Part shown: positions 1 to 64,000 of the stretch, in pieces
Numbering within the stretch: the stretch's first letter is position 1
Layout: each line of letters starts with the position of its first letter
Assembly: GCA_022376925.1 (NCBI GenBank)
Contig: JAIOJX010000030.1
Span: 170,991,298-171,055,297, forward strand
Length of the DNA: 64,000 nt
Direction: 5' to 3'
Origin: Tragulus kanchil
Taxonomy: Eukaryota > Chordata > Mammalia > Artiodactyla > Tragulidae
The notes under the pieces: model-generated
The model's input: the letters and a program-made list of their open reading frames with translations, nothing else
What the model was told of the DNA's origin: nothing
Databases searched by the model: none
Translations under genes and position numbers: made by a program

Positions 1-829
1 CTCAAAGTTTGCGATGTATTTTGCTCAGACTGGTTTTACTTTCTCTATCCTGCCTCAAAATAGGCTCCAGAATACTTTATACCCCACAGCTGTGTTAAGG
101 ATCTGTGAGAAGCAGTAGGCATCCTTCCAGGGTCAGTGACCTTGCAGCACTAGCTAGTGTACCATTGTCACAGTGCTTGTAGCACTGGGAAGAGAGAAAG
201 GGAGGAAAGGGGCTGGGGAGAATTGTACTTGCTTTTCACATGCACATTATTCTTTACATTTAGAAAGTAGTCTTCATGAATGGTTTTTCCTATAAAGTAA
301 TCTTGACTACATTACCAGTCAAGTGTATAAGGCTCATTGTGGCCAAAATCAGGTCCTTTTTTTGCAACGAGAATGTGTCTTAGGCAGTCACTGGTCTAAG
401 GAGGTGGAGAGGATCTGAATCTAACTCACAGTCCAGTGGAGTCTAGGAGGAGAACATTCCAGATCAACTAAAGTCCAGGTATCCTGCAAATTAAGAAAAA
501 TATTCACTGTCATAGGCTATGAAACTTTCATGGATACTTGTTACACATTACTGCTGTAGTAGCTGGTTGATACATTGATGCTGAGAGTCAAACCAAGTCT
601 GTGCCCACAGCCCTTGCTGTTTGCTGTGCCATGCTCTATTCTTACCTCTAAGGACCCTTAGGTTTGTCTTAGCACATTGGTGCCTTTTTTCTCTTCCTCT
701 TATTAGGCCATAAGTTCCTAAAGGACAGAAAATTTATTTCTGCTGTCTCCTTGCCCCTCTCTCCATAGCTAGCATAAATCTCTGTCTCTTATTGTTGTTC
801 AAGACAGATTTTGGATAAATGGTAAATTT
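1..829. other. Unannotated DNA, no gene or repeat recognised
   Basis: No open frame of note, no recognisable retroposon and no RNA gene seen on either strand. It ends where the first duplicated block begins. Confidence 0.5.
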
Positions 830-2939
830 GAGCCTCAGGGTGGTGATCACCACAGGTGGAAATCATGTTCTAATTACCTGCTGGTAAATAACATCAGTAG
901 TCTCAGCTGGAACCAGATGAGATTTAGAAATAGATTGGCAGAGACTCATCTCCCTGACAATGGCAGGGCTTAGATCTGGCAGCAGAAATCATGAGGTATA
1001 ACACAGTAATGTTCATGTAACATTAATGGTCTCGCTGTTATTTCACCGAAGTGCATGGTGAAAGGTATTTTTGGATTCATCTGAAAGGGTTTGTGATTAG
1101 AGTGACTGACTGTGTATAAAAATGAAAATAGTTTACAGACAGTGTTTTCTGCTTTTCCTAGAAAGCCATTCTGTCTACTGAGAAAATTGTGGAGTGTTCT
1201 AGTAACTCTTTTCATTTCCTGATTTTAGTCAAATAGGTTTTCTTACAGTGACTAAAAGCATGAAATATTGTTGTCACACCTGTGTTTTATTTTTTGTAGG
1301 ACTTAACTTTTTAACAGAAATGTGTATCAAAGTATAAAAAATAGAAAAAATGCAAAAGACCACTATGGTGCTTTGGTATTCTTCGAGTAACACACCAAGT
1401 ACTCAGTAGATCAAGGCAAAAATATTACGGGTGAAAGATACATGGGGATGAGTGGCTAGAAAAAAGTCAGCTTGACCGGAACATGGTGTGATGATTCTTA
1501 GTTTGATCCTGAAATAACTTTGACTGTTTTCAGTCAAGCGGTAGTAAAAATAGGAAAGGCTATCACAGACAAAAAGGCTCAAAATAGGACTGTGATCATC
1601 TCATGTCTTGTGATACTAAGGAGAACAGATATGGAACTCTTTAGTATTTTCAGACCATCTCTGCCTTGACAAACTGAAGAACTTGGCAGGACCTCAGAAA
1701 AGAGAGAGGCTGAGAAAGTTTTAGTATCTGGCTAAGGTTGAAGATGAGATGAAATGTGTTAGTTATGCCTGGGCTCCTTTTAAGCATGTTCATGGTGACT
1801 TCCACTTGCAAGAGAACAGGAAAGAGCTCTAAAAAATGTCACCATGACCCTTGATGTGATGTACTGTCTTCTTAATTCCCAGAGCCTCAGGGTGGTGATC
1901 ACCACAGGTGGAAATCATGTTCTAATTACCTGCTGGTAAATAACATCAGTAGTCTCAGCTGGAACCAGATGAGATTTAGAAATAGATTGGCAGAGACTCA
2001 TCTCCCTGACAATGGCAGGGCTTAGATCTGGCAGCAGAAATCATGAGGTATAACACAGTAATGTTCATGTAACATTAATGGTCTCGCTGTTATTTCACCG
2101 AAGTGCATGGTGAAAGGTATTTTTGGATTCATCTGAAAGGGTTTGTGATTAGAGTGACTGACTGTGTATAAAAATGAAAATAGTTTACAGACAGTGTTTT
2201 CTGCTTTTCCTAGAAAGCCATTCTGTCTACTGAGAAAATTGTGGAGTGTTCTAGTAACTCTTTTCATTTCCTGATTTTAGTCAAATAGGTTTTCTTACAG
2301 TGACTAAAAGCATGAAATATTGTTGTCACACCTGTGTTTTATTTTTTGTAGGACTTAACTTTTTAACAGAAATGTGTATCAAAGTATAAAAAATAGAAAA
2401 AATGCAAAAGACCACTATGGTGCTTTGGTATTCTTCGAGTAACACACCAAGTACTCAGTAGATCAAGGCAAAAATATTACGGGTGAAAGATACATGGGGA
2501 TGAGTGGCTAGAAAAAAGTCAGCTTGACCGGAACATGGTGTGATGATTCTTAGTTTGATCCTGAAATAACTTTGACTGTTTTCAGTCAAGCGGTAGTAAA
2601 AATAGGAAAGGCTATCACAGACAAAAAGGCTCAAAATAGGACTGTGATCATCTCATGTCTTGTGATACTAAGGAGAACAGATATGGAACTCTTTAGTATT
2701 TTCAGACCATCTCTGCCTTGACAAACTGAAGAACTTGGCAGGACCTCAGAAAAGAGAGAGGCTGAGAAAGTTTTAGTATCTGGCTAAGGTTGAAGATGAG
2801 ATGAAATGTGTTAGTTATGCCTGGGCTCCTTTTAAGCATGTTCATGGTGACTTCCACTTGCAAGAGAACAGGAAAGAGCTCTAAAAAATGTCACCATGAC
2901 CCTTGATGTGATGTACTGTCTTCTTAATTCCCAGAGCCT
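830..2939. repeat. Tandem direct duplication 1 (unit 1052 bp)
   Basis: Copy 1 is 830-1881 and copy 2 is 1882-2933, at an offset of 1052. I saw no difference between them by eye. The junction falls in a short shared word (gagcct). The content is otherwise unannotated. An 81-residue minus-strand frame appears in both copies (970-1215 and 2022-2267) only because the DNA is repeated; it resembles no family I know. Likely an unmerged assembly overlap. Confidence 0.95.
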
Positions 2940-3284
2940 TCAGGGATAGTTTAGTTCAAGGTATGAGGTTTTCAGATTGAGACTAAAGTCATTCTGATAA
3001 ATTTCTTGGAGTGCTAGAATGGCTCAGTGCTGGTCAGCTGGTCTACCTTCTTGTAGTACTGTAAAATGGTTCATCTCATGGTTCCATGGGAGTCCAGCTT
3101 CCGACCCTCCAGGGCTTGTAGAACCTGAAGTCCACTCCTGTTGCTGACCTGTGGGGACATTAGTCACAGAGATACTGAGCCGTTTGAATATCACTGCAAA
3201 TGTCCAGATTTATACAGAGAATCAGAGCAGTCAAGAAGAATGTTCATGTTTGCCTAAGCCAGCTCAACTTAGTCTCCGATTCAT

Positions 3285-3470
3285 TCACGTCACTCTTTAA
3301 ACATATACTTACTGAGTGCCTGCTGAATGCTGACCACCCAGAAGGGCATGCTAGAGGCTGTGAGGTTGTGGTAAACAAAATAGACTGCCTTGTGTCCTTG
3401 GGAAACTTATATTCTATACATGAGATAATTTTGGATGGTGGAAAGACAGTACAAGTAATTTAAAACAGAG
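3285..3470 (-). repeat. Old L2-like LINE fragment
   Basis: The text matches the well-known antisense L2 tail in order: 'tactgagtgcctgctgaatgctg', then 'gtaaacaaaatagactgcc', then 'aaacttatattctatac'. Heavily diverged. The assignment rests on recognition of the word order, not an alignment. Confidence 0.5.
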
Positions 3471-3572
3471 TTATACAGATGAACAGATGTACTTCCTGGG
3501 ATTCTTCATGGTACTCAGTCCCTGGTTCCATTCATCCCTGAAGAAGAGCTCTAACTATAAGATTTTTGGCTG

Positions 3573-3697
3573 TTTTTTTTTTTTTTTTTCTTTATCCTGT
3601 AGCATTAGGATCTCAGTTCCCTGACCAGAGATCAAAGCCATGACCCCTGTAAAGAGAGCATAGAGTCTTAACCAATGGACCATCAGGGAGTTCCCTG
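3573..3697 (-). repeat. tRNA(Glu)-derived SINE (CHR-type), partial, minus strand
   Basis: A long T run (the reversed poly-A tail) is followed by the reversed tRNA-related head: 'ggatctcagttccctgacc', 'agatcaaagcc', 'cttaaccaatggaccatcagg', 'gagttccc'. This is the widespread artiodactyl/cetacean CHR-type layout read from the minus strand. Diverged from consensus. Confidence 0.75.
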
Positions 3698-4449
3698 TAA
3701 CTATTAGTTCGAATAGGAGCAGGCCCTCTGAGTCCCTTTGTTTGCAATTTCTGTTGTTTACAGTTGGAATCCTTACTCATGTACTTCATGGCTAATAATG
3801 CAAAGTCCGGGTTTGTGAGTCTGGCATTGGAGGCCCCTCTCAAGCTGGTTCCTGTTGTCATTTGCAAACGTAATTCTCATTGTACGGCTCAATTCTCACC
3901 ATACCCCCAAAGCACTTTCCACTCCACCTATACCTGGCCCTGACATAGCAAGTCCTCTTCTGCCATGCCTGCGTTATGCAAGAGCACAGGGAAAATGATG
4001 GAACCTCCTACTGGGACCTTTAGTGCTGCCCATTATCTAGAATTACCCCTGCCCAACCCCCTGGCCAGTGTGTCCACTTGTCAAAAATATAAGTGGGTTT
4101 CACATCCCCATGCACATCTTCCCTCCTCAAGGAACATTTCCAGTGCTTCAGCTAAAATGAATCTTCTCATCGCACGTTGAGCCTCTGTCAAAGCATTTAA
4201 TAAAATTTGCCAGGCAATATAATTACTTACATTATGGGTCTAATTGCACCTTTAGCGTATGAATCCCTGAAGAATGGAATCTGCATTTAAAAACTTTTAA
4301 CTTTGTACTGTCTTCACTGCTTGGCAACGCAAATTGAATTAGCATCTCCAGAAGGTGTAACGTGCTGTAAAAAGCTCAGGGTAATAGAAACAAGAGCAAG
4401 CATATTTTGTGTTTTCTATGTCAGGCATTGCATAATGCTTGAGGCAGAA
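3698..4449. other. Unannotated DNA
   Basis: No repeat or gene recognised. Short open frames here carry no family motif. Confidence 0.45.
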
Positions 4450-4877
4450 CACATAATGCTTGCATGGGCTAACACAGGATTATCTTCTGTAACAGGCAAA
4501 TCCTGCAGTTTTAGTGGCTTCATACAGTCATTTATTTCACCAGTCCAGTATTCTAGTTTGATGGACTGTCTTCCTCCCCAAAATGATCGAAAGACCAAGG
4601 TGTCTTCTGCTTTCTGGTCTGGCAGAGGCTAGAGCCTAATAGCATTTGCTGAGTCCTCTGCATCAAGAGGCTTGTCATGTTTGTGAGTATGGAGAGCTAC
4701 CTGCAGACTCTGAAGGTCAGATTGTGAGGTGGTGGTGGCCATCACTTCTGCTCAGGCTGCTGATAGAGCTTGATCACATGATCCCATCTGGGTGTGAAGT
4801 GGCCTGGGTCCCTAACTGAGCAGTGCTCCCAGCATGGCTGTTCTCTGTGAAGAGGGGGTATGATCTTTGGTAGAAGC

Positions 4878-5035
4878 TAGCCCTTTATGCCACAATGTAA
4901 CAACCCTATGAGACAGGTTCTGTTTTTTTTCTCCTCTTACAGATCAGGAGCTTAGAGAATAGAGATGACAGGATTTACTCAAAGTACCCTCCTGGAAACT
5001 TCAGAACTAGGCTTAGAACCCAGGTCTCTCTGCTT
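4878..5035 (-). repeat. MIR SINE fragment (first copy of duplication 2)
   Basis: Reversed MIR layout is visible: 'taacaaccctatgagacagg', 'tcttacagatcaggagct', and 'agaacccaggtctctctg'. Repeated at about 5962-6119 because it lies inside duplication 2. Confidence 0.65.
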
Positions 5036-5426
5036 TCAGTAGCCACCTTGGCATGGATACAGATAACATCGTTTCTCCTTGCTTCTCATCTGCTTCATCT
5101 CCCAGACTGTGAGAAATGGTTCTCACATTAGTCTCCCACTATTGAGCATGCTCCATAAGCCTTCGGGGGGTCTCTGTCCAGGCATCTGCTTCTTTCTGGG
5201 CGTTTGGCGAGACCCATTGTCCCCTCCGTGACCAGATATGCAGCCTTTCTCATCACCCACTGTGGTTCCACTGCATCCAGGGCCACAGTATATGCTCTTG
5301 CAGTTTGTGCCTATTGGACTGTGAGGTTCAGCAACTGTGCATCTGCCACTTAGCATGCGAGGATGCTGCTCTGGGGAGAGCAGTGTGTCTCATCTTGGAG
5401 AAGGATTTGGTGGAGGGCTGGTAACA

Positions 5427-5533
5427 AGCTGGTGAAGAATCTGTCTGCACTGCAGGAGACCCTGCTGCGATGCCTGGGTTGGGAAGATCCCCTGGCGAGG
5501 GGATGACTACTCACTCTAGTGTTCTGCCTGGAG
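5427..5533 (+). repeat. Bov-tA SINE, cut at the duplication junction
   Basis: Starts at 'agctggtgaagaatctg' and runs through 'gggttgggaagatcccctgg' to 'gcctggag', where the sequence jumps back to 4450. The full-length form of the same element is at 6511-6702. Confidence 0.85.
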
Positions 5534-5961
5534 CACATAATGCTTGCATGGGCTAACACAGGATTATCTTCTGTAACAGGCAAATCCTGCAGTTTTAGTG
5601 GCTTCATACAGTCATTTATTTCACCAGTCCAGTATTCTAGTTTGATGGACTGTCTTCCTCCCCAAAATGATCGAAAGACCAAGGTGTCTTCTGCTTTCTG
5701 GTCTGGCAGAGGCTAGAGCCTAATAGCATTTGCTGAGTCCTCTGCATCAAGAGGCTTGTCATGTTTGTGAGTATGGAGAGCTACCTGCAGACTCTGAAGG
5801 TCAGATTGTGAGGTGGTGGTGGCCATCACTTCTGCTCAGGCTGCTGATAGAGCTTGATCACATGATCCCATCTGGGTGTGAAGTGGCCTGGGTCCCTAAC
5901 TGAGCAGTGCTCCCAGCATGGCTGTTCTCTGTGAAGAGGGGGTATGATCTTTGGTAGAAGC

Positions 5962-6119
5962 TAGCCCTTTATGCCACAATGTAACAACCCTATGAGACAG
6001 GTTCTGTTTTTTTTCTCCTCTTACAGATCAGGAGCTTAGAGAATAGAGATGACAGGATTTACTCAAAGTACCCTCCTGGAAACTTCAGAACTAGGCTTAG
6101 AACCCAGGTCTCTCTGCTT
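5962..6119 (-). repeat. MIR SINE fragment (second copy of duplication 2)
   Basis: Same MIR as at 4878-5035, carried by copy 2 of the duplicated block. It is not an independent insertion. Confidence 0.65.
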
Positions 6120-6510
6120 TCAGTAGCCACCTTGGCATGGATACAGATAACATCGTTTCTCCTTGCTTCTCATCTGCTTCATCTCCCAGACTGTGAGAAA
6201 TGGTTCTCACATTAGTCTCCCACTATTGAGCATGCTCCATAAGCCTTCGGGGGGTCTCTGTCCAGGCATCTGCTTCTTTCTGGGCGTTTGGCGAGACCCA
6301 TTGTCCCCTCCGTGACCAGATATGCAGCCTTTCTCATCACCCACTGTGGTTCCACTGCATCCAGGGCCACAGTATATGCTCTTGCAGTTTGTGCCTATTG
6401 GACTGTGAGGTTCAGCAACTGTGCATCTGCCACTTAGCATGCGAGGATGCTGCTCTGGGGAGAGCAGTGTGTCTCATCTTGGAGAAGGATTTGGTGGAGG
6501 GCTGGTAACA

Positions 6511-6702
6511 AGCTGGTGAAGAATCTGTCTGCACTGCAGGAGACCCTGCTGCGATGCCTGGGTTGGGAAGATCCCCTGGCGAGGGGGATGACTACTCACT
6601 CTAGTGTTCTTGCCTGGAGAATTCCATGGACAGAGGAGCCTGGCGGGCTACAGTCCGTGATATCACAAAGATCTAGGCCAACTGAGTGACTTTCACTTAC
6701 TC
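6511..6702 (+). repeat. Bov-tA (ART2-type) ruminant SINE
   Basis: Shows the diagnostic string of ruminant Bov-tA elements: 'gaagaatctg', 'gggttgggaagatcccctgg', 'ttgcctggagaattccatgg', 'acagaggagcctggcgggct', 'acagtccgtg', 'ctgagtgactttcactta'. The family is tRNA-derived with a 3' part related to BovB, which supplies the retrotransposition machinery. Supports a ruminant source. Confidence 0.9.
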
Positions 6703-6719
6703 ATTACTATAGAGAGAAA

Positions 6720-7990
6720 CAGAGAGGGAGAAAGGACCACTCTTTTTGGGAGGGAAAGGTCAGGATGATGTGTATTTCAGTCAGCATTAAGATGTAAACA
6801 GCATGAAAAGGTATGGACTCAGTTCAGCCTATGACTTGTAATTGCTATTATAAGAAGGAGAGCTGGAACCAGGGTTCACAGTTGGCTCTGGGATTTCATA
6901 TAATAATCCACAAGTAGTTTTATTACTTTTTCTGAGACTGTCCTCCACGTTTTGTACTGTGGAAGATTCAGAAAGACTTTTATTAGTTAAGGTCTTAGCT
7001 GACCATCTTTCTGGGGAAGTGTGGCATCAATACAGAATGACAGTAGGTAGGTGCTTTTTCCCAGAAGGCACATCAGGACTGTGAGTGGTGCTGTGGTCAG
7101 AGAAGGGAGGGGTCTGTGTGCATCAAAGCATCCAGCAAAGGCTTCCAGGAGGAGGATGAGCTTGGTTTGAAGCCAGAGAGGTGGGATGGGATTTAAATAG
7201 ATGGAGAAGAAATGGCAGAGCATTTCCAGTCACAAGAACACAGACAGGCTTGTTGGGGCTGGATGAATGGAGGCACAGTCAAAAGTAGGGGTGAGACCTG
7301 CCGTGTTTTGCATCAGAGGCTGAGACCGGGGAAGCGGCCGTGGTGGAGGGCTGGGGACACTGACAGGGAAAGAGGGGCCAGAGGACCAAATAGCACTGGA
7401 AAATGACAGGAGCAGTCTCGTTACCTTAGCAGAAGGCTCCACGTGCTGCTGTTTCCCAACAAGGGCTTGCTCTTTCTTGATCGGTTAGAGGTGGGCTGGC
7501 AGGCCACTCAGCTTGGCTGGCTCAGGCCTTGTTGCATCTTGAAGGGACAGAATTTAAGAGGAGTTCTTCATCCCACACCCTTAGAATCTCTGCCCTGTCC
7601 TTCTCTACCCTGAACTGTCACCACCGCCATCACTCCTGCAGATAATGCTGCCATCCGGTTCCCTGTCCCGGGAATGTCCGTGCCTGAGGGTGGTTGTGCC
7701 CAAGAACAGTGTTCTTCTGTGCTTTTCCAGAATGCCCGTGTGTCATAAGGACAAGTACTTGAAAAGTGACTAAGCTTGAACATACGTGAGACCAGTTGTG
7801 TGAGTAAAGGACTTGATTAAATTTAGTTGCACAAAGTCTTGTCTTCTAGTATTTTAGGGTCATTGGTGCATCTTCCATCCTGTGACACAGTGGGCGGTGT
7901 TGGGAAACGCAGAGCCTCTGTCACCCCTTCAGAGACATTTGCTATTTTTCTTAATTAAGTTTAAAAGTTTTTTGAAAATAAAGTAACTCT
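6720..7990. other. Unannotated DNA
   Basis: Nothing recognised beyond chance short frames. No splice-flanked exon-like frame and no RNA gene. Confidence 0.45.
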
Positions 7991-7997
7991 TGATACA

Positions 7998-8127
7998 TTA
8001 AAAAAAAAAAAAAATTGTTTGCACCATGTGGCATGTGGGATCTTAGTTCTCTGACCAGGGATTGAATTCACACCCCCTGCAGTGGAGGTACAGAGTTTTG
8101 ACCACTGTACCCCTAGGGAAGTCCCAG
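7998..8127 (-). repeat. tRNA(Glu)-derived SINE (CHR-type), minus strand
   Basis: An A/T-rich tail region is followed by 'catgtgggatcttagttctc', 'tgaccagggattgaattcac', 'ccctgcagtgga' and 'tagggaagtccc'. This is the reversed tRNA-like SINE head with a degenerate B box. Confidence 0.75.
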
Positions 8128-8793
8128 ACTTTGCTGTTTTTGATCGCTCAGGCCTCCAGGGCATTTTCCCTCCTGGCTCAAGCTGGTTTTGGTAAAAAAC
8201 AGACCCTGAAGCAGGGATTGAGAGCAGGAGGTTCCGTGGATGGTGTGACCTCAGGCAACGGTTTTCCCTGGGGAATGAGAGTTTGAACCTGGAGGAGGGA
8301 CGGAGAGTGTGGTGGGGTGTGTCTGGGAAGGACAGCACAGCACCCACTGTAGCTTCCAGCCGCCCTCATCAGAGTTCTCTCAGCAAAGAAACAAGAGACA
8401 CTCAGACGTCTGGACCCCCTTTGCCAGTGCCTTCCGAAAGCCCAGAGGTTGTCTGGGAATCTGCATACCCCACAGCAAGCCTTAGCCAGTGACTGACATA
8501 AGCACCCAGTGTCCTTCATCCCTAAGGCTACAGTTCTGAAGTGTGACCCAGATTGTCGTCGCCCAGAGTTCCCCTGTGAGACTGGGTCATGGTCCCCTCT
8601 GGGACTGTGGATACTTGCCTGATGAGCCCCTTTGGTTTCATTCCCTTACCTTCTGGGTCACACGTTCCCATTCAGATACTGTTTTTTTTTTTTTTTTTCC
8701 AACCCCTGGAAAAGCTTCATAATCATGCTCTCCTGAGTTCTACAGTCAGGATTATCTGTTCTGGGGAAATTGATACAGGATAACCAGCTTTGT
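8128..8793. other. Unannotated DNA with a poly-T run
   Basis: No gene recognised. A T tract lies near 8681-8698 with no SINE body attached. Several overlapping short frames carry no family motif. Confidence 0.4.
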
Positions 8794-8799
8794 GACATG

Positions 8800-8870
8800 T
8801 GTGTATGATATTTAACTTGTGTAAGCCTCAGTTTCCTCATCTGCACGATGAGCCCCACAGTAACAGTGAA
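8800..8870 (+). repeat. MIR-like fragment
   Basis: 'taagcctcagtttcctcatc' followed by 'tgcacgatgagcccc' resembles the MIR 3' core. Short and diverged. Present again near 9930-10000 in duplication 3. Confidence 0.5.
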
Positions 8871-9133
8871 ATTTGTGAAAACTAGCAGATTGTGCCCAGG
8901 ACAAATTAAGTCTTGAATAAAGAAAGTTGTTATTAGGAGAAGAGTAGTACTCTCTGATTTGGCTCAAAGAGCTAGATAATGCATCCTGTTGGCTGAAAGT
9001 GTGAGATTTGCTTTCTCTAAGGTTGAACGTGAAAGTCCTTCTACACCCTAGGTCCTCTTTCTACATTGTTTCAGCTTTAGTCTCAAGTATTGACTGCACC
9101 CCGATGTGAAAGGAGGAAATATCTGAAGGAGAG

Positions 9134-9138
9134 GTCCT
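9134..9138. repeat. Provirus target-site duplication, left (gtcct)
   Basis: The five bases abutting the TG of the left LTR are gtcct. The five abutting the CA of the right LTR (13558-13562) are the same. This shows a retroviral integrase-mediated insertion and fixes the element boundaries. Confidence 0.9.
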
Positions 9139-9639
9139 TGTAAGAATCGTAAAGACACGGCGGGCTGCAAGCTGTTAGGGAAGAAGTTTATTTGGGAAGA
9201 GTTCCCGGGCGAGATCCACAGGTCCGAGAGATGGGCCAGGGAAATCGCGCCCCGGAGATGGGACGAGGAGGTTTTATTAGGGAGGAGGGGAACAGGAGAA
9301 AATGGGAGGGGGATCCCTCAGGGCAGGCGCAGAAACGAGGTCTTTGTTTAAGTTTGGCGGGAAGTCCAGGGATGAGCCCACTATCCTTCAGGTGGCTGTG
9401 GGCGGGGGGGTGTGAAATTCTTGACACTTTGTGAGGAATTTTTATGGCCAAGGCTATCTCCTTATCGCAGGTCTAAGGAGACTCTCAGGTGCCAGCAGGC
9501 AAGCAACTGACCCCCTGATTTGGTGCCGGGAGTCTGGTCGCGGTGTTGATCCTAACAACTTGGCCCTTTCTTATGATTATTTAGTGCTGGGGAATCTCCG
9601 GCCGCAGTGTTAACACTTTAATAGCCTACCACCCTAACA
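9139..9639 (-). repeat. Provirus 3' LTR (501 bp)
   Basis: Begins tgtaagaatcg and ends ccaccctaaca on the plus strand, i.e. TG...CA termini on either strand. An AATAAA polyadenylation signal on the minus strand is at 9187-9192, about 50 bases from the U5 end. Against the right LTR it shows only a couple of substitutions (near 9340 and 9375) and one G-run length change. Confidence 0.88.
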
Positions 9640-9652
9640 TTCCAGCCTTTTT
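9640..9652 (-). promoter_or_regulatory. Degenerate polypurine tract
   Basis: On the minus strand the 3' LTR is preceded by aaaaaggctggaa, where plus-strand DNA synthesis would be primed. It is interrupted by 'ct'. Repeated at 10735-10747 in duplication 3. Confidence 0.6.
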
Positions 9653-9920
9653 GGTGATATAGGGCGCCGAGCTTTGTCTGGCTACTTCCTGCTGAGTCTT
9701 CGTTTGGGCATGGGGAGTTTAAGGCTGGTCTGAGGGTGGTGGGCTGGTGGGCAGTCGGGAATAGGGCTGAAGGAGCATCTGATGAATAGCGACCTGTGAG
9801 ATGTCTTTCATTTGGCTCAGTAGAAATCTGAGGAAACAAGGAGTAAGCATGAGTAAAAGTGAAATAATTAGAAGGGGTCCTAAGACAGGGGTTATCCATG
9901 CCATTAGGGGAGAGCGCCAC
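9640..9920 (-). pseudogene. env: Env TM C-terminal piece cut by the duplication 3 junction
   Basis: Encodes the membrane anchor and cytoplasmic tail region seen complete in 10814-11449. The env reading frame stops matching at 9920, where the sequence jumps back to cellular flank. It is not an independent env copy. Confidence 0.8.
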
Positions 9921-10235
9921 CGACATGTGTGTATGATATTTAACTTGTGTAAGCCTCAGTTTCCTCATCTGCACGATGAGCCCCACAGTAACAGTGAAAT
10001 TTGTGAAAACTAGCAGATGTGCCCAGGACAAATTAAGTCTTAATAAAGAAAGTGATAGGAGAAGAGTGTACTCTCGATTTGCTCAAAGAGCTAGATAAGC
10101 ATCTGTCTGAAATGTGAGTTTGCTTTCTCTAAGGGAACGTAAAGTCCTTCTACACCCAGGCCTCTTCTAATTGTTTAGCTTTAGTCTCAATATTGACTGC
10201 ACCATGGAAAGGGGAAAATTCTGAAGGAGAGTCCT

Positions 10236-10734
10236 TGTAAGAATCATAAGACACGGCGGGCTGCAAGCTGTTAGGGAAGAAGTTTATTTGGGAAGAGTTC
10301 CCGGGCGAGATCCACAGGTCCGAGAGATGGGCCAGGGAAATCGCGCCCGGAGATGGGACGAGGAGGTTTTATTAGGGAGGAGGGGAACAGGAGAAAATGG
10401 GAGGGGGATCCCTCAGGGCAGGCGCAGAAACGAGTTCTTTGTTTAAGTTTGGTGGGAAGTCCAGTGATGAGCCCACTATCCTTCAGGTGGCTGTGGGCGG
10501 GGGGGTGTGAAATTCTTGACACTTTGTGAGGAATTTTTATGGCCAAGGCTATCTCCTTATCGCAGGTCTAAGGAGACTCTCAGGTGCCAGCAGGCAAGCA
10601 ACTGACCCCCTGATTTGGTGCCGGGAGTCTGGTCGCGGTGTTGATCCTAACAACTTGGCCCTTTCTTATGATTATTTAGTGCTGGGGAATCTCCGGCCGC
10701 AGTGTTAACACTTTAATAGCCTACCACCCTAACA
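10236..10734 (-). repeat. Third LTR copy (duplicate of the 3' LTR)
   Basis: Same 3' LTR as 9139-9639, carried by copy 2 of duplication 3 together with its cellular flank (gtcct at 10231-10235). Because the flank is copied too, this is not a third LTR of the provirus. At the two sites where 9139-9639 differs from the right LTR (near 10433 and 10463), this copy agrees with the right LTR. Confidence 0.88.
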
Positions 10735-10813
10735 TTCCAGCCTTTTTGGTGATATAGGGCGCCGAGCTTTGTCTGGCTACTTCCTGCTGAGTCTTCGTTT
10801 GGGCATGGGGAGT

Positions 10814-11449
10814 TTAAGGCTGGTCTGAGGGTGGTGGGCTGGTGGGCAGTCGGGAATAGGGCTGAAGGAGCATCTGATGAATAGCGACCTGTGAGATGTC
10901 TTTCATTTGGCTCAGTAGAAATCTGAGGAAACAAGGAGTAAGCATGAGTAAAAGTGAAATAATTAGAAGGGGTCCTAAGACAGGGGTTATCCATGCCATT
11001 AGGGGAGAGCGCCACCACTCTTCAAAGGGTGATGGGGACTGTCTACCAGAGCGAAGCTGTTCCCCCAGCCGAGTCAGGACGTTCGTGTTCTCTTCCACCA
11101 GACCTGACTCATTAATATAGTAACAGCATTCTTCCTGCAGGAAGAGGCAGGTTCCCCCTTTGTCGGCAGTTAGGAGATCTAGGGCCCTCCGATTCTGTAA
11201 GGTTACTTTAGCCAGGGAGGTTATCTGTTTTTGGAGAGACAACATAGAGGTTGCAGAGGCTTCTGCTGCTATTTGAAGCTTTTCTTCAAGTTTTTGTTGA
11301 GTAGAAACACTATGTCCCAAAGCTCCGGCGCTAATTCCAGCTGCAGCTAATGAGGTGATCAAAGTGATTCCAGCCAGGAGAGGAAGAAAAAACGGCTCTT
11401 TTCTGTCGTGCCGGAGGTCTGTAAAGAGATGCAAACTTGGCTCTGCCAT
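10814..11449 (-). CDS. env: Endogenous retroviral env transmembrane subunit, open frame (211 aa)
   Basis: This is the membrane-anchored fusion subunit of a gammaretrovirus-type envelope. Visible in order are a basic, degenerate surface/TM cleavage-like site (RHDRK, residues 13-17) and a hydrophobic, Ala/Gly-rich fusion peptide (about 18-47). A heptad-like coiled coil follows (about 50-83), then the class I immunosuppressive-domain-like stretch starting LQNRRALDLL (84-100). Next come the CX6CC motif (C101, C108, C109) typical of gamma-type TM, an N-glycosylation site (N113), a membrane anchor (about 150-180) and a tail with YSRL (198-201), a YXXL motif. A stop codon lies nine bases upstream of the first Met, and the surface-subunit frame lies in another frame, so a full Env precursor is not encoded. 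Length fits a whole TM. This is the only uninterrupted copy; whether it is expressed cannot be told. Confidence 0.85.
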   Translation of the reverse strand: MAEPSLHLFTDLRHDRKEPFFLPLLAGITLITSLAAAGISAGALGHSVSTQQKLEEKLQIAAEASATSMLSLQKQITSLAKVTLQNRRALDLLTADKGGTCLFLQEECCYYINESGLVEENTNVLTRLGEQLRSGRQSPSPFEEWWRSPLMAWITPVLGPLLIISLLLMLTPCFLRFLLSQMKDISQVAIHQMLLQPYSRLPTSPPPSDQP

Positions 11450-11534
11450 ACAACATTAGTTGAGGAACTAGGATAACAGGCCAACATGGGAACGGTGATT
11501 GTGGACTTATGTGATTGTAGAGAGTTTTGTTGCA

Positions 11535-11915
11535 CTAGAAGAAAATGTCAGGGGGGGGATACAAGGTTGCTGTTACCCGTATGGTCATATTGCAAGGGGA
11601 ATTCGACACCTCTTTGTCATAGCAGAGGAAGTAAGTCTGTTCAGATTGAAAGAGGGGGACATCTACTACTGCCACAGGATTTTGGGGTTGGTTTGGTAAA
11701 CTAGCCTTAGATAAGTTCACGGAGTATGCTAATGGCACTGCTGCTAGTACTGGTCTATTCAAAGATGCACACAAAAAACAGTCAGATACCTGATAGTCCT
11801 TTGTGTTATTAAGCAGTTTTACACCCTGTCTGGTAACTTCTATCCAGATGAAGGCTTCTGGGACCCATGACTGATTTATGTCCTGATTAAGGCTAGATTC
11901 AGCCTGATCTATGGT
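11535..11915 (-). pseudogene. env: Env surface-subunit remnant, copy 1
   Basis: The frame resembles the amino-terminal surface-subunit region of gamma-type envelopes. It has a Cys-x-x-Cys followed by an RPVLAAVPL stretch, and several N-x-S/T sites. It stops near 11535 and does not continue into the TM frame. A run of eight Gs lies at this end (about 11551-11558) and may mark the frame loss. It is the same DNA as 12635-13015. Confidence 0.65.
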
Positions 11916-12549
11916 TTTTTGTTTTAAACTCTCTCTCTATATATATTTTGAATATATAAAGTGGTCTATGGCATCTGTTGGTAGCCTCTATCCAGCTTAC
12001 CATACTGTCCAGATTGTCACCTGGAGTCCCAGGGTCTTGAATGTTCATTTTCCAGGATCTTGGTGGATTTCGGAATGATCTAGGGGTTATCCATGCCATT
12101 AGGGGAGAGCGCCACCACTCTTCAAAGGGTGATGGGGACTGTCTACCAGAGCGAAGCTGTTCCCCCAGCCGAGTCAGGACGTTCGTGTTCTCTTCCACCA
12201 GACCTGACTCATTAATATAGTAACAGCATTCTTCCTGCAGGAAGAGGCAGGTTCCCCCTTTGTCGGCAGTTAGGAGATCTAGGGCCCTCCGATTCTGTAA
12301 GGTTACTTTAGCCAGGGAGGTTATCTGTTTTTGGAGAGACAACATAGAGGTTGCAGAGGCTTCTGCTGCTATTTGAAGCTTTTCTTCAAGTTTTTGTTGA
12401 GTAGAAACACTATGTCCCAAAGCTCCGGCGCTAATTCCAGCTGCAGCTAATGAGGTGATCAAAGTGATTCCAGCCAGGAGAGGAAGAAAAAACGGCTCTT
12501 TTCTGTCGTGTCGGAGGTCTGTAAAGAGATGCAAACTTGGCTCTGCCAT
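11899..12549 (-). pseudogene. env: Env TM copy 2, truncated at a duplication junction
   Basis: Identical to 10814-11449 from the start through the fusion peptide, CX6CC and the beginning of the membrane anchor. At about residue 155 the frame runs into the 166-base bridge (11916-12081) and loses the anchor and tail. The chimeric C-terminus is probably an assembly product rather than a real protein. Confidence 0.8.
11916..12081. other. Bridge sequence with no partner in the window
   Basis: 166 bases lie between the two halves of duplication 4, beginning with a T run, a CT run and an AT-rich stretch. The remainder stays open in the minus frame as part of a longer frame. It is absent after copy 2, where the same env end joins the primer-binding site. 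Either it is real upstream env/leader DNA or uncorrected read sequence. Confidence 0.6.
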
Positions 12550-12634
12550 ACAACATTAGTTGAGGAACTAGGATAACAGGCCAACATGGGAACGGTGATT
12601 GTGGACTTATGTGATTGTAGAGAGTTTTGTTGCA

Positions 12635-13037
12635 CTAGAAGAAAATGTCAGGGGGGGGATACAAGGTTGCTGTTACCCGTATGGTCATATTGCAAGGGGA
12701 ATTCGACACCTCTTTGTCATAGCAGAGGAAGTAAGTCTGTTCAGATTGAAAGAGGGGGACATCTACTACTGCCACAGGATTTTGGGGTTGGTTTGGTAAA
12801 CTAGCCTTAGATAAGTTCACGGAGTATGCTAATGGCACTGCTGCTAGTACTGGTCTATTCAAAGATGCACACAAAAAACAGTCAGATACCTGATAGTCCT
12901 TTGTGTTATTAAGCAGTTTTACACCCTGTCTGGTAACTTCTATCCAGATGAAGGCTTCTGGGACCCATGACTGATTTATGTCCTGATTAAGGCTAGATTC
13001 AGCCTGATCTATGGTCTGTTTTACTTCTGTTAAGGTG
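12635..13037 (-). pseudogene. env: Env surface-subunit remnant, copy 2, abutting the primer-binding site
   Basis: Same frame as 11535-11915. Translated by hand, the frame is open from the primer-binding site (about 13044) to a stop near 12635, about 136 codons with no ATG at its start. It shows an SDCFLCASL stretch and multiple Asn-x-Thr/Ser sites. It lies directly downstream of the primer site, so gag-pol is deleted between them. Confidence 0.7.
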
Positions 13038-13055
13038 TCCCGGGTTTCGGCACCA
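13038..13055 (-). promoter_or_regulatory. Primer-binding site for tRNA-Phe
   Basis: The plus strand reads tcccgggtttcggcacca, identical over 18 bases to the 3' end of mammalian tRNA-Phe with its CCA, so the minus strand is fully complementary. A two-base spacer separates it from the LTR end, the canonical spacing. Confidence 0.92.
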
Positions 13056-13057
13056 GA

Positions 13058-13557
13058 TGTAAGAATCGTAAAGACACGGCGGGCTGCAAGCTGTTAGGGA
13101 AGAAGTTTATTTGGGAAGAGTTCCCGGGCGAGATCCACAGGTCCGAGAGATGGGCCAGGGAAATCGCGCCCCGGAGATGGGACGAGGAGGTTTTATTAGG
13201 GAGGAGGGGAACAGGAGAAAATGGGAGGGGGATCCCTCAGGGCAGGCGCAGAAACGAGTTCTTTGTTTAAGTTTGGCGGGAAGTCCAGTGATGAGCCCAC
13301 TATCCTTCAGGTGGCTGTGGGCGGGGGGTGTGAAATTCTTGACACTTTGTGAGGAATTTTTATGGCCAAGGCTATCTCCTTATCGCAGGTCTAAGGAGAC
13401 TCTCAGGTGCCAGCAGGCAAGCAACTGACCCCCTGATTTGGTGCCGGGAGTCTGGTCGCGGTGTTGATCCTAACAACTTGGCCCTTTCTTATGATTATTT
13501 AGTGCTGGGGAATCTCCGGCCGCAGTGTTAACACTTTAATAGCCTACCACCCTAACA
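13058..13557 (-). repeat. Provirus 5' LTR (500 bp)
   Basis: TG...CA termini, flanked on the right by the target duplication gtcct. A minus-strand AATAAA is at 13106-13111. A TATA-like taataaaa lies near 13190-13198, suitably upstream. Nearly identical to the 3' LTR. Confidence 0.9.
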
Positions 13558-13562
13558 GTCCT
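13558..13562. repeat. Provirus target-site duplication, right (gtcct)
   Basis: Matches 9134-9138 exactly and abuts the LTR terminus. Confidence 0.9.
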
Positions 13563-13609
13563 GAGTGTTCTTTTCAGCTTCTGTATATTGATTTTCCTGT
13601 GTCAACTAA

Positions 13610-14100
13610 AAAAAATTATGCAGAACCTAGAAGTTGAGAGTTATGTTTTACTTGAAATTTTTAGGACTCTGACCCTGGGAGGCAGCATCTAAAGTAAGCC
13701 TGAGAAAACTGTTAACCAGGTTATACAGAAGTTTTGCAACAAAGGGCTAGTAGTCTAAGCATCAGAAGAATATTTATTAATTAACCACACACACACCAGA
13801 TTATCACAGTCTAAGGAGTTTAGTGCTTTTCTTTGGAAAGGTGCAAATGTCTGGGCTCACTGAAATCATTCCTTTGTTATGCACCTCAGCTCTCAGGGGG
13901 CCAGCATCCTGTTTTGCCATCTAGAATTTCCTCAGGGCTGACCCTGGGAGTGGCTGCAGTCTGCTGGCTGCTGGCTGTTAGGTGGCAGGCATTCTCTTCT
14001 TTCCTAAGTTTCCTCAGGGCTCACCTTGGAGGCCTGCAACCTCTGATGACTGTGGAGTCCTTAGTTTTGGCAGGAAATTCTCCATTTCTCATCTGATAGC
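13610..14100. repeat. Possible old interspersed repeat, family not identified
   Basis: The stretch 'gcagaacctagaagttgaga', 'gttttgcaacaaaggg', 'tgggctcactgaaatcattc' and two 'tcctcagggct' words looks like an interspersed element I have a sense of having met in ruminant DNA. I cannot name it reliably. Confidence 0.35.
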
Positions 14101-15040
14101 CTAGCCTTAAAAAGAACCTCTTGAACTAATTAAGCTAATTGAAGATTAAACTGGCTTATTTTTACATGCTGCTCAAGCAAAAGTGCCTGATAATTAATAG
14201 AAGGTAAATTTCAATAAAATTTTGAACTCTTTGTTTTTCCCTGGGGATCTTGGTGGTAAGGGTTATCACTTGGAGTCGCTGGGGAAAACCAGAAAGGCTC
14301 ATCATCCCTGAGGCCACCTGTGCCCTGGATCAAGCTCTCTGTCGCATCCTGTTGACAGGGCCTGTTGCTCTGCCACCATGGCTGGTGTGGGGACAACAAA
14401 CCACATGCTGACCCCTTGGGATGGATGACTCTGCAGGACCATCCTTGGCTACAGTCCTCTGTCTCAGCTGCCTAGAATGAGGCTGGCACATTGTTTTTAA
14501 TTTGTCAAGGTAGATCTGCTTAGTTGACTGTGGCTGCCCGAAGAGCTGTGTCAAAAACGGATTCTGAGTTCTTCTTTGGCCTCCGTGAAAAAGAGAGCAG
14601 AGATTTTTAGTAATAGGTGTTCTGGATATTTAGTAACAGATGATGACAGGTGTTCTCCAGACTGACATAGAGTTCCATGTTTCTAAAGAGATTCCAGGTT
14701 TTCTTTGGATAATAAAATTTCCCTCTTATTTTATACAATATTATATATTATATAGTAAACTGTATTGTAACCTGGAATGAATTAAAATATATTCATATAT
14801 GTAATTATTTATAATATATAAACTAAATAGGTATATAAAACACATAATATATATAACAACGTACATAGGATTGTATCCCAAATTTCTTTACATATATCTG
14901 TGTGTGTGTGTGTGAATCTCAAGAGGAGAAATGTAATAGTATCCATCCCATTTAACCTTTTTCCAAATCCTTATTCTCAGATAAATTCAATTATCAGCTA
15001 AAATTGCTTACAAATCGTATTACCTTTGACATCAGGGTTT
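14100..15040. other. Unannotated DNA, AT-rich stretch and short (TG)n
   Basis: No gene. Strongly AT-rich with tata/ata words at about 14715-14860, and a TG dinucleotide run near 14899-14914. Confidence 0.5.
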
Positions 15041-15049
15041 CTGTGACTC

Positions 15050-15170
15050 AGTTTCCTCATTTGTTGGATGGATGAGAGGGTCTGACTCCCAGGGCTGCCA
15101 TGGGAGCTAAATAAGTGTTCCATTGAGTGTTCAGGGCAGTGCCTGGCACACAAGTAGACTGAGATGCATT
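15050..15170 (+). repeat. MIR SINE fragment
   Basis: 'gtgactcagtttcctcattt', then 'agctaaataagtgttc' and 'gcagtgcctggcacacaagt' follow the order of the MIR 3' half. Confidence 0.6.
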
Positions 15171-15634
15171 AGCTCCTATAATGCTAAAACCATGTTATAG
15201 TGTATCAAACACTCACTGTTTGCCACTAGCCAGTGATCTGTTGAGGCTGCTCTTTGATCTCCTAGGCTGTCCACTTAGCTGTCATTTCCATCCAGAGGAG
15301 GAGAATGTAATTTTCATCTTTATATCAGCACTGCTGATTTCCTGATGAAGTTCCCAGGACATGGAAACCCCAGCGAGAAAGGTTTTTTTTTTCCTAATAA
15401 TGCTGAGACCCAGGAAAAATAATCTACATGACAAAAAGTAAATTTTTGTCTTTTCCTGTAAGACTTGAAAGATGAAATGAAAACTTAATCTCTTTCCCCC
15501 TCTTTACTGTAATGTTGCTGAAATTTAGCTATTAAAAATAACTCTTGACATAACATAGCTCATTGGGTTTTCTCATTTTTAGACATAGGAATCTTTGTCT
15601 TTGTGCAGCAGGATGGGTTTACAGAAAGAGCTAG

Positions 15635-15760
15635 GATTTGGGTGTCAGAGTTGGGTTTGAATCCCAGCCCTGTTGTGAGCTGACGCTGTCAGCAAAGTGG
15701 TTTGACCTCACCCAGCCTCCTGTCCTCACCTGTAGTAGACTGGATGATTAGCCAGCTTCT
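15635..15760 (+). repeat. MIR SINE fragment
   Basis: 'ggtttgaatcccagccctg' (the degenerate B-box region) is followed by 'gtttgacctcacccagcctc' and 'tcctcacctgtagtaga'. Plus-strand MIR 5' half and core. Confidence 0.55.
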
Positions 15761-16159
15761 GCCGTTTGTCGGACCTCTGCAAATGAGTGCTTAGAGCCCA
15801 CTGCTTTGAAGATTGTATTTTCCAGTGAGGGTCCCCAGGTCCTGCAGACTTCTGAAGTGCCTCCCGAATCATCAGAGTGGAAATTAAATTAGATACAGCT
15901 GAGTCTCAAATGTAGTGTATTATACTTAAGCCTTTGCACAGCAATATGCCCATGTAGGTTGATCTGGTAATTTTGTTTGGATTATGGGGTTATTCCCAAC
16001 CCAGGGAAGGTGATCATAGCCTGTGCTGGTTGGCTGCTGGAGAGCAGAATTCCTGTTCCCGTAGAACCACTGTGAGATCTAGAATAGTAGCCCTGAATAG
16101 CCACTATAAGTGTATAATGTACAGTGTAAAATTTACCGACATTCTGGATTATATCATTG

Positions 16160-16330
16160 TCAGTGTCTTTGAGTTAAATTCTAGCTCTGACACTTCCTAA
16201 CTTTGGTCTCTCGGTTTCTCTAAGCCTCACTTTCCTCATTTACAAAATCAAAGTGAAAATAGTCTTCTTCATGGGGCTATTGGTGAGGTCAAGTGGTGTC
16301 TGGCCCACAGTAAGTGTTCAGTCCGTTGTG
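16160..16330 (+). repeat. MIR SINE fragment
   Basis: 'aattctagctctgacacttc', 'taagcctcactttcctcat', and 'tggcccacagtaagtgttca' are the MIR landmarks in the correct order. Confidence 0.65.
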
Positions 16331-16790
16331 CTTGGGCCTGCTCTTCCATTACTGTCATTATGTTTATTTGCACCAAACTGACCAGCGTTTCTGGGGAAAG
16401 TGTGTAAGGAGGACTTCAGCCCCTTGTTTCAGGAGCAGATCTTTCTGCCCCGTGTAGCTCTGGGACCAGCGCTGTCCCAGACCTGAGCCTTGGATGGTGG
16501 GGCCCGCTGTCTAGGGAAGGTGTTCTAGGGGAGCCAGGGTTGCAGGAGTAGAACAGGGTGGGGACTTCAGGATGGAGAAGGTGTAGGTGGCCTGGCCAAG
16601 TGGGGAGTCCCCTTGGGCTGAATCTCAGCATCTCCTCCATGGCAGCCTTTCTCCTGCACCAGCCAGGATACTGGTTGGTCTCCTCCCCAGTCCTTCATGA
16701 GGATTATTCTCCACTGCAGCCCTGAGAAAGGGAACCTCAGCCTTTCCACCTGGTCTCCTGCTCCTTATGTCATCACCAGGCTCACTCAAG
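16331..16790. other. Unannotated DNA
   Basis: G+C somewhat higher than its surroundings. No repeat recognised, and the open frames here lack any family motif. Confidence 0.4.
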
Positions 16791-16861
16791 CTTTCCTTAT
16801 ATAGTTTTATTTTATATTAAAGTATATATTTTTTAAATTCCACTCCTGAATTTTTTTTTAA

Positions 16862-17126
16862 ATTTTGGCCTCTTTTATTGGTTTTTTGTTTGTGTATTTT
16901 CATCCATCTTTATTCTTTGGCCTGTGTGGGCCTCCCATTGCAGTGACCTGTCTCACTGCGGAGCACTGGCTCTGGGCGAATGCGCTTCAGAGCGCTGGCT
17001 CGCAGTGGGACCCCCTTGTCCAGCTTGTCTGCGGCACATGAGACCTTTCCAGGCCAGGGCTTGAACTGGTAGTGCCCCTTGCACTGCAAGACTGACTCTC
17101 TACCCACTGGACCACCAGGGAAGCCC
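16862..17126 (-). repeat. tRNA-derived ruminant SINE (CHR-type, long form), minus strand
   Basis: Reversed element: 'tcatccatctttattctttg', 'gcctgtgtgggcctcccatt', 'gagcactggctctgggcg', 'aggccagggcttgaactgg' and 'ggaccaccagggaagccc', the tRNA-like head at the right end. Confidence 0.85.
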
Positions 17127-17134
17127 TGTATTAA

Positions 17135-17482
17135 AATACTTTTATGTCATGTCACTTATATGTGGAATTTTTAAAAAATGATAAAAAGTGAACTCATTTA
17201 CACAACAGAAATGTATTCATAGACATTTAAAACAAATTTGTGGTTACTAAAGGGAAAAGAGAGGGGGAAGGGGTAAATTAGAAGATGGGTATTAACAAAT
17301 GCTACTGTATATAAAACAGGTAAATAAGGGCCTACTGTACAGCATAGGGAACTACGTCCAGTATCTTGTAATAACCTATAATGGAAAAGAATCTGAAAAA
17401 GAATAGATATCTAACTGAATTACTGTGCCATATACCTGAAAGTAGCACAGTGTTGTATATCAGTGATTCTTCAATTAAAACA
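17135..17482 (+). repeat. LINE-1 3' end, plus strand
   Basis: The order 'tactgtacagcatagggaac', 'taataacctataatggaaaa', 'gaatctgaaaaagaatag', 'tatacctgaaagtagcacag' and 'ttcttcaattaaaa' is the artiodactyl L1 3'UTR terminus. Only the last ~350 bases are present (5'-truncated). Confidence 0.75.
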
Positions 17483-17489
17483 AAGTTTT

Positions 17490-17640
17490 TATGGTTTATT
17501 TCAAAATTAACATATGGTAAAGTGTACTCTTAGTGCGTAATTTTATGTGATTAGACTCTTGTAACCATCACCAGAATCAAGCTATGGAGTATCACCCCTG
17601 AAAGTTCCCTTTTGCAGTCCCCTTGTTTTACACTCTTGAT
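17490..17640. repeat. Old L1-like fragment
   Basis: 'gtaaccatcaccagaatcaa' followed by 'agttcccttttgcagtcccc' resembles a stretch common in old L1 3' regions. Diverged, orientation not certain. Confidence 0.4.
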
Positions 17641-17688
17641 GAAAAAAAAAAAATGTTCTGCAGAGAGTGGCAAATTATTCTTACATAT

Positions 17689-17714
17689 ATGTGTGTGTGT
17701 GTGTGTGTGTGTAT
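17689..17714. repeat. (TG)n microsatellite
   Basis: A run of about 12 TG units after 'acatata'. Confidence 0.9.
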
Positions 17715-17820
17715 AGCAACTTGCCCCTTACTCATTTCTCACATAAAGTCATTTGAGGAAGATGGAGTCCCCTCTGTGAGGCTGGTGGACCACAGAGGAC
17801 CGTCCTGTGGGAGCCCACTG

Positions 17821-20010
17821 CTTTCTGGACTCTCTGAGATCTCTCTTGGGAACCAGAGCAGGGGGGTAGGGATCCTAAAGCAGGGGGTGTCCTTAGGACA
17901 GGAGCTCAGCTCGATCATGGAGACCACTGGGGCTTAGGTTAAGGGAGCTGGGGTACCAAAGGACCCTGAGATTTTTTCTGCCCCTGCCCCCTCCCCATAT
18001 ACCTGCTTGCCATGAAAAATCCTGCACTGATAAGTTGAAAAGCAAAGGCTGCCTCAGAGCAGACAGGACAGGAATAACTTGGGAATAGGGAGCAGGATGG
18101 GAGAGCAGAGAGAAGTCCCAAGGTTGTTCCTTGAAAGGTTTCCTTGAGGGCCCTTGCCGGCATGTTGTCATCTTCGTGTGAATGAGATCCTGCAGCCCTC
18201 TTCTGCTGCAGCCCCACACTGACAGCTCAGGGACGGGTCTGCACCCTGAGCCAGGCGTGCGTGAGCAGGACACAGGCTGCACAGCCTTTCGGTGAGAACC
18301 CTCATCCCAGATCTCACACAAATTGGGCATCTGTGTTGAGTGAATCCTTCCTCAGTTATCGAGGACAGCAGAGATGCAGTTGAATTAAAAATGATTTGTG
18401 GAAAATACACAGGCTTCAGTCATCAAAGCTTTCTGGCAGGAATGTTAAAAATACAGGCAAAAATTTTCCATTAGGACCCTGGTCGTCCATGGGTCTTGAG
18501 TTATTACAGAACCTGTGGCGAACGCTGGACTTGAGGAGCTGGCAGCAATTCTCTGCCTTTGTGTTTCACATTTCAGAAAAAATTCTCAAATGTCAGAATG
18601 CATGTCACTCTCTAAATAAAAATTTACACCAGAGAGTGGAAGGCATGTTGCTTTCGAGTCATGGGATGTCATGCCTGACAGGGTTGCTGGTGTCTTGATT
18701 GGGTGGCTGATGAAAACTCAGAAGGAAACTGGGAATATCTTGCTGGGGGTGAGGTTTGTGTCTGGCCGGGTGGACTTTTCCTCACTTGTGACAGAATCCC
18801 AGCCTGGATCAGAGTTCTGTGTGTTAGTCACCTTTAACCTGGGTCTGGATACAGCATCCTCTCAGCTGGAAATAGTGCCTAGTGGTTTCTTTATTTCCCT
18901 GGAAACCGGAGCTCACGATCGGGATCTTTCTGGACTCTCTGAGATCTCTCTTGGGAACCAGAGCAGGGGGGTAGGGATCCTAAAGCAGGGGGTGTCCTTA
19001 GGACAGGAGCTCAGCTCGATCATGGAGACCACTGGGGCTTAGGTTAAGGGAGCTGGGGTACCAAAGGACCCTGAGATTTTTTCTGCCCTGCCCCTCCCCA
19101 TATACCTGCTTGCCATGAAAAATCCTGCACTGATAAGTTGAAAAGCAAAGGCTGCCTCAGAGCAGACAGGACAGGAATAACTTGGGAATAGGGAGCAGGA
19201 TGGGAGAGCAGAGAGAAGTCCCAAGGTTGTTCCTTGAAAGGTTTCCTTGAGGGCCCTTGCCGGCATGTTGTCATCTTCGTGTGAATGAGATCCTGCAGCC
19301 CTCTTCTGCTGCAGCCCCACACTGACAGCTCAGGGACGGGTCTGCACCCTGAGCCAGGCGTGCGTGAGCAGGACACAGGCTGCACAGCCTTTCGGTGAGA
19401 ACCCTCATCCCAGATCTCACACAAATTGGGCATCTGTGTTGAGTGAATCCTTCCTCAGTTATCGAGGACAGCAGAGATGCAGTTGAATTAAAAATGATTT
19501 GTGGAAAATACACAGGCTTCAGTCATCAAAGCTTTCTGGCAGGAATGTTAAAAATACAGGCAAAAATTTTCCATTAGGACCCTGGTCGTCCATGGGTCTT
19601 GAGTTATTACAGAACCTGTGGCGAACGCTGGACTTGAGGAGCTGGCAGCAATTCTCTGCCTTTGTGTTTCACATTTCAGAAAAAATTCTCAAATGTCAGA
19701 ATGCATGTCACTCTCTAAATAAAAATTTACACCAGAGAGTGGAAGGCATGTTGCTTTCGAGTCATGGGATGTCATGCCTGACAGGGTTGCTGGTGTCTTG
19801 ATTGGGTGGCTGATGAAAACTCAGAAGGAAACTGGGAATATCTTGCTGGGGGTGAGGTTTGTGTCTGGCCGGGTGGACTTTTCCTCACTTGTGACAGAAT
19901 CCCAGCCTGGATCAGAGTTCTGTGTGTTAGTCACCTTTAACCTGGGTCTGGATACAGCATCCTCTCAGCTGGAAATAGTGCCTAGTGGTTTCTTTATTTC
20001 CCTGGAAACC
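17821..20010. repeat. Tandem direct duplication 5 (offset 1105 falling to 1103 bp)
   Basis: Copy 1 is 17821-18907, an 18-base unmatched bridge is 18908-18925, and copy 2 is 18926-20010. Near its head copy 2 lacks one C in each of two C runs (copy 1 'ctgcccctgccccctcccc' at 17978-17996, shortened at 19083-19099). Otherwise the copies match. Open frames of 80-145 residues occur in both only because the DNA is repeated. Confidence 0.95.
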
Positions 20011-20065
20011 TTGATTGTTTTTTATAGCATGATTTTTTTTGTTGTTGTTCCTCTAAGTCATCGTT

Positions 20066-20299
20066 TTTTATTTTTCATCCATCTTTATTCTTTGGCGTGT
20101 ATGGGCCTCCCATTGCACTGGCCTCTCTGGCTGTAGAGCACCGGCTCTGGGCGCGTGCACGCCATAGCACCGGCTCGCAGTTGGACACATAGGCCCAGTT
20201 GCTTCTCAGCACATGGGATCTTCCCAGGCCAGGGATTGAACCGGTGCCCCCTGCACTGCAAGGCGGACCCTTCACCCGCTGTACCACCAGGGAAGCCCA
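20066..20299 (-). repeat. tRNA-derived ruminant SINE (CHR-type), minus strand
   Basis: Contains 'catccatctttattctttgg', 'gagcaccggctctgggcgcg', 'aggccagggattgaaccgg', 'accaccagggaagccc', followed by a T run. Reversed head at the right end. Confidence 0.85.
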
Positions 20300-20304
20300 G
20301 ATTT

Positions 20305-20680
20305 TTTTTTTTTTTATATCTAATAGTCTGTGCCCTAATCCCCTTCCCCTGGTTTGTCTCTCCTCACTTCCCTCTCCCCACTGATAACCACTAGTTTGTT
20401 CTCTGCATCTGAGATTCTGCTTCCTTTTTGTTTGTTTGTTGTAGTTTTTAGATTACACATATAAGTGGTATCATACAGTATTTGACTTATTTCAGTCAGC
20501 ATAATATCCTCCAAGTTCACTTGTTGCAAATGACAAATATTTTTTGACTGAGAAGTATAGATATATACACCAATTGAATGTATACACACACACACACAAT
20601 ATATGTATACGTATACCACGTCTTTATCTGTTGATGGACACTTTAGTTGCTAAGATTTTCAAAAGATGATGAATTCCTTT
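20305..20680 (-). repeat. Old L1 fragment, antisense, with a (CA)n run
   Basis: 'ctgataaccactagtttgtt', 'agattacacatataagtggt', 'atcatacagtatttgac', 'tctttatctgttgatggaca' are in the order of an antisense L1 3' region. A CA run sits at about 20581-20600. Confidence 0.6.
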
Positions 20681-21683
20681 TTTTATATTCAACAACAGCT
20701 AAATTTTTGGGTACATAACGGTTCTTCCTAAATCTACTAGATGGATAAATTTCATATGTATGGTAATAGCATATAACAGATATTTTTATTTTTATAAATT
20801 TTCTATAGCAATGCTAGTTCTTCATGGCTCTGCTGGTGGATTGTGTGGCTTAGAGAAAAGAGTCCACCCTTTGGACTTGCATTTATCTCTGTACCTTTTC
20901 TGCTGCTTATTATTTGTGCAACCTTAGGGAAAAAAATTATGAGTCTTTTTTTCTCTTGTTATATCAAAGTTTATTTGACCTGTGGTTTGATGATCCTTTC
21001 CCCAGATAAAACCACATAGAATAATAAGCTCTCTCAGTTAATGTTAAATTTGGCGGTTAGATTCGAGTATATTATCCAGGATATCATAAAGTCATGCTGT
21101 TGTAACAAATGGCCTCATGGTCTCAGTGCCTAGAACAACAGGAACCCATTTCTCATTCTTTCAAATCATCTGGTTCCTGGTAGCATCCCCAATGGTTCTC
21201 TACTTTCCATAGTCCAGGCTGCCTGCCGTTTCAACATGACGCTTCATCCCTGATCACTGTTGCAAGAAAGGAGTGCTAGAACATTCCACATCATCAAGTG
21301 CTCCAGCAAGCAAGTGGCATGTGGCATGTCTTCTCGCAACCCCTTGGCTTCCAGGAGTCACAAGACCCTTCCCACATGTAGTGTGGGAGTCTCTGTAATC
21401 CTTCCACCCATTTAGAAGGAGAGAAAAAACTAGATATAAAAAGATATTAGATGCCTCTATCATAGTGCAAGGAGTAGCTTTTTAACCAAATGCATTAAAT
21501 ATGTCTGATATTTCCAGGAGGATATTGGATTGTTGGTAATGGGATCGGATTTTCATAATTCCTAAAATGTTCTGCCCACTCATGAGATAAGAGTTGAATT
21601 CCATGCTTTTCTGAACCTGTATTTTCAGTTATATATTAAGCTTCCATTTTTGCCAGATACTTTGTGGAAACTAGAAAAAAGTG
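20681..21683. other. Unannotated DNA
   Basis: No gene or clear repeat seen. Confidence 0.4.
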
Positions 21684-21696
21684 CCATAGCTATGTG

Positions 21697-21727
<31 letters not shown>

Positions 21728-21981
21728 CTTCTTTTTATTGATTGATTGATTGATTTTTCATCCATCTTTACTCTTTGGCCTGTATGGACCTCCCATTGCA
21801 GTGGCCTCTCTTGTTGCAGAGCACTGGCTCTGGGTGCACGCACTCCAGAGCACTGTCTCATAGTTGGACGCACTAGTCCAGCTGCTGTGCGGCACATGGG
21901 ATCCTCACAGGCCAAGGATCAAACTGGTGCCCCTTGCACTGCAAGGCAGACTCTCTACCCACTGGGCCACCAGGGAAGCTC
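21684..21981 (-). repeat. tRNA-derived ruminant SINE (CHR-type), first of a twin pair
   Basis: T run (reversed tail), 'gattgattgattgattttc', 'catccatctttactctttgg', 'gagcactggctctgggtgca' and 'ggccaccagggaagct'. Flanked by target copies 'ccatagctatgtgttttt' (from 21684) and 'ccatagctgtgtgtgttttt' (from 21981). Confidence 0.85.
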
Positions 21982-22337
21982 CATAGCTGTGTGTGTTTTT
22001 TTTTTTTAAAGATTATTTATTTATTGGAGGGGTGGGTTGGGAAGGAAGGGGGTGGGCGGGCCACTTCTATTGGTCTTTCATTTATCTAGTTTCCATCCAT
22101 CTTTGTTCTTTGGCCTGTGTGGGCCTCCCATCACAGTGGCCTGTGTTGTCGCAGAGCACCAGCTCTGGGCGCGTGCGCTCCAGAACCCCGACTCAGTAAT
22201 TGGACCAAGCCAACTGGGTCCATCTGCTCCGCGGCACATGGGATCTTCCCAGGCCAGGGATCGAACTGGCACCCCTTGCACTGCAAGGCGGTGTCCTTAC
22301 CCACTGGACCACCAGGGAAGCCCCATAACTGTGTTTT
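21982..22337 (-). repeat. tRNA-derived ruminant SINE (long form with G-rich end), second of a twin pair
   Basis: T run, then a G-rich stretch on the plus strand (about 22027-22061), then 'catccatctttgttctttgg' through 'accaccagggaagcccc'. Its right target copy is 'ccataactgtgttttt' (from 22323), so it used the first SINE's target duplication. Confidence 0.85.
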
Positions 22338-22639
22338 TAAAGAAGTTATTTGACTTTTCTCAGGGATTTTGCAGTGAGATGGCAAGATCAGACTATTCTT
22401 TGTCCCTCTGCCACACTGTTGTGGTTCCTATAGATTTTCATGGTCACCGTTAACAGTCCTAAGAGACAGCCCTTCTGAATATACAGGGGAGCATAGATAA
22501 GTGCTAGTGTGGACATGAGCCTTTTCTGTTTTCTGCACCGTTCAGAATCACATGCCCTTTCTTCATGTCTGCACTTTTTCCCCCTAAGAAATTTAACCCG
22601 CTTGACAATAGGGAACATCCATGTTTAAAAGTTTGGTGT

Positions 22640-23045
22640 ATTGATGTTATAATTTACATACCGTGAAATTTTCCCTATTGAGGTATACAGTTCTATACAT
22701 TTTCATAAATACATACATGTGTATAATGAGGAGGGCTGCTGATATACAGGATCTCTTTCCTCAGGTTCTCTTTATCTCATTGTAGTCAGTCTCCTCCCAC
22801 TCTGGTTCCTGGCAACATTGACCTGATTTCTGTCCTTAATATTTTGCCTTTTCTAGACTGTCATAGAAATGGAGCCATAGCCTTTGAGTGTGGCTTCTTT
22901 CACAGGACACATTTCCCTTGAGAGTCATCCATGCTGTTGCAGCATCAGTAGTCATTATTGTTGGGTATTATTCATGGTATCACTATTGATTTAGGCACCA
23001 TTCAGAGTCATTTGGCTGATTTCCAGTTTGGAAATATCAAAGGTA
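22640..23045 (-). repeat. Old L1 fragment, antisense
   Basis: 'tataatttacataccgtgaa', 'cctggcaacattgacctgat', 'tggcttctttcacaggacac', 'catccatgctgttgcagcat' follow the order of an antisense L1 3' region. Confidence 0.6.
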
Positions 23046-23154
23046 TATAAGAGGAGAATTGAACTATCCTATTATTTGAAGGTTGGCTGGGTTAGGGAGA
23101 GAGACCAGTTAGGAGAAAGACCTCTCAAGAGGTCCTCTGGAAGATACTGTGAGT

Positions 23155-23375
23155 TCCTCGAACCTTGGGGCTGCACCACCAGGTATCCCAGTCTGTAGAA
23201 TTAGTTCTCAGTATGCGGTTTCCCAACCTGTAGCATCAGTAGCCTTTGGGAACTTTTTAGAAATTCATACTCTCAGGCCCCATCCCAGATTTCCTAACTC
23301 AAAAATCCTGGGTAGGAGGCCCAGAGTCTGTGTTGCCAAGCCTTTCAGAGGACTCTGATGCATGTTTAAGTTAGG
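23155..23375 (+). repeat. MER5-type hAT-Charlie fragment
   Basis: 'aactttttagaaattcatac', 'tctcaggccccatcccagat', 'ggcccagagtctgtgttgcc' and 'gactctgatgcatgtttaag' match the MER5A/B word order. Confidence 0.65.
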
Positions 23376-25105
23376 GAACCGTAGGTCTGCAGTGAAGTGC
23401 AGGGGAATCCCCAAGAAGCTCACCTAACTGCCACTTCCAGTCCACTGGTGACAAATGCATCCCCATGTGACTCTCATGGACTATGTCTAATCAGAAACCT
23501 TATGGAGAGGAAGATCATGGAAATTGTAGTTACCAGCTTGCTTCTAAAGTTGACAGGAAACCCGAGAGTAGAATTGATGGTAGGTTGATCAGGAGCGATC
23601 TAGCACAATATAGGAAAGGTTATGGAGTCAACAAGATGTTTAATTAAATAGCTCTGGTGGTGGCAGGTATCTGTGAGGCTTCTGAAGATGCCTTCTAGCT
23701 TTAAAGTCAGGTCATCATCTCATCCGTTCTTCATTCTGCCTGGTTACGTAGCTCCTCAGTGAGCTCTTGTATTAATGTAAGTGATCTTGGATTCATGGGT
23801 AGTAGATGTAGTGGCTACATGTGGATAGCGCAGTTTCCAGTCTCTGAGACAGTTATATCTAGTTATATTCCCACATGTCAGAGAGGTTGCTGTTTCCAAT
23901 AAACTGAGGTGGTTTCTTCCTACCATGTGTATAACCAGTTACAATATGTCTATGGCTTTTCTGCCTGATGCTGTAAGCCAAGGAAAAAGGTAAATAATAT
24001 TTAAGGAACTTGTAAGCCAAGTGTGTAACCATTTTGCACAATTCATGGTTTTATTTAATGAGCTTCGGTACCACAGCATGAGAGTTGTTCCCAAAGGGCC
24101 TCAATCAACTAGACTATTGCACAGAAATGCAGAATGTAAATTGGGTTTTAACTAAAATCATACTGCTGTTACTTTTTATGGAAGCCATAATTTCTGGTCG
24201 AGAGCCGGCACATAGAAAACCGTCATTATGGAAATGCCTTCTGGGATTTGACCAACTGCATTTGGAATGCGAATGAAATACTTGGCGACTTGATCTGTGT
24301 GCCCCTTCTGGTTGTGGGGCTAGATATATGTCACATGGCTCTTCATAATGCTGCTTTCATGGCTTTGTGGATTCCACACACTACCTTTTTGATCAGTACT
24401 CTCGTAAGTATTTATAGTTTTAAAGCCAGAGTGAAGATGAGTTTTCTTTCATTTCCATTCTCAGGGCAGATTTTTCTTTGAGGATGATGGTGAGTTATCT
24501 GTTTGGAAAACATGGAGAAAAGGAAGAAAAGCCATATGATGTCCTTTTGGTATAAACAATTACTCAGTACTGAATTTTTGTCTTCCTTTGTACTGCCTCC
24601 TGGGACTGCTGTGGACTTGGAAATTCAGTGAGGTTGGTAACCAAGTCAGTACTTGCACAACTGATTTCAAATATTATTGCATGTTGGAAAGTCCAAAATT
24701 TCAAAGCTGCAGATATGGATTTCTCTGTGTCTGCTGGGCATCTTCATCTGAGGGTCTAAGACCCACAGTGTGCTGGACCAGGCTAATGAGACTGATTTTT
24801 ACTATTCAGGTGCTAGTTCTCCCTGGCCAGCAGTAGTCAGCATTTCTTGAGGACAGCATGCCTTCATAGCCGTACTCTTAACATGCTTGGAGTGTAGTAC
24901 GTGCTTCACTAATTCTTGCTGATTTGAAACATTGGTGGCCATAGCAAGTGGCATATATATGTGGAAGCAAGAAGCTGATGAGAGTATTCACAATCTGTAA
25001 AATTATAATCTCCTGTGTCTCCTGTAACACACCTCCAAGTGCCAGACTCTACTCTTAGTCAACAGAGTCTAAGCCAGTCCAGGGCCTAATAGTAAGAGTA
25101 GAAAG
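23376..25105. other. Unannotated DNA
   Basis: Longest apparently unique stretch of the left half. No exon-like frame, no RNA gene and no young repeat seen. A regulatory role cannot be judged without conservation data. Confidence 0.45.
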
Positions 25106-25109
25106 CAGT

Positions 25110-25310
25110 CTGGTACATGGCAAAGAACACGTTTGGCAGCTGTTTGTTCACATTCTGACTCTGCCAATGAGATTTTGTTTAATGATCGACTCTCAGCTAT
25201 GAAATGAAGTTAGCAGCACTTACTGCGAGAGAGCCTCGATGTTGCCCAAGTATATAAAATGCTTAAATGATGCCCAGGACTTAATAGATACTAAATAAAC
25301 ACTGACTTTG
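25110..25310 (+). repeat. MIR SINE fragment
   Basis: 'cattctgactctgccaatga', 'cagctatgaaatgaagttag', 'tataaaatgcttaaatgatg' and 'cttaatagatactaaataaa' follow the MIR order, though diverged. Confidence 0.5.
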
Positions 25311-26329
25311 CCTGTTCTGTGTCACATCTGTGTGCTCTCTTGTGTTTATTAAGAGAGCCTCCCAGTCACTCTAAGGACTCAAGGATGACTGTGATTTTCA
25401 TTTTGTAAATGGAGACCTCGGCTGGTCAGTGGGGAACTGGAACTAGGAAGTGGACTTTTTTCTGACACCACATTCTTTGTTCCTTCTCCTTTTAAACTGT
25501 CAGCACTTTGCAGAAGCATCCTGATTCTACATTTAAGGCAGAATCAGTTCCTGTTTTCCCCTCTCCTTGTGAAGTGCTCTGTATATACTGTTTCTGTGAT
25601 ACTCACCATATGATCTTGTGATTAGAGATGGGTTGGAATTCCTGAAAGCATGCAAAGTCTTAAAAGCGGGACTAGTCTGATTTTTCTGGTGGACACGGTG
25701 TCTGGCACATAGTAAGTACTCAGTGCAGATTTGTTGAAATAGAGAAGAGACGAGTCAGAATACAGCAGAGTCAAAGGTTCCCTTAATTAAAGAAAAAGGG
25801 ACCAAGAGCATTGCTTGGCATATTATTCCAAAGCCAGCATGTGAGCTAACAAGACAGGAAACATCCATCTGCAAGCAATGTGCACAGCCCACCCTGCTGA
25901 GAATGTTAATTATGTTTTTAAAGGGAGACAGGGAGCCCCGGTTGCTTTTGGCACAAAGCAGTGGGGAGAGGGATGGCCCAGGGAAGGAATGCTAAATAGT
26001 TTCTCTGATTTCAGTTGCCAGCTCTGTGAGTAGTTCTAGGAAGAGAGAGGATTCCTGAAAGATAATTGTGATGTTTATTCATCTGGAGAGAGATTTCATC
26101 CCTGTTGTTCTGATGATGATTGCAAAGGTATCTTTCCTATCCAAGTATCTTTTTTAATATCTCTTCTGGTGACCATGTCCAAATCCTTTCGTGGTCTGAA
26201 GTACTCTGTATCCTGTGCGACTTGGCTTTTTCCTTGACTTCTCTCCAGTCTCAGATATGCACACAGACTCAACATGTTTTCAAGGAGAATTTTAAGATGC
26301 ACTGTCAACATTTTAATGAGTATTGTCTT
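25311..26329. other. Unannotated DNA
   Basis: No gene or clear repeat. A short 'ggcacatagtaagtactcag' (about 25703) may be the tail of another MIR. Confidence 0.4.
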
Positions 26330-26790
26330 TGACTTAGTAATTCCACTTTGAGGAATCTCTCCTATAGAAATTCTCCTTCAAGAAGATGAGAAATATAGTA
26401 CATGCCTAGTCGTATGTGTAATAATGGACATTAGAAATATCTGCAGTGCTCATCAGTAAGAGATTGTTTAGCTGAATCTTGCCATAGTCGTTTTATGTAA
26501 CTGTTAAAATGAATAAGGTACGTTTCTGTGCAGGGATATAGTTGTATTATATTGAAAAAGAAAGTTGTACAATAATGTGTACTGTATGTCCTGTTTTTAT
26601 GTACAGAAAAATCCAGAAACACATGCACCATATATTTAGTCGACAAATGTTTATTGGTTGCATACTAAGTGCCAGAGAGTGAGCAGGAAAAAAACAATCT
26701 GCCTTTTTGGAGCTCACGTTGTTACCCAAATGAATAGTCATCACAACCAATAGGAAGAGTACCCAGGGTGGTCAAAGATAGTAAGCACTA
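26330..26790. repeat. Old LINE-derived DNA (L1-like, then L2/MIR-like)
   Basis: 'agtaattccactttgaggaa' to 'gtacaataatgtgtactgta' (26335-26585) resembles the old L1 3' region. 'acaaatgtttattggttgca' to 'ggagctcacgttgttac' (26643-26725) resembles an L2 tail. Both diverged. Confidence 0.4.
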
Positions 26791-26804
26791 AGGAGAGCTG
26801 CGGC

Positions 26805-26990
26805 TGTTGTTGTTTGTTTAGTTGCTCAGTCATGTCCAGTTCTCTGTGATACCTTGGAGTGTAGCCTGCCAGGCTCCTCTGTCCATGGGATTTGCCTGAC
26901 AAGTGGATTTTCATTTCCTTCTCCAGGGGATCTTCTCAACCTAGGAGTCAAACCCATGCCTCCTGCACTGGCAAGCTTTGGCAGGCAGAT
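26805..26990 (-). repeat. Bov-tA SINE, minus strand
   Basis: 'gttgctcagtcatgtccagt', 'gcctgccaggctcctctgtc', 'ccttctccaggggatcttct' and 'ctgcactggcaagc' are the reversed Bov-tA string. The head at the right end is damaged. Confidence 0.85.
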
Positions 26991-26993
26991 TAC

Positions 26994-27053
26994 ACACACA
27001 CATTCACCACACAGACACAGACACAGACACAGACACACACACACACACACACT
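26994..27053. repeat. Compound (CA)n/(CAGACA)n microsatellite
   Basis: A short CA run is followed by four cagaca units and another CA run of about 11 units, directly beside the Bov-tA head at its left. Confidence 0.9.
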
Positions 27054-27650
27054 GCTAAACCACCTATAGAATGAACAGATAAACCTCTGAGGCTAAGTGT
27101 GGTGGGTCTTGGGGAAGGGGTGAGGCTTTTGTTTTCTACTTTCTCTCTGTATTACTTAAATGAGTATGTGTTAGTTCCATTACTTTCTAAGGGAAAGGTC
27201 AAGGGCTTCTTCTCTCCCATACCTTCTACTTCTCTTCAGTGAGGTCTTTCCCTTCTACTTTAAACACATCCGTGTCTCTTCTCACTTTAAAATGCAATAA
27301 AGTAAATGAAAATCCTCCCTTACCCTTAAGTCCTTCTGGTTACAGAAAAATTCTTAACTCCTTTCCAGTCACCCTAAAGTTTCGGGGAGAGTTGTCTCTG
27401 GTTTTGGTAGAAGACTTCCTTCTACCAAAGCCCATCTGACCATCTGGCTTCCATGTGACTGAAACTGCCCTGACTTTGTCAGTGCATTCTAAGAATGCCC
27501 ATCTCCTTCTTCCTGAATTTACAACCTTTCTCTTAAACTGCTCCTTCTCTTTTATTTTGTTCTGTGGTTGGAGGTAGCCCCATTCTATAATCAACTAAGG
27601 TTGAAAGCTGGGAGTCACCCAGTGAGGAAGTATGTCCTACTAATTAGAGC
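27054..27650. other. Unannotated DNA
   Basis: No gene or repeat recognised. Confidence 0.4.
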
Positions 27651-27653
27651 ACT

Positions 27654-27862
27654 GAGCTTCCCAGGTAGCTCAGTGTTGTGAAGAATCCTCCTGCAAATGC
27701 AGGAGATGCGAGTTTGATCCCTGCATTGGGAAAATCCCCTGGAGGAGAAACTGGCAAGCCACTCCAGTATTCTTGCCTGGAGAATTCCATGGACAGGGGA
27801 ACTTGGCAGGTTACAGTCATAAAAAGTCAGATGTGACTTGAGCGACTGAGCACACACATCTC
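27654..27862 (+). repeat. Bov-tA SINE, plus strand
   Basis: 'gagcttcccaggtagctcag', 'tgcaaatgcaggagatgc', 'gagtttgatccctgc' (B-box region), 'ccactccagtattcttgcct', 'gagcgactgagcacaca'. Nearly full length. Confidence 0.9.
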
Positions 27863-28738
27863 CAACCATAGCATCAGCAGCAGGCACTGTATCTTGCAGG
27901 TGGATGACACTCAATAAACATAGAAAAGTAGGAAGGCGGGATCAACTGGAGCTCTGTGGCAGAGATAACACCATGGATTGGCCCACTGTTTGCTTTCGTT
28001 TCTGGGAAAAAAGGAGTTGGGTATTTCTCAGTCCCTTTGGATCTACCTGGGTTTGCATCTGTAGTTCTAGACAGTGGACACAGGCACTAGTGATGTTCAC
28101 CACATTAAGAACTAGTCATAAGACATCCTTTGCAACCTTCCACGTGCTCTCTGCATGGCTGGTGGCAAGGGGCACCAAAACTTAAACACAATAGCAAGTA
28201 ACTGGAAGGAATTGGACCTGATCTTCTTTGCTCAAAAGAAACCCAAATAAGAGAGCCACTTGCCCAGGAATGTCAACATTAGACTTTGCATCAAGAGAGA
28301 AATTCTCACTCGATTAAGACACTAACATTGTAAGTTTGTTTGTTACAGCAGGTAGCATTAATTAGAATAGGCTTCACAATGCAGCTCTTCCTTTGGGCCT
28401 TGACAATATAAAATTATGCTGTTGAACAGGGATGCTCTATGTGTTGTTTAGACACGAGTACAGTCAATACAGTAACTTATCAGCTTTGTATTTGGCAGTT
28501 TGTGACACAGTCCTACAGAGTTGCTTCCCAACACTATAACAGGAAGAAATTTTTCATTTCTTTCAAGTCTCAAGTTCTGACAGGCATTGAGTGGTGGGTT
28601 CTTTGTTCTGCTCTGAATGCAGTGGCTGGCCAGTTCTGCAGGCTGAAGTTAGGTTCACACTGACCTTCAAAATGCCCAGTGGCTGCTACTGTTCCCTAAC
28701 TGCTCCCTAGTTCTGTAGGCTCTGTTTCCTCGACCGTT
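27863..28738. other. Unannotated DNA
   Basis: No gene or repeat recognised. Confidence 0.4.
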
Positions 28739-28815
28739 TCCTGAAGGGCCATTTGAGTCGGCCTATACTTTCATACAAACGTCACAAACGTTAGATATTG
28801 GTTTCCTTTTGGTAA

Positions 28816-29020
28816 GGGCTTCCATGGTGGCCTCGATGGTAAAGAATCTGCCTGCTATGTGAGAGATCCAGGTTCAGTCCCTGGGTTGGGAAGGTCTCCT
28901 GGAGCAGGGCATGACAACCCACTCCAATATTCTTGCCTGGAGAATGCCATGGACAGAGGAGCCTAGTGGGCTACAGTCCAGGGCATCGCAAAGAGTTGGA
29001 CATGACTGAGTCATTAACAC
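28816..29020 (+). repeat. Bov-tA SINE, plus strand
   Basis: 'gggcttccatggtggcctcg', 'taaagaatctgcctgctatg', 'gggttgggaaggtctcctgg', 'attcttgcctggagaatgcc', 'ttggacatgactgagtcatt'. Copied at 29923-30127 by duplication 6. Confidence 0.9.
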
Positions 29021-29922
29021 ACACAATCTGTATGGTAAGCCAAGTACTACTATTACAAAACTTTTTGTCAGCCATTGTGAGTAAAAACTGCACTGGGAAG
29101 AAAATAAATAGAGTATGTATCTGTGGTATCCCTCTGTGTCTACAGGACATTCCTTGCATTACAAACTTGCCTACTCAAGGCTACATGACACAGTACTCAT
29201 TGGCTGAGAGTGTGTAGGGCTGTCTTACATGCTAGCGTTCCACTGGCTGAGCGGATAAAGCTGGGCTCAGAGCATCAGAAAAGTACATATCAACAGTGTG
29301 TTATCATGAAGTGCTGTGTAAATGAGTGATATGTATTAGGATTTTCTAGATAAATAGCCGTGTTAAAGGAGATTTATTGTATGATTTGGCTCATGCAATT
29401 ATAAAGGCTAAGTTCCACAGTTTCTTCGTGAAAACAGGAGAACTAGGAAAGCTGGTGGTATACTTTATTCTAAGTCTGAAGGCTTGATAACCAATAACAC
29501 TGGTATCTGAAGGCCAAGAGTTTCCTTCCCTCCACGTTTCTGTTCTATTCAGAACCTCAACAGATTGGATGCTGCCCACTTGGATTCGTGAAGGCAATCT
29601 TTACTCTGTCTATGAATTTAGGTGCTAACCTTTTTTAGAAATACTCTTAACAGGCATATCCAGAAAAAATGTTTTACCAGCTTTCTGGGAATATCCTAGC
29701 CCCTTCAAGTTGACAGACAAACCTAACCATTGCACAATATGTAGAAAGTTTATTTCAGAGGCAAATAAATATTAGTTGCAGATAGAAGCATATCTGCCTT
29801 TGGAGTATCATAGCCAGAAATGGTCGCCTATACTTCCCCGACTGCTCCTGAAGGGCCATTTGAGTCGGCCTATACTTTCATACAAACGTCACAAACGTTA
29901 GATATTGGTTTCCTTTTGGTAA

Positions 29923-30127
29923 GGGCTTCCATGGTGGCCTCGATGGTAAAGAATCTGCCTGCTATGTGAGAGATCCAGGTTCAGTCCCTGGGTTGGGAAG
30001 GTCTCCTGGAGCAGGGCATGACAACCCACTCCAATATTCTTGCCTGGAGAATGCCATGGACAGAGGAGCCTAGTGGGCTACAGTCCAGGGCATCGCAAAG
30101 AGTTGGACATGACTGAGTCATTAACAC
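29923..30127 (+). repeat. Bov-tA SINE (copy within duplication 6)
   Basis: Same element as 28816-29020, with the same private changes (ccatggtggcctcg). It is a block copy, not a second insertion. Confidence 0.9.
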
Positions 30128-30559
30128 ACACAATCTGTATGGTAAGCCAAGTACTACTATTACAAAATTTTTTGTCAGCCATTGTGAGTAAAACTGCACT
30201 GGGAAGAAAATAAATAGAGTATGTATCTGTGGTACCCCTCTGTGTCTACAGGACATTCCTTGCATTACAAACTTGCCTACTCAAGGCTACATGACACAGT
30301 ACTCATTGGCTGAGAGTGTGTAGGGCTGTCTTACATGCTAGCGTTCCACTGGCTGAGCGGATAAAGCTGGGCTCAGAGCATCAGAAAAGTACATATCAAC
30401 AGTGTGTTATCATGAAGTGCTGTGTAAATGAGTGATATGTATTAGGATTTTCTAGATAAATAGCCGTGTTAAAGGAGATTTATTGTATGATTTGGCTCAT
30501 GCAATTATAAAGGCTAAGTTCCACAGTTTCTTCGTGAAAACAGGAGAACTAGGAAAGCT

Positions 30560-32838
30560 GGTGGTATACTTTATTCTAAGTCTGAAGGCTTGATAACCAA
30601 TAACACTGGTATCTGAAGGCCAAGAGTTTCCTTCCCTCCACGTTTCTGTTCTATTCAGAACCTCAACAGATTGGATGCTGCCCACTTGGATTCGTGAAGG
30701 CAATCTTTACTCTGTCTATGAATTTAGGTGCTAACCTTTTTTAGAAATACTCTTAACAGGCATATCCAGAAAAAATGTTTTACCAGCTTTCTGGGAATAT
30801 CCTAGCCCCTTCAAGTTGACAGACAAACCTAACCATTGCACAATATGTAGAAAGTTTATTTCAGAGGCAAATAAATATTAGTTGCAGATAGAAGCATATC
30901 TGCCTGGTTTGCTTTAGTATCATAGCCAGAAAGCTGCCTTGGCTTTGAATCTGTATCATAGTGGGTTACATCTGGCCACAGACAGACTTGCAACAGGTCC
31001 TTCATAGTCTGAAAATGCATTGAAACAGTGAGGCCCCATAGAAGGTAAGGTTTTCTTATTTTGGCCTGTTTGTCTACTCCTGAAAAATTTGGTCTTTGGT
31101 TAGCCTGGGAGCCCCTATGTGAGTTGAAATGTGAAACATGAATTCTCACTAAAGTGCTTATGTGTGGGCTTTGTGGCAAAGATGTCTTAGTTCAGGCCCA
31201 TGACTTTGATGATGCAGTCTGTCTCCTTCCTGAGTATCTCTTCCTGTTATGGGGATAAGAGAGCTGTTACAATACATATCGTTTGTGTTGAATTGGAATT
31301 GTGAATGAATTCTGTTGATCATGGCTGTTAGCAGGCAGAAGGGAAATTTCTGAGCCTGGCACCTTTGTGGGCTCACCTGATGTTCCACGCTGTATGCAGA
31401 AGTATGAACAGCTCTAAGACCGTAAAGACTCCCTACCTCTTTTATCATCATTTTCCCCCTATGGACTGCTCAACAGCTCTCTTTATTTGATCCCAAGATA
31501 TACATGGTGACTCCTTATATCCTTAATTAACAACTTTATCTACCCATTTTCCTTTTCACTTTTTTCTTTTCTTTCCTATTTGGATGATTTATATTGTCAT
31601 CTATTTGCTTAAGCATTATCTTTTGAATTTTCTAAATTAAATATGTGTACTGTAAAAGCTTTTTTTTTTAATTAAAAAAAAGATTTCTTAACAAATTTAA
31701 GTTACAAGGTGGTATACTTTATTAAGTCTGAAGGCTTGATACCCAATAACACTGGTATCTGAAGGCCAAGAGTTTCCTTCCCTCCACGTTTCTGTTCTAT
31801 TCAGAACCTCAACAGATTGGATGCTGCCCACTTGGATTCGTGAAGGCAATCTTTACTCTGTCTATGAATTTAGGTGCTAACCTTTTTTAGAAATACTCTT
31901 AACAGGCATATCCAGAAAAAATGTTTTACCAGCTTTCTGGGAATATCCTAGCCCCTTCAAGTTGACAGACAAACCTAACCATTGCACAATATGTAGAAAG
32001 TTTATTTCAGAGGCAAATAAATATTAGTTGCAGATAGAAGCATATCTGCCTGGTTTGCTTTAGTATCATAGCCAGAAAGCTGCCTTGGCTTTGAATCTGT
32101 ATCATAGTGGGTTACATCTGGCCACAGACAGACTTGCAACAGGTCCTTCATAGTCTGAAAATGCATTGAAACAGTGAGGCCCCATAGAAGGTAAGGTTTT
32201 CTTATTTTGGCCTGTTTGTCTACTCCTGAAAAATTTGGTCTTTGGTTAGCCTGGGAGCCCCTATGTGAGTTGAAATGTGAAACATGAATTCTCACTAAAG
32301 TGCTTATGTGTGGGCTTTGTGGCAAAGATGTCTTAGTTCAGGCCCATGACTTTGATGATGCAGTCTGTCTCCTTCCTGAGTATCTCTTCCTGTTATGGGG
32401 ATAAGAGAGCTGTTACAATACATATCGTTTGTGTTGAATTGGAATTGTGAATGAATTCTGTTGATCATGGCTGTTAGCAGGCAGAAGGGAAATTTCTGAG
32501 CCTGGCACCTTTGTGGGCTCACCTGATGTTCCACGCTGTATGCAGAAGTATGAACAGCTCTAAGACCGTAAAGACTCCCTACCTCTTTTATCATCATTTT
32601 CCCCCTATGGACTGCTCAACAGCTCTCTTTATTTGATCCCAAGATATACATGGTGACTCCTTATATCCTTAATTAACAACTTTATCTACCCATTTTCCTT
32701 TTCACTTTTTTCTTTTCTTTCCTATTTGGATGATTTATATTGTCATCTATTTGCTTAAGCATTATCTTTTGAATTTTCTAAATTAAATATGTGTACTGTA
32801 AAAGCTTTTTTTTTTAATTAAAAAAAAGATTTCTTAAC
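30560..32838. repeat. Tandem direct duplication 7 (offset 1148 falling to 1146), chained to duplication 6
   Basis: Copy 1 is 30560-31692, a 15-base bridge is 31693-31707, and copy 2 is 31708-32838. At the head of copy 2, 'tttattctaagtc' has become 'tttattaagtc' and 'ttgataacc' has become 'ttgatacccaat'. Because copy 1 starts inside copy 2 of duplication 6, the DNA at 29453-29820 is present three times. Frames of 107 and 97 residues (minus) recur by block copying only. Confidence 0.95.
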
Positions 32839-33515
32839 TAGAAAGAATTTTTAAATGCTTAAAAAGATACAGAGTTGTCTGTCTGCATGTTGATTTAAAA
32901 TGCTGAGAGGGGCATTATATTTGAGAAAAGCATACAGGTATCTCAGTGTTGAGGAGATCAAGAGACACTGTGATTGATGTGCAGCTAAAGAGAAGGCATC
33001 CGTAGTGATCTTTGAAATGAGTCAGTCTCTAGTTCCTAGATCTGGATTTTTCTCTTATGTATAATATGGACAGTAAATGTCTTAAAAAATAAATGCAAAG
33101 ATTAAATTAGGATGACATTTAGTGCCCATCCCTCACCCGTAGTGATAGTCAAGTGATCACAGTCATGGAACATGTGTGCCATGCTACCCAGCTCTCACTT
33201 GATGCTCATGACGGGCACATGAGTCCCAGGAGCTTGTATTCAGGCTCATCATCCTTCAGGCATGACACTGCAGGTCAAATAAGCTTGGAGTTTTGATGTC
33301 CTGGTAGTAAACCATCATCCCTAGTAGCTGTGACAGCATGGTCATGATAGAAATAGTAGATCTGGGTAAGCTGTTTCTGAAATAATCCTCACACAGATAA
33401 CAGCCATAAAATCTAGATAGAATACCAGATACAGCTACCTGAAGACATTGGGAAAAGACCAAAAGCAAGCCTTTTCTAGATGAGAGTTAGTACTTAAAAC
33501 AATAGCATTGGATGA
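32839..33515. other. Unannotated DNA
   Basis: No gene or repeat recognised. Confidence 0.4.
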
Positions 33516-33521
33516 GGTGGG

Positions 33522-33808
33522 TTTTTTTTTTTTTTAAGAGGTTTTTTTTTTTTTTCCTTTGCCTCCAGGTCATCATTTATTTTTCATCCATCTTGATTCT
33601 TTGGCCTGTGTGGGCCTGCCATTGCAGTGGCCTCTCTCATTGCAGAGCACCGACTCTGGGCACATGCTCTCCAGAGCACTGGCTCATAATTGGATACCCT
33701 GGTCTAGCTGCTCCTCCACATGTGGGATCTTCCCAGGCCGGGAATCGAACAGGTGCCCCTTGCACAGCAAGGCAGACTCTTTACCCATTGCACCACCAGG
33801 GAAACCCT
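33522..33808 (-). repeat. tRNA-derived ruminant SINE (CHR-type), minus strand
   Basis: Two T runs, then 'catttatttttcatccatct', 'gcctgtgtgggcctgccatt', 'gagcaccgactctgggcac', 'ggccgggaatcgaacaggt', 'caccaccagggaaaccc'. Confidence 0.85.
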
Positions 33809-34561
33809 TGAGTTTCCCGTCTCCATGGCTGTTAAACTGAGGGCAGGTTCCAGTCTGTTTAAGGCAGAGTAGAAAACTGTTATTCTGGCTGGAAGAATCA
33901 GAAGATAGAAGAAATGGCAGACACTGGAACATAAGGAGATAATCCTGGAAAGAGATATGAGGAAAAGGGGAGGTACTGATAGTGTGTATAAACTTCAAAC
34001 AGACAAGCTAAGGATAAAAATACTTAAAAGTTAAATTTGGACTATGTCTAAGAGTATTTGCAGTTTGAACTAAAAAATTGTCCAGTACTCTTCAGAGAAT
34101 TACAACAGAATATAGGCTTTCCATAACATAACACAATAAAGACTCTGGTTGATTTAAAATATCCAGGATAAATCCAAAGTTACTCAGGATGTTAAAAAAC
34201 TGGCAACTATGGCCCATTTTAAAAAGGAAAGACAGTTGGAAACAAGTAGAGTGATGTATTAGAACAGAAAGTTCATGAGTAGATCCATATAAATACAGTC
34301 AGCAGATTTTTGGCGAAAGAACCAAGACAGCTCAGTGGAGTTGAGCTAAAATCAGATTATAACCATGAATGTAAAGCTCAGAACCACAAAACTCCTAGAA
34401 GATAGCATAGGAGAAAATCTAGATGGCCTTGGGTTTGGTAATGACTTTTTACATATAATACTAAAAGCTTGATCCTTGAAAGGAAAAAAATGTTGGACTT
34501 TGTTAAAATTAAAACTTATCTGTATAAGATCCTGTTAAGAGAATGAAAAGATAAGCCATAG

Positions 34562-36798
34562 ACTGGGAGAGAATATTTGCAAAACACATATCTGATAAAG
34601 GACCGTTGTCCAAATTCTGCAAAGAATTCTTAAACTCAACAATTAGCTGAACAGCTTCATTAAATAATGAGTAAAAGTTCTGAATAGACAGTGTAGTAAA
34701 GAAGATAAACATGTGGCCAAATAAGCACATGACAAGATGCTCTGCATATGCTTTTAGAGAATTAGAATTTGGGCAACAGCATGTAACAGCTGCACGCCTA
34801 TGAGAATGGCTCAAACCAAAGCACAAATATCATCAAGTGCTGGTGAGGATGTGAAGCAAGAGAAATTCTCATTTCTGATAGAATTCAAAATGCTACAGTC
34901 ACTTTGGGAGACATATTGGCAACTTCTTATAAAACTAATCATGTCTTACTATAATATCCGACAGTCATTCTCCTTGTTATTTACCCAAATGAATTGAGAA
35001 CTTAAGTCCAAATGAAAACCTAAACATGAAAGTATGTAGTAGCTTGTGTCATCATCACTGTGGCTTGGTTGAAATGGAAATGTCCTTTGGTAGGTGAATG
35101 GGTAAGCAAGCTGTGGTAAATCTATATAATGATATATTATTTAGTGATAAGATATATGAGTGATCAAATCACAAAATAATGTGGAGGAGACTTAAATGCA
35201 AATTATCAAGTGAAAGAAGCCTATGTAAAAAAGAACTATGTTTTGGATTATTCCAAATGTATGGCATTATGGAAAAAGCAAGATGACAGAGAGAGTAAAA
35301 AGATTAATGCTTTCCAGGAGTGTATGGGGAGGGAGGAATGGATAAGTAGATGGAGCACAAGGGACTTTTTAGGACAGTTCAGCCTCTTTCGGCTACTATC
35401 ATTGTGAACACTTGTTATTCATTATCTGTTAAATCTCACAGAATGGACCAAAGGATGACTGTAATGTCAGCTATGGACTTAAGTTGATATTAACGTATCA
35501 ACATTGGCTTCTTATAAAATATGTACCATACAGCATGTTAATAATAAGGGAAGCTGGGCTTCCTGGTGGTCCAGTGGGTAAGGACACCACCTTGCAGTGC
35601 AAGGCGCCGGTTTGATCCTGGCCTGGGAAGATCCCACGTGCGCGGAGCGCTGGACCCATGTGTCCAATTACTGAGCCCGAGCTCTGAGCACTGGGAGAGA
35701 ATATTTGCAAAACACATATCTGAAAGACGAATTCAAGAATTAAAAAGCTGAACAGCTTCATTAAATAATGAGTAAAAGTTCTGAATAGACAGTGTAGTAA
35801 AGAAGATAAACATGTGGCCAAATAAGCACATGACAAGATGCTCTGCATATGCTTTTAGAGAATTAGAATTTGGGCAACAGCATGTAACAGCTGCACGCCT
35901 ATGAGAATGGCTCAAACCAAAGCACAAATATCATCAAGTGCTGGTGAGGATGTGAAGCAAGAGAAATTCTCATTTCTGATAGAATTCAAAATGCTACAGT
36001 CACTTTGGGAGACATATTGGCAACTTCTTATAAAACTAATCATGTCTTACTATAATATCCGACAGTCATTCTCCTTGTTATTTACCCAAATGAATTGAGA
36101 ACTTAAGTCCAAATGAAAACCTAAACATGAAAGTATGTAGTAGCTTGTGTCATCATCACTGTGGCTTGGTTGAAATGGAAATGTCCTTTGGTAGGTGAAT
36201 GGGTAAGCAAGCTGTGGTAAATCTATATAATGATATATTATTTAGTGATAAGATATATGAGTGATCAAATCACAAAATAATGTGGAGGAGACTTAAATGC
36301 AAATTATCAAGTGAAAGAAGCCTATGTAAAAAAGAACTATGTTTTGGATTATTCCAAATGTATGGCATTATGGAAAAAGCAAGATGACAGAGAGAGTAAA
36401 AAGATTAATGCTTTCCAGGAGTGTATGGGGAGGGAGGAATGGATAAGTAGATGGAGCACAAGGGACTTTTTAGGACAGTTCAGCCTCTTTCGGCTACTAT
36501 CATTGTGAACACTTGTTATTCATTATCTGTTAAATCTCACAGAATGGACCAAAGGATGACTGTAATGTCAGCTATGGACTTAAGTTGATATTAACGTATC
36601 AACATTGGCTTCTTATAAAATATGTACCATACAGCATGTTAATAATAAGGGAAGCTGGGCTTCCCTGGTGGTCCAGTGGGTAAGGACACCACCTTGCAGT
36701 GCAAGGGGCGCCGGTTTGATCCCTGGCCTGGGAAGATCCCACGTGCCGCGGAGCGGCTGGACCCATGTGTCCAATTACTGAGCCCGAGCTCTGGAGCA
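34562..36798. repeat. Tandem direct duplication 8 (offset 1128 falling to 1101 bp)
   Basis: Copy 1 is 34562-35689 and copy 2 is 35690-36798. The head of copy 2 (about 35700-35755) has lost 27 bases compared with about 34580-34650. The tail of copy 1 (35558-35689) has single-base losses in short runs: 'ggcttcctgg' for 'ggcttccctgg', 'aaggcgcc' for 'aaggggcgcc', 'gatcctgg' for 'gatccctgg'. Both edges are degraded and the interiors match. Confidence 0.95.
35557..35689 (+). repeat. SINE head, error-rich and cut at the duplication junction
   Basis: First half of the SINE that is complete at 36658-36914, with several missing bases. It stops where the sequence returns to 34562. Confidence 0.85.
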
Positions 36799-36914
36799 CA
36801 TGCGCCCAGAGCCAGTGCTCTGCGACAGTAGAAGCCACCGCGATGGGAGGCCCACACAGGCCAAAGAACAAAGATAAATAGATGAAAGATCAATAGAAGT
36901 GGCAAAAAAAAAAA
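36658..36914 (+). repeat. tRNA-derived ruminant SINE (CHR-type, long form), plus strand, with target duplication
   Basis: 'ggcttccctggtggtccagt' head, B-box region 'ggtttgatccctggcctgg', 'tggagcacatgcgccc', 'gatgggaggcccacacagg' and an A-rich tail. Flanking target copies 'taataataagggaagct' (ends 36656) and 'taatattaagggaagct' (about 36921-36937) show insertion into the L1. Confidence 0.9.
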
Positions 36915-37030
36915 TAAAAATAATATTAAGGGAAGCTGTGTTCAGTGGGACGTGAAGGAACGTAGGAATTCTCTGTACAGTAAATTTTCCTGTAACCCTG
37001 AACTGCTTTGAAATATTAAGAATTTTTAAA

Positions 37031-37755
37031 AGACTATTAGGAGTAACATCATTCAAAGAAGCAGGGTAGGAACTTCTGGAATTTATTCCTCTCCTGAAGC
37101 ACCAAAAAAAAAAATAATAATAATAATAAAATAAAATAAAAGGCAATTCTACTTAAATAAAGCTACTCAGAACTCTGAAAGACAAAAGTTTTTGTCAACT
37201 GATTGTTTAGCCAGGAGAAAAACCACTGAAGCAGAGTAGAAGCTGTTTTTTTAACATGCATTTTAATTTCCCCTTGCCCTCTCCCTGCCCCTGGTTCAGT
37301 GGTAATCTTGAAGAGAGTAGCTTTTATTTCCTGTAAGAACATCTGGTTCTGGAGGGAGCAGAGTGGGTCTGGTCCCAAATAAATTGTACTTATCTGTTTT
37401 GACCTTACTGGGTTTTCATAGGATCCTTACATAGGACTGCCATAAGGACCTTCTCTTTGTTTCACCTAACTCTACCTGGGGAGAGAGTCTATATGGTCCT
37501 CAAAAAAAAAAAAAAAAAAAAAAAGGCAAATAAAAGAATAAGTTGTTGACAGCTGGGAGAAAAACAACAGTTGGGAAAACAATAAACACACCAAAATCCT
37601 AGAAAGAAAAGCCAGGGAGTAACCTTTTGTGAAAGAAATAGGAACTTTGAATAACTGTCATGTATATGAAGAACCCAGAAAAACACACACATGGTCAGGG
37701 AAGGACACATGCTCAGAAAAGACCTGAGAAGGAGATAGAAAATGTAAGAAAAATA
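37031..37755. other. Unannotated DNA with (AATA)n and an A run
   Basis: A simple repeat rich in aat/aaat lies at about 37105-37140, and an A run at 37502-37524. The last part may be the start of the next L1 relic. Confidence 0.45.
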
Positions 37756-39640
37756 ACCACATAGAAATTTTGGAGCTGAAAAATACAATGGTAATGAAAA
37801 TATTCACTAGAGGATTTTAAGAACAGACTTAAGAATTAGTGAACTTGAAGATATGTAAAATAAAATACCCAGTTTCAGGAACAGAAAGAAAAAAAATTAA
37901 GAAAAATGAACAAAGACTAATTTTAATTTTGTGAGACACCATCTTGCCAACACACCAGTGATGGGTGTCCCAGAAGGAGAAGTCAGAGTCAGAAATAATA
38001 TTTGAAGAAATAATGGTCTAAAACATCCCCAATTGATTTTAAAAGTATTAAGAAGCTTAATAAGGTCCAAGTAGGATAAATCAATGATATCCACATTGAG
38101 ACACATTATAACAGCCAGTTTCTTAGCAGAAATCATGGAATTCAGCAGATAGTGAGGTAACATACTCTAGTTGCTGAAAGACAGAAACTATCAATCAGGA
38201 ATTCTACATATAGGTAGAATCTATTTAAAGAATGAAGAAGAAATTAAGACATTTCCAAATAAAAGATGACATTTATTAGTAATAGACTTGCCCTACAGTA
38301 AATGCTAAAGGAAAGCCTTCAGGTGTAAAGACATGAACATTAGGCGGTAGCTGCAAGTCATATGAAGAAATAAAAAGCATTGGAAAAGTAACTACATAGA
38401 CGAACATAAAAGCCAGTGTTACTGTTTTCTTTTTTAGGGAGAAATTGCAGCTCCTCTTTTTTCCTTCCTGTGTTACTTAAAAGGTAAAAGCATAAAGAAA
38501 AATTATAAATCTGTTATAATGTGCATATAATATATAAATGCTTAATCTGTGGCAACAACAGTAAATAGTAAGAGAAACAAAAATATCTAGGAGTAGAGTG
38601 TTTATATATTACTAAACCTAAATTGGGCTTCCCTGGTAGCTCAGCTGGTGAAGAATCTGCCTGCAATGCAGGAAACTCTGTTTCAATCCCTAGGTTGGGA
38701 AGATCCCTTGGAGGAGGGCATTGGCCACCCACTCCCGTATTCTTGTTTGGAGAATCCCATGGACAGAGGAGCCTGGTGGGCTACAGTCCATGGGATTGTG
38801 AAGAGTTGGACACAACTGAGTGACTAAACATAACTGAGTGATTAAACATAGTACAAACCTACATTATCAATTAAAAAAGAAACTGTATGTTTGCAATATT
38901 AATTACAATTCCTGAGGTAACTGCTAAGAAAATACTTAAAGGAGATACAAAAAAGGAAATGAGAAGAGAATCAAAGTGGTATACTATAAAAACCAATTAA
39001 AGAAAATAATGGAGGAATTAAGAAACAAAAAATACATATCATATGGAAAAGAAATAACAAAATGACCAGAAGCTCTTCCATAAGTATTTTAAATGTGAAT
39101 GAATTAAATGTTCTAATTAAAAGAGATTGTCAGATAAAAATATGATTCATCTATATGTTATCTGCAACAGAATCACTTTAGACCCAAAGAAAAAAGAAAT
39201 TAAGATTAAAAAGATGAAGAGTTTGTGCAATGGAACATTATTCAGTTCTATACAGAAATGAAGTACTGACACATGCTACAACATGAATGAGCCTTGAACA
39301 CATGCTACACGAAAGAAGTCAGACTCAAGAGTCCAGATATTGTAGGGTCCATTAATATGAAGCATTAAAAACAGGCAAATCTGCAGAGACGGAAAGCAGG
39401 TTAGTGGTTGTATGGACTGTGAGAAAGGGGTAATGGGGACTGACTGCTTAGTTGGTATAGGATTTTCATTTGGGGTGATGAAAAATTCTGGAACTAGATG
39501 GTTATGGTAGAGGCTGAACATTATGAATGTACTAATGCCACTGAAGGTACTGTTGGCAATTGTTTCACTGGGCAGTTGTTTGTTATGTATGTTTTACCAA
39601 AGGAAAAGGAAAAGAATACACATTCAATGGAGACTGACTC
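37756..39640 (+). repeat. Old L1 relic, plus strand, with internal deletion
   Basis: 5' part: 'atattcactagaggatttta', 'gaacttgaagatatg', 'aagacatttccaaataaaag'. 3' part: 'aatggaacattattcagttc', 'acatgctacaacatgaatga', 'aaagaagtcagactcaagag', 'tttcatttggggtgatgaaa'. Most of ORF2 is missing between 39215 and 39230. A Bov-tA interrupts it at 38626-38825. No coding capacity. Confidence 0.65.
38626..38825 (+). repeat. Bov-tA SINE, plus strand
   Basis: 'gggcttccctggtagctcag', 'gaagaatctgcctgcaatgc', 'attcttgtttggagaatccc', 'gagttggacacaactgag'. Inserted in the L1 relic. Confidence 0.9.
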
Positions 39641-39816
39641 CAAGATTGTGGAAACAGCAGAAAAGGATCTCAAGTTGCTTTTATAACTGTGTCCAGTGTC
39701 TTAATAAAATGTTAATAAGGAGTGAAAAGGTGGTTGTTAAAGCCAGGTGGCCAGTCAGAAAACTAGAGCCTGATTATTTAGTATTGAGGGCTTAGGTATA
39801 GAAACTAAACAATGGT

Positions 39817-40016
39817 TGGGCTTCCTGGTAGCTCAGCTGGTGAAGAATCTGCCTGCAATGCAGGAAACTCTGTTTCAATCCCTAGGTTGGGAAGATCCCT
39901 TGGAGGAGGGCATTGGCCACCCACTCCCGTATTCTTGTTTGAGAATCCCATGGACAGAGGAGCCTGGTGGGCTACAGTCCATGGGATTGTGAAGAGTTGG
40001 ACACAACTGAGTGACT
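39817..40016 (+). repeat. Bov-tA SINE (block copy in duplication 9)
   Basis: Same element as 38626-38825 with base losses near the junction; not a second insertion. Confidence 0.9.
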
Positions 40017-40832
40017 AAACATAACTGAGTGATTAAACATAGTACAAACCTACATTATCAATTAAAAAAGAAACTGTATGTTTGCAATATTAATTACAAT
40101 TCCTGAGGTAACTGCTAAGAAAATACTTAAAGGAGATACAAAAAAGGAAATGAGAAGAGAATCAAAGTGGTATACTATAAAAACCAATTAAAGAAAATAA
40201 TGGAGGAATTAAGAAACAAAAAATACATATCATATGGAAAAGAAATAACAAAATGACCAGAAGCTCTTCCATAAGTATTTTAAATGTGAATGAATTAAAT
40301 GTTCTAATTAAAAGAGATTGTCAGATAAAAATATGATTCATCTATATGTTATCTGCAACAGAATCACTTTAGACCCAAAGAAAAAAGAAATTAAGATTAA
40401 AAAGATGAAGAGTTTGTGCAATGGAACATTATTCAGTTCTATACAGAAATGAAGTACTGACACATGCTACAACATGAATGAGCCTTGAACACATGCTACA
40501 CGAAAGAAGTCAGACTCAAGAGTCCAGATATTGTAGGGTCCATTAATATGAAGCATTAAAAACAGGCAAATCTGCAGAGACGGAAAGCAGGTTAGTGGTT
40601 GTATGGACTGTGAGAAAGGGGTAATGGGGACTGACTGCTTAGTTGGTATAGGATTTTCATTTGGGGTGATGAAAAATTCTGGAACTAGATGGTTATGGTA
40701 GAGGCTGAACATTATGAATGTACTAATGCCACTGAAGGTACTGTTGGCAATTGTTTCACTGGGCAGTTGTTTGTTATGTATGTTTTACCAAAGGAAAAGG
40801 AAAAGAATACACATTCAATGGAGACTGACTCC
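40017..40832 (+). repeat. L1 relic (block copy in duplication 9)
   Basis: Second copy of the 3' portion of the relic at 37756-39640, carried by the duplicated block. Confidence 0.65.
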
Positions 40833-41013
40833 AAGATTGTGGAAACAGCAGAAAAGGATCTCCAAGTTGCTTTTATAACTGTGTCCAGTGTCTTAATAAA
40901 AATGTTAATAAGGAGTGAAAAGGTGGTTGTTAAAGCCAGGTGGCCAGTCAGAAAACTAGAGCCCCTGATTATTTAGTATTGAGGGCTTAGGTAATTAGAA
41001 ACTAAACAATGGT

Positions 41014-42297
41014 AGCACAAGTCTTGAGAGATTTTATCAGGGTGTCACAGAACTGTACAAAGCAAGGGCTGGAGATGGTCCTTCTTGCCTCATCTGCAGT
41101 CCACAGAAGGCTTTGCACCTGGTCTCAGCCTCTCTTTCTAATTAGTAAATTTAATACAGTAGCATCTTTTATTTTATGCTGCTAGAGACTGAAAATTACA
41201 GTGGGATAATGTCAAAGAGAATCTTCAGTCTCCTCTGGGCTTTCAGAGTGGAACCTTCAAAAGCTAGTTTGGCTTCCTGAGATTGCCATTTTTGTCACAG
41301 ATCTTGCCCTGGATTTCCTAACAGGAATCGTGCACTCAAATGCTTGGCTTAGAGGAAAAGTATAATTTGAGATGGAAGAAATATCAAAGAATCCCGGGGT
41401 TCCTTCTTGCTCAGACAACTACCAAATTTGTTTTTATCAGATATTTGTCCAAAAAAATTGTTACTGGCTTAAATTATATTTGTTATTTTGAAATGGAACA
41501 TTTATTTTGCACAGATGCTATTTACATTCTTTTATTTTCTGACCAGAAGCCATATTGCACTCTGCCTAGTGATAGAACATATTGAGCAATGAAGAGCAGA
41601 GCTACAGTTGTCAAAGCAAGAATAATACATTTAACATATGCACTATTGAATTCTGTAGTAGACTTAAATTAATTACTGTTAGGCATGAAATCTCTAAATG
41701 AGCAAAAGGTTGTTAACTTTGTCTTCTGAACAAAAAATAGAGAAATGTGACTCCTTTATACATTGTGCCTCACAAAATAGTAATTTTTCCAATTGATTTC
41801 TTTTGTTCCAAAAGCTGAAAGACATCGAAATGAAAATCCAACCTTTAAAAATTAATACTCATTTCATATTTAATGATGGATAAAGTTAAAAAAATAACTA
41901 TATCGGATTATGAATCTTTTTATTTAGCAAATGTATATCAGACATAGGACAATGACTACATAACTGGATATATTTTCTGGGGGCTTGCCTTATAGTTCAT
42001 AATCTGTATAGTTGATCACTACAGGAAGATTCTTCAAGTGGTGATGTGCAGCTCCTTTAAAACTTAAAAAATATTAATACAGAGGAATTGGTTTTTAGAA
42101 TATGTCTCTGACAACCAGAATTTTAACTGGGAAAAGTAACAAACACACTTGTACTTCAAAACCCAATTTTTCTGACCTGTCCCAAGCTTTAAACAAGGAA
42201 CCACATTGCCAGGATAAGTGGTCTCTAGCACACTACAGATTCTGTTAAAAAAGAAAAAAAAGCCTCTAGTTACATAGTCATACCCCTACTGTTTTTA
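41014..42297. other. Unannotated DNA
   Basis: AT-rich, no gene or repeat recognised. Confidence 0.45.
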
Positions 42298-42670
42298 TCT
42301 TCTTCTGTTTTCCTTTTTTTTTTTTTTTTTTTAATAAATAGATTTTTTTTTTTTTTTATTTTGGAGGGGGCGGGTTTGGGAGGGAGAGGAGCAGGCGGGC
42401 CACTTCCATTGGTCTTTCATTTATCTATTTTCATCCATCTTTGTTCTTTGGCCCATGTGGGCCTCCCATCGCAGTGACCTCTGTTGTCGCAGAGCACCGG
42501 CTCTGGGTGCATGCGCTCCAGTGCTCCGGCTCGGTAGCTGGACACATTGGTCCAGCTGCTCCGCGGCACGTGGGGTCTTCCCAGGCCAGGGATCGAACTG
42601 GCGCCCCTTGCACTGCAAAGTGGTGTCCTTACCCACTGGACCACCAGGGAAGCCCTTCTTCCGTTTTCTT
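42298..42670 (-). repeat. tRNA-derived ruminant SINE (long form with G-rich end), minus strand
   Basis: T runs, a G-rich block on the plus strand (42362-42400), 'catccatctttgttctttgg', 'gcagagcaccggctctgggt', 'gccagggatcgaactggcgc' and 'ccaccagggaagccc'. Target copies 'cttcttctgttttcct' (about 42299) and 'cttcttccgttttctt' (42655-42670) bound it. Confidence 0.9.
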
Positions 42671-43011
42671 AATGTTAACAGCTTACCACCATTTCTCATT
42701 GTAGGTGTGGTAAATTGTATCTCCACAGTTACTTGTTTGTGCTCCATTTTTGCTCATTTCCATACAGCCCTAGTGTATTACCGTTAACCCATTGACATTA
42801 AGCTTGACCGTATGATCTTCTTTAGCCAAAGGAACCAATCTGAACAGAGGCGCTAAGTGATTTTTCTTTGCACCTCTTGTTCTTGTTCGTTCGTGAGATC
42901 AGCATGTTCCAGAATGTGACTTTTCCTATTACGAAAAGACAAATGGAGCTAAACCTGGCAGAGCCACAGTTGAAGCCCTATTGTAACATGAGCTAAAAAA
43001 TGAGTTTGCAG

Positions 43012-43326
43012 GGCTTCCCTGGTGGTCCAGTGGGTAAGGACACTGCCTTGCAGTGCAAGGGGCGCCGGTTCGATCCCTGGCCTGGGAGGATCCCACGTGC
43101 CGTGCAGCGGCTGGACCGATGTGTCCAGTTACTGAGCTGGAGCTCTGGAGCGCATGCGCCCAGAGCCGGCACTCTTCGACGATGGATGCCGCCGCGATGG
43201 GAGGCCCACAGGAGCCAAGGAGCAGGGACGGATGAGAATGGAGAAATGAAGGACCAATAGAGGTGGCCCGCCCGTCCCCCTCCCTCCCCCCCACCCCAAA
43301 AGATAAATTAAAAAAAAAAAAAAAGA
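43012..43326 (+). repeat. tRNA-derived ruminant SINE (long form), plus strand, both Pol III boxes recognisable
   Basis: Head 'ggcttccctggtggtccagt'. An A-box-like tggtccagtgg is at 43023-43033 and a B-box ggttcgatccc at 43067-43077. 'gatgggaggcccacag' follows, then a C-rich block (43266-43298) and an A tail. Target copies 'gagtttgca' (about 43002) and 'gagtgtgca' (about 43325) flank it. The least degraded SINE in the window. Confidence 0.9.
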
Positions 43327-43729
43327 GTGTGCATATTTCTAAATTACTGAGATGTTGGGATGTTTGTTAGTTGGCTAAACTAATATACCAAAGAATACCA
43401 ATAGATAAAACTTTTCTTCCACTTGCCTGATTCTGTCCATAGCAGATATGTTGTCCATCAAAACCAGCACAAGGGGCAGACTTGCCCAGAAATTTTGAGT
43501 TTCTTGGCAGCAAGGTGGGAACTCTTGTTAAGTCGCTTTGGTATCGTCAATATTTAGCATAGTATGAGACACAGTGAATATTGATGAATGGTTACCTTTT
43601 TAAACACTCAGCTGTTTCTTCCCAACCTGTTACCTAATATCTCTTGATTTTATTTTCTACAGTCTCAAAATAACCTCTACAAAAGAGGTAAGGGAAAGAA
43701 ATTTGTTACAAAGAAATAATACTATTAGA
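43327..43729. other. Unannotated DNA
   Basis: No gene or repeat recognised. Confidence 0.4.
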
Positions 43730-43880
43730 AATAGGATCTGCGTATAGACTTAGTCCTTACCGTGTGCTAAATGCTGAGCTAAGCAGTTTAATCCACTCTG
43801 TTACTTTACTCTCACTAACAAATAATAGTTCTCTGAAGAGAGGAGATTGAATTCTCCAGTTAGGCTCCATGCTACATTGT
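43730..43880 (-). repeat. MIR SINE fragment
   Basis: 'ccgtgtgctaaatgctgagc', 'taagcagtttaatccactct', 'gttactttactctcactaac' follow the reversed MIR order. Confidence 0.5.
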
Positions 43881-44289
43881 AACTCATCTGTAACTTATAT
43901 TAGGTTTATGCCAAGAAATATTAATAACTTTCAAAGTCTGCAGCCACTAAGCAGTTAATTTTAGGATTTTGAGCCAAGATACTCTGATCAGAGAATTTCA
44001 TTCTTGCGCCATTTGACATTACTTTTAATTTTAAAGCATAGTAGTGTTTTCCTCTGCCTTGGCTAGAGCTTTGGTATAATCTCCAAAGTGGTGGCAGAGT
44101 TACAGTGTAGAATGGAGCTTCACTAATCCTGCCATTACGTAAAAATGTTATGTATTCTTATCATTTTGAGATTTTTCTTTTTTTAAATAAAGTAACTCAT
44201 TACTGCGTTTATAAAAGGATTTTTAAAAGGCTTTTGTTCTGAAAGGACTCCCTCATCTAGTTAATCAGCACACCTATCATTTCAAATAT
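43881..44289. other. Unannotated DNA
   Basis: No gene or repeat recognised. Confidence 0.4.
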
Positions 44290-44415
44290 TAGTATTTTAT
44301 TCTGAGGAGGGAGAACATTTAAGTTCTACCCACTTAGCAAATTTAAGTACATAATAGTGTTATAAATTATAGTCACCATGTTTTCTGTTAGATCCTCAGA
44401 TCTTATTTTGTTTTT

Positions 44416-44622
44416 ACTGGAAGTGTTAGTCACTCAGTTGTGTCCTACTGTTTGTGATCCCATGGACTATAGCTCACCAGGCTTCTCTGTCCATGAAATT
44501 CTCCAGTCAAGAATACCAGAGTGGGTTGCCATTCCCTCCTCCAGGGGATCTTCCCCACCCAAGGGATCTCAAACCCTGGTCTCCTGCATCTCTTTACTGT
44601 CTGAGTGACCAGGGAAGCCCTC
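44416..44622 (-). repeat. Bov-tA SINE, minus strand
   Basis: 'gtcactcagttgtgtcctac', 'gatcccatggactatagctc', 'caggggatcttccccaccca' and 'gaccagggaagccc' are the reversed Bov-tA. Confidence 0.9.
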
Positions 44623-44761
44623 AGTTTGTTACTTTTGCCATCCTCTGCGGATTTCTCTTTATTCCTGGCAACCACTCAACCGCTTTTGTATTCCCTGTTT
44701 CTGTGACTTACTCTTTTGGTTCTATGTCTAAGTGATTCCAGAGAATATTTGTCTGTCTTGT

Positions 44762-45333
44762 TTTGTTGTTGTTGTTCAGTCACTACATGATGTCCAACTC
44801 TCTGTGACACCATGGACTGCAGCACGCCAGACTTCCCTGTCCTTTCCTATTTCTCAGAGTTTGTTTGAACTCTTACCTATTGAGTCAGTGATACCATCCA
44901 GCTATCTCATCCTCTGTTGCCCCTTTTACCTCCTTTCCTCAGTCTTTCCCAGCATCAGGATATTTTCCATTAAGCTGACTCTTCACCTCAGGTGGCCAGA
45001 GTATTGGAGCTTCAGCATCAGTCCTTCCAATGAATATTCAGGGTTGATTTCCTTTTAGGATTGACTGCTTTGATATCTTTGCTGTCCAAGGGACTCTCTA
45101 AGTTTTCTCCAGTACCAGAATTTGAAAGCATCAATTCTTAAGCACTCAGTCTTCTTTATGATCCACCTCTCACATGCATACATGACTACTGGATAGACCA
45201 GAGCTTTGACTATATGGGCCTTTCTGGGGAAAGTAATGTCTCTGCTTTTTCATATGCTGTCTAGATTTGTCATAACTTTTCTTCCAAAGAAAGAAACATC
45301 TTTTAATTTCATGACCACAGTCTAGTTTCTCTG
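44762..45333 (-). repeat. BovB (RTE) LINE 3' fragment, minus strand
   Basis: Reversed BovB 3' end: 'gtccaactctctgtgacacc', 'attgagtcagtgataccatc', 'agtattggagcttcagcatc', 'ccaagggactctctaagttt', 'tcttttaatttcatgaccac'. This is the C-terminal RT region and tail. Frames are broken. Confidence 0.88.
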
Positions 45334-47347
45334 TGATGTTTGTTTAACTTAGCATAATGCTCTCAAGATCCATCTATATTATCACAAGTGGCAAGGTTTA
45401 GTTCTTTCCCCTGGCTGAATAATGTATATTCTGTAATATATGTATGTATACATAGAATATTCATTTGTGTAGGTGTGTATATATATATATATATATATAT
45501 ATTTATTTATTTATTAATGCACAGAGTTTACTTTCACCTCTTGATGATTGTTAGCAGAGCTGCTGTGAGTGCAACGCTCTCTTTGTATACTGCTTTCATG
45601 TCATTTGGATACGTGTTCAGACGTTGGATTGGCTAGTTGTATTTGAATTTTCTCAGAAGCTCCATATTGTTTTCCATAGTGGTTGTACCAATTTGCCTTC
45701 TCCGATTACAGAGTTTTTCTTGGCAACCCTCCCTAGATTTTGAATCTGAATTAAGTGTCACATCCGCCTGCCCTTGTCCTAGCCGCGGCCCTGAAGACTG
45801 GCCTCCACCAGCTCCAGAAGGCTTCCCTTCACAGTAGTCACACCAGGTAGAGTTGTCCTTGGCCTGGCCTTGGCACCATGCACATCTCTGAATAGTCGCC
45901 ACCCTGCCTAAGAGCAGTGCAGGGCTTCACCTGCATTCTGGAACTGGGAGTAGGGTCTGTCCCTTCCGATTACTGAGAGCAGACCCTGTGGGAGGGACAC
46001 CTTACTTACACGGCTTCCTAGAAGCAGAGGCTGAAATGGGGATTTATGGTTGATTTTGGGAGAGAGCTCAGCAGTTACACTTGGGAGGAGAGGGGTGAGA
46101 AAGTAGAGGACTGATAAATAGAAGTGTGATTTCAGGTTCACACTGCCTTTAGCACATGATCTCACTCTGTGAGACCCAGGAGCCCACCTTTTGTACCCTC
46201 ATGCTGGTCACTGGCTGAGGTCTGGCCATCGGGGAAGCAGTCAATTCTTAAGCACTCAGTCTTCTTTATGATCCACCTCTCACATGCATACATGACTACT
46301 GGATAGACCAGAGCTTTGACTATATGGGCCTTTCTGGGGAAAGTAATGTCTCTGCTTTTTCATATGCTGTCTAGATTTGTCATAACTTTTCTTCCAAAGA
46401 AAGAAACATCTTTTAATTTCATGACCACAGTCTAGTTTCTCTGTGATGTTTGTTTAACTTAGCATAATGCTCTCAAGATCCATCTATATTATCACAAGTG
46501 GCAAGGTTTAGTTCTTTCCCCTGGCTGAATAATGTATATTCTGTAATATATGTATGTATACATAGAATATTCATTTGTGTAGGTGTGTATATATATATAT
46601 ATATATATATATTTATTTATTTATTAATGCACAGAGTTTACTTTCACCTCTTGATGATTGTTAGCAGAGCTGCTGTGAGTGCAACGCTCTCTTTGTATAC
46701 TGCTTTCATGTCATTTGGATACGTGTTCAGACGTTGGATTGGCTAGTTGTATTTGAATTTTCTCAGAAGCTCCATATTGTTTTCCATAGTGGTTGTACCA
46801 ATTTGCCTTCTCCGATTACAGAGTTTTTCTTGGCAACCCTCCCTAGATTTTGAATCTGAATTAAGTGTCACATCCGCCTGCCCTTGTCCTAGCCGCGGCC
46901 CTGAAGACTGGCCTCCACCAGCTCCAGAAGGCTTCCCTTCACAGTAGTCACACCAGGTAGAGTTGTCCTTGGCCTGGCCTTGGCACCATGCACATCTCTG
47001 AATAGTCGCCACCCTGCCTAAGAGCAGTGCAGGGCTTCACCTGCATTCTGGAACTGGGAGTAGGGTCTGTCCCTTCCGATTACTGAGAGCAGACCCTGTG
47101 GGAGGGACACCTTACTTACACGGCTTCCTAGAAGCAGAGGCTGAAATGGGGATTTATGGTTGATTTTGGGAGAGAGCTCAGCAGTTACACTTGGGAGGAG
47201 AGGGGTGAGAAAGTAGAGGACTGATAAATAGAAGTGTGATTTCAGGTTCACACTGCCTTTAGCACATGATCTCACTCTGTGAGACCCAGGAGCCCACCTT
47301 TTGTACCCTCATGCTGGTCACTGGCTGAGGTCTGGCCATCGGGGAAG
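45131..47347. repeat. Tandem direct duplication 10 (offset 1110 bp)
   Basis: Copy 1 is 45131-46237, three bases (cag) intervene, and copy 2 starts at 46241 and ends about 47347. Copies look identical, including the (TA)n length. It repeats the BovB head (46241-46443), the L1 part and about 640 bases of unannotated DNA. Confidence 0.95.
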
Positions 47348-47621
47348 GATCAGTTCTTTCTGGGCAAGGACACCTCCTTAGTGAATGGGATAGCTGTGAA
47401 TTATTTTCAGGCAACACACAGTAGTCAGGGGTGGCTGCACAGGCCAGTAAAGGGTATGGTCCCACCAGTGTCTAATGCAAGATGGTTCTGAAAGATATGA
47501 TTCCTAGGCAGAAAGGGAAATGGATGTCTTTAAGGGATGTCCTCCTGTCTACTTACTACCTCAGCAAAGGTCTTCTTAGCTTCTCAGAAAAAGAAACAGA
47601 ATCAATTGTCCCTTAACAACA

Positions 47622-47818
47622 ACTGTGTGCTAAGTCACTCAGTTGTGTTTGACCCTATGGACTGAAGCCCACCAGGCTCCTCTGTCTGTGTCTCCAGGCA
47701 AGAACACTGGTGTGGGATCCTCCAGGGGATCTCCCTCACCCAGGAATAGAACCTGTGTCTCCTACATCTCCTGCATTGGCAGGCAGGTTCGTTTCCACTA
47801 GCCCCACATGGAAAGCCT
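47622..47818 (-). repeat. Bov-tA SINE, minus strand
   Basis: 'gtgctaagtcactcagttgt', 'cccaccaggctcctctgtct', 'cctccaggggatctccctca', 'ctcctgcattggcaggcagg'. Reversed Bov-tA. Confidence 0.88.
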
Positions 47819-47863
47819 CTATTCAAGTGAAAAAAGAAAGATACTCCACACACATGTGCACAT

Positions 47864-50074
47864 GCATATATCTTCATCTGGAATACTGAAAAGCAGAAAC
47901 AGTTGTCTGAACTGGCTTCTTGCTGCCTGGACGAAAGTGAAAGCTTTTAGTGGAGAGTCGTGGACAAGCTCCCCTGGGCTGACTTCACTACAACCTACCT
48001 GGCTCCTAGGATACCAGTGAATCATGCTGACAAGCCTGGCAAGGCTTGGCAGGATAGCAGTAGGATGAGCAAAAGGAACTTCCTGGAAAATTCCATTAGG
48101 GGCAGGGTCATGGCCTTTAGAGATTCCATATCCTGGGGAAACTGCATTGGCAGGCTGAACTGCAGTCGGGAGAGGAGAGAGACATAGTCTGTGAGCTGCA
48201 CGCTGGGCCAGGCAGTCTATGTACTGCTCCTCTCTCAGCTGGGGGAGTCCTGTCACCCCTTCATTAGCAGTAATTGAATGCCTACAGAGGAGGTAATTAC
48301 AAACACCAGCCGGGCCTCCCAGGCTCATCTGTCTTTATCATCTCAGTAAGGGTATTGATCACTACCAGGGCCCTCCATTCCTTTGGAGAAGGACGGGGAA
48401 ATTAGATTAATAAGGCCTGATGTGTATTGTGCAACACAAGCCTGCTGGGAAGACACAAGGAAGTACTGAGAAGTGGCCAGTGCTTGAGTTCCTAGGGTGT
48501 CCAGGCTGCTGACACTCTTGGGTGCTGCCTTTGCAGGGGCTTATGCTCTGGTTCTCTAGCTGCCTAGTATCCTTGCTTTTGCAGGAGACAACAGAACTCA
48601 ACAAATGCAAAGCAAACTCAATAGCTCCCCTCCAAAGTCATCTTTCTTCTGGGACCATCAAAATAAACAAAGTAAATAAAAGAAATAAAATAATGATGAC
48701 TAGGGAACCAACTTATTCTGAAAACTGGTATGGGAAGAATTTTCAATGTGCAATAATTGTGCATTGGATAAACCTTATTGGCTATGATACTGCACTTCAT
48801 AAACTCTGAAAACTGATATGTGAAGGGAAACAAACAAGCATCTGTCTGGTTAGGCTGTATAAACTGTGTCTGGGTAATTCATGAGTTGGTAAGGGGAGCT
48901 TTCTGTTTACAGAAGCAGTCCAGCTAGTCAGTAAAAAAGAAGTGGTGCTCAAATACCAGTGTGCATCAGCATATATCTTCATCTGGAATACTGAAAAGCA
49001 GAAACAGTTGTCTGAACTGGCTTCTTGCTGCCTGGACGAAAGTGAAAGCTTTTAGTGGAGAGTCGTGGACAAGCTCCCCTGGGCTGACTTCACTACAACC
49101 TACCTGGCTCCTAGGATACCAGTGAATCATGCTGACAAGCCTGGCAAGGCTTGGCAGGATAGCAGTAGGATGAGCAAAAGGAACTTCCTGGAAAATTCCA
49201 TTAGGGGCAGGGTCATGGCCTTTAGAGATTCCATATCCTGGGGAAACTGCATTGGCAGGCTGAACTGCAGTCGGGAGAGGAGAGAGACATAGTCTGTGAG
49301 CTGCACGCTGGGCCAGGCAGTCTATGTACTGCTCCTCTCTCAGCTGGGGGAGTCCTGTCACCCCTTCATTAGCAGTAATTGAATGCCTACAGAGGAGGTA
49401 ATTACAAACACCAGCCGGGCCTCCCAGGCTCATCTGTCTTTATCATCTCAGTAAGGGTATTGATCACTACCAGGGCCCTCCATTCCTTTGGAGAAGGACG
49501 GGGAAATTAGATTAATAAGGCCTGATGTGTATTGTGCAACACAAGCCTGCTGGGAAGACACAAGGAAGTACTGAGAAGTGGCCAGTGCTTGAGTTCCTAG
49601 GGTGTCCAGGCTGCTGACACTCTTGGGTGCTGCCTTTGCAGGGGCTTATGCTCTGGTTCTCTAGCTGCCTAGTATCCTTGCTTTTGCAGGAGACAACAGA
49701 ACTCAACAAATGCAAAGCAAACTCAATAGCTCCCCTCCAAAGTCATCTTTCTTCTGGGACCATCAAAATAAACAAAGTAAATAAAAGAAATAAAATAATG
49801 ATGACTAGGGAACCAACTTATTCTGAAAACTGGTATGGGAAGAATTTTCAATGTGCAATAATTGTGCATTGGATAAACCTTATTGGCTATGATACTGCAC
49901 TTCATAAACTCTGAAAACTGATATGTGAAGGGAAACAAACAAGCATCTGTCTGGTTAGGCTGTATAAACTGTGTCTGGGTAATTCATGAGTTGGTAAGGG
50001 GAGCTTTCTGTTTACAGAAGCAGTCCAGCTAGTCAGTAAAAAAGAAGTGGTGCTCAAATACCAGTGTGCATCAG
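47864..50074. repeat. Tandem direct duplication 11 (offset 1105 bp)
   Basis: Copy 1 is 47864-48968 and copy 2 is 48969-50074. The junction falls in a short shared word (gcat). I saw no internal difference. The long minus-strand frame at 47819-48328 recurs at 48966-49433 by block copying. Confidence 0.95.
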
Positions 50075-50240
50075 AATTTCCAGAGAGCTCATTCAGAAAT
50101 GATGCTAGACCACATTCTGGAATTTCCCAATTCCGAGGTCTGCTATAGGGCTGGAGAAGTGTATTCTAAGAGGTTTTCCAGTGATGCTGCTACTTCTGGT
50201 CCTGGGACCATGCTTTGCGAATCATTGGATCATAGCACCA
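50058..50240 (-). repeat. MER5-type hAT-Charlie fragment
   Basis: 'catcagaatttccagagag', 'agtgatgctgctacttctgg', 'tcctgggaccatgctttgcg' follow the reversed MER5A order. Copied at 51219-51401. Confidence 0.55.
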
Positions 50241-50340
50241 CTGATTTACAAACCTTCCTAAAGTGGCAGAGGCTGGCGGTGATCATCGGTGGCTTAATCT
50301 CATATGATAAGAGGCAGCTAAACAGTATAAACCTCCCAAT

Positions 50341-50810
50341 TATTGTTGTTGTTGCTTAGTTGTGTCCAACTCTTTGTGACCCTGTGGACCGCAGTATGCC
50401 AGGCTTCCATGTCCTTCACCATCCCCCAGAGTTTGCTCAAGCTCCTATCCATTGAGTCAGTGATGCCATCCAACCATCTCATCTTCTGTCATCCCCTTCT
50501 CCTTCTGCCTTCTATTTTTTCCAGCATCAGGGTCTCTTGCAGTGAGTCTTCTCATCCAGTGGCCAAAGTATTGGAGCTTCAGCTTCAGCATCAGTCCTTC
50601 CAATGAATGCTCAGACTTGATTTCCTTTAGGACAGACTGGTTTGATTTCCTTGCAGTCCAAGGGACTCTCAAGGGTTTTCTCCAACACCACAGTTCGAAG
50701 GCATCAATTCTATGGTGCTTGACTTTCTTTATGGTCCAGCTTTCACATCCATGCATGAGTACTAGACAGACCATAGCTTTAACTATATGGACCTTTGTCA
50801 GCAAAATGAT
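50341..50810 (-). repeat. BovB (RTE) LINE fragment, minus strand, cut at a duplication junction
   Basis: Starts 'attgttgttgttgcttagtt', then 'attgagtcagtgatgccatc', 'ccaatgaatgctcagacttg', 'tccaagggactctcaagggt'. It stops at the junction of duplication 12; the longer form is at 51502-52185. A minus frame encodes the BovB stretch with ESWTIKKVKH and ELWCWR. Confidence 0.9.
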
Positions 50811-51218
50811 GCTCTGGTTCTCTAGCTGCCTAGTATCCTTGCTTTTGCAGGAGACAACAGAACTCAACAAATGCAAAGCAAACTCAATAGCTCCCCTCCA
50901 AAGTCATCTTTCTTCTGGGACCATCAAAATAAACAAAGTAAATAAAAGAAATAAAATAATGATGACTAGGGAACCAACTTATTCTGAAAACTGGTATGGG
51001 AAGAATTTTCAATGTGCAATAATTGTGCATTGGATAAACCTTATTGGCTATGATACTGCACTTCATAAACTCTGAAAACTGATATGTGAAGGGAAACAAA
51101 CAAGCATCTGTCTGGTTAGGCTGTATAAACTGTGTCTGGGTAATTCATGAGTTGGTAAGGGGAGCTTTCTGTTTACAGAAGCAGTCCAGCTAGTCAGTAA
51201 AAAAGAAGTGGTGCTCAA

Positions 51219-51401
51219 ATACCAGTGTGCATCAGAATTTCCAGAGAGCTCATTCAGAAATGATGCTAGACCACATTCTGGAATTTCCCAATTCCGAGGT
51301 CTGCTATAGGGCTGGAGAAGTGTATTCTAAGAGGTTTTCCAGTGATGCTGCTACTTCTGGTCCTGGGACCATGCTTTGCGAATCATTGGATCATAGCACC
51401 A
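51219..51401 (-). repeat. MER5-type fragment (block copy in duplication 12)
   Basis: Same element as at 50058-50240. Confidence 0.55.
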
Positions 51402-51501
51402 CTGATTTACAAACCTTCCTAAAGTGGCAGAGGCTGGCGGTGATCATCGGTGGCTTAATCTCATATGATAAGAGGCAGCTAAACAGTATAAACCTCCCAA
51501 T

Positions 51502-52185
51502 TATTGTTGTTGTTGCTTAGTTGTGTCCAACTCTTTGTGACCCTGTGGACCGCAGTATGCCAGGCTTCCATGTCCTTCACCATCCCCCAGAGTTTGCTCA
51601 AGCTCCTATCCATTGAGTCAGTGATGCCATCCAACCATCTCATCTTCTGTCATCCCCTTCTCCTTCTGCCTTCTATTTTTTCCAGCATCAGGGTCTCTTG
51701 CAGTGAGTCTTCTCATCCAGTGGCCAAAGTATTGGAGCTTCAGCTTCAGCATCAGTCCTTCCAATGAATGCTCAGACTTGATTTCCTTTAGGACAGACTG
51801 GTTTGATTTCCTTGCAGTCCAAGGGACTCTCAAGGGTTTTCTCCAACACCACAGTTCGAAGGCATCAATTCTATGGTGCTTGACTTTCTTTATGGTCCAG
51901 CTTTCACATCCATGCATGAGTACTAGACAGACCATAGCTTTAACTATATGGACCTTTGTCAGCAAAATGATGTCTTTGCTTTTTAATACACTGTCTAGGT
52001 TTGTCATAGCTTTTCTTCCAAGGAGTTTTTTTCCCACTCCTCTTCATGAAAAACCTTATTAAAAACAATCGGCTACAAGTGTTTAATTTCATGGCTGCAG
52101 TCACCATCTGTAGTGATTTTGGAGCCCAAGAAAATAAAGCCTATCACTGTTTTAATTGTTTCTCCATATATTTGCCATGAAGTGA
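51502..52185 (-). repeat. BovB (RTE) LINE 3' fragment, minus strand, carrying a ~50-base insert
   Basis: Full form of the element at 50341-50810. It continues past the junction to 'gtttgtcatagcttttcttc' and, after an interruption at 52027-52079, resumes 'tttaatttcatggctgcagt', 'ttttggagcccaagaaaat'. A minus frame of about 139 residues covers the C-terminal BovB region (ELWCWRKPLRVPWTARK). The catalytic RT core is not included. Confidence 0.9.
52027..52079. other. Insert inside BovB, related to 53628-53680
   Basis: Between 'ccaaggag' and 'caagtgtttaatttc' the BovB is interrupted by about 50 bases, including 'ctcttcatgaaaaacctt' and 'attaaaaacaatcggc'. Nearly the same string occurs at 53628-53680 (and 54711-54763) in non-BovB DNA. 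Confidence 0.7.
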
Positions 52186-53390
52186 TTCCTCCCAGTGAAA
52201 GTAGTCAAATGCCACCTTTGAGTACTGTCAAAATACTGATCCTGAATCATTCAAGCCAGATTCAACTACCAACTTATAGAAGATACAGGGAACAGAGAAA
52301 CAAGCTTAACATCTCCACAAGGATGTGAACAGCAAAAACTCTGCTGTGGGAAGTTCTTTAAGACAAGTCATTTGTCATCAGGAGGAAAAGAGAAGAAGGG
52401 GAATGTGTAGATTTTAAGACACCTAAGAGACACATGTTTCTGGTGAACCATTTTGGATGCTGGTCTGTTTCTGCTAACTGTGAAAAAGAACATTGAGACA
52501 AGCAGAGATACTTTGAAGCTGACCAGTTATTTGTTGACATCAGAGATTGTTGTCACCACCCTCACTCTCCACATGCTTGGATCCCTTCTCAACACTGAAT
52601 TCTCAGCTTAAATGTCATCTTTTCAAAGAGATTTTCACTGACTATCTTTCCCAGGTAGCTCCCCCTCCCATTAGGACCCTTTTTCTTTACTGCATTTAAT
52701 AGATCACTCATAATTATTTGTTTGACTTTTTTTTGACTGCCTCTTCTCTTAGGCTGAAAATTCCACGAGACCCATGTCTCTCCTAGCTGTCATCTCCCCA
52801 GTGCACACATGACTAGGAGCACAGTGAATAAACAGTATTTATTTTCTGAATTATTAATAAATCTTAGGGAATCCTAGTGTTTCTGATTTCTTTCTCACCC
52901 CTGGTTTTAATTATTATCTGAAATTCATGAAGCCATATAAAGTGGGAAATAATATTTTCCAGTTTTTTCTTTGGAATGTCAAATGTGATTTTCCCCAAGA
53001 TCACAGATTGTTCTGAACCAGCAAAACCAGGGGTAATCCCAGTCTTTCGGACTCAAAACATGGTGATCTTTCTGTTCCAACAAGTTTTCGTGCAGAAGTG
53101 TCTGAGCATCTAAATTTTTATAGTTACGTTTATACTGATGAATTTGGTGGGAGGGAGGAAGCTCTGTTAAAGGATATGTTCTCTGTTCATAGAGGCAAAG
53201 GTAGCGCACACCTGAGATGTTGAATATTTGGGTCAGAGGAGCAGTGTCGTAGGTGGCAGGTTAGTATCTTCAAAGTGTGTCTGTTTGTAGTTTGTTCTCC
53301 TAGCTGGGGGTGACATTTTCAGTTCCTTGATTCTCCTGGGGAGTGGATTTGAGAGTTCCTTTCTGTCAGCATGTTAAGATAGTTAGGATA
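52186..53390. other. Unannotated DNA
   Basis: No gene or repeat recognised. Confidence 0.4.
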
Positions 53391-53600
53391 CCCCATCTCT
53401 TTGTGTGTGTTTCTCTAACTCTGTCTTTTTATCGTTTTCTTTCTTTCTCTATCTGTCTCTTTGCTCTAAATGTCTCTGTCTTCATCACTGTCTATGTGTC
53501 TCTTTTTTTCCCCCTCTATACATTTATCTCTATTTCAGTCTCTCCATTTCTGTCATCTGTCTCTTGCTATCTCAAGTTCTGTCTCTCTGCTGTTAACTTC
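53391..53600. repeat. Pyrimidine-rich low-complexity tract
   Basis: Long plus-strand run of TCT/CTC/TGTCTC words. Partly repeated at 54571-54680 by duplication 13. The long leucine/serine-rich frames here come from base composition. Confidence 0.8.
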
Positions 53601-55605
53601 ATGCCTCTTCCCACCTTCTGCCACATTTTTTTCTGCTCCTCTTCATGAAAAACCTTATTAAAACAGTCGGCCACAAGTGTTGCTCTCCATTTCACCTCCT
53701 ATTCTTTCCTCCATCCACTATGATTTGGTGGATTCTTCCATTCTGCTCAAAATCTTGGACATAGACCTGGACATTTTCCCTGTTTCCAGATGGATGTTCT
53801 GTTCCCATGGTACTTGTGCTCAGGAGCATTGGACACTTCCTCATTAATGACTCTCTTGCTTTGTTAGTCAGGGACACTTAACTGCCACAAGAAGTAATTT
53901 CAAAATCTCTGGCTTAGTGCAATCAAATTTTATTTCTTGCTCATTACAGTGTCATTATTTATAATAAAGAGGCAGTGATCAGAGAGGATCGTATGAGAGA
54001 TTTTCACAGGCCCGGCTTGGAGTAACATATGTCACTTCCACCCACATTCCATTTGCTGTTTGCTATTCCCTTAGTCTCTCCTGGAAAAAAGGGGGAGCTA
54101 AGAAATGTCGTCTTTAGATGGGAACCTACTTCCAAGAAATCACTCTACTCTTTGGAGAGTTGAGTTTGAGTCTGTAGAAGGCAACTAACCCATTTTGCCC
54201 ACAGGTGGAGAGCCAGGCAGGAGCCAGGCTGTGTATGTGTGGCCCAAGTTTGCAAGGCAGTGCTCAGTATGCTCTCTACCCAGGTGTTATCTTGTCAGTG
54301 GAAGTCACTTTTCTCAGGTCACCCTGCTTTTATCCTAATGTGGGTCTTAGCTTCTAATAAAGATACCTCACAGATAAAGATTTCCTAGGGCCCCCAGATC
54401 ACTTTCACACCTATATCTTCTCTAGAAAGTAAACTAATCGTCCAAGAAACCCCCTCATGGATCCTCAGTGGAAGCTAAATAGTCCTGATACACAGGAACT
54501 GCATTTCCTGGTGGGAGGCACAAAAACTGTCTAATGGATCCCCTCTTTTTTCTTCACCCCACTGTTTTTTAATGTCTCTGTCTCCCTCTTTTCCCCCTCT
54601 ATACATTTATCTCTATTTCAGTCTCTCCATTTCTGTCATCTGTCTCTTGCTATCTCAAGTTCTGTCTCTCTGCTGTTAACTTCATGCCTCTTCCCACCTT
54701 CTGCCACATTTTTTTCTGCTCCTCTTCATGAAAAACCTTATTAAAACAGTCGGCCACAAGTGTTGCTCTCCATTTCACCTCCTATTCTTTCCTCCATCCA
54801 CTATGATTTGGTGGATTCTTCCATTCTGCTCAAAATCTTGGACATAGACCTGGACATTTTCCCTGTTTCCAGATGGATGTTCTGTTCCCATGGTACTTGT
54901 GCTCAGGAGCATTGGACACTTCCTCATTAATGACTCTCTTGCTTTGTTAGTCAGGGACACTTAACTGCCACAAGAAGTAATTTCAAAATCTCTGGCTTAG
55001 TGCAATCAAATTTTATTTCTTGCTCATTACAGTGTCATTATTTATAATAAAGAGGCAGTGATCAGAGAGGATCGTATGAGAGATTTTCACAGGCCCGGCT
55101 TGGAGTAACATATGTCACTTCCACCCACATTCCATTTGCTGTTTGCTATTCCCTTAGTCTCTCCTGGAAAAAAGGGGGAGCTAAGAAATGTCGTCTTTAG
55201 ATGGGAACCTACTTCCAAGAAATCACTCTACTCTTTGGAGAGTTGAGTTTGAGTCTGTAGAAGGCAACTAACCCATTTTGCCCACAGGTGGAGAGCCAGG
55301 CAGGAGCCAGGCTGTGTATGTGTGGCCCAAGTTTGCAAGGCAGTGCTCAGTATGCTCTCTACCCAGGTGTTATCTTGTCAGTGGAAGTCACTTTTCTCAG
55401 GTCACCCTGCTTTTATCCTAATGTGGGTCTTAGCTTCTAATAAAGATACCTCACAGATAAAGATTTCCTAGGGCCCCCAGATCACTTTCACACCTATATC
55501 TTCTCTAGAAAGTAAACTAATCGTCCAAGAAACCCCCTCATGGATCCTCAGTGGAAGCTAAATAGTCCTGATACACAGGAACTGCATTTCCTGGTGGGAG
55601 GCACA
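53469..55605. repeat. Tandem direct duplication 13 (offset 1102 falling to 1083 bp)
   Basis: Copy 1 is 53469-54522, a 48-base bridge is 54523-54570, and copy 2 is 54571-55605. Copy 2 has lost 19 bases in its first 30 relative to copy 1, then matches. Confidence 0.93.
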
Positions 55606-56218
55606 TATTTAATAATTTCATATTTAATGTGGGTCCTAGTCTATTCTCTGGGGTCATTCCGGTCATCATTACCCAGGCCTACATGTCAATTCTGCAATTC
55701 TGTCTATATTACATTAGAAGGAATAAAGCATGTATTATGAGTGCAACATGAATAGACCATTACTGGCTTAATTCCATGTGGGTGCTTAAAGCTTTTTATC
55801 TTAATAGACCTACAAAAATCACAAGAGCTTCCAACATACTGCTCTTTTATCTAGAGAAAATTTTCCTATCTGATGAGTCTCTTGATGGTGTCCTCATTTT
55901 ATCACAGAGGCTGGCCCAGAGTCAGACGCACATTCTGAGGTTTGCAAGGGGAAGTAAACACAGTCCACTCTAGCCCGGCCATTCGTTTGCACCAGGAGCC
56001 CTCCAAAGGGGACAGGGAAAATCAAACTCTGCTTCACTGTGACCGCTCAACCTCAGGGAATTTCCGCACAGGCTGTTCAAGTCTGCTTTCTTGTGAACAT
56101 ACTTTATTTTCTAAGATTTAATTGATACGTGATGCCATCAACCTAAGATCTATGTTCATGATGACTGACACCCTGGAGCACCCCACTGCCTCTCAGAATT
56201 GCTGAAAAGGTTTTTATC
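55606..56218. other. Unannotated DNA
   Basis: No gene or repeat recognised. Confidence 0.4.
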
Positions 56219-58378
56219 CCATCTCATTTATAAACATTTCACTGTATTACCTGAGAAATTGTAGCACAAGGCATAGGGTGCCTGTGGCTGGAGTTCATCT
56301 CTGGCCCTATTCACTTTGATGCAGAATAATTCAATTAAACAAATACTCATTGAACACTTAATACTCCATGCCCATTATTGGGCAGTTAGGGATATGAAAC
56401 AATAAAATTACAAAAGATGTTTTGATCCCCTGTCAGGACTCGAGGGCTTAACTGCCAGCTGTGACAAGTGTTCTTGACTGACAGCCTTCAGCTGCCCACC
56501 CCCTCCAGGAGCTGACTCAGCTAGAAAAGGCTGCCTCAGGCAAGGCTGCTTCCCCTTCTCTTGGCGGCCCATGTATAATGACTGGTCTGAAGGTCTCAGC
56601 CTGAAGGGTCATCTCAGCTTCGGAGTTCTCCATAGGATTGGCTAAGGCCCCTCTGAGACTGCATTTCAGCCCAGCTATTCGCTTTGCCCAGTTCTGCTTT
56701 CTTCCCCTTCATTCTTCAGGGAGAATTCCAGGAGCCATTATCAGACATCTTCCTACACGCTAATGCTGTGTCCTAGGAAGCTTTACTATGAACAGAGCTA
56801 GTGGAGGTGATGGAATTCCAGATGAACTATTTCAAATCCTAAAATATGATGCTATTAAAATGCTACATTCAGTATGCTAGTGAATCGGGAAAACTCAGCA
56901 GTGGCCTCAGGACTGAAAAGGTCACTTTTCATTCTAATCCGAAATTCTCACTACCACACCATCGTACTCATTTCACATGCTAGCAAAGTAATGCTCAAAA
57001 TCCTCTAAGCTAGACTTCACCAGTAGGTGAACCAAGAAATTCAAGATGTACAAGCTGAATTTAGAAAATGCAGAGGCATGAGAGATCAAACTGCCAATAT
57101 CCATTGGATCATAGGAAGAGCAAGAGAATTCCAGAAAAACTCATACTTCTGCTTCATTGACTATTCTAAAGCCTCTGACTGTGTGGATCACAACAAATTG
57201 TGGAAAATTCTGAAAGAGATGGGAATACCAGACCACCTAACCTGCCTCCTGTGAAACCTATATGCAGGACAAGAAGCAACGGATACGTTCTGAGAAATGG
57301 TGTTAGTCAAACCATCTCATTTATAAACATTTCACTGTATTACCTGAGAAATTGTAGCACAAGGCATAGGGTGCCTGTGGCTGGAGTTCATCTCTGGCCC
57401 TATTCACTTTGATGCAGAATAATTCAATTAAACAAATACTCATTGAACACTTAATACTCCATGCCCATTATTGGGCAGTTAGGGATATGAAACAATAAAA
57501 TTACAAAAGATGTTTTGATCCCCTGTCAGGACTCGAGGGCTTAACTGCCAGCTGTGACAAGTGTTCTTGACTGACAGCCTTCAGCTGCCCACCCCCTCCA
57601 GGAGCTGACTCAGCTAGAAAAGGCTGCCTCAGGCAAGGCTGCTTCCCCTTCTCTTGGCGGCCCATGTATAATGACTGGTCTGAAGGTCTCAGCCTGAAGG
57701 GTCATCTCAGCTTCGGAGTTCTCCATAGGATTGGCTAAGGCCCCTCTGAGACTGCATTTCAGCCCAGCTATTCGCTTTGCCCAGTTCTGCTTTCTTCCCC
57801 TTCATTCTTCAGGGAGAATTCCAGGAGCCATTATCAGACATCTTCCTACACGCTAATGCTGTGTCCTAGGAAGCTTTACTATGAACAGAGCTAGTGGAGG
57901 TGATGGAATTCCAGATGAACTATTTCAAATCCTAAAATATGATGCTATTAAAATGCTACATTCAGTATGCTAGTGAATCGGGAAAACTCAGCAGTGGCCT
58001 CAGGACTGAAAAGGTCACTTTTCATTCTAATCCGAAATTCTCACTACCACACCATCGTACTCATTTCACATGCTAGCAAAGTAATGCTCAAAATCCTCTA
58101 AGCTAGACTTCACCAGTAGGTGAACCAAGAAATTCAAGATGTACAAGCTGAATTTAGAAAATGCAGAGGCATGAGAGATCAAACTGCCAATATCCATTGG
58201 ATCATAGGAAGAGCAAGAGAATTCCAGAAAAACTCATACTTCTGCTTCATTGACTATTCTAAAGCCTCTGACTGTGTGGATCACAACAAATTGTGGAAAA
58301 TTCTGAAAGAGATGGGAATACCAGACCACCTAACCTGCCTCCTGTGAAACCTATATGCAGGACAAGAAGCAACGGATA
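56219..58378. repeat. Tandem direct duplication 14 (offset 1093 bp)
   Basis: Copy 1 is 56219-57285, a 26-base bridge is 57286-57311, and copy 2 is 57312-58378. Copies match. It repeats an L2-like piece (56330-56400), about 380 bases of unannotated DNA and the first part of a BovB. Confidence 0.95.
56781..57285 (+). repeat. BovB (RTE) LINE, plus strand, cut at a duplication junction
   Basis: 'aacagagctagtggaggtga', 'aggctagcaaagtaatgctc'-like text and 'tttagaaaatgcagaggcat' mark BovB RT. A plus frame (57027-57254) shows CFIDYSKASDCVDHNKLWK, the RT palm block with its first catalytic Asp. It breaks at 57285; the continuation is at 57874-59277. Confidence 0.9.
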
Positions 58379-59277
58379 GGACCAGACATGCAACAATGGA
58401 CTGGTTCTAAATTGGGAAGGGAGTACTTCATGGCTGTATATTGTCACCCTACTTATTTAATTTATATGCAGAATGCATCATGGATGAAGCCAGCCTGGAT
58501 GAAGCACAAGGTAGGATCAAGATTTCTGGGAGAAATTCAATAACCTTTGGTGTTCAGGTGACACCACCCTTATGGCAGAAAGCAAAGAGAACTGAATAGC
58601 CTCTTGAAGGCAAAAGAGGAGAGTAAAAAATTTGGCCTAAGACTCAACATTCAGAAAACGAACATTATGGCATCCAGTCCCATCACTTTTGTGGCAAGTA
58701 GATAGGCAAATAATAGAAACAGAGACAGACTTTCTTTTCTTGGGCTCCAAAAGTCAGTGTGGACTATGACTGAAGCCATGAAATTAAAAGATGCTTGGTC
58801 CTTGGAAGAAAAGTTTTGACAAACATGAACAGCATATGAAAAGCAGAGACATCACTTTGCCAACAAAGTCCTTTAGTCAAAGCTATGGTTTTCCCAGTAG
58901 TCATGTATGGATGTGACAGCTGGACCATAAAGAAGGCCAAGCCTGCAAGAATTGGTGCCTTTGAACTGTGGTGTTGGAGAAGGTTCTTGAGAGTCTCTTG
59001 GACTGCAAGGAGATCAAGCCAGTCAATCCTAAAGGAAATCAAGTCTGAGTATTCATTGGAAGAGCTGATGCTGAAACTGAAGCTCCCAATACCTTGGCCA
59101 CGTAATGCAAAGAGACTACTCACTGGAAAAGATCCTGATGTTGGGGAAAATAGAAGGCAGGAGTAGAAGGGGATGACAGGACGAGTTGGTTGGTCGTCAT
59201 CACTGAATCAATGGACATGTGTTTGAGCAAGCGGTGTCACAAATAGTCAGACACGACTGAGCACCTGAACTGAATGT
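57874..59277 (+). pseudogene. BovB (RTE) LINE reverse transcriptase relic, plus strand
   Basis: Runs from the RT palm (CFIDYSKASDCVD, frame 58120-58347) through the thumb and C-terminal region (GCDSWTIKKAK, ELWCWRRFLRV, frame 58885-59166) to the tail 'gacacgactgagcacctgaa'. BovB is an RTE-clade non-LTR element whose enzyme also mobilises Bov-tA. Here it is dead: stops and frameshifts separate the blocks, and the second catalytic motif, YADD in active RTE elements, reads C-S-G-D at 58551-58562. The endonuclease domain is absent (5' truncation). Confidence 0.9.
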
Positions 59278-60105
59278 GTATGTCACGGTCAGCTTCCTGG
59301 GGAACCCAAATGGAAGCAATGGGATGTTGACAGAGCTTCTTACTCCAGAAGCTCACAATCAAGCTATAGAAGTAGATATGCTAGTAATAGTAATCCACTG
59401 TGTAAGTGTTGTGCTCGAGTTTGAATGGGAGTTGTTGCTATGAGAACCTTGAGGAAGAAGAGACAGAAACATCTTCCCCTCTTATCCTTCCTTTTCATCA
59501 GAACCAGAAAGCAGAGGCCCTGCCCTCAATTGGTGCATGGATGCAGGGTCATTATCATTTGGCGTAGTCAGGATGTGAAAGCATATCCAAGGGCTGTTTA
59601 TTCTTACTTCTTTTTCACAGCTTCTTCCTCTTTCTACTTACGTAACACCTCGATTTTCATTTCAAGTGGCGGATGGGGCTTTCTACAGCTCCCAGGTAGA
59701 CATTTACACATTCTGCAGTGGATCTAAAAGGCCAACTCCCAAGTAATAGGTTTGGGAAGATCAATAACACAAGTTGTTCCCAGACTTGCTCAAGCAGGTT
59801 CAACATCTATAATGTGAAGAAAAAAAAAAAAAGCCTCAAAGCTAGAAGAGAGCTCATCGAAAGATAGGTTCGATTACATCATTCAACCTTTAATTAAGCT
59901 GATGGCTTGGATTTCAGAAAATCAATGGAGCTTTCTTGCTTGTAGGAAGGAATACATTTCATATTTTATGTGCACATATTTATCTTTTTAATTCCGTTTC
60001 CGCATGTAGTTTCTTTAGTGGGTGCCTGTAATTGGACATGTATTCTTTTTGAAAGTTTAAATGTGAAAACTTTTTGCTAGAAATGTAGTTTATTACATTT
60101 GGAAT
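59278..60105. other. Unannotated DNA
   Basis: No gene or repeat recognised. Confidence 0.4.
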
Positions 60106-60935
60106 AAGATTTTAAAAGACCTTAAAAGTTAAATTAAAAAACATGCCAGGAAGTAGTATTTTGATTTTAAAAACTGTGTGTGTATGTGGAGGGGTGTAAA
60201 GGGTGTGAAAACATTTTTACGTGGGTATAATTAAGGTTTCAATCTGTTCTTTAGGAAGACTTTTGAATTTCCCTGTTGAATTGTTTATTTCAACAGAAGT
60301 TCACTGGGCAACAAAATATTGCACTAGGTGCTTTGAAGAGACCCCCCAAAGTATTCATCTGTGCTTGTATTTTAATTAAAGCTATGCAATGCTCAGTTAG
60401 TTGTAACTCTGTTATCTTGTTCAGTGTTAACATGGACAAACTGTTCTATCAGTGTCACAAGTGGCTTGCAGACAGCATTCATTGATGTTGCCGACAACAG
60501 GGACACCGTGCAATTTCCTCTCCCCATTTGCTGTTCAGGGTTTGATAGTTGTTTCAAGGGTCTTCACATCATCACAGATCGATTTTCCCTTTGTTATCCC
60601 CTTCTGCCTAAGTTTATCATTCTAGCACTTGGCATGCGTTAAACAAGTTCTGATCAGAATTGAATAATTCAAGGTTAGTGTTAGGAGATACAGACTCTTC
60701 TGGTCCTGGTGGAATTCAGGGAAATAGTTTTTAATAGCCTCACTAGAGGACCCAGTGGATTAAATTCAGGGTTAGGTCAGCAGGTTGAGCTCTCAGGACC
60801 ACGGTGGCAGAAACACAGTTAATTGGAAGGGCAGGAAAGGGCACCAGCAGTAGTTAATTGTTTTGCCCGGGGGCAGGAATTTTTTTTGACATTTTACATC
60901 GAAGAGCACAGGACCAGGAATGGTATGGGTATGCG

Positions 60936-61122
60936 TCTGTGTGTGTTCAGTCATGCCTGACTGTTTGTGACCTCATGGATGGTAGCCTGCCAGGCTACTC
61001 TGTCCGTCAGATTTTCCAGGCAAAAATACTCGAGTGGGTTGCTTTTTCCTACTCTAGGGGATCTTCCTGACCCAGGGCTTGAACTCAAGTCGCCTGCATT
61101 GGCAGGCGATTCTTCCAGGAAA
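60936..61122 (-). repeat. Bov-tA SINE, minus strand
   Basis: 'gtgttcagtcatgcctgact', 'agcctgccaggctactctgt', 'ctactctaggggatcttcct', 'tcgcctgcattggcaggcga'. Copied at 62023-62212. Confidence 0.88.
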
Positions 61123-62022
61123 TCGTGTGTGAGGGAGATAGTGAAAGGAACAGTTCTAATGCATATTTTTCTGGCATTTAAGAAATGCAGGTGAAGATTT
61201 TAAAGACCTTAAAAGTTAAATTAAAAAACATGCCAGGAAGTAGTATTTTGATTTTAAAAACTGTGTGTGTATGTGGAGGGGTGTAAAGGGTGTGAAAACA
61301 TTTTTACGTGGGTATAATTAAGGTTTCAATCTGTTCTTTAGGAAGACTTTTGAATTTCCCTGTTGAATTGTTTATTTCAACAGAAGTTCACTGGGCAACA
61401 AAATATTGCACTAGGTGCTTTGAAGAGACCCCCCAAAGTATTCATCTGTGCTTGTATTTTAATTAAAGCTATGCAATGCTCAGTTAGTTGTAACTCTGTT
61501 ATCTTGTTCAGTGTTAACATGGACAAACTGTTCTATCAGTGTCACAAGTGGCTTGCAGACAGCATTCATTGATGTTGCCGACAACAGGGACACCGTGCAA
61601 TTTCCTCTCCCCATTTGCTGTTCAGGGTTTGATAGTTGTTTCAAGGGTCTTCACATCATCACAGATCGATTTTCCCTTTGTTATCCCCTTCTGCCTAAGT
61701 TTATCATTCTAGCACTTGGCATGCGTTAAACAAGTTCTGATCAGAATTGAATAATTCAAGGTTAGTGTTAGGAGATACAGACTCTTCTGGTCCTGGTGGA
61801 ATTCAGGGAAATAGTTTTTAATAGCCTCACTAGAGGACCCAGTGGATTAAATTCAGGGTTAGGTCAGCAGGTTGAGCTCTCAGGACCACGGTGGCAGAAA
61901 CACAGTTAATTGGAAGGGCAGGAAAGGGCACCAGCAGTAGTTAATTGTTTTGCCCGGGGGCAGGAATTTTTTTTGACATTTTACATCGAAGAGCACAGGA
62001 CCAGGAATGGTATGGGTATGCG

Positions 62023-62212
62023 TCTGTGTGTGTTCAGTCATGCCTGACTGTTTGTGACCTCATGGATGGTAGCCTGCCAGGCTACTCTGTCCGTCAGATT
62101 TTCCAGGCAAAAATACTCGAGTGGGTTGCTTTTTCCTACTCTAGGGGATCTTCCTGACCCAGGGCTTGAACTCAAGTCGCCTGCATTGGCAGGCGATTCT
62201 TTACCAGGGAAA
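62023..62212 (-). repeat. Bov-tA SINE (block copy in duplication 15)
   Basis: Same element as 60936-61122, with a complete head (attctttaccagggaaat). Confidence 0.88.
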
Positions 62213-62509
62213 TCGTGTGTGAGGGGAGATAGTGAAAGGGAACAGTTCTAATGCATATTTTTTTCTGGCATTTAAGAAATGCAGGTGAAGATTTTAATAT
62301 TATTGTGAAATTATGCTTTGGTTGGTGAAAACCTTCATGTTACTCGGAGATGGACCACATGGATTATGGGCTTAGTATGGTTATAAAAAATGACTATAAA
62401 TACTCATCCTTAAGGATTTTTGTGTTCCTTGATGGGTTCCTTATTCTTTTAAATAGAGCACTCATGTTTATGTGAACTTGCATATCACACAGGGTAACTT
62501 GGACACAGA

Positions 62510-62728
62510 GCTTCCTAGGTGGCTCAGCATTAAAAAAAAAAAAAAAATTTCCCCTGGCAAGCAGAAGATGAAGGTTTGATCCCTGGGTCAGGAAGATTCT
62601 CTAGAGAATAAAATGGGAACGCATTCCAGTATTCTTGCCTGGGAAATCACTTAGACAGCGGAGCCTGGTGGGCTACAGTCAGTGGAGTCACAAGAGTTGG
62701 CCATGACTTAGGGACTAAACAACAACCA
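62510..62728 (+). repeat. Bov-tA SINE with an A run inside its head, plus strand
   Basis: 'agcttcctaggtggctcagc' is followed by 16 As (62532-62547), then 'atttcccctggcaagcag', 'tttgatccctgggtcagg', 'ccagtattcttgcctgggaa'. The A run replaces the usual 'taaagaatctgcc' part. Copied at 63607-63823. Confidence 0.85.
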
Positions 62729-62884
62729 CAACAAAACCTGAACACATGGCTTCTGAGGCAAAAGAATTGGAGGAATTCAGCCAAAGAAACCATGCCTTTG
62801 GGGACGTTTCTCTTCTCTGAATTCTCTGTGATATTATCTCATTAATTTCAAATTTAGCTGTGTTATTTTAATCTTTGTTATCCA

Positions 62885-63085
62885 GGCATTATGGTAGATG
62901 CTGGGGATAAAACAATAAGACAACTGTGAGTGTTTACTGCATGTTCAATGGATGGCCTAATAAAACTTACACTTACATGGTTGTTAGAACAGAACAGCTT
63001 GTTGGCTTAGGCCAGGCCTGCATCTGTTACAGTATGTAAGATAGACATGGTTTCTGCCTACATGGATCTTATTGTTTAGTGGTAG
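62885..63085. repeat. Possible old L2-like fragments
   Basis: 'tatggtagatgctggggata' and 'tacatggatcttattgttta' resemble the L2 tail. Diverged and low confidence. Confidence 0.35.
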
Positions 63086-63606
63086 AAACACACCACTGAC
63101 CAGGGGATCATCACTAGACGTGCTGGTGTAATGAGACCACGAAAGAGTATGTGTAGGTGTAATGAGAGCACAAAAGAGGGCAATAAGCTTTTATGTTCCT
63201 AGGTCAATCAAGGCTTTCCAGAAGAATTGACATGTATGGTAAGAGCAGAATAATGAGTAAAATAGGTTCAGGAAAAGAGGGATGGAGAGGATATAGATGT
63301 GCATTAAATAGAGGACACAGTAGTTACTAAGCTCCTGATCAGTGTTGGCTGTAAGGGATAGTAGCTCTTACAGACCAACCTTTGTCTGGGGGCCCTCTTT
63401 TTTTTTTTTGAGAATTATGCTTTGTTGGTGAAAACCTTCATGTTACTGGAATGACCACATGGATTATGGGCTTAGTATGGTTATAAAAATGACTATAAAT
63501 ACTCATCCTTAAGGATTTTGTGTTCCTTGATGGGTTCCTTATTCTTTTAAATAGAGCACTCATGTTTATGTGAACTTGCATATCACACAGGGTAACTTGG
63601 ACACAG

Positions 63607-63823
63607 AGCTTCCTAGGTGGCTCAGCTTTAAAAAAAAAACAATTTCCCCTGGCAAGCAGAAGATGAAGGTTTGATCCCTGGGTCAGGAAGATTCTCTAGA
63701 GAATAAAATGGGAACGCATTCCAGTATTCTTGCCTGGGAAATCACTTAGACAGCGGAGCCTGGTGGGCTACAGTCAGTGGAGTCACAAGAGTTGGCCATG
63801 ACTTAGGGACTAAACAACAACCA
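63607..63823 (+). repeat. Bov-tA SINE (block copy in duplication 16)
   Basis: Same element as 62510-62728. The A run is shorter here (10 As then caa) and the base before it differs. Confidence 0.85.
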
Positions 63824-64000
63824 CAACAAAACCTGAACACATGGCTTCTGAGGCAAAAGAATTGGAGGAATTCAGCCAAAGAAACCATGCCTTTGGGGAC
63901 GTTTCTCTTCTCTGAATTCTCTGTGATATTATCTCATTAATTTCAAATTTAGCTGTGTTATTTTAATCTTTGTTATCCAGGCATTATGGTAGATGCTGGG

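What the first reader, a model, noticed from the sequence alone, without database searches (positions are those of the whole stretch)
830..64000. Sixteen unrelated tandem duplications share one unit size of about 1.1 kb
Sixteen blocks are each followed at once by a near-identical direct copy, at offsets of 1052-1193 bases (twelve of the sixteen within 1084-1128). The sequences have nothing in common: unique DNA, provirus, L1, BovB. A biological mechanism would have to impose length without regard to sequence. Unmerged overlaps between abutted contigs or gap-fill patches of fixed overlap length would do so naturally. About 17.3 kb (27%) of the window is extra copy. A real, length-regulated duplication process would be remarkable but is the less likely reading.
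Basis: partly seen in the sequence, partly recalled or inferred. Interest (0 to 1): 0.92.

Follow-up and report, generated by a model that had tools for sequence, protein, structure and literature searches.

The report
Genome-wide assembly overlaps left in twice
The repeated 1.1-kb blocks are real in the deposited sequence but are almost certainly an assembly error: pieces that overlap by a fixed length were laid end to end without being merged, and the same error shows wherever the rest of this genome was sampled.

Summary
Observation confirmed: 16 tandem pairs, offsets 1052-1193 (median 1104; 12 of 16 within 1084-1128), about 17.3 kb extra in 64 kb. It is an assembly artefact.

Overlap length is constant (CV 3%) while pieces advance by 724-9800 bases (CV 80%), as in a graph with fixed-length nodes. 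After trimming, copies differ by 49 indels and 9 substitutions; in 48 of 49 indels the base is missing from the copy next to the junction. The window's dispersed repeats show the opposite ratio (2203 substitutions, 335 indel events).

The window lies in a held 3.17-Gb assembly. All 13 other 10-kb stretches fetched hold the feature: 37 pairs, offsets 1025-1173; there the polarity is weaker, 38 of 50 indels. Androgen receptor and RAG1 matches are doubled in tandem the same way, offsets 1120 and 1101.

Likely source, inferred: a long-read assembler with 1024-base vertices (wtdbg type) whose adjacent edge consensuses were concatenated with the shared vertex kept twice. No reads could be mapped.

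The parts
830..2945 (.). pair 1, offset 1052, junction about 1881/1882
   Evidence: both copies also found in the genome record
4447..6619 (.). pair 2, offset 1084, junction about 5530/5531
8794..11016 (.). pair 3, offset 1128, junction 9921/9922; the second copy lacks bases at 28 indel places in its first half, the first copy at 1
10982..13015 (.). pair 4, offset 1100; piece 9922-12081 ends with 166 bases (11916-12081) that match neither expected flank above chance
17821..20010 (.). pair 5, offset 1105, junction 18907-18926
28726..30932 (.). pair 6, offset 1108, junction 29820-29834
30560..32838 (.). pair 7, offset 1148, junction 31692-31708; 29454-29820 is present a third time at 31708-32078
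34645..36799 (.). pair 8, offset 1101, junction 35691-35746; copy 1 ends inside a dispersed repeat (SINE by recall) with 7 and 8 gap events against its two nearest relatives where copy 2 has 1 and 0; a 54-base error-rich stretch continues copy 2 leftward
38623..41013 (.). pair 9, offset 1193, junction 39815/39816
45126..47358 (.). pair 10, offset 1109, junction about 46234/46235
47819..50074 (.). pair 11, offset 1105, junction about 48969/48970 (matches overlap by 46 bases)
49648..51975 (.). pair 12, offset 1161, junction about 50808/50809; 48543-48969 is present a third time, identical, at 50809-51235
53489..55605 (.). pair 13, offset 1084, junction 54522-54573
56219..58378 (.). pair 14, offset 1093, junction 57285-57312; copies identical over 1067 bases
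60106..62297 (.). pair 15, offset 1088, junction about 61193/61194
62300..64000 (.). pair 16, offset 1103, cut by the window end; with pair 15 it makes the piece 61194-63402 two abutting units long (2209 bases)

Best explanation
The blocks are assembly overlaps that were never merged. The sequence was built from pieces (here about 1.8-10.9 kb long) that each share one fixed-length segment with the next piece; the pieces were laid end to end with the shared segment kept twice. Shown here: constant overlap with variable piece length, errors on the junction side of the copies, presence in every stretch of the genome that was sampled, and interruption of two genes. Inferred: the program was a long-read assembler of the wtdbg/fuzzy-Bruijn type, whose vertices are 1024 read bases (about 1.1 kb of true sequence if reads lose some bases), and the step that joins neighbouring edge consensuses at their shared vertex failed or was skipped. 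The confidence given is for the overlap artefact; for the wtdbg type as its source I put about 0.6.
For: Offsets CV 3% against advance CV 80%. 48 of 49 trimmed indels in the window are bases missing from the junction-side half of a copy; 29 of the 49, one contrary, are in pair 3, and the other 20 all agree. In 13 other stretches 38 of 50 agree, and 21 of 23 within 100 bases of the junction. Tandem pairs show 31 substitutions and 78 indel events against 2203 and 335 in 70 dispersed matches of the window (the matches share elements and are not independent). Third-copy arbitration at junctions 6 and 7 puts the errors in the junction-side copy. A dispersed repeat cut by junction 8 has 7 and 8 gap events in copy 1 and 1 and 0 in copy 2 against its two nearest relatives. 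13 of 13 fetched 10-kb stretches from 11 contigs hold 1-4 such pairs each, 37 in all, offsets 1025-1173, median 1099. Matches to the androgen receptor N-terminal family and to RAG1, single-copy genes in mammals (recalled), are doubled in tandem at offsets 1120 and 1101. wtdbg2 'chops read into 1024 bp segments, merges similar segments into a vertex' (passage of PMC10989838).
Against: No reads could be mapped. There is no N in the window, so no gap marks the junctions. In the 13 sampled stretches 12 of 50 indels run contrary to the expected side, 9 of these 12 at 200 bases or more from the junction; by pair 16 agree, 4 do not and 4 tie. In the LTR comparison two differences are in the first copy alone, far from its junction. 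For the wtdbg reading in particular: a cattle nanopore assembly made with wtdbg2 has a total size of 2.70 Gb (passage of PMC10250393), so the program does not do this by default, and piece advances show no 256-base step.
Confidence: 0.98

Rival explanations
1. A real, length-regulated tandem duplication process acts across the genome and copies about 1.1 kb regardless of sequence.
For: The unit length is constant and most copies abut directly or nearly so.
Against: It would need about 0.9 million recent events genome-wide by extrapolation from 37 pairs in 130 kb, would have doubled parts of the androgen receptor and RAG1 genes, and does not explain why bases are lost on the junction side of both copies.
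Confidence: 0.003
2. Heterotype false duplication: the two copies are the two alleles of a diploid animal placed in a row.
For: A few substitutions away from the ends (pairs 3, 4, 6, 16), and the unmatched 166 bases at 11916-12081, could be allelic.
Against: Only 9 substitutions in 15,456 trimmed aligned columns, one pair with no difference at all, and a constant length, none of which follows from heterozygosity.
Confidence: 0.02
3. The same overlap artefact, but from another source than a wtdbg-type graph, for example fixed-size flanks kept by a gap-filler or a polishing or stitching program with a fixed overlap. This is a variant of the best explanation, not an alternative to it.
For: The overlap length alone does not name the program; no 256-base step was found.
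Against: Chunked polishing should give a fixed piece length (inference), but pieces vary widely; gap filling should be confined to gaps, but all 13 stretches show the feature.
Confidence: 0.35

Closest known systems
Homotype false duplication (Vertebrate Genomes Project term; passages of PMC8081667 and PMC9516828)
   Same: Same sequence kept twice at piece boundaries because overlaps were not collapsed; copies differ in consensus quality.
   Different: There the length is described as about that of the reads and gaps often lie between the copies; here the length is fixed near 1.1 kb, no N lies in the window, and the density is about one per 3.5-4 kb.
Shared vertices of a wtdbg2 fuzzy Bruijn graph (passage of PMC10989838)
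   Same: Fixed-length segments of 1024 read bases, connected by adjacency on reads.
   Different: In a normal run the shared sequence is not left doubled; the cattle wtdbg2 assemblies in PMC10250393 are 2.63-2.70 Gb, not inflated.

Membership tests
False duplication by unmerged overlap | Near-identical copies adjoin at piece boundaries | tested here: met
   piece boundaries are inferred from the copies themselves
False duplication by unmerged overlap | Lower consensus quality at the piece ends, so differences lie on the junction side | tested here: met
   48 of 49 indels in the window; 38 of 50 in 13 other stretches, 21 of 23 within 100 bases of the junction
False duplication by unmerged overlap | Conserved single-copy genes appear duplicated | tested here: met
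   2 of 2 answered gene queries, androgen receptor and RAG1; RAG2 and BRCA2-repeat queries did not complete
False duplication by unmerged overlap | Read depth below the expected level and no spanning reads | not testable with these tools
   no reads held
Homotype false duplication as described by the VGP | Length about that of the reads | tested here: inconclusive
   length is 1025-1193 throughout, short and uniform for long reads, but the read lengths of this project are unknown
wtdbg-type fixed-vertex graph | Constant overlap with variable edge length | tested here: met
   median offset 1104 against 1024 read bases, ratio 1.08
wtdbg-type fixed-vertex graph | Edge steps in multiples of 256 read bases (step size recalled) | tested here: inconclusive
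   no periodicity, best R 0.33, null median 0.46; read indels could blur it
Biological tandem duplication | Differences between copies dominated by substitutions, without regard to the junction | tested here: not met

The most novel reading that the evidence does not exclude
A genome-wide biological process that duplicates about 1.1 kb in tandem, length-regulated and blind to sequence. The evidence does not exclude it formally because no reads were mapped, but it would have to mimic the polarity of consensus errors and to double parts of single-copy genes.
Probability: 0.003. Interest if true: 0.97.

Novelty: not a real feature. Interest (0 to 1): 0.12.

Why it matters
It has no biological meaning, but it matters for users of this assembly. 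If the sampled density holds, 27-32% of the 3.17-Gb assembly is extra copy (the unique part would be about 2.2-2.3 Gb; and arithmetic), and exons will often look duplicated or broken, as in the two genes tested. Gene counts, tandem-duplication surveys, dating of repeats and structural-variant calls against it would be wrong. The signature (fixed offset, bases missing on the junction side) is a simple read-free test for the same fault in other assemblies.

Tried and rejected
A 256-base step in the advance between units was sought as a fingerprint of wtdbg bins and was not found. One search used a faulty null (a fresh perturbation for each period); one search repeated it correctly: best R 0.33, null median 0.46, 94% of nulls at least as high. 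Pfam scans of three-frame translations of 34001-42000 (+), 44001-53000 (-) and 53001-62000 (-), stops read as X, meant to map the duplications onto retrotransposon proteins, found no family. Rfam found nothing at gathering thresholds. The wtdbg2 paper itself is not held. Literature searches for a printed account of this fault by that program showed none in the titles and abstract openings listed; the lists were capped and I did not read most of the papers, so this is no proof of absence. One search counted one spurious seventeenth pair in the window (the LTR pair at offset 2822), giving 49 of 51; with 16 pairs gives 48 of 49. The L1 and SINE labels are recalled too.

Full report
Observation. 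Self-comparison of the 64-kb window gives 16 tandem pairs at offsets 1052-1193, median 1104, 12 of 16 within 1084-1128. The window holds no N. At 7 of the 15 complete pairs 13-166 bases lie between the matched copies. These seven stretches were compared with the sequence before copy 1 (what copy 2 should continue into on its left) and after copy 2: the left score is higher in 6 of 7 and tied in 1. It reaches the null 95% point in 5 of 7 (at one of these the right score does too), and the 99.7% point only at junction 8 (37 against 22; the highest of 300 null windows was also 37). There the 54 bases are plainly an error-rich continuation of copy 2 to the left. The longest, 166 bases at pair 4, matches neither flank above chance.

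Anatomy. The window reads as a chain of pieces. Each piece begins with the last 1.1 kb of the one before. Overlap length is nearly constant (CV 3%), while the distance by which pieces advance varies from 724 to 9800 (CV 80%). Two short pieces, 29834-31692 and about 48970-50808, lie between neighbours that overlap each other directly by about 370 and 427 bases. The piece 61194-63402 is two units laid side by side. This is the geometry of a graph with fixed-length nodes and variable edges.

Error polarity. If the junctions are unmerged ends, the end of copy 1 and the start of copy 2 are piece ends with poor consensus, while the start of copy 1 and the end of copy 2 lie inside pieces. After removing 50 alignment columns at each end, 48 of 49 indels in the window are bases missing from the junction-side half of a copy, spread over 7 of 16 pairs; 29 of the 49, including the one exception, are in pair 3, and the other 20 all agree; there are 9 substitutions (repeated). 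Without trimming, 68 of 79 indels agree, with 25 substitutions. In 13 other stretches of the same genome 38 of 50 indels agree and 12 do not; within 100 bases of the junction 21 of 23 agree, and beyond 200 bases 13 of 22; there are 21 substitutions; by pair, 16 agree, 4 do not and 4 tie. So the polarity holds out of sample, close to the junction, but is weaker than in the window.

Controls. Dispersed repeats of the window, 70 pairwise matches, hold 2203 substitutions and 335 indel events; the 16 tandem pairs hold 31 and 78 (the 70 matches share elements, and 5 of the 91 matches, above 96% identity and outside the tandem class, were left out of both counts). Where a third copy exists it shows which copy is at fault: at junction 6 the end of the first piece lacks bases that the two others share, and at junction 7 the start of the third piece does; the three copies around junctions 11 and 12 are identical. 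In the LTR, four places differ in the middle copy alone (two missing bases, two substitutions, 325-532 bases from its start at 9922), two in the first copy alone (substitutions, far from its junction) and two in the third alone; so this comparison fits only in part, and some differences may be allelic or true differences between LTRs. A dispersed repeat cut by junction 8 has 7 and 8 gap events in copy 1 against its two nearest relatives, where copy 2 has 1 and 0; against four further relatives matched by both copies, copy 1 has 6-9 and copy 2 has 2-5, over longer alignments.

The genome. The window lies at C27:170991298-171055297 of a held assembly of 3,167,203,957 bases in 32 contigs. Of 20 stretches asked at position 20 Mb on contigs 1-20, 10 exist, and 3 more, on C27, C2 and C15, were fetched. 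All 13 hold such pairs: 37 pairs in 130 kb, 1-4 each, offsets 1025-1173, median 1099. Extrapolated, this is about 0.9 million pairs and an extra fraction of 32%; the window alone gives 27%. The stretches were chosen by fixed position, not at random.

Genes. A search with the androgen receptor N-terminal family finds it twice in tandem on contig 1, profile positions 1-501 and then 232-501, with a DNA offset of 1120. A search with RAG1 finds profile positions 2-379, then 22-226 and 223-632 in a row on contig 7, with a DNA offset of 1101. Both are single-copy genes in mammals (recalled). These are 2 of 2 answered queries; RAG2 and the BRCA2 repeat were asked three times each and not answered.

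Mechanism. Fixed overlap with variable pieces, independent of sequence, is what a graph assembler with fixed-length vertices would give if neighbouring edge sequences were concatenated without trimming the shared vertex. A passage of PMC10989838 says that wtdbg2 chops reads into 1024-bp segments and merges similar ones into vertices; a passage of PMC12037172 says that wtdbg2 outputs contigs as overlapping sequences of reads and that a second binary, wtpoa-cns, computes the consensus. A median of 1104 true bases for 1024 read bases would fit reads that lose about 7% of bases, as deletion-prone nanopore reads may (inference). wtdbg has been used for ruminants: sika deer with version 1.2.8 and yak with version 2.5 (passages of PMC10372904 and PMC9448747); I do not claim that either is this genome. 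Against this, a cattle wtdbg2 assembly is of normal size (passage of PMC10250393), so a failed or skipped joining step must be assumed, and no 256-base step was seen. I put the overlap artefact at 0.98 and the wtdbg type as its source at about 0.6.

Known kinds. Passages of PMC8081667 describe homotype false duplications near contig boundaries or from under-collapsed sequence, about as long as the reads, one example traced to a FALCON bug; passages of PMC9516828 give low read depth and gaps between copies as signs. This case works in the same way but has a fixed short length, no N in the window and a high density. It is not a biological feature.

Noticed in passing
9139-13561: A short endogenous provirus on the minus strand: LTR copies of about 505 bases at 9139-9643, 10236-10738 and 13058-13561 (LTR by inference), and env pieces (PF00429) in the frames 10817-11452 and 11902-12552. 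Two unmerged overlaps run through it, so its LTR and env counts in the assembly are inflated.
   Followed up: partly
11916-12081: 166 bases at the end of the piece 9922-12081 match neither expected flank above chance; perhaps the other allele or a mis-extended end.
   Followed up: partly
L003 416-477 and 4150-4481: Two runs of N in the C1 stretch; this stretch also has the fewest duplications, 1 in 10 kb. The N may be assembly gaps or stretches withheld by the tool.
   Followed up: no
G000: The 11 large contigs seen are 73-297 Mb, which suggests a ruminant with few, large chromosomes; the androgen receptor match lies on C1 (126 Mb), which would then be the X. Species not established.
   Followed up: partly
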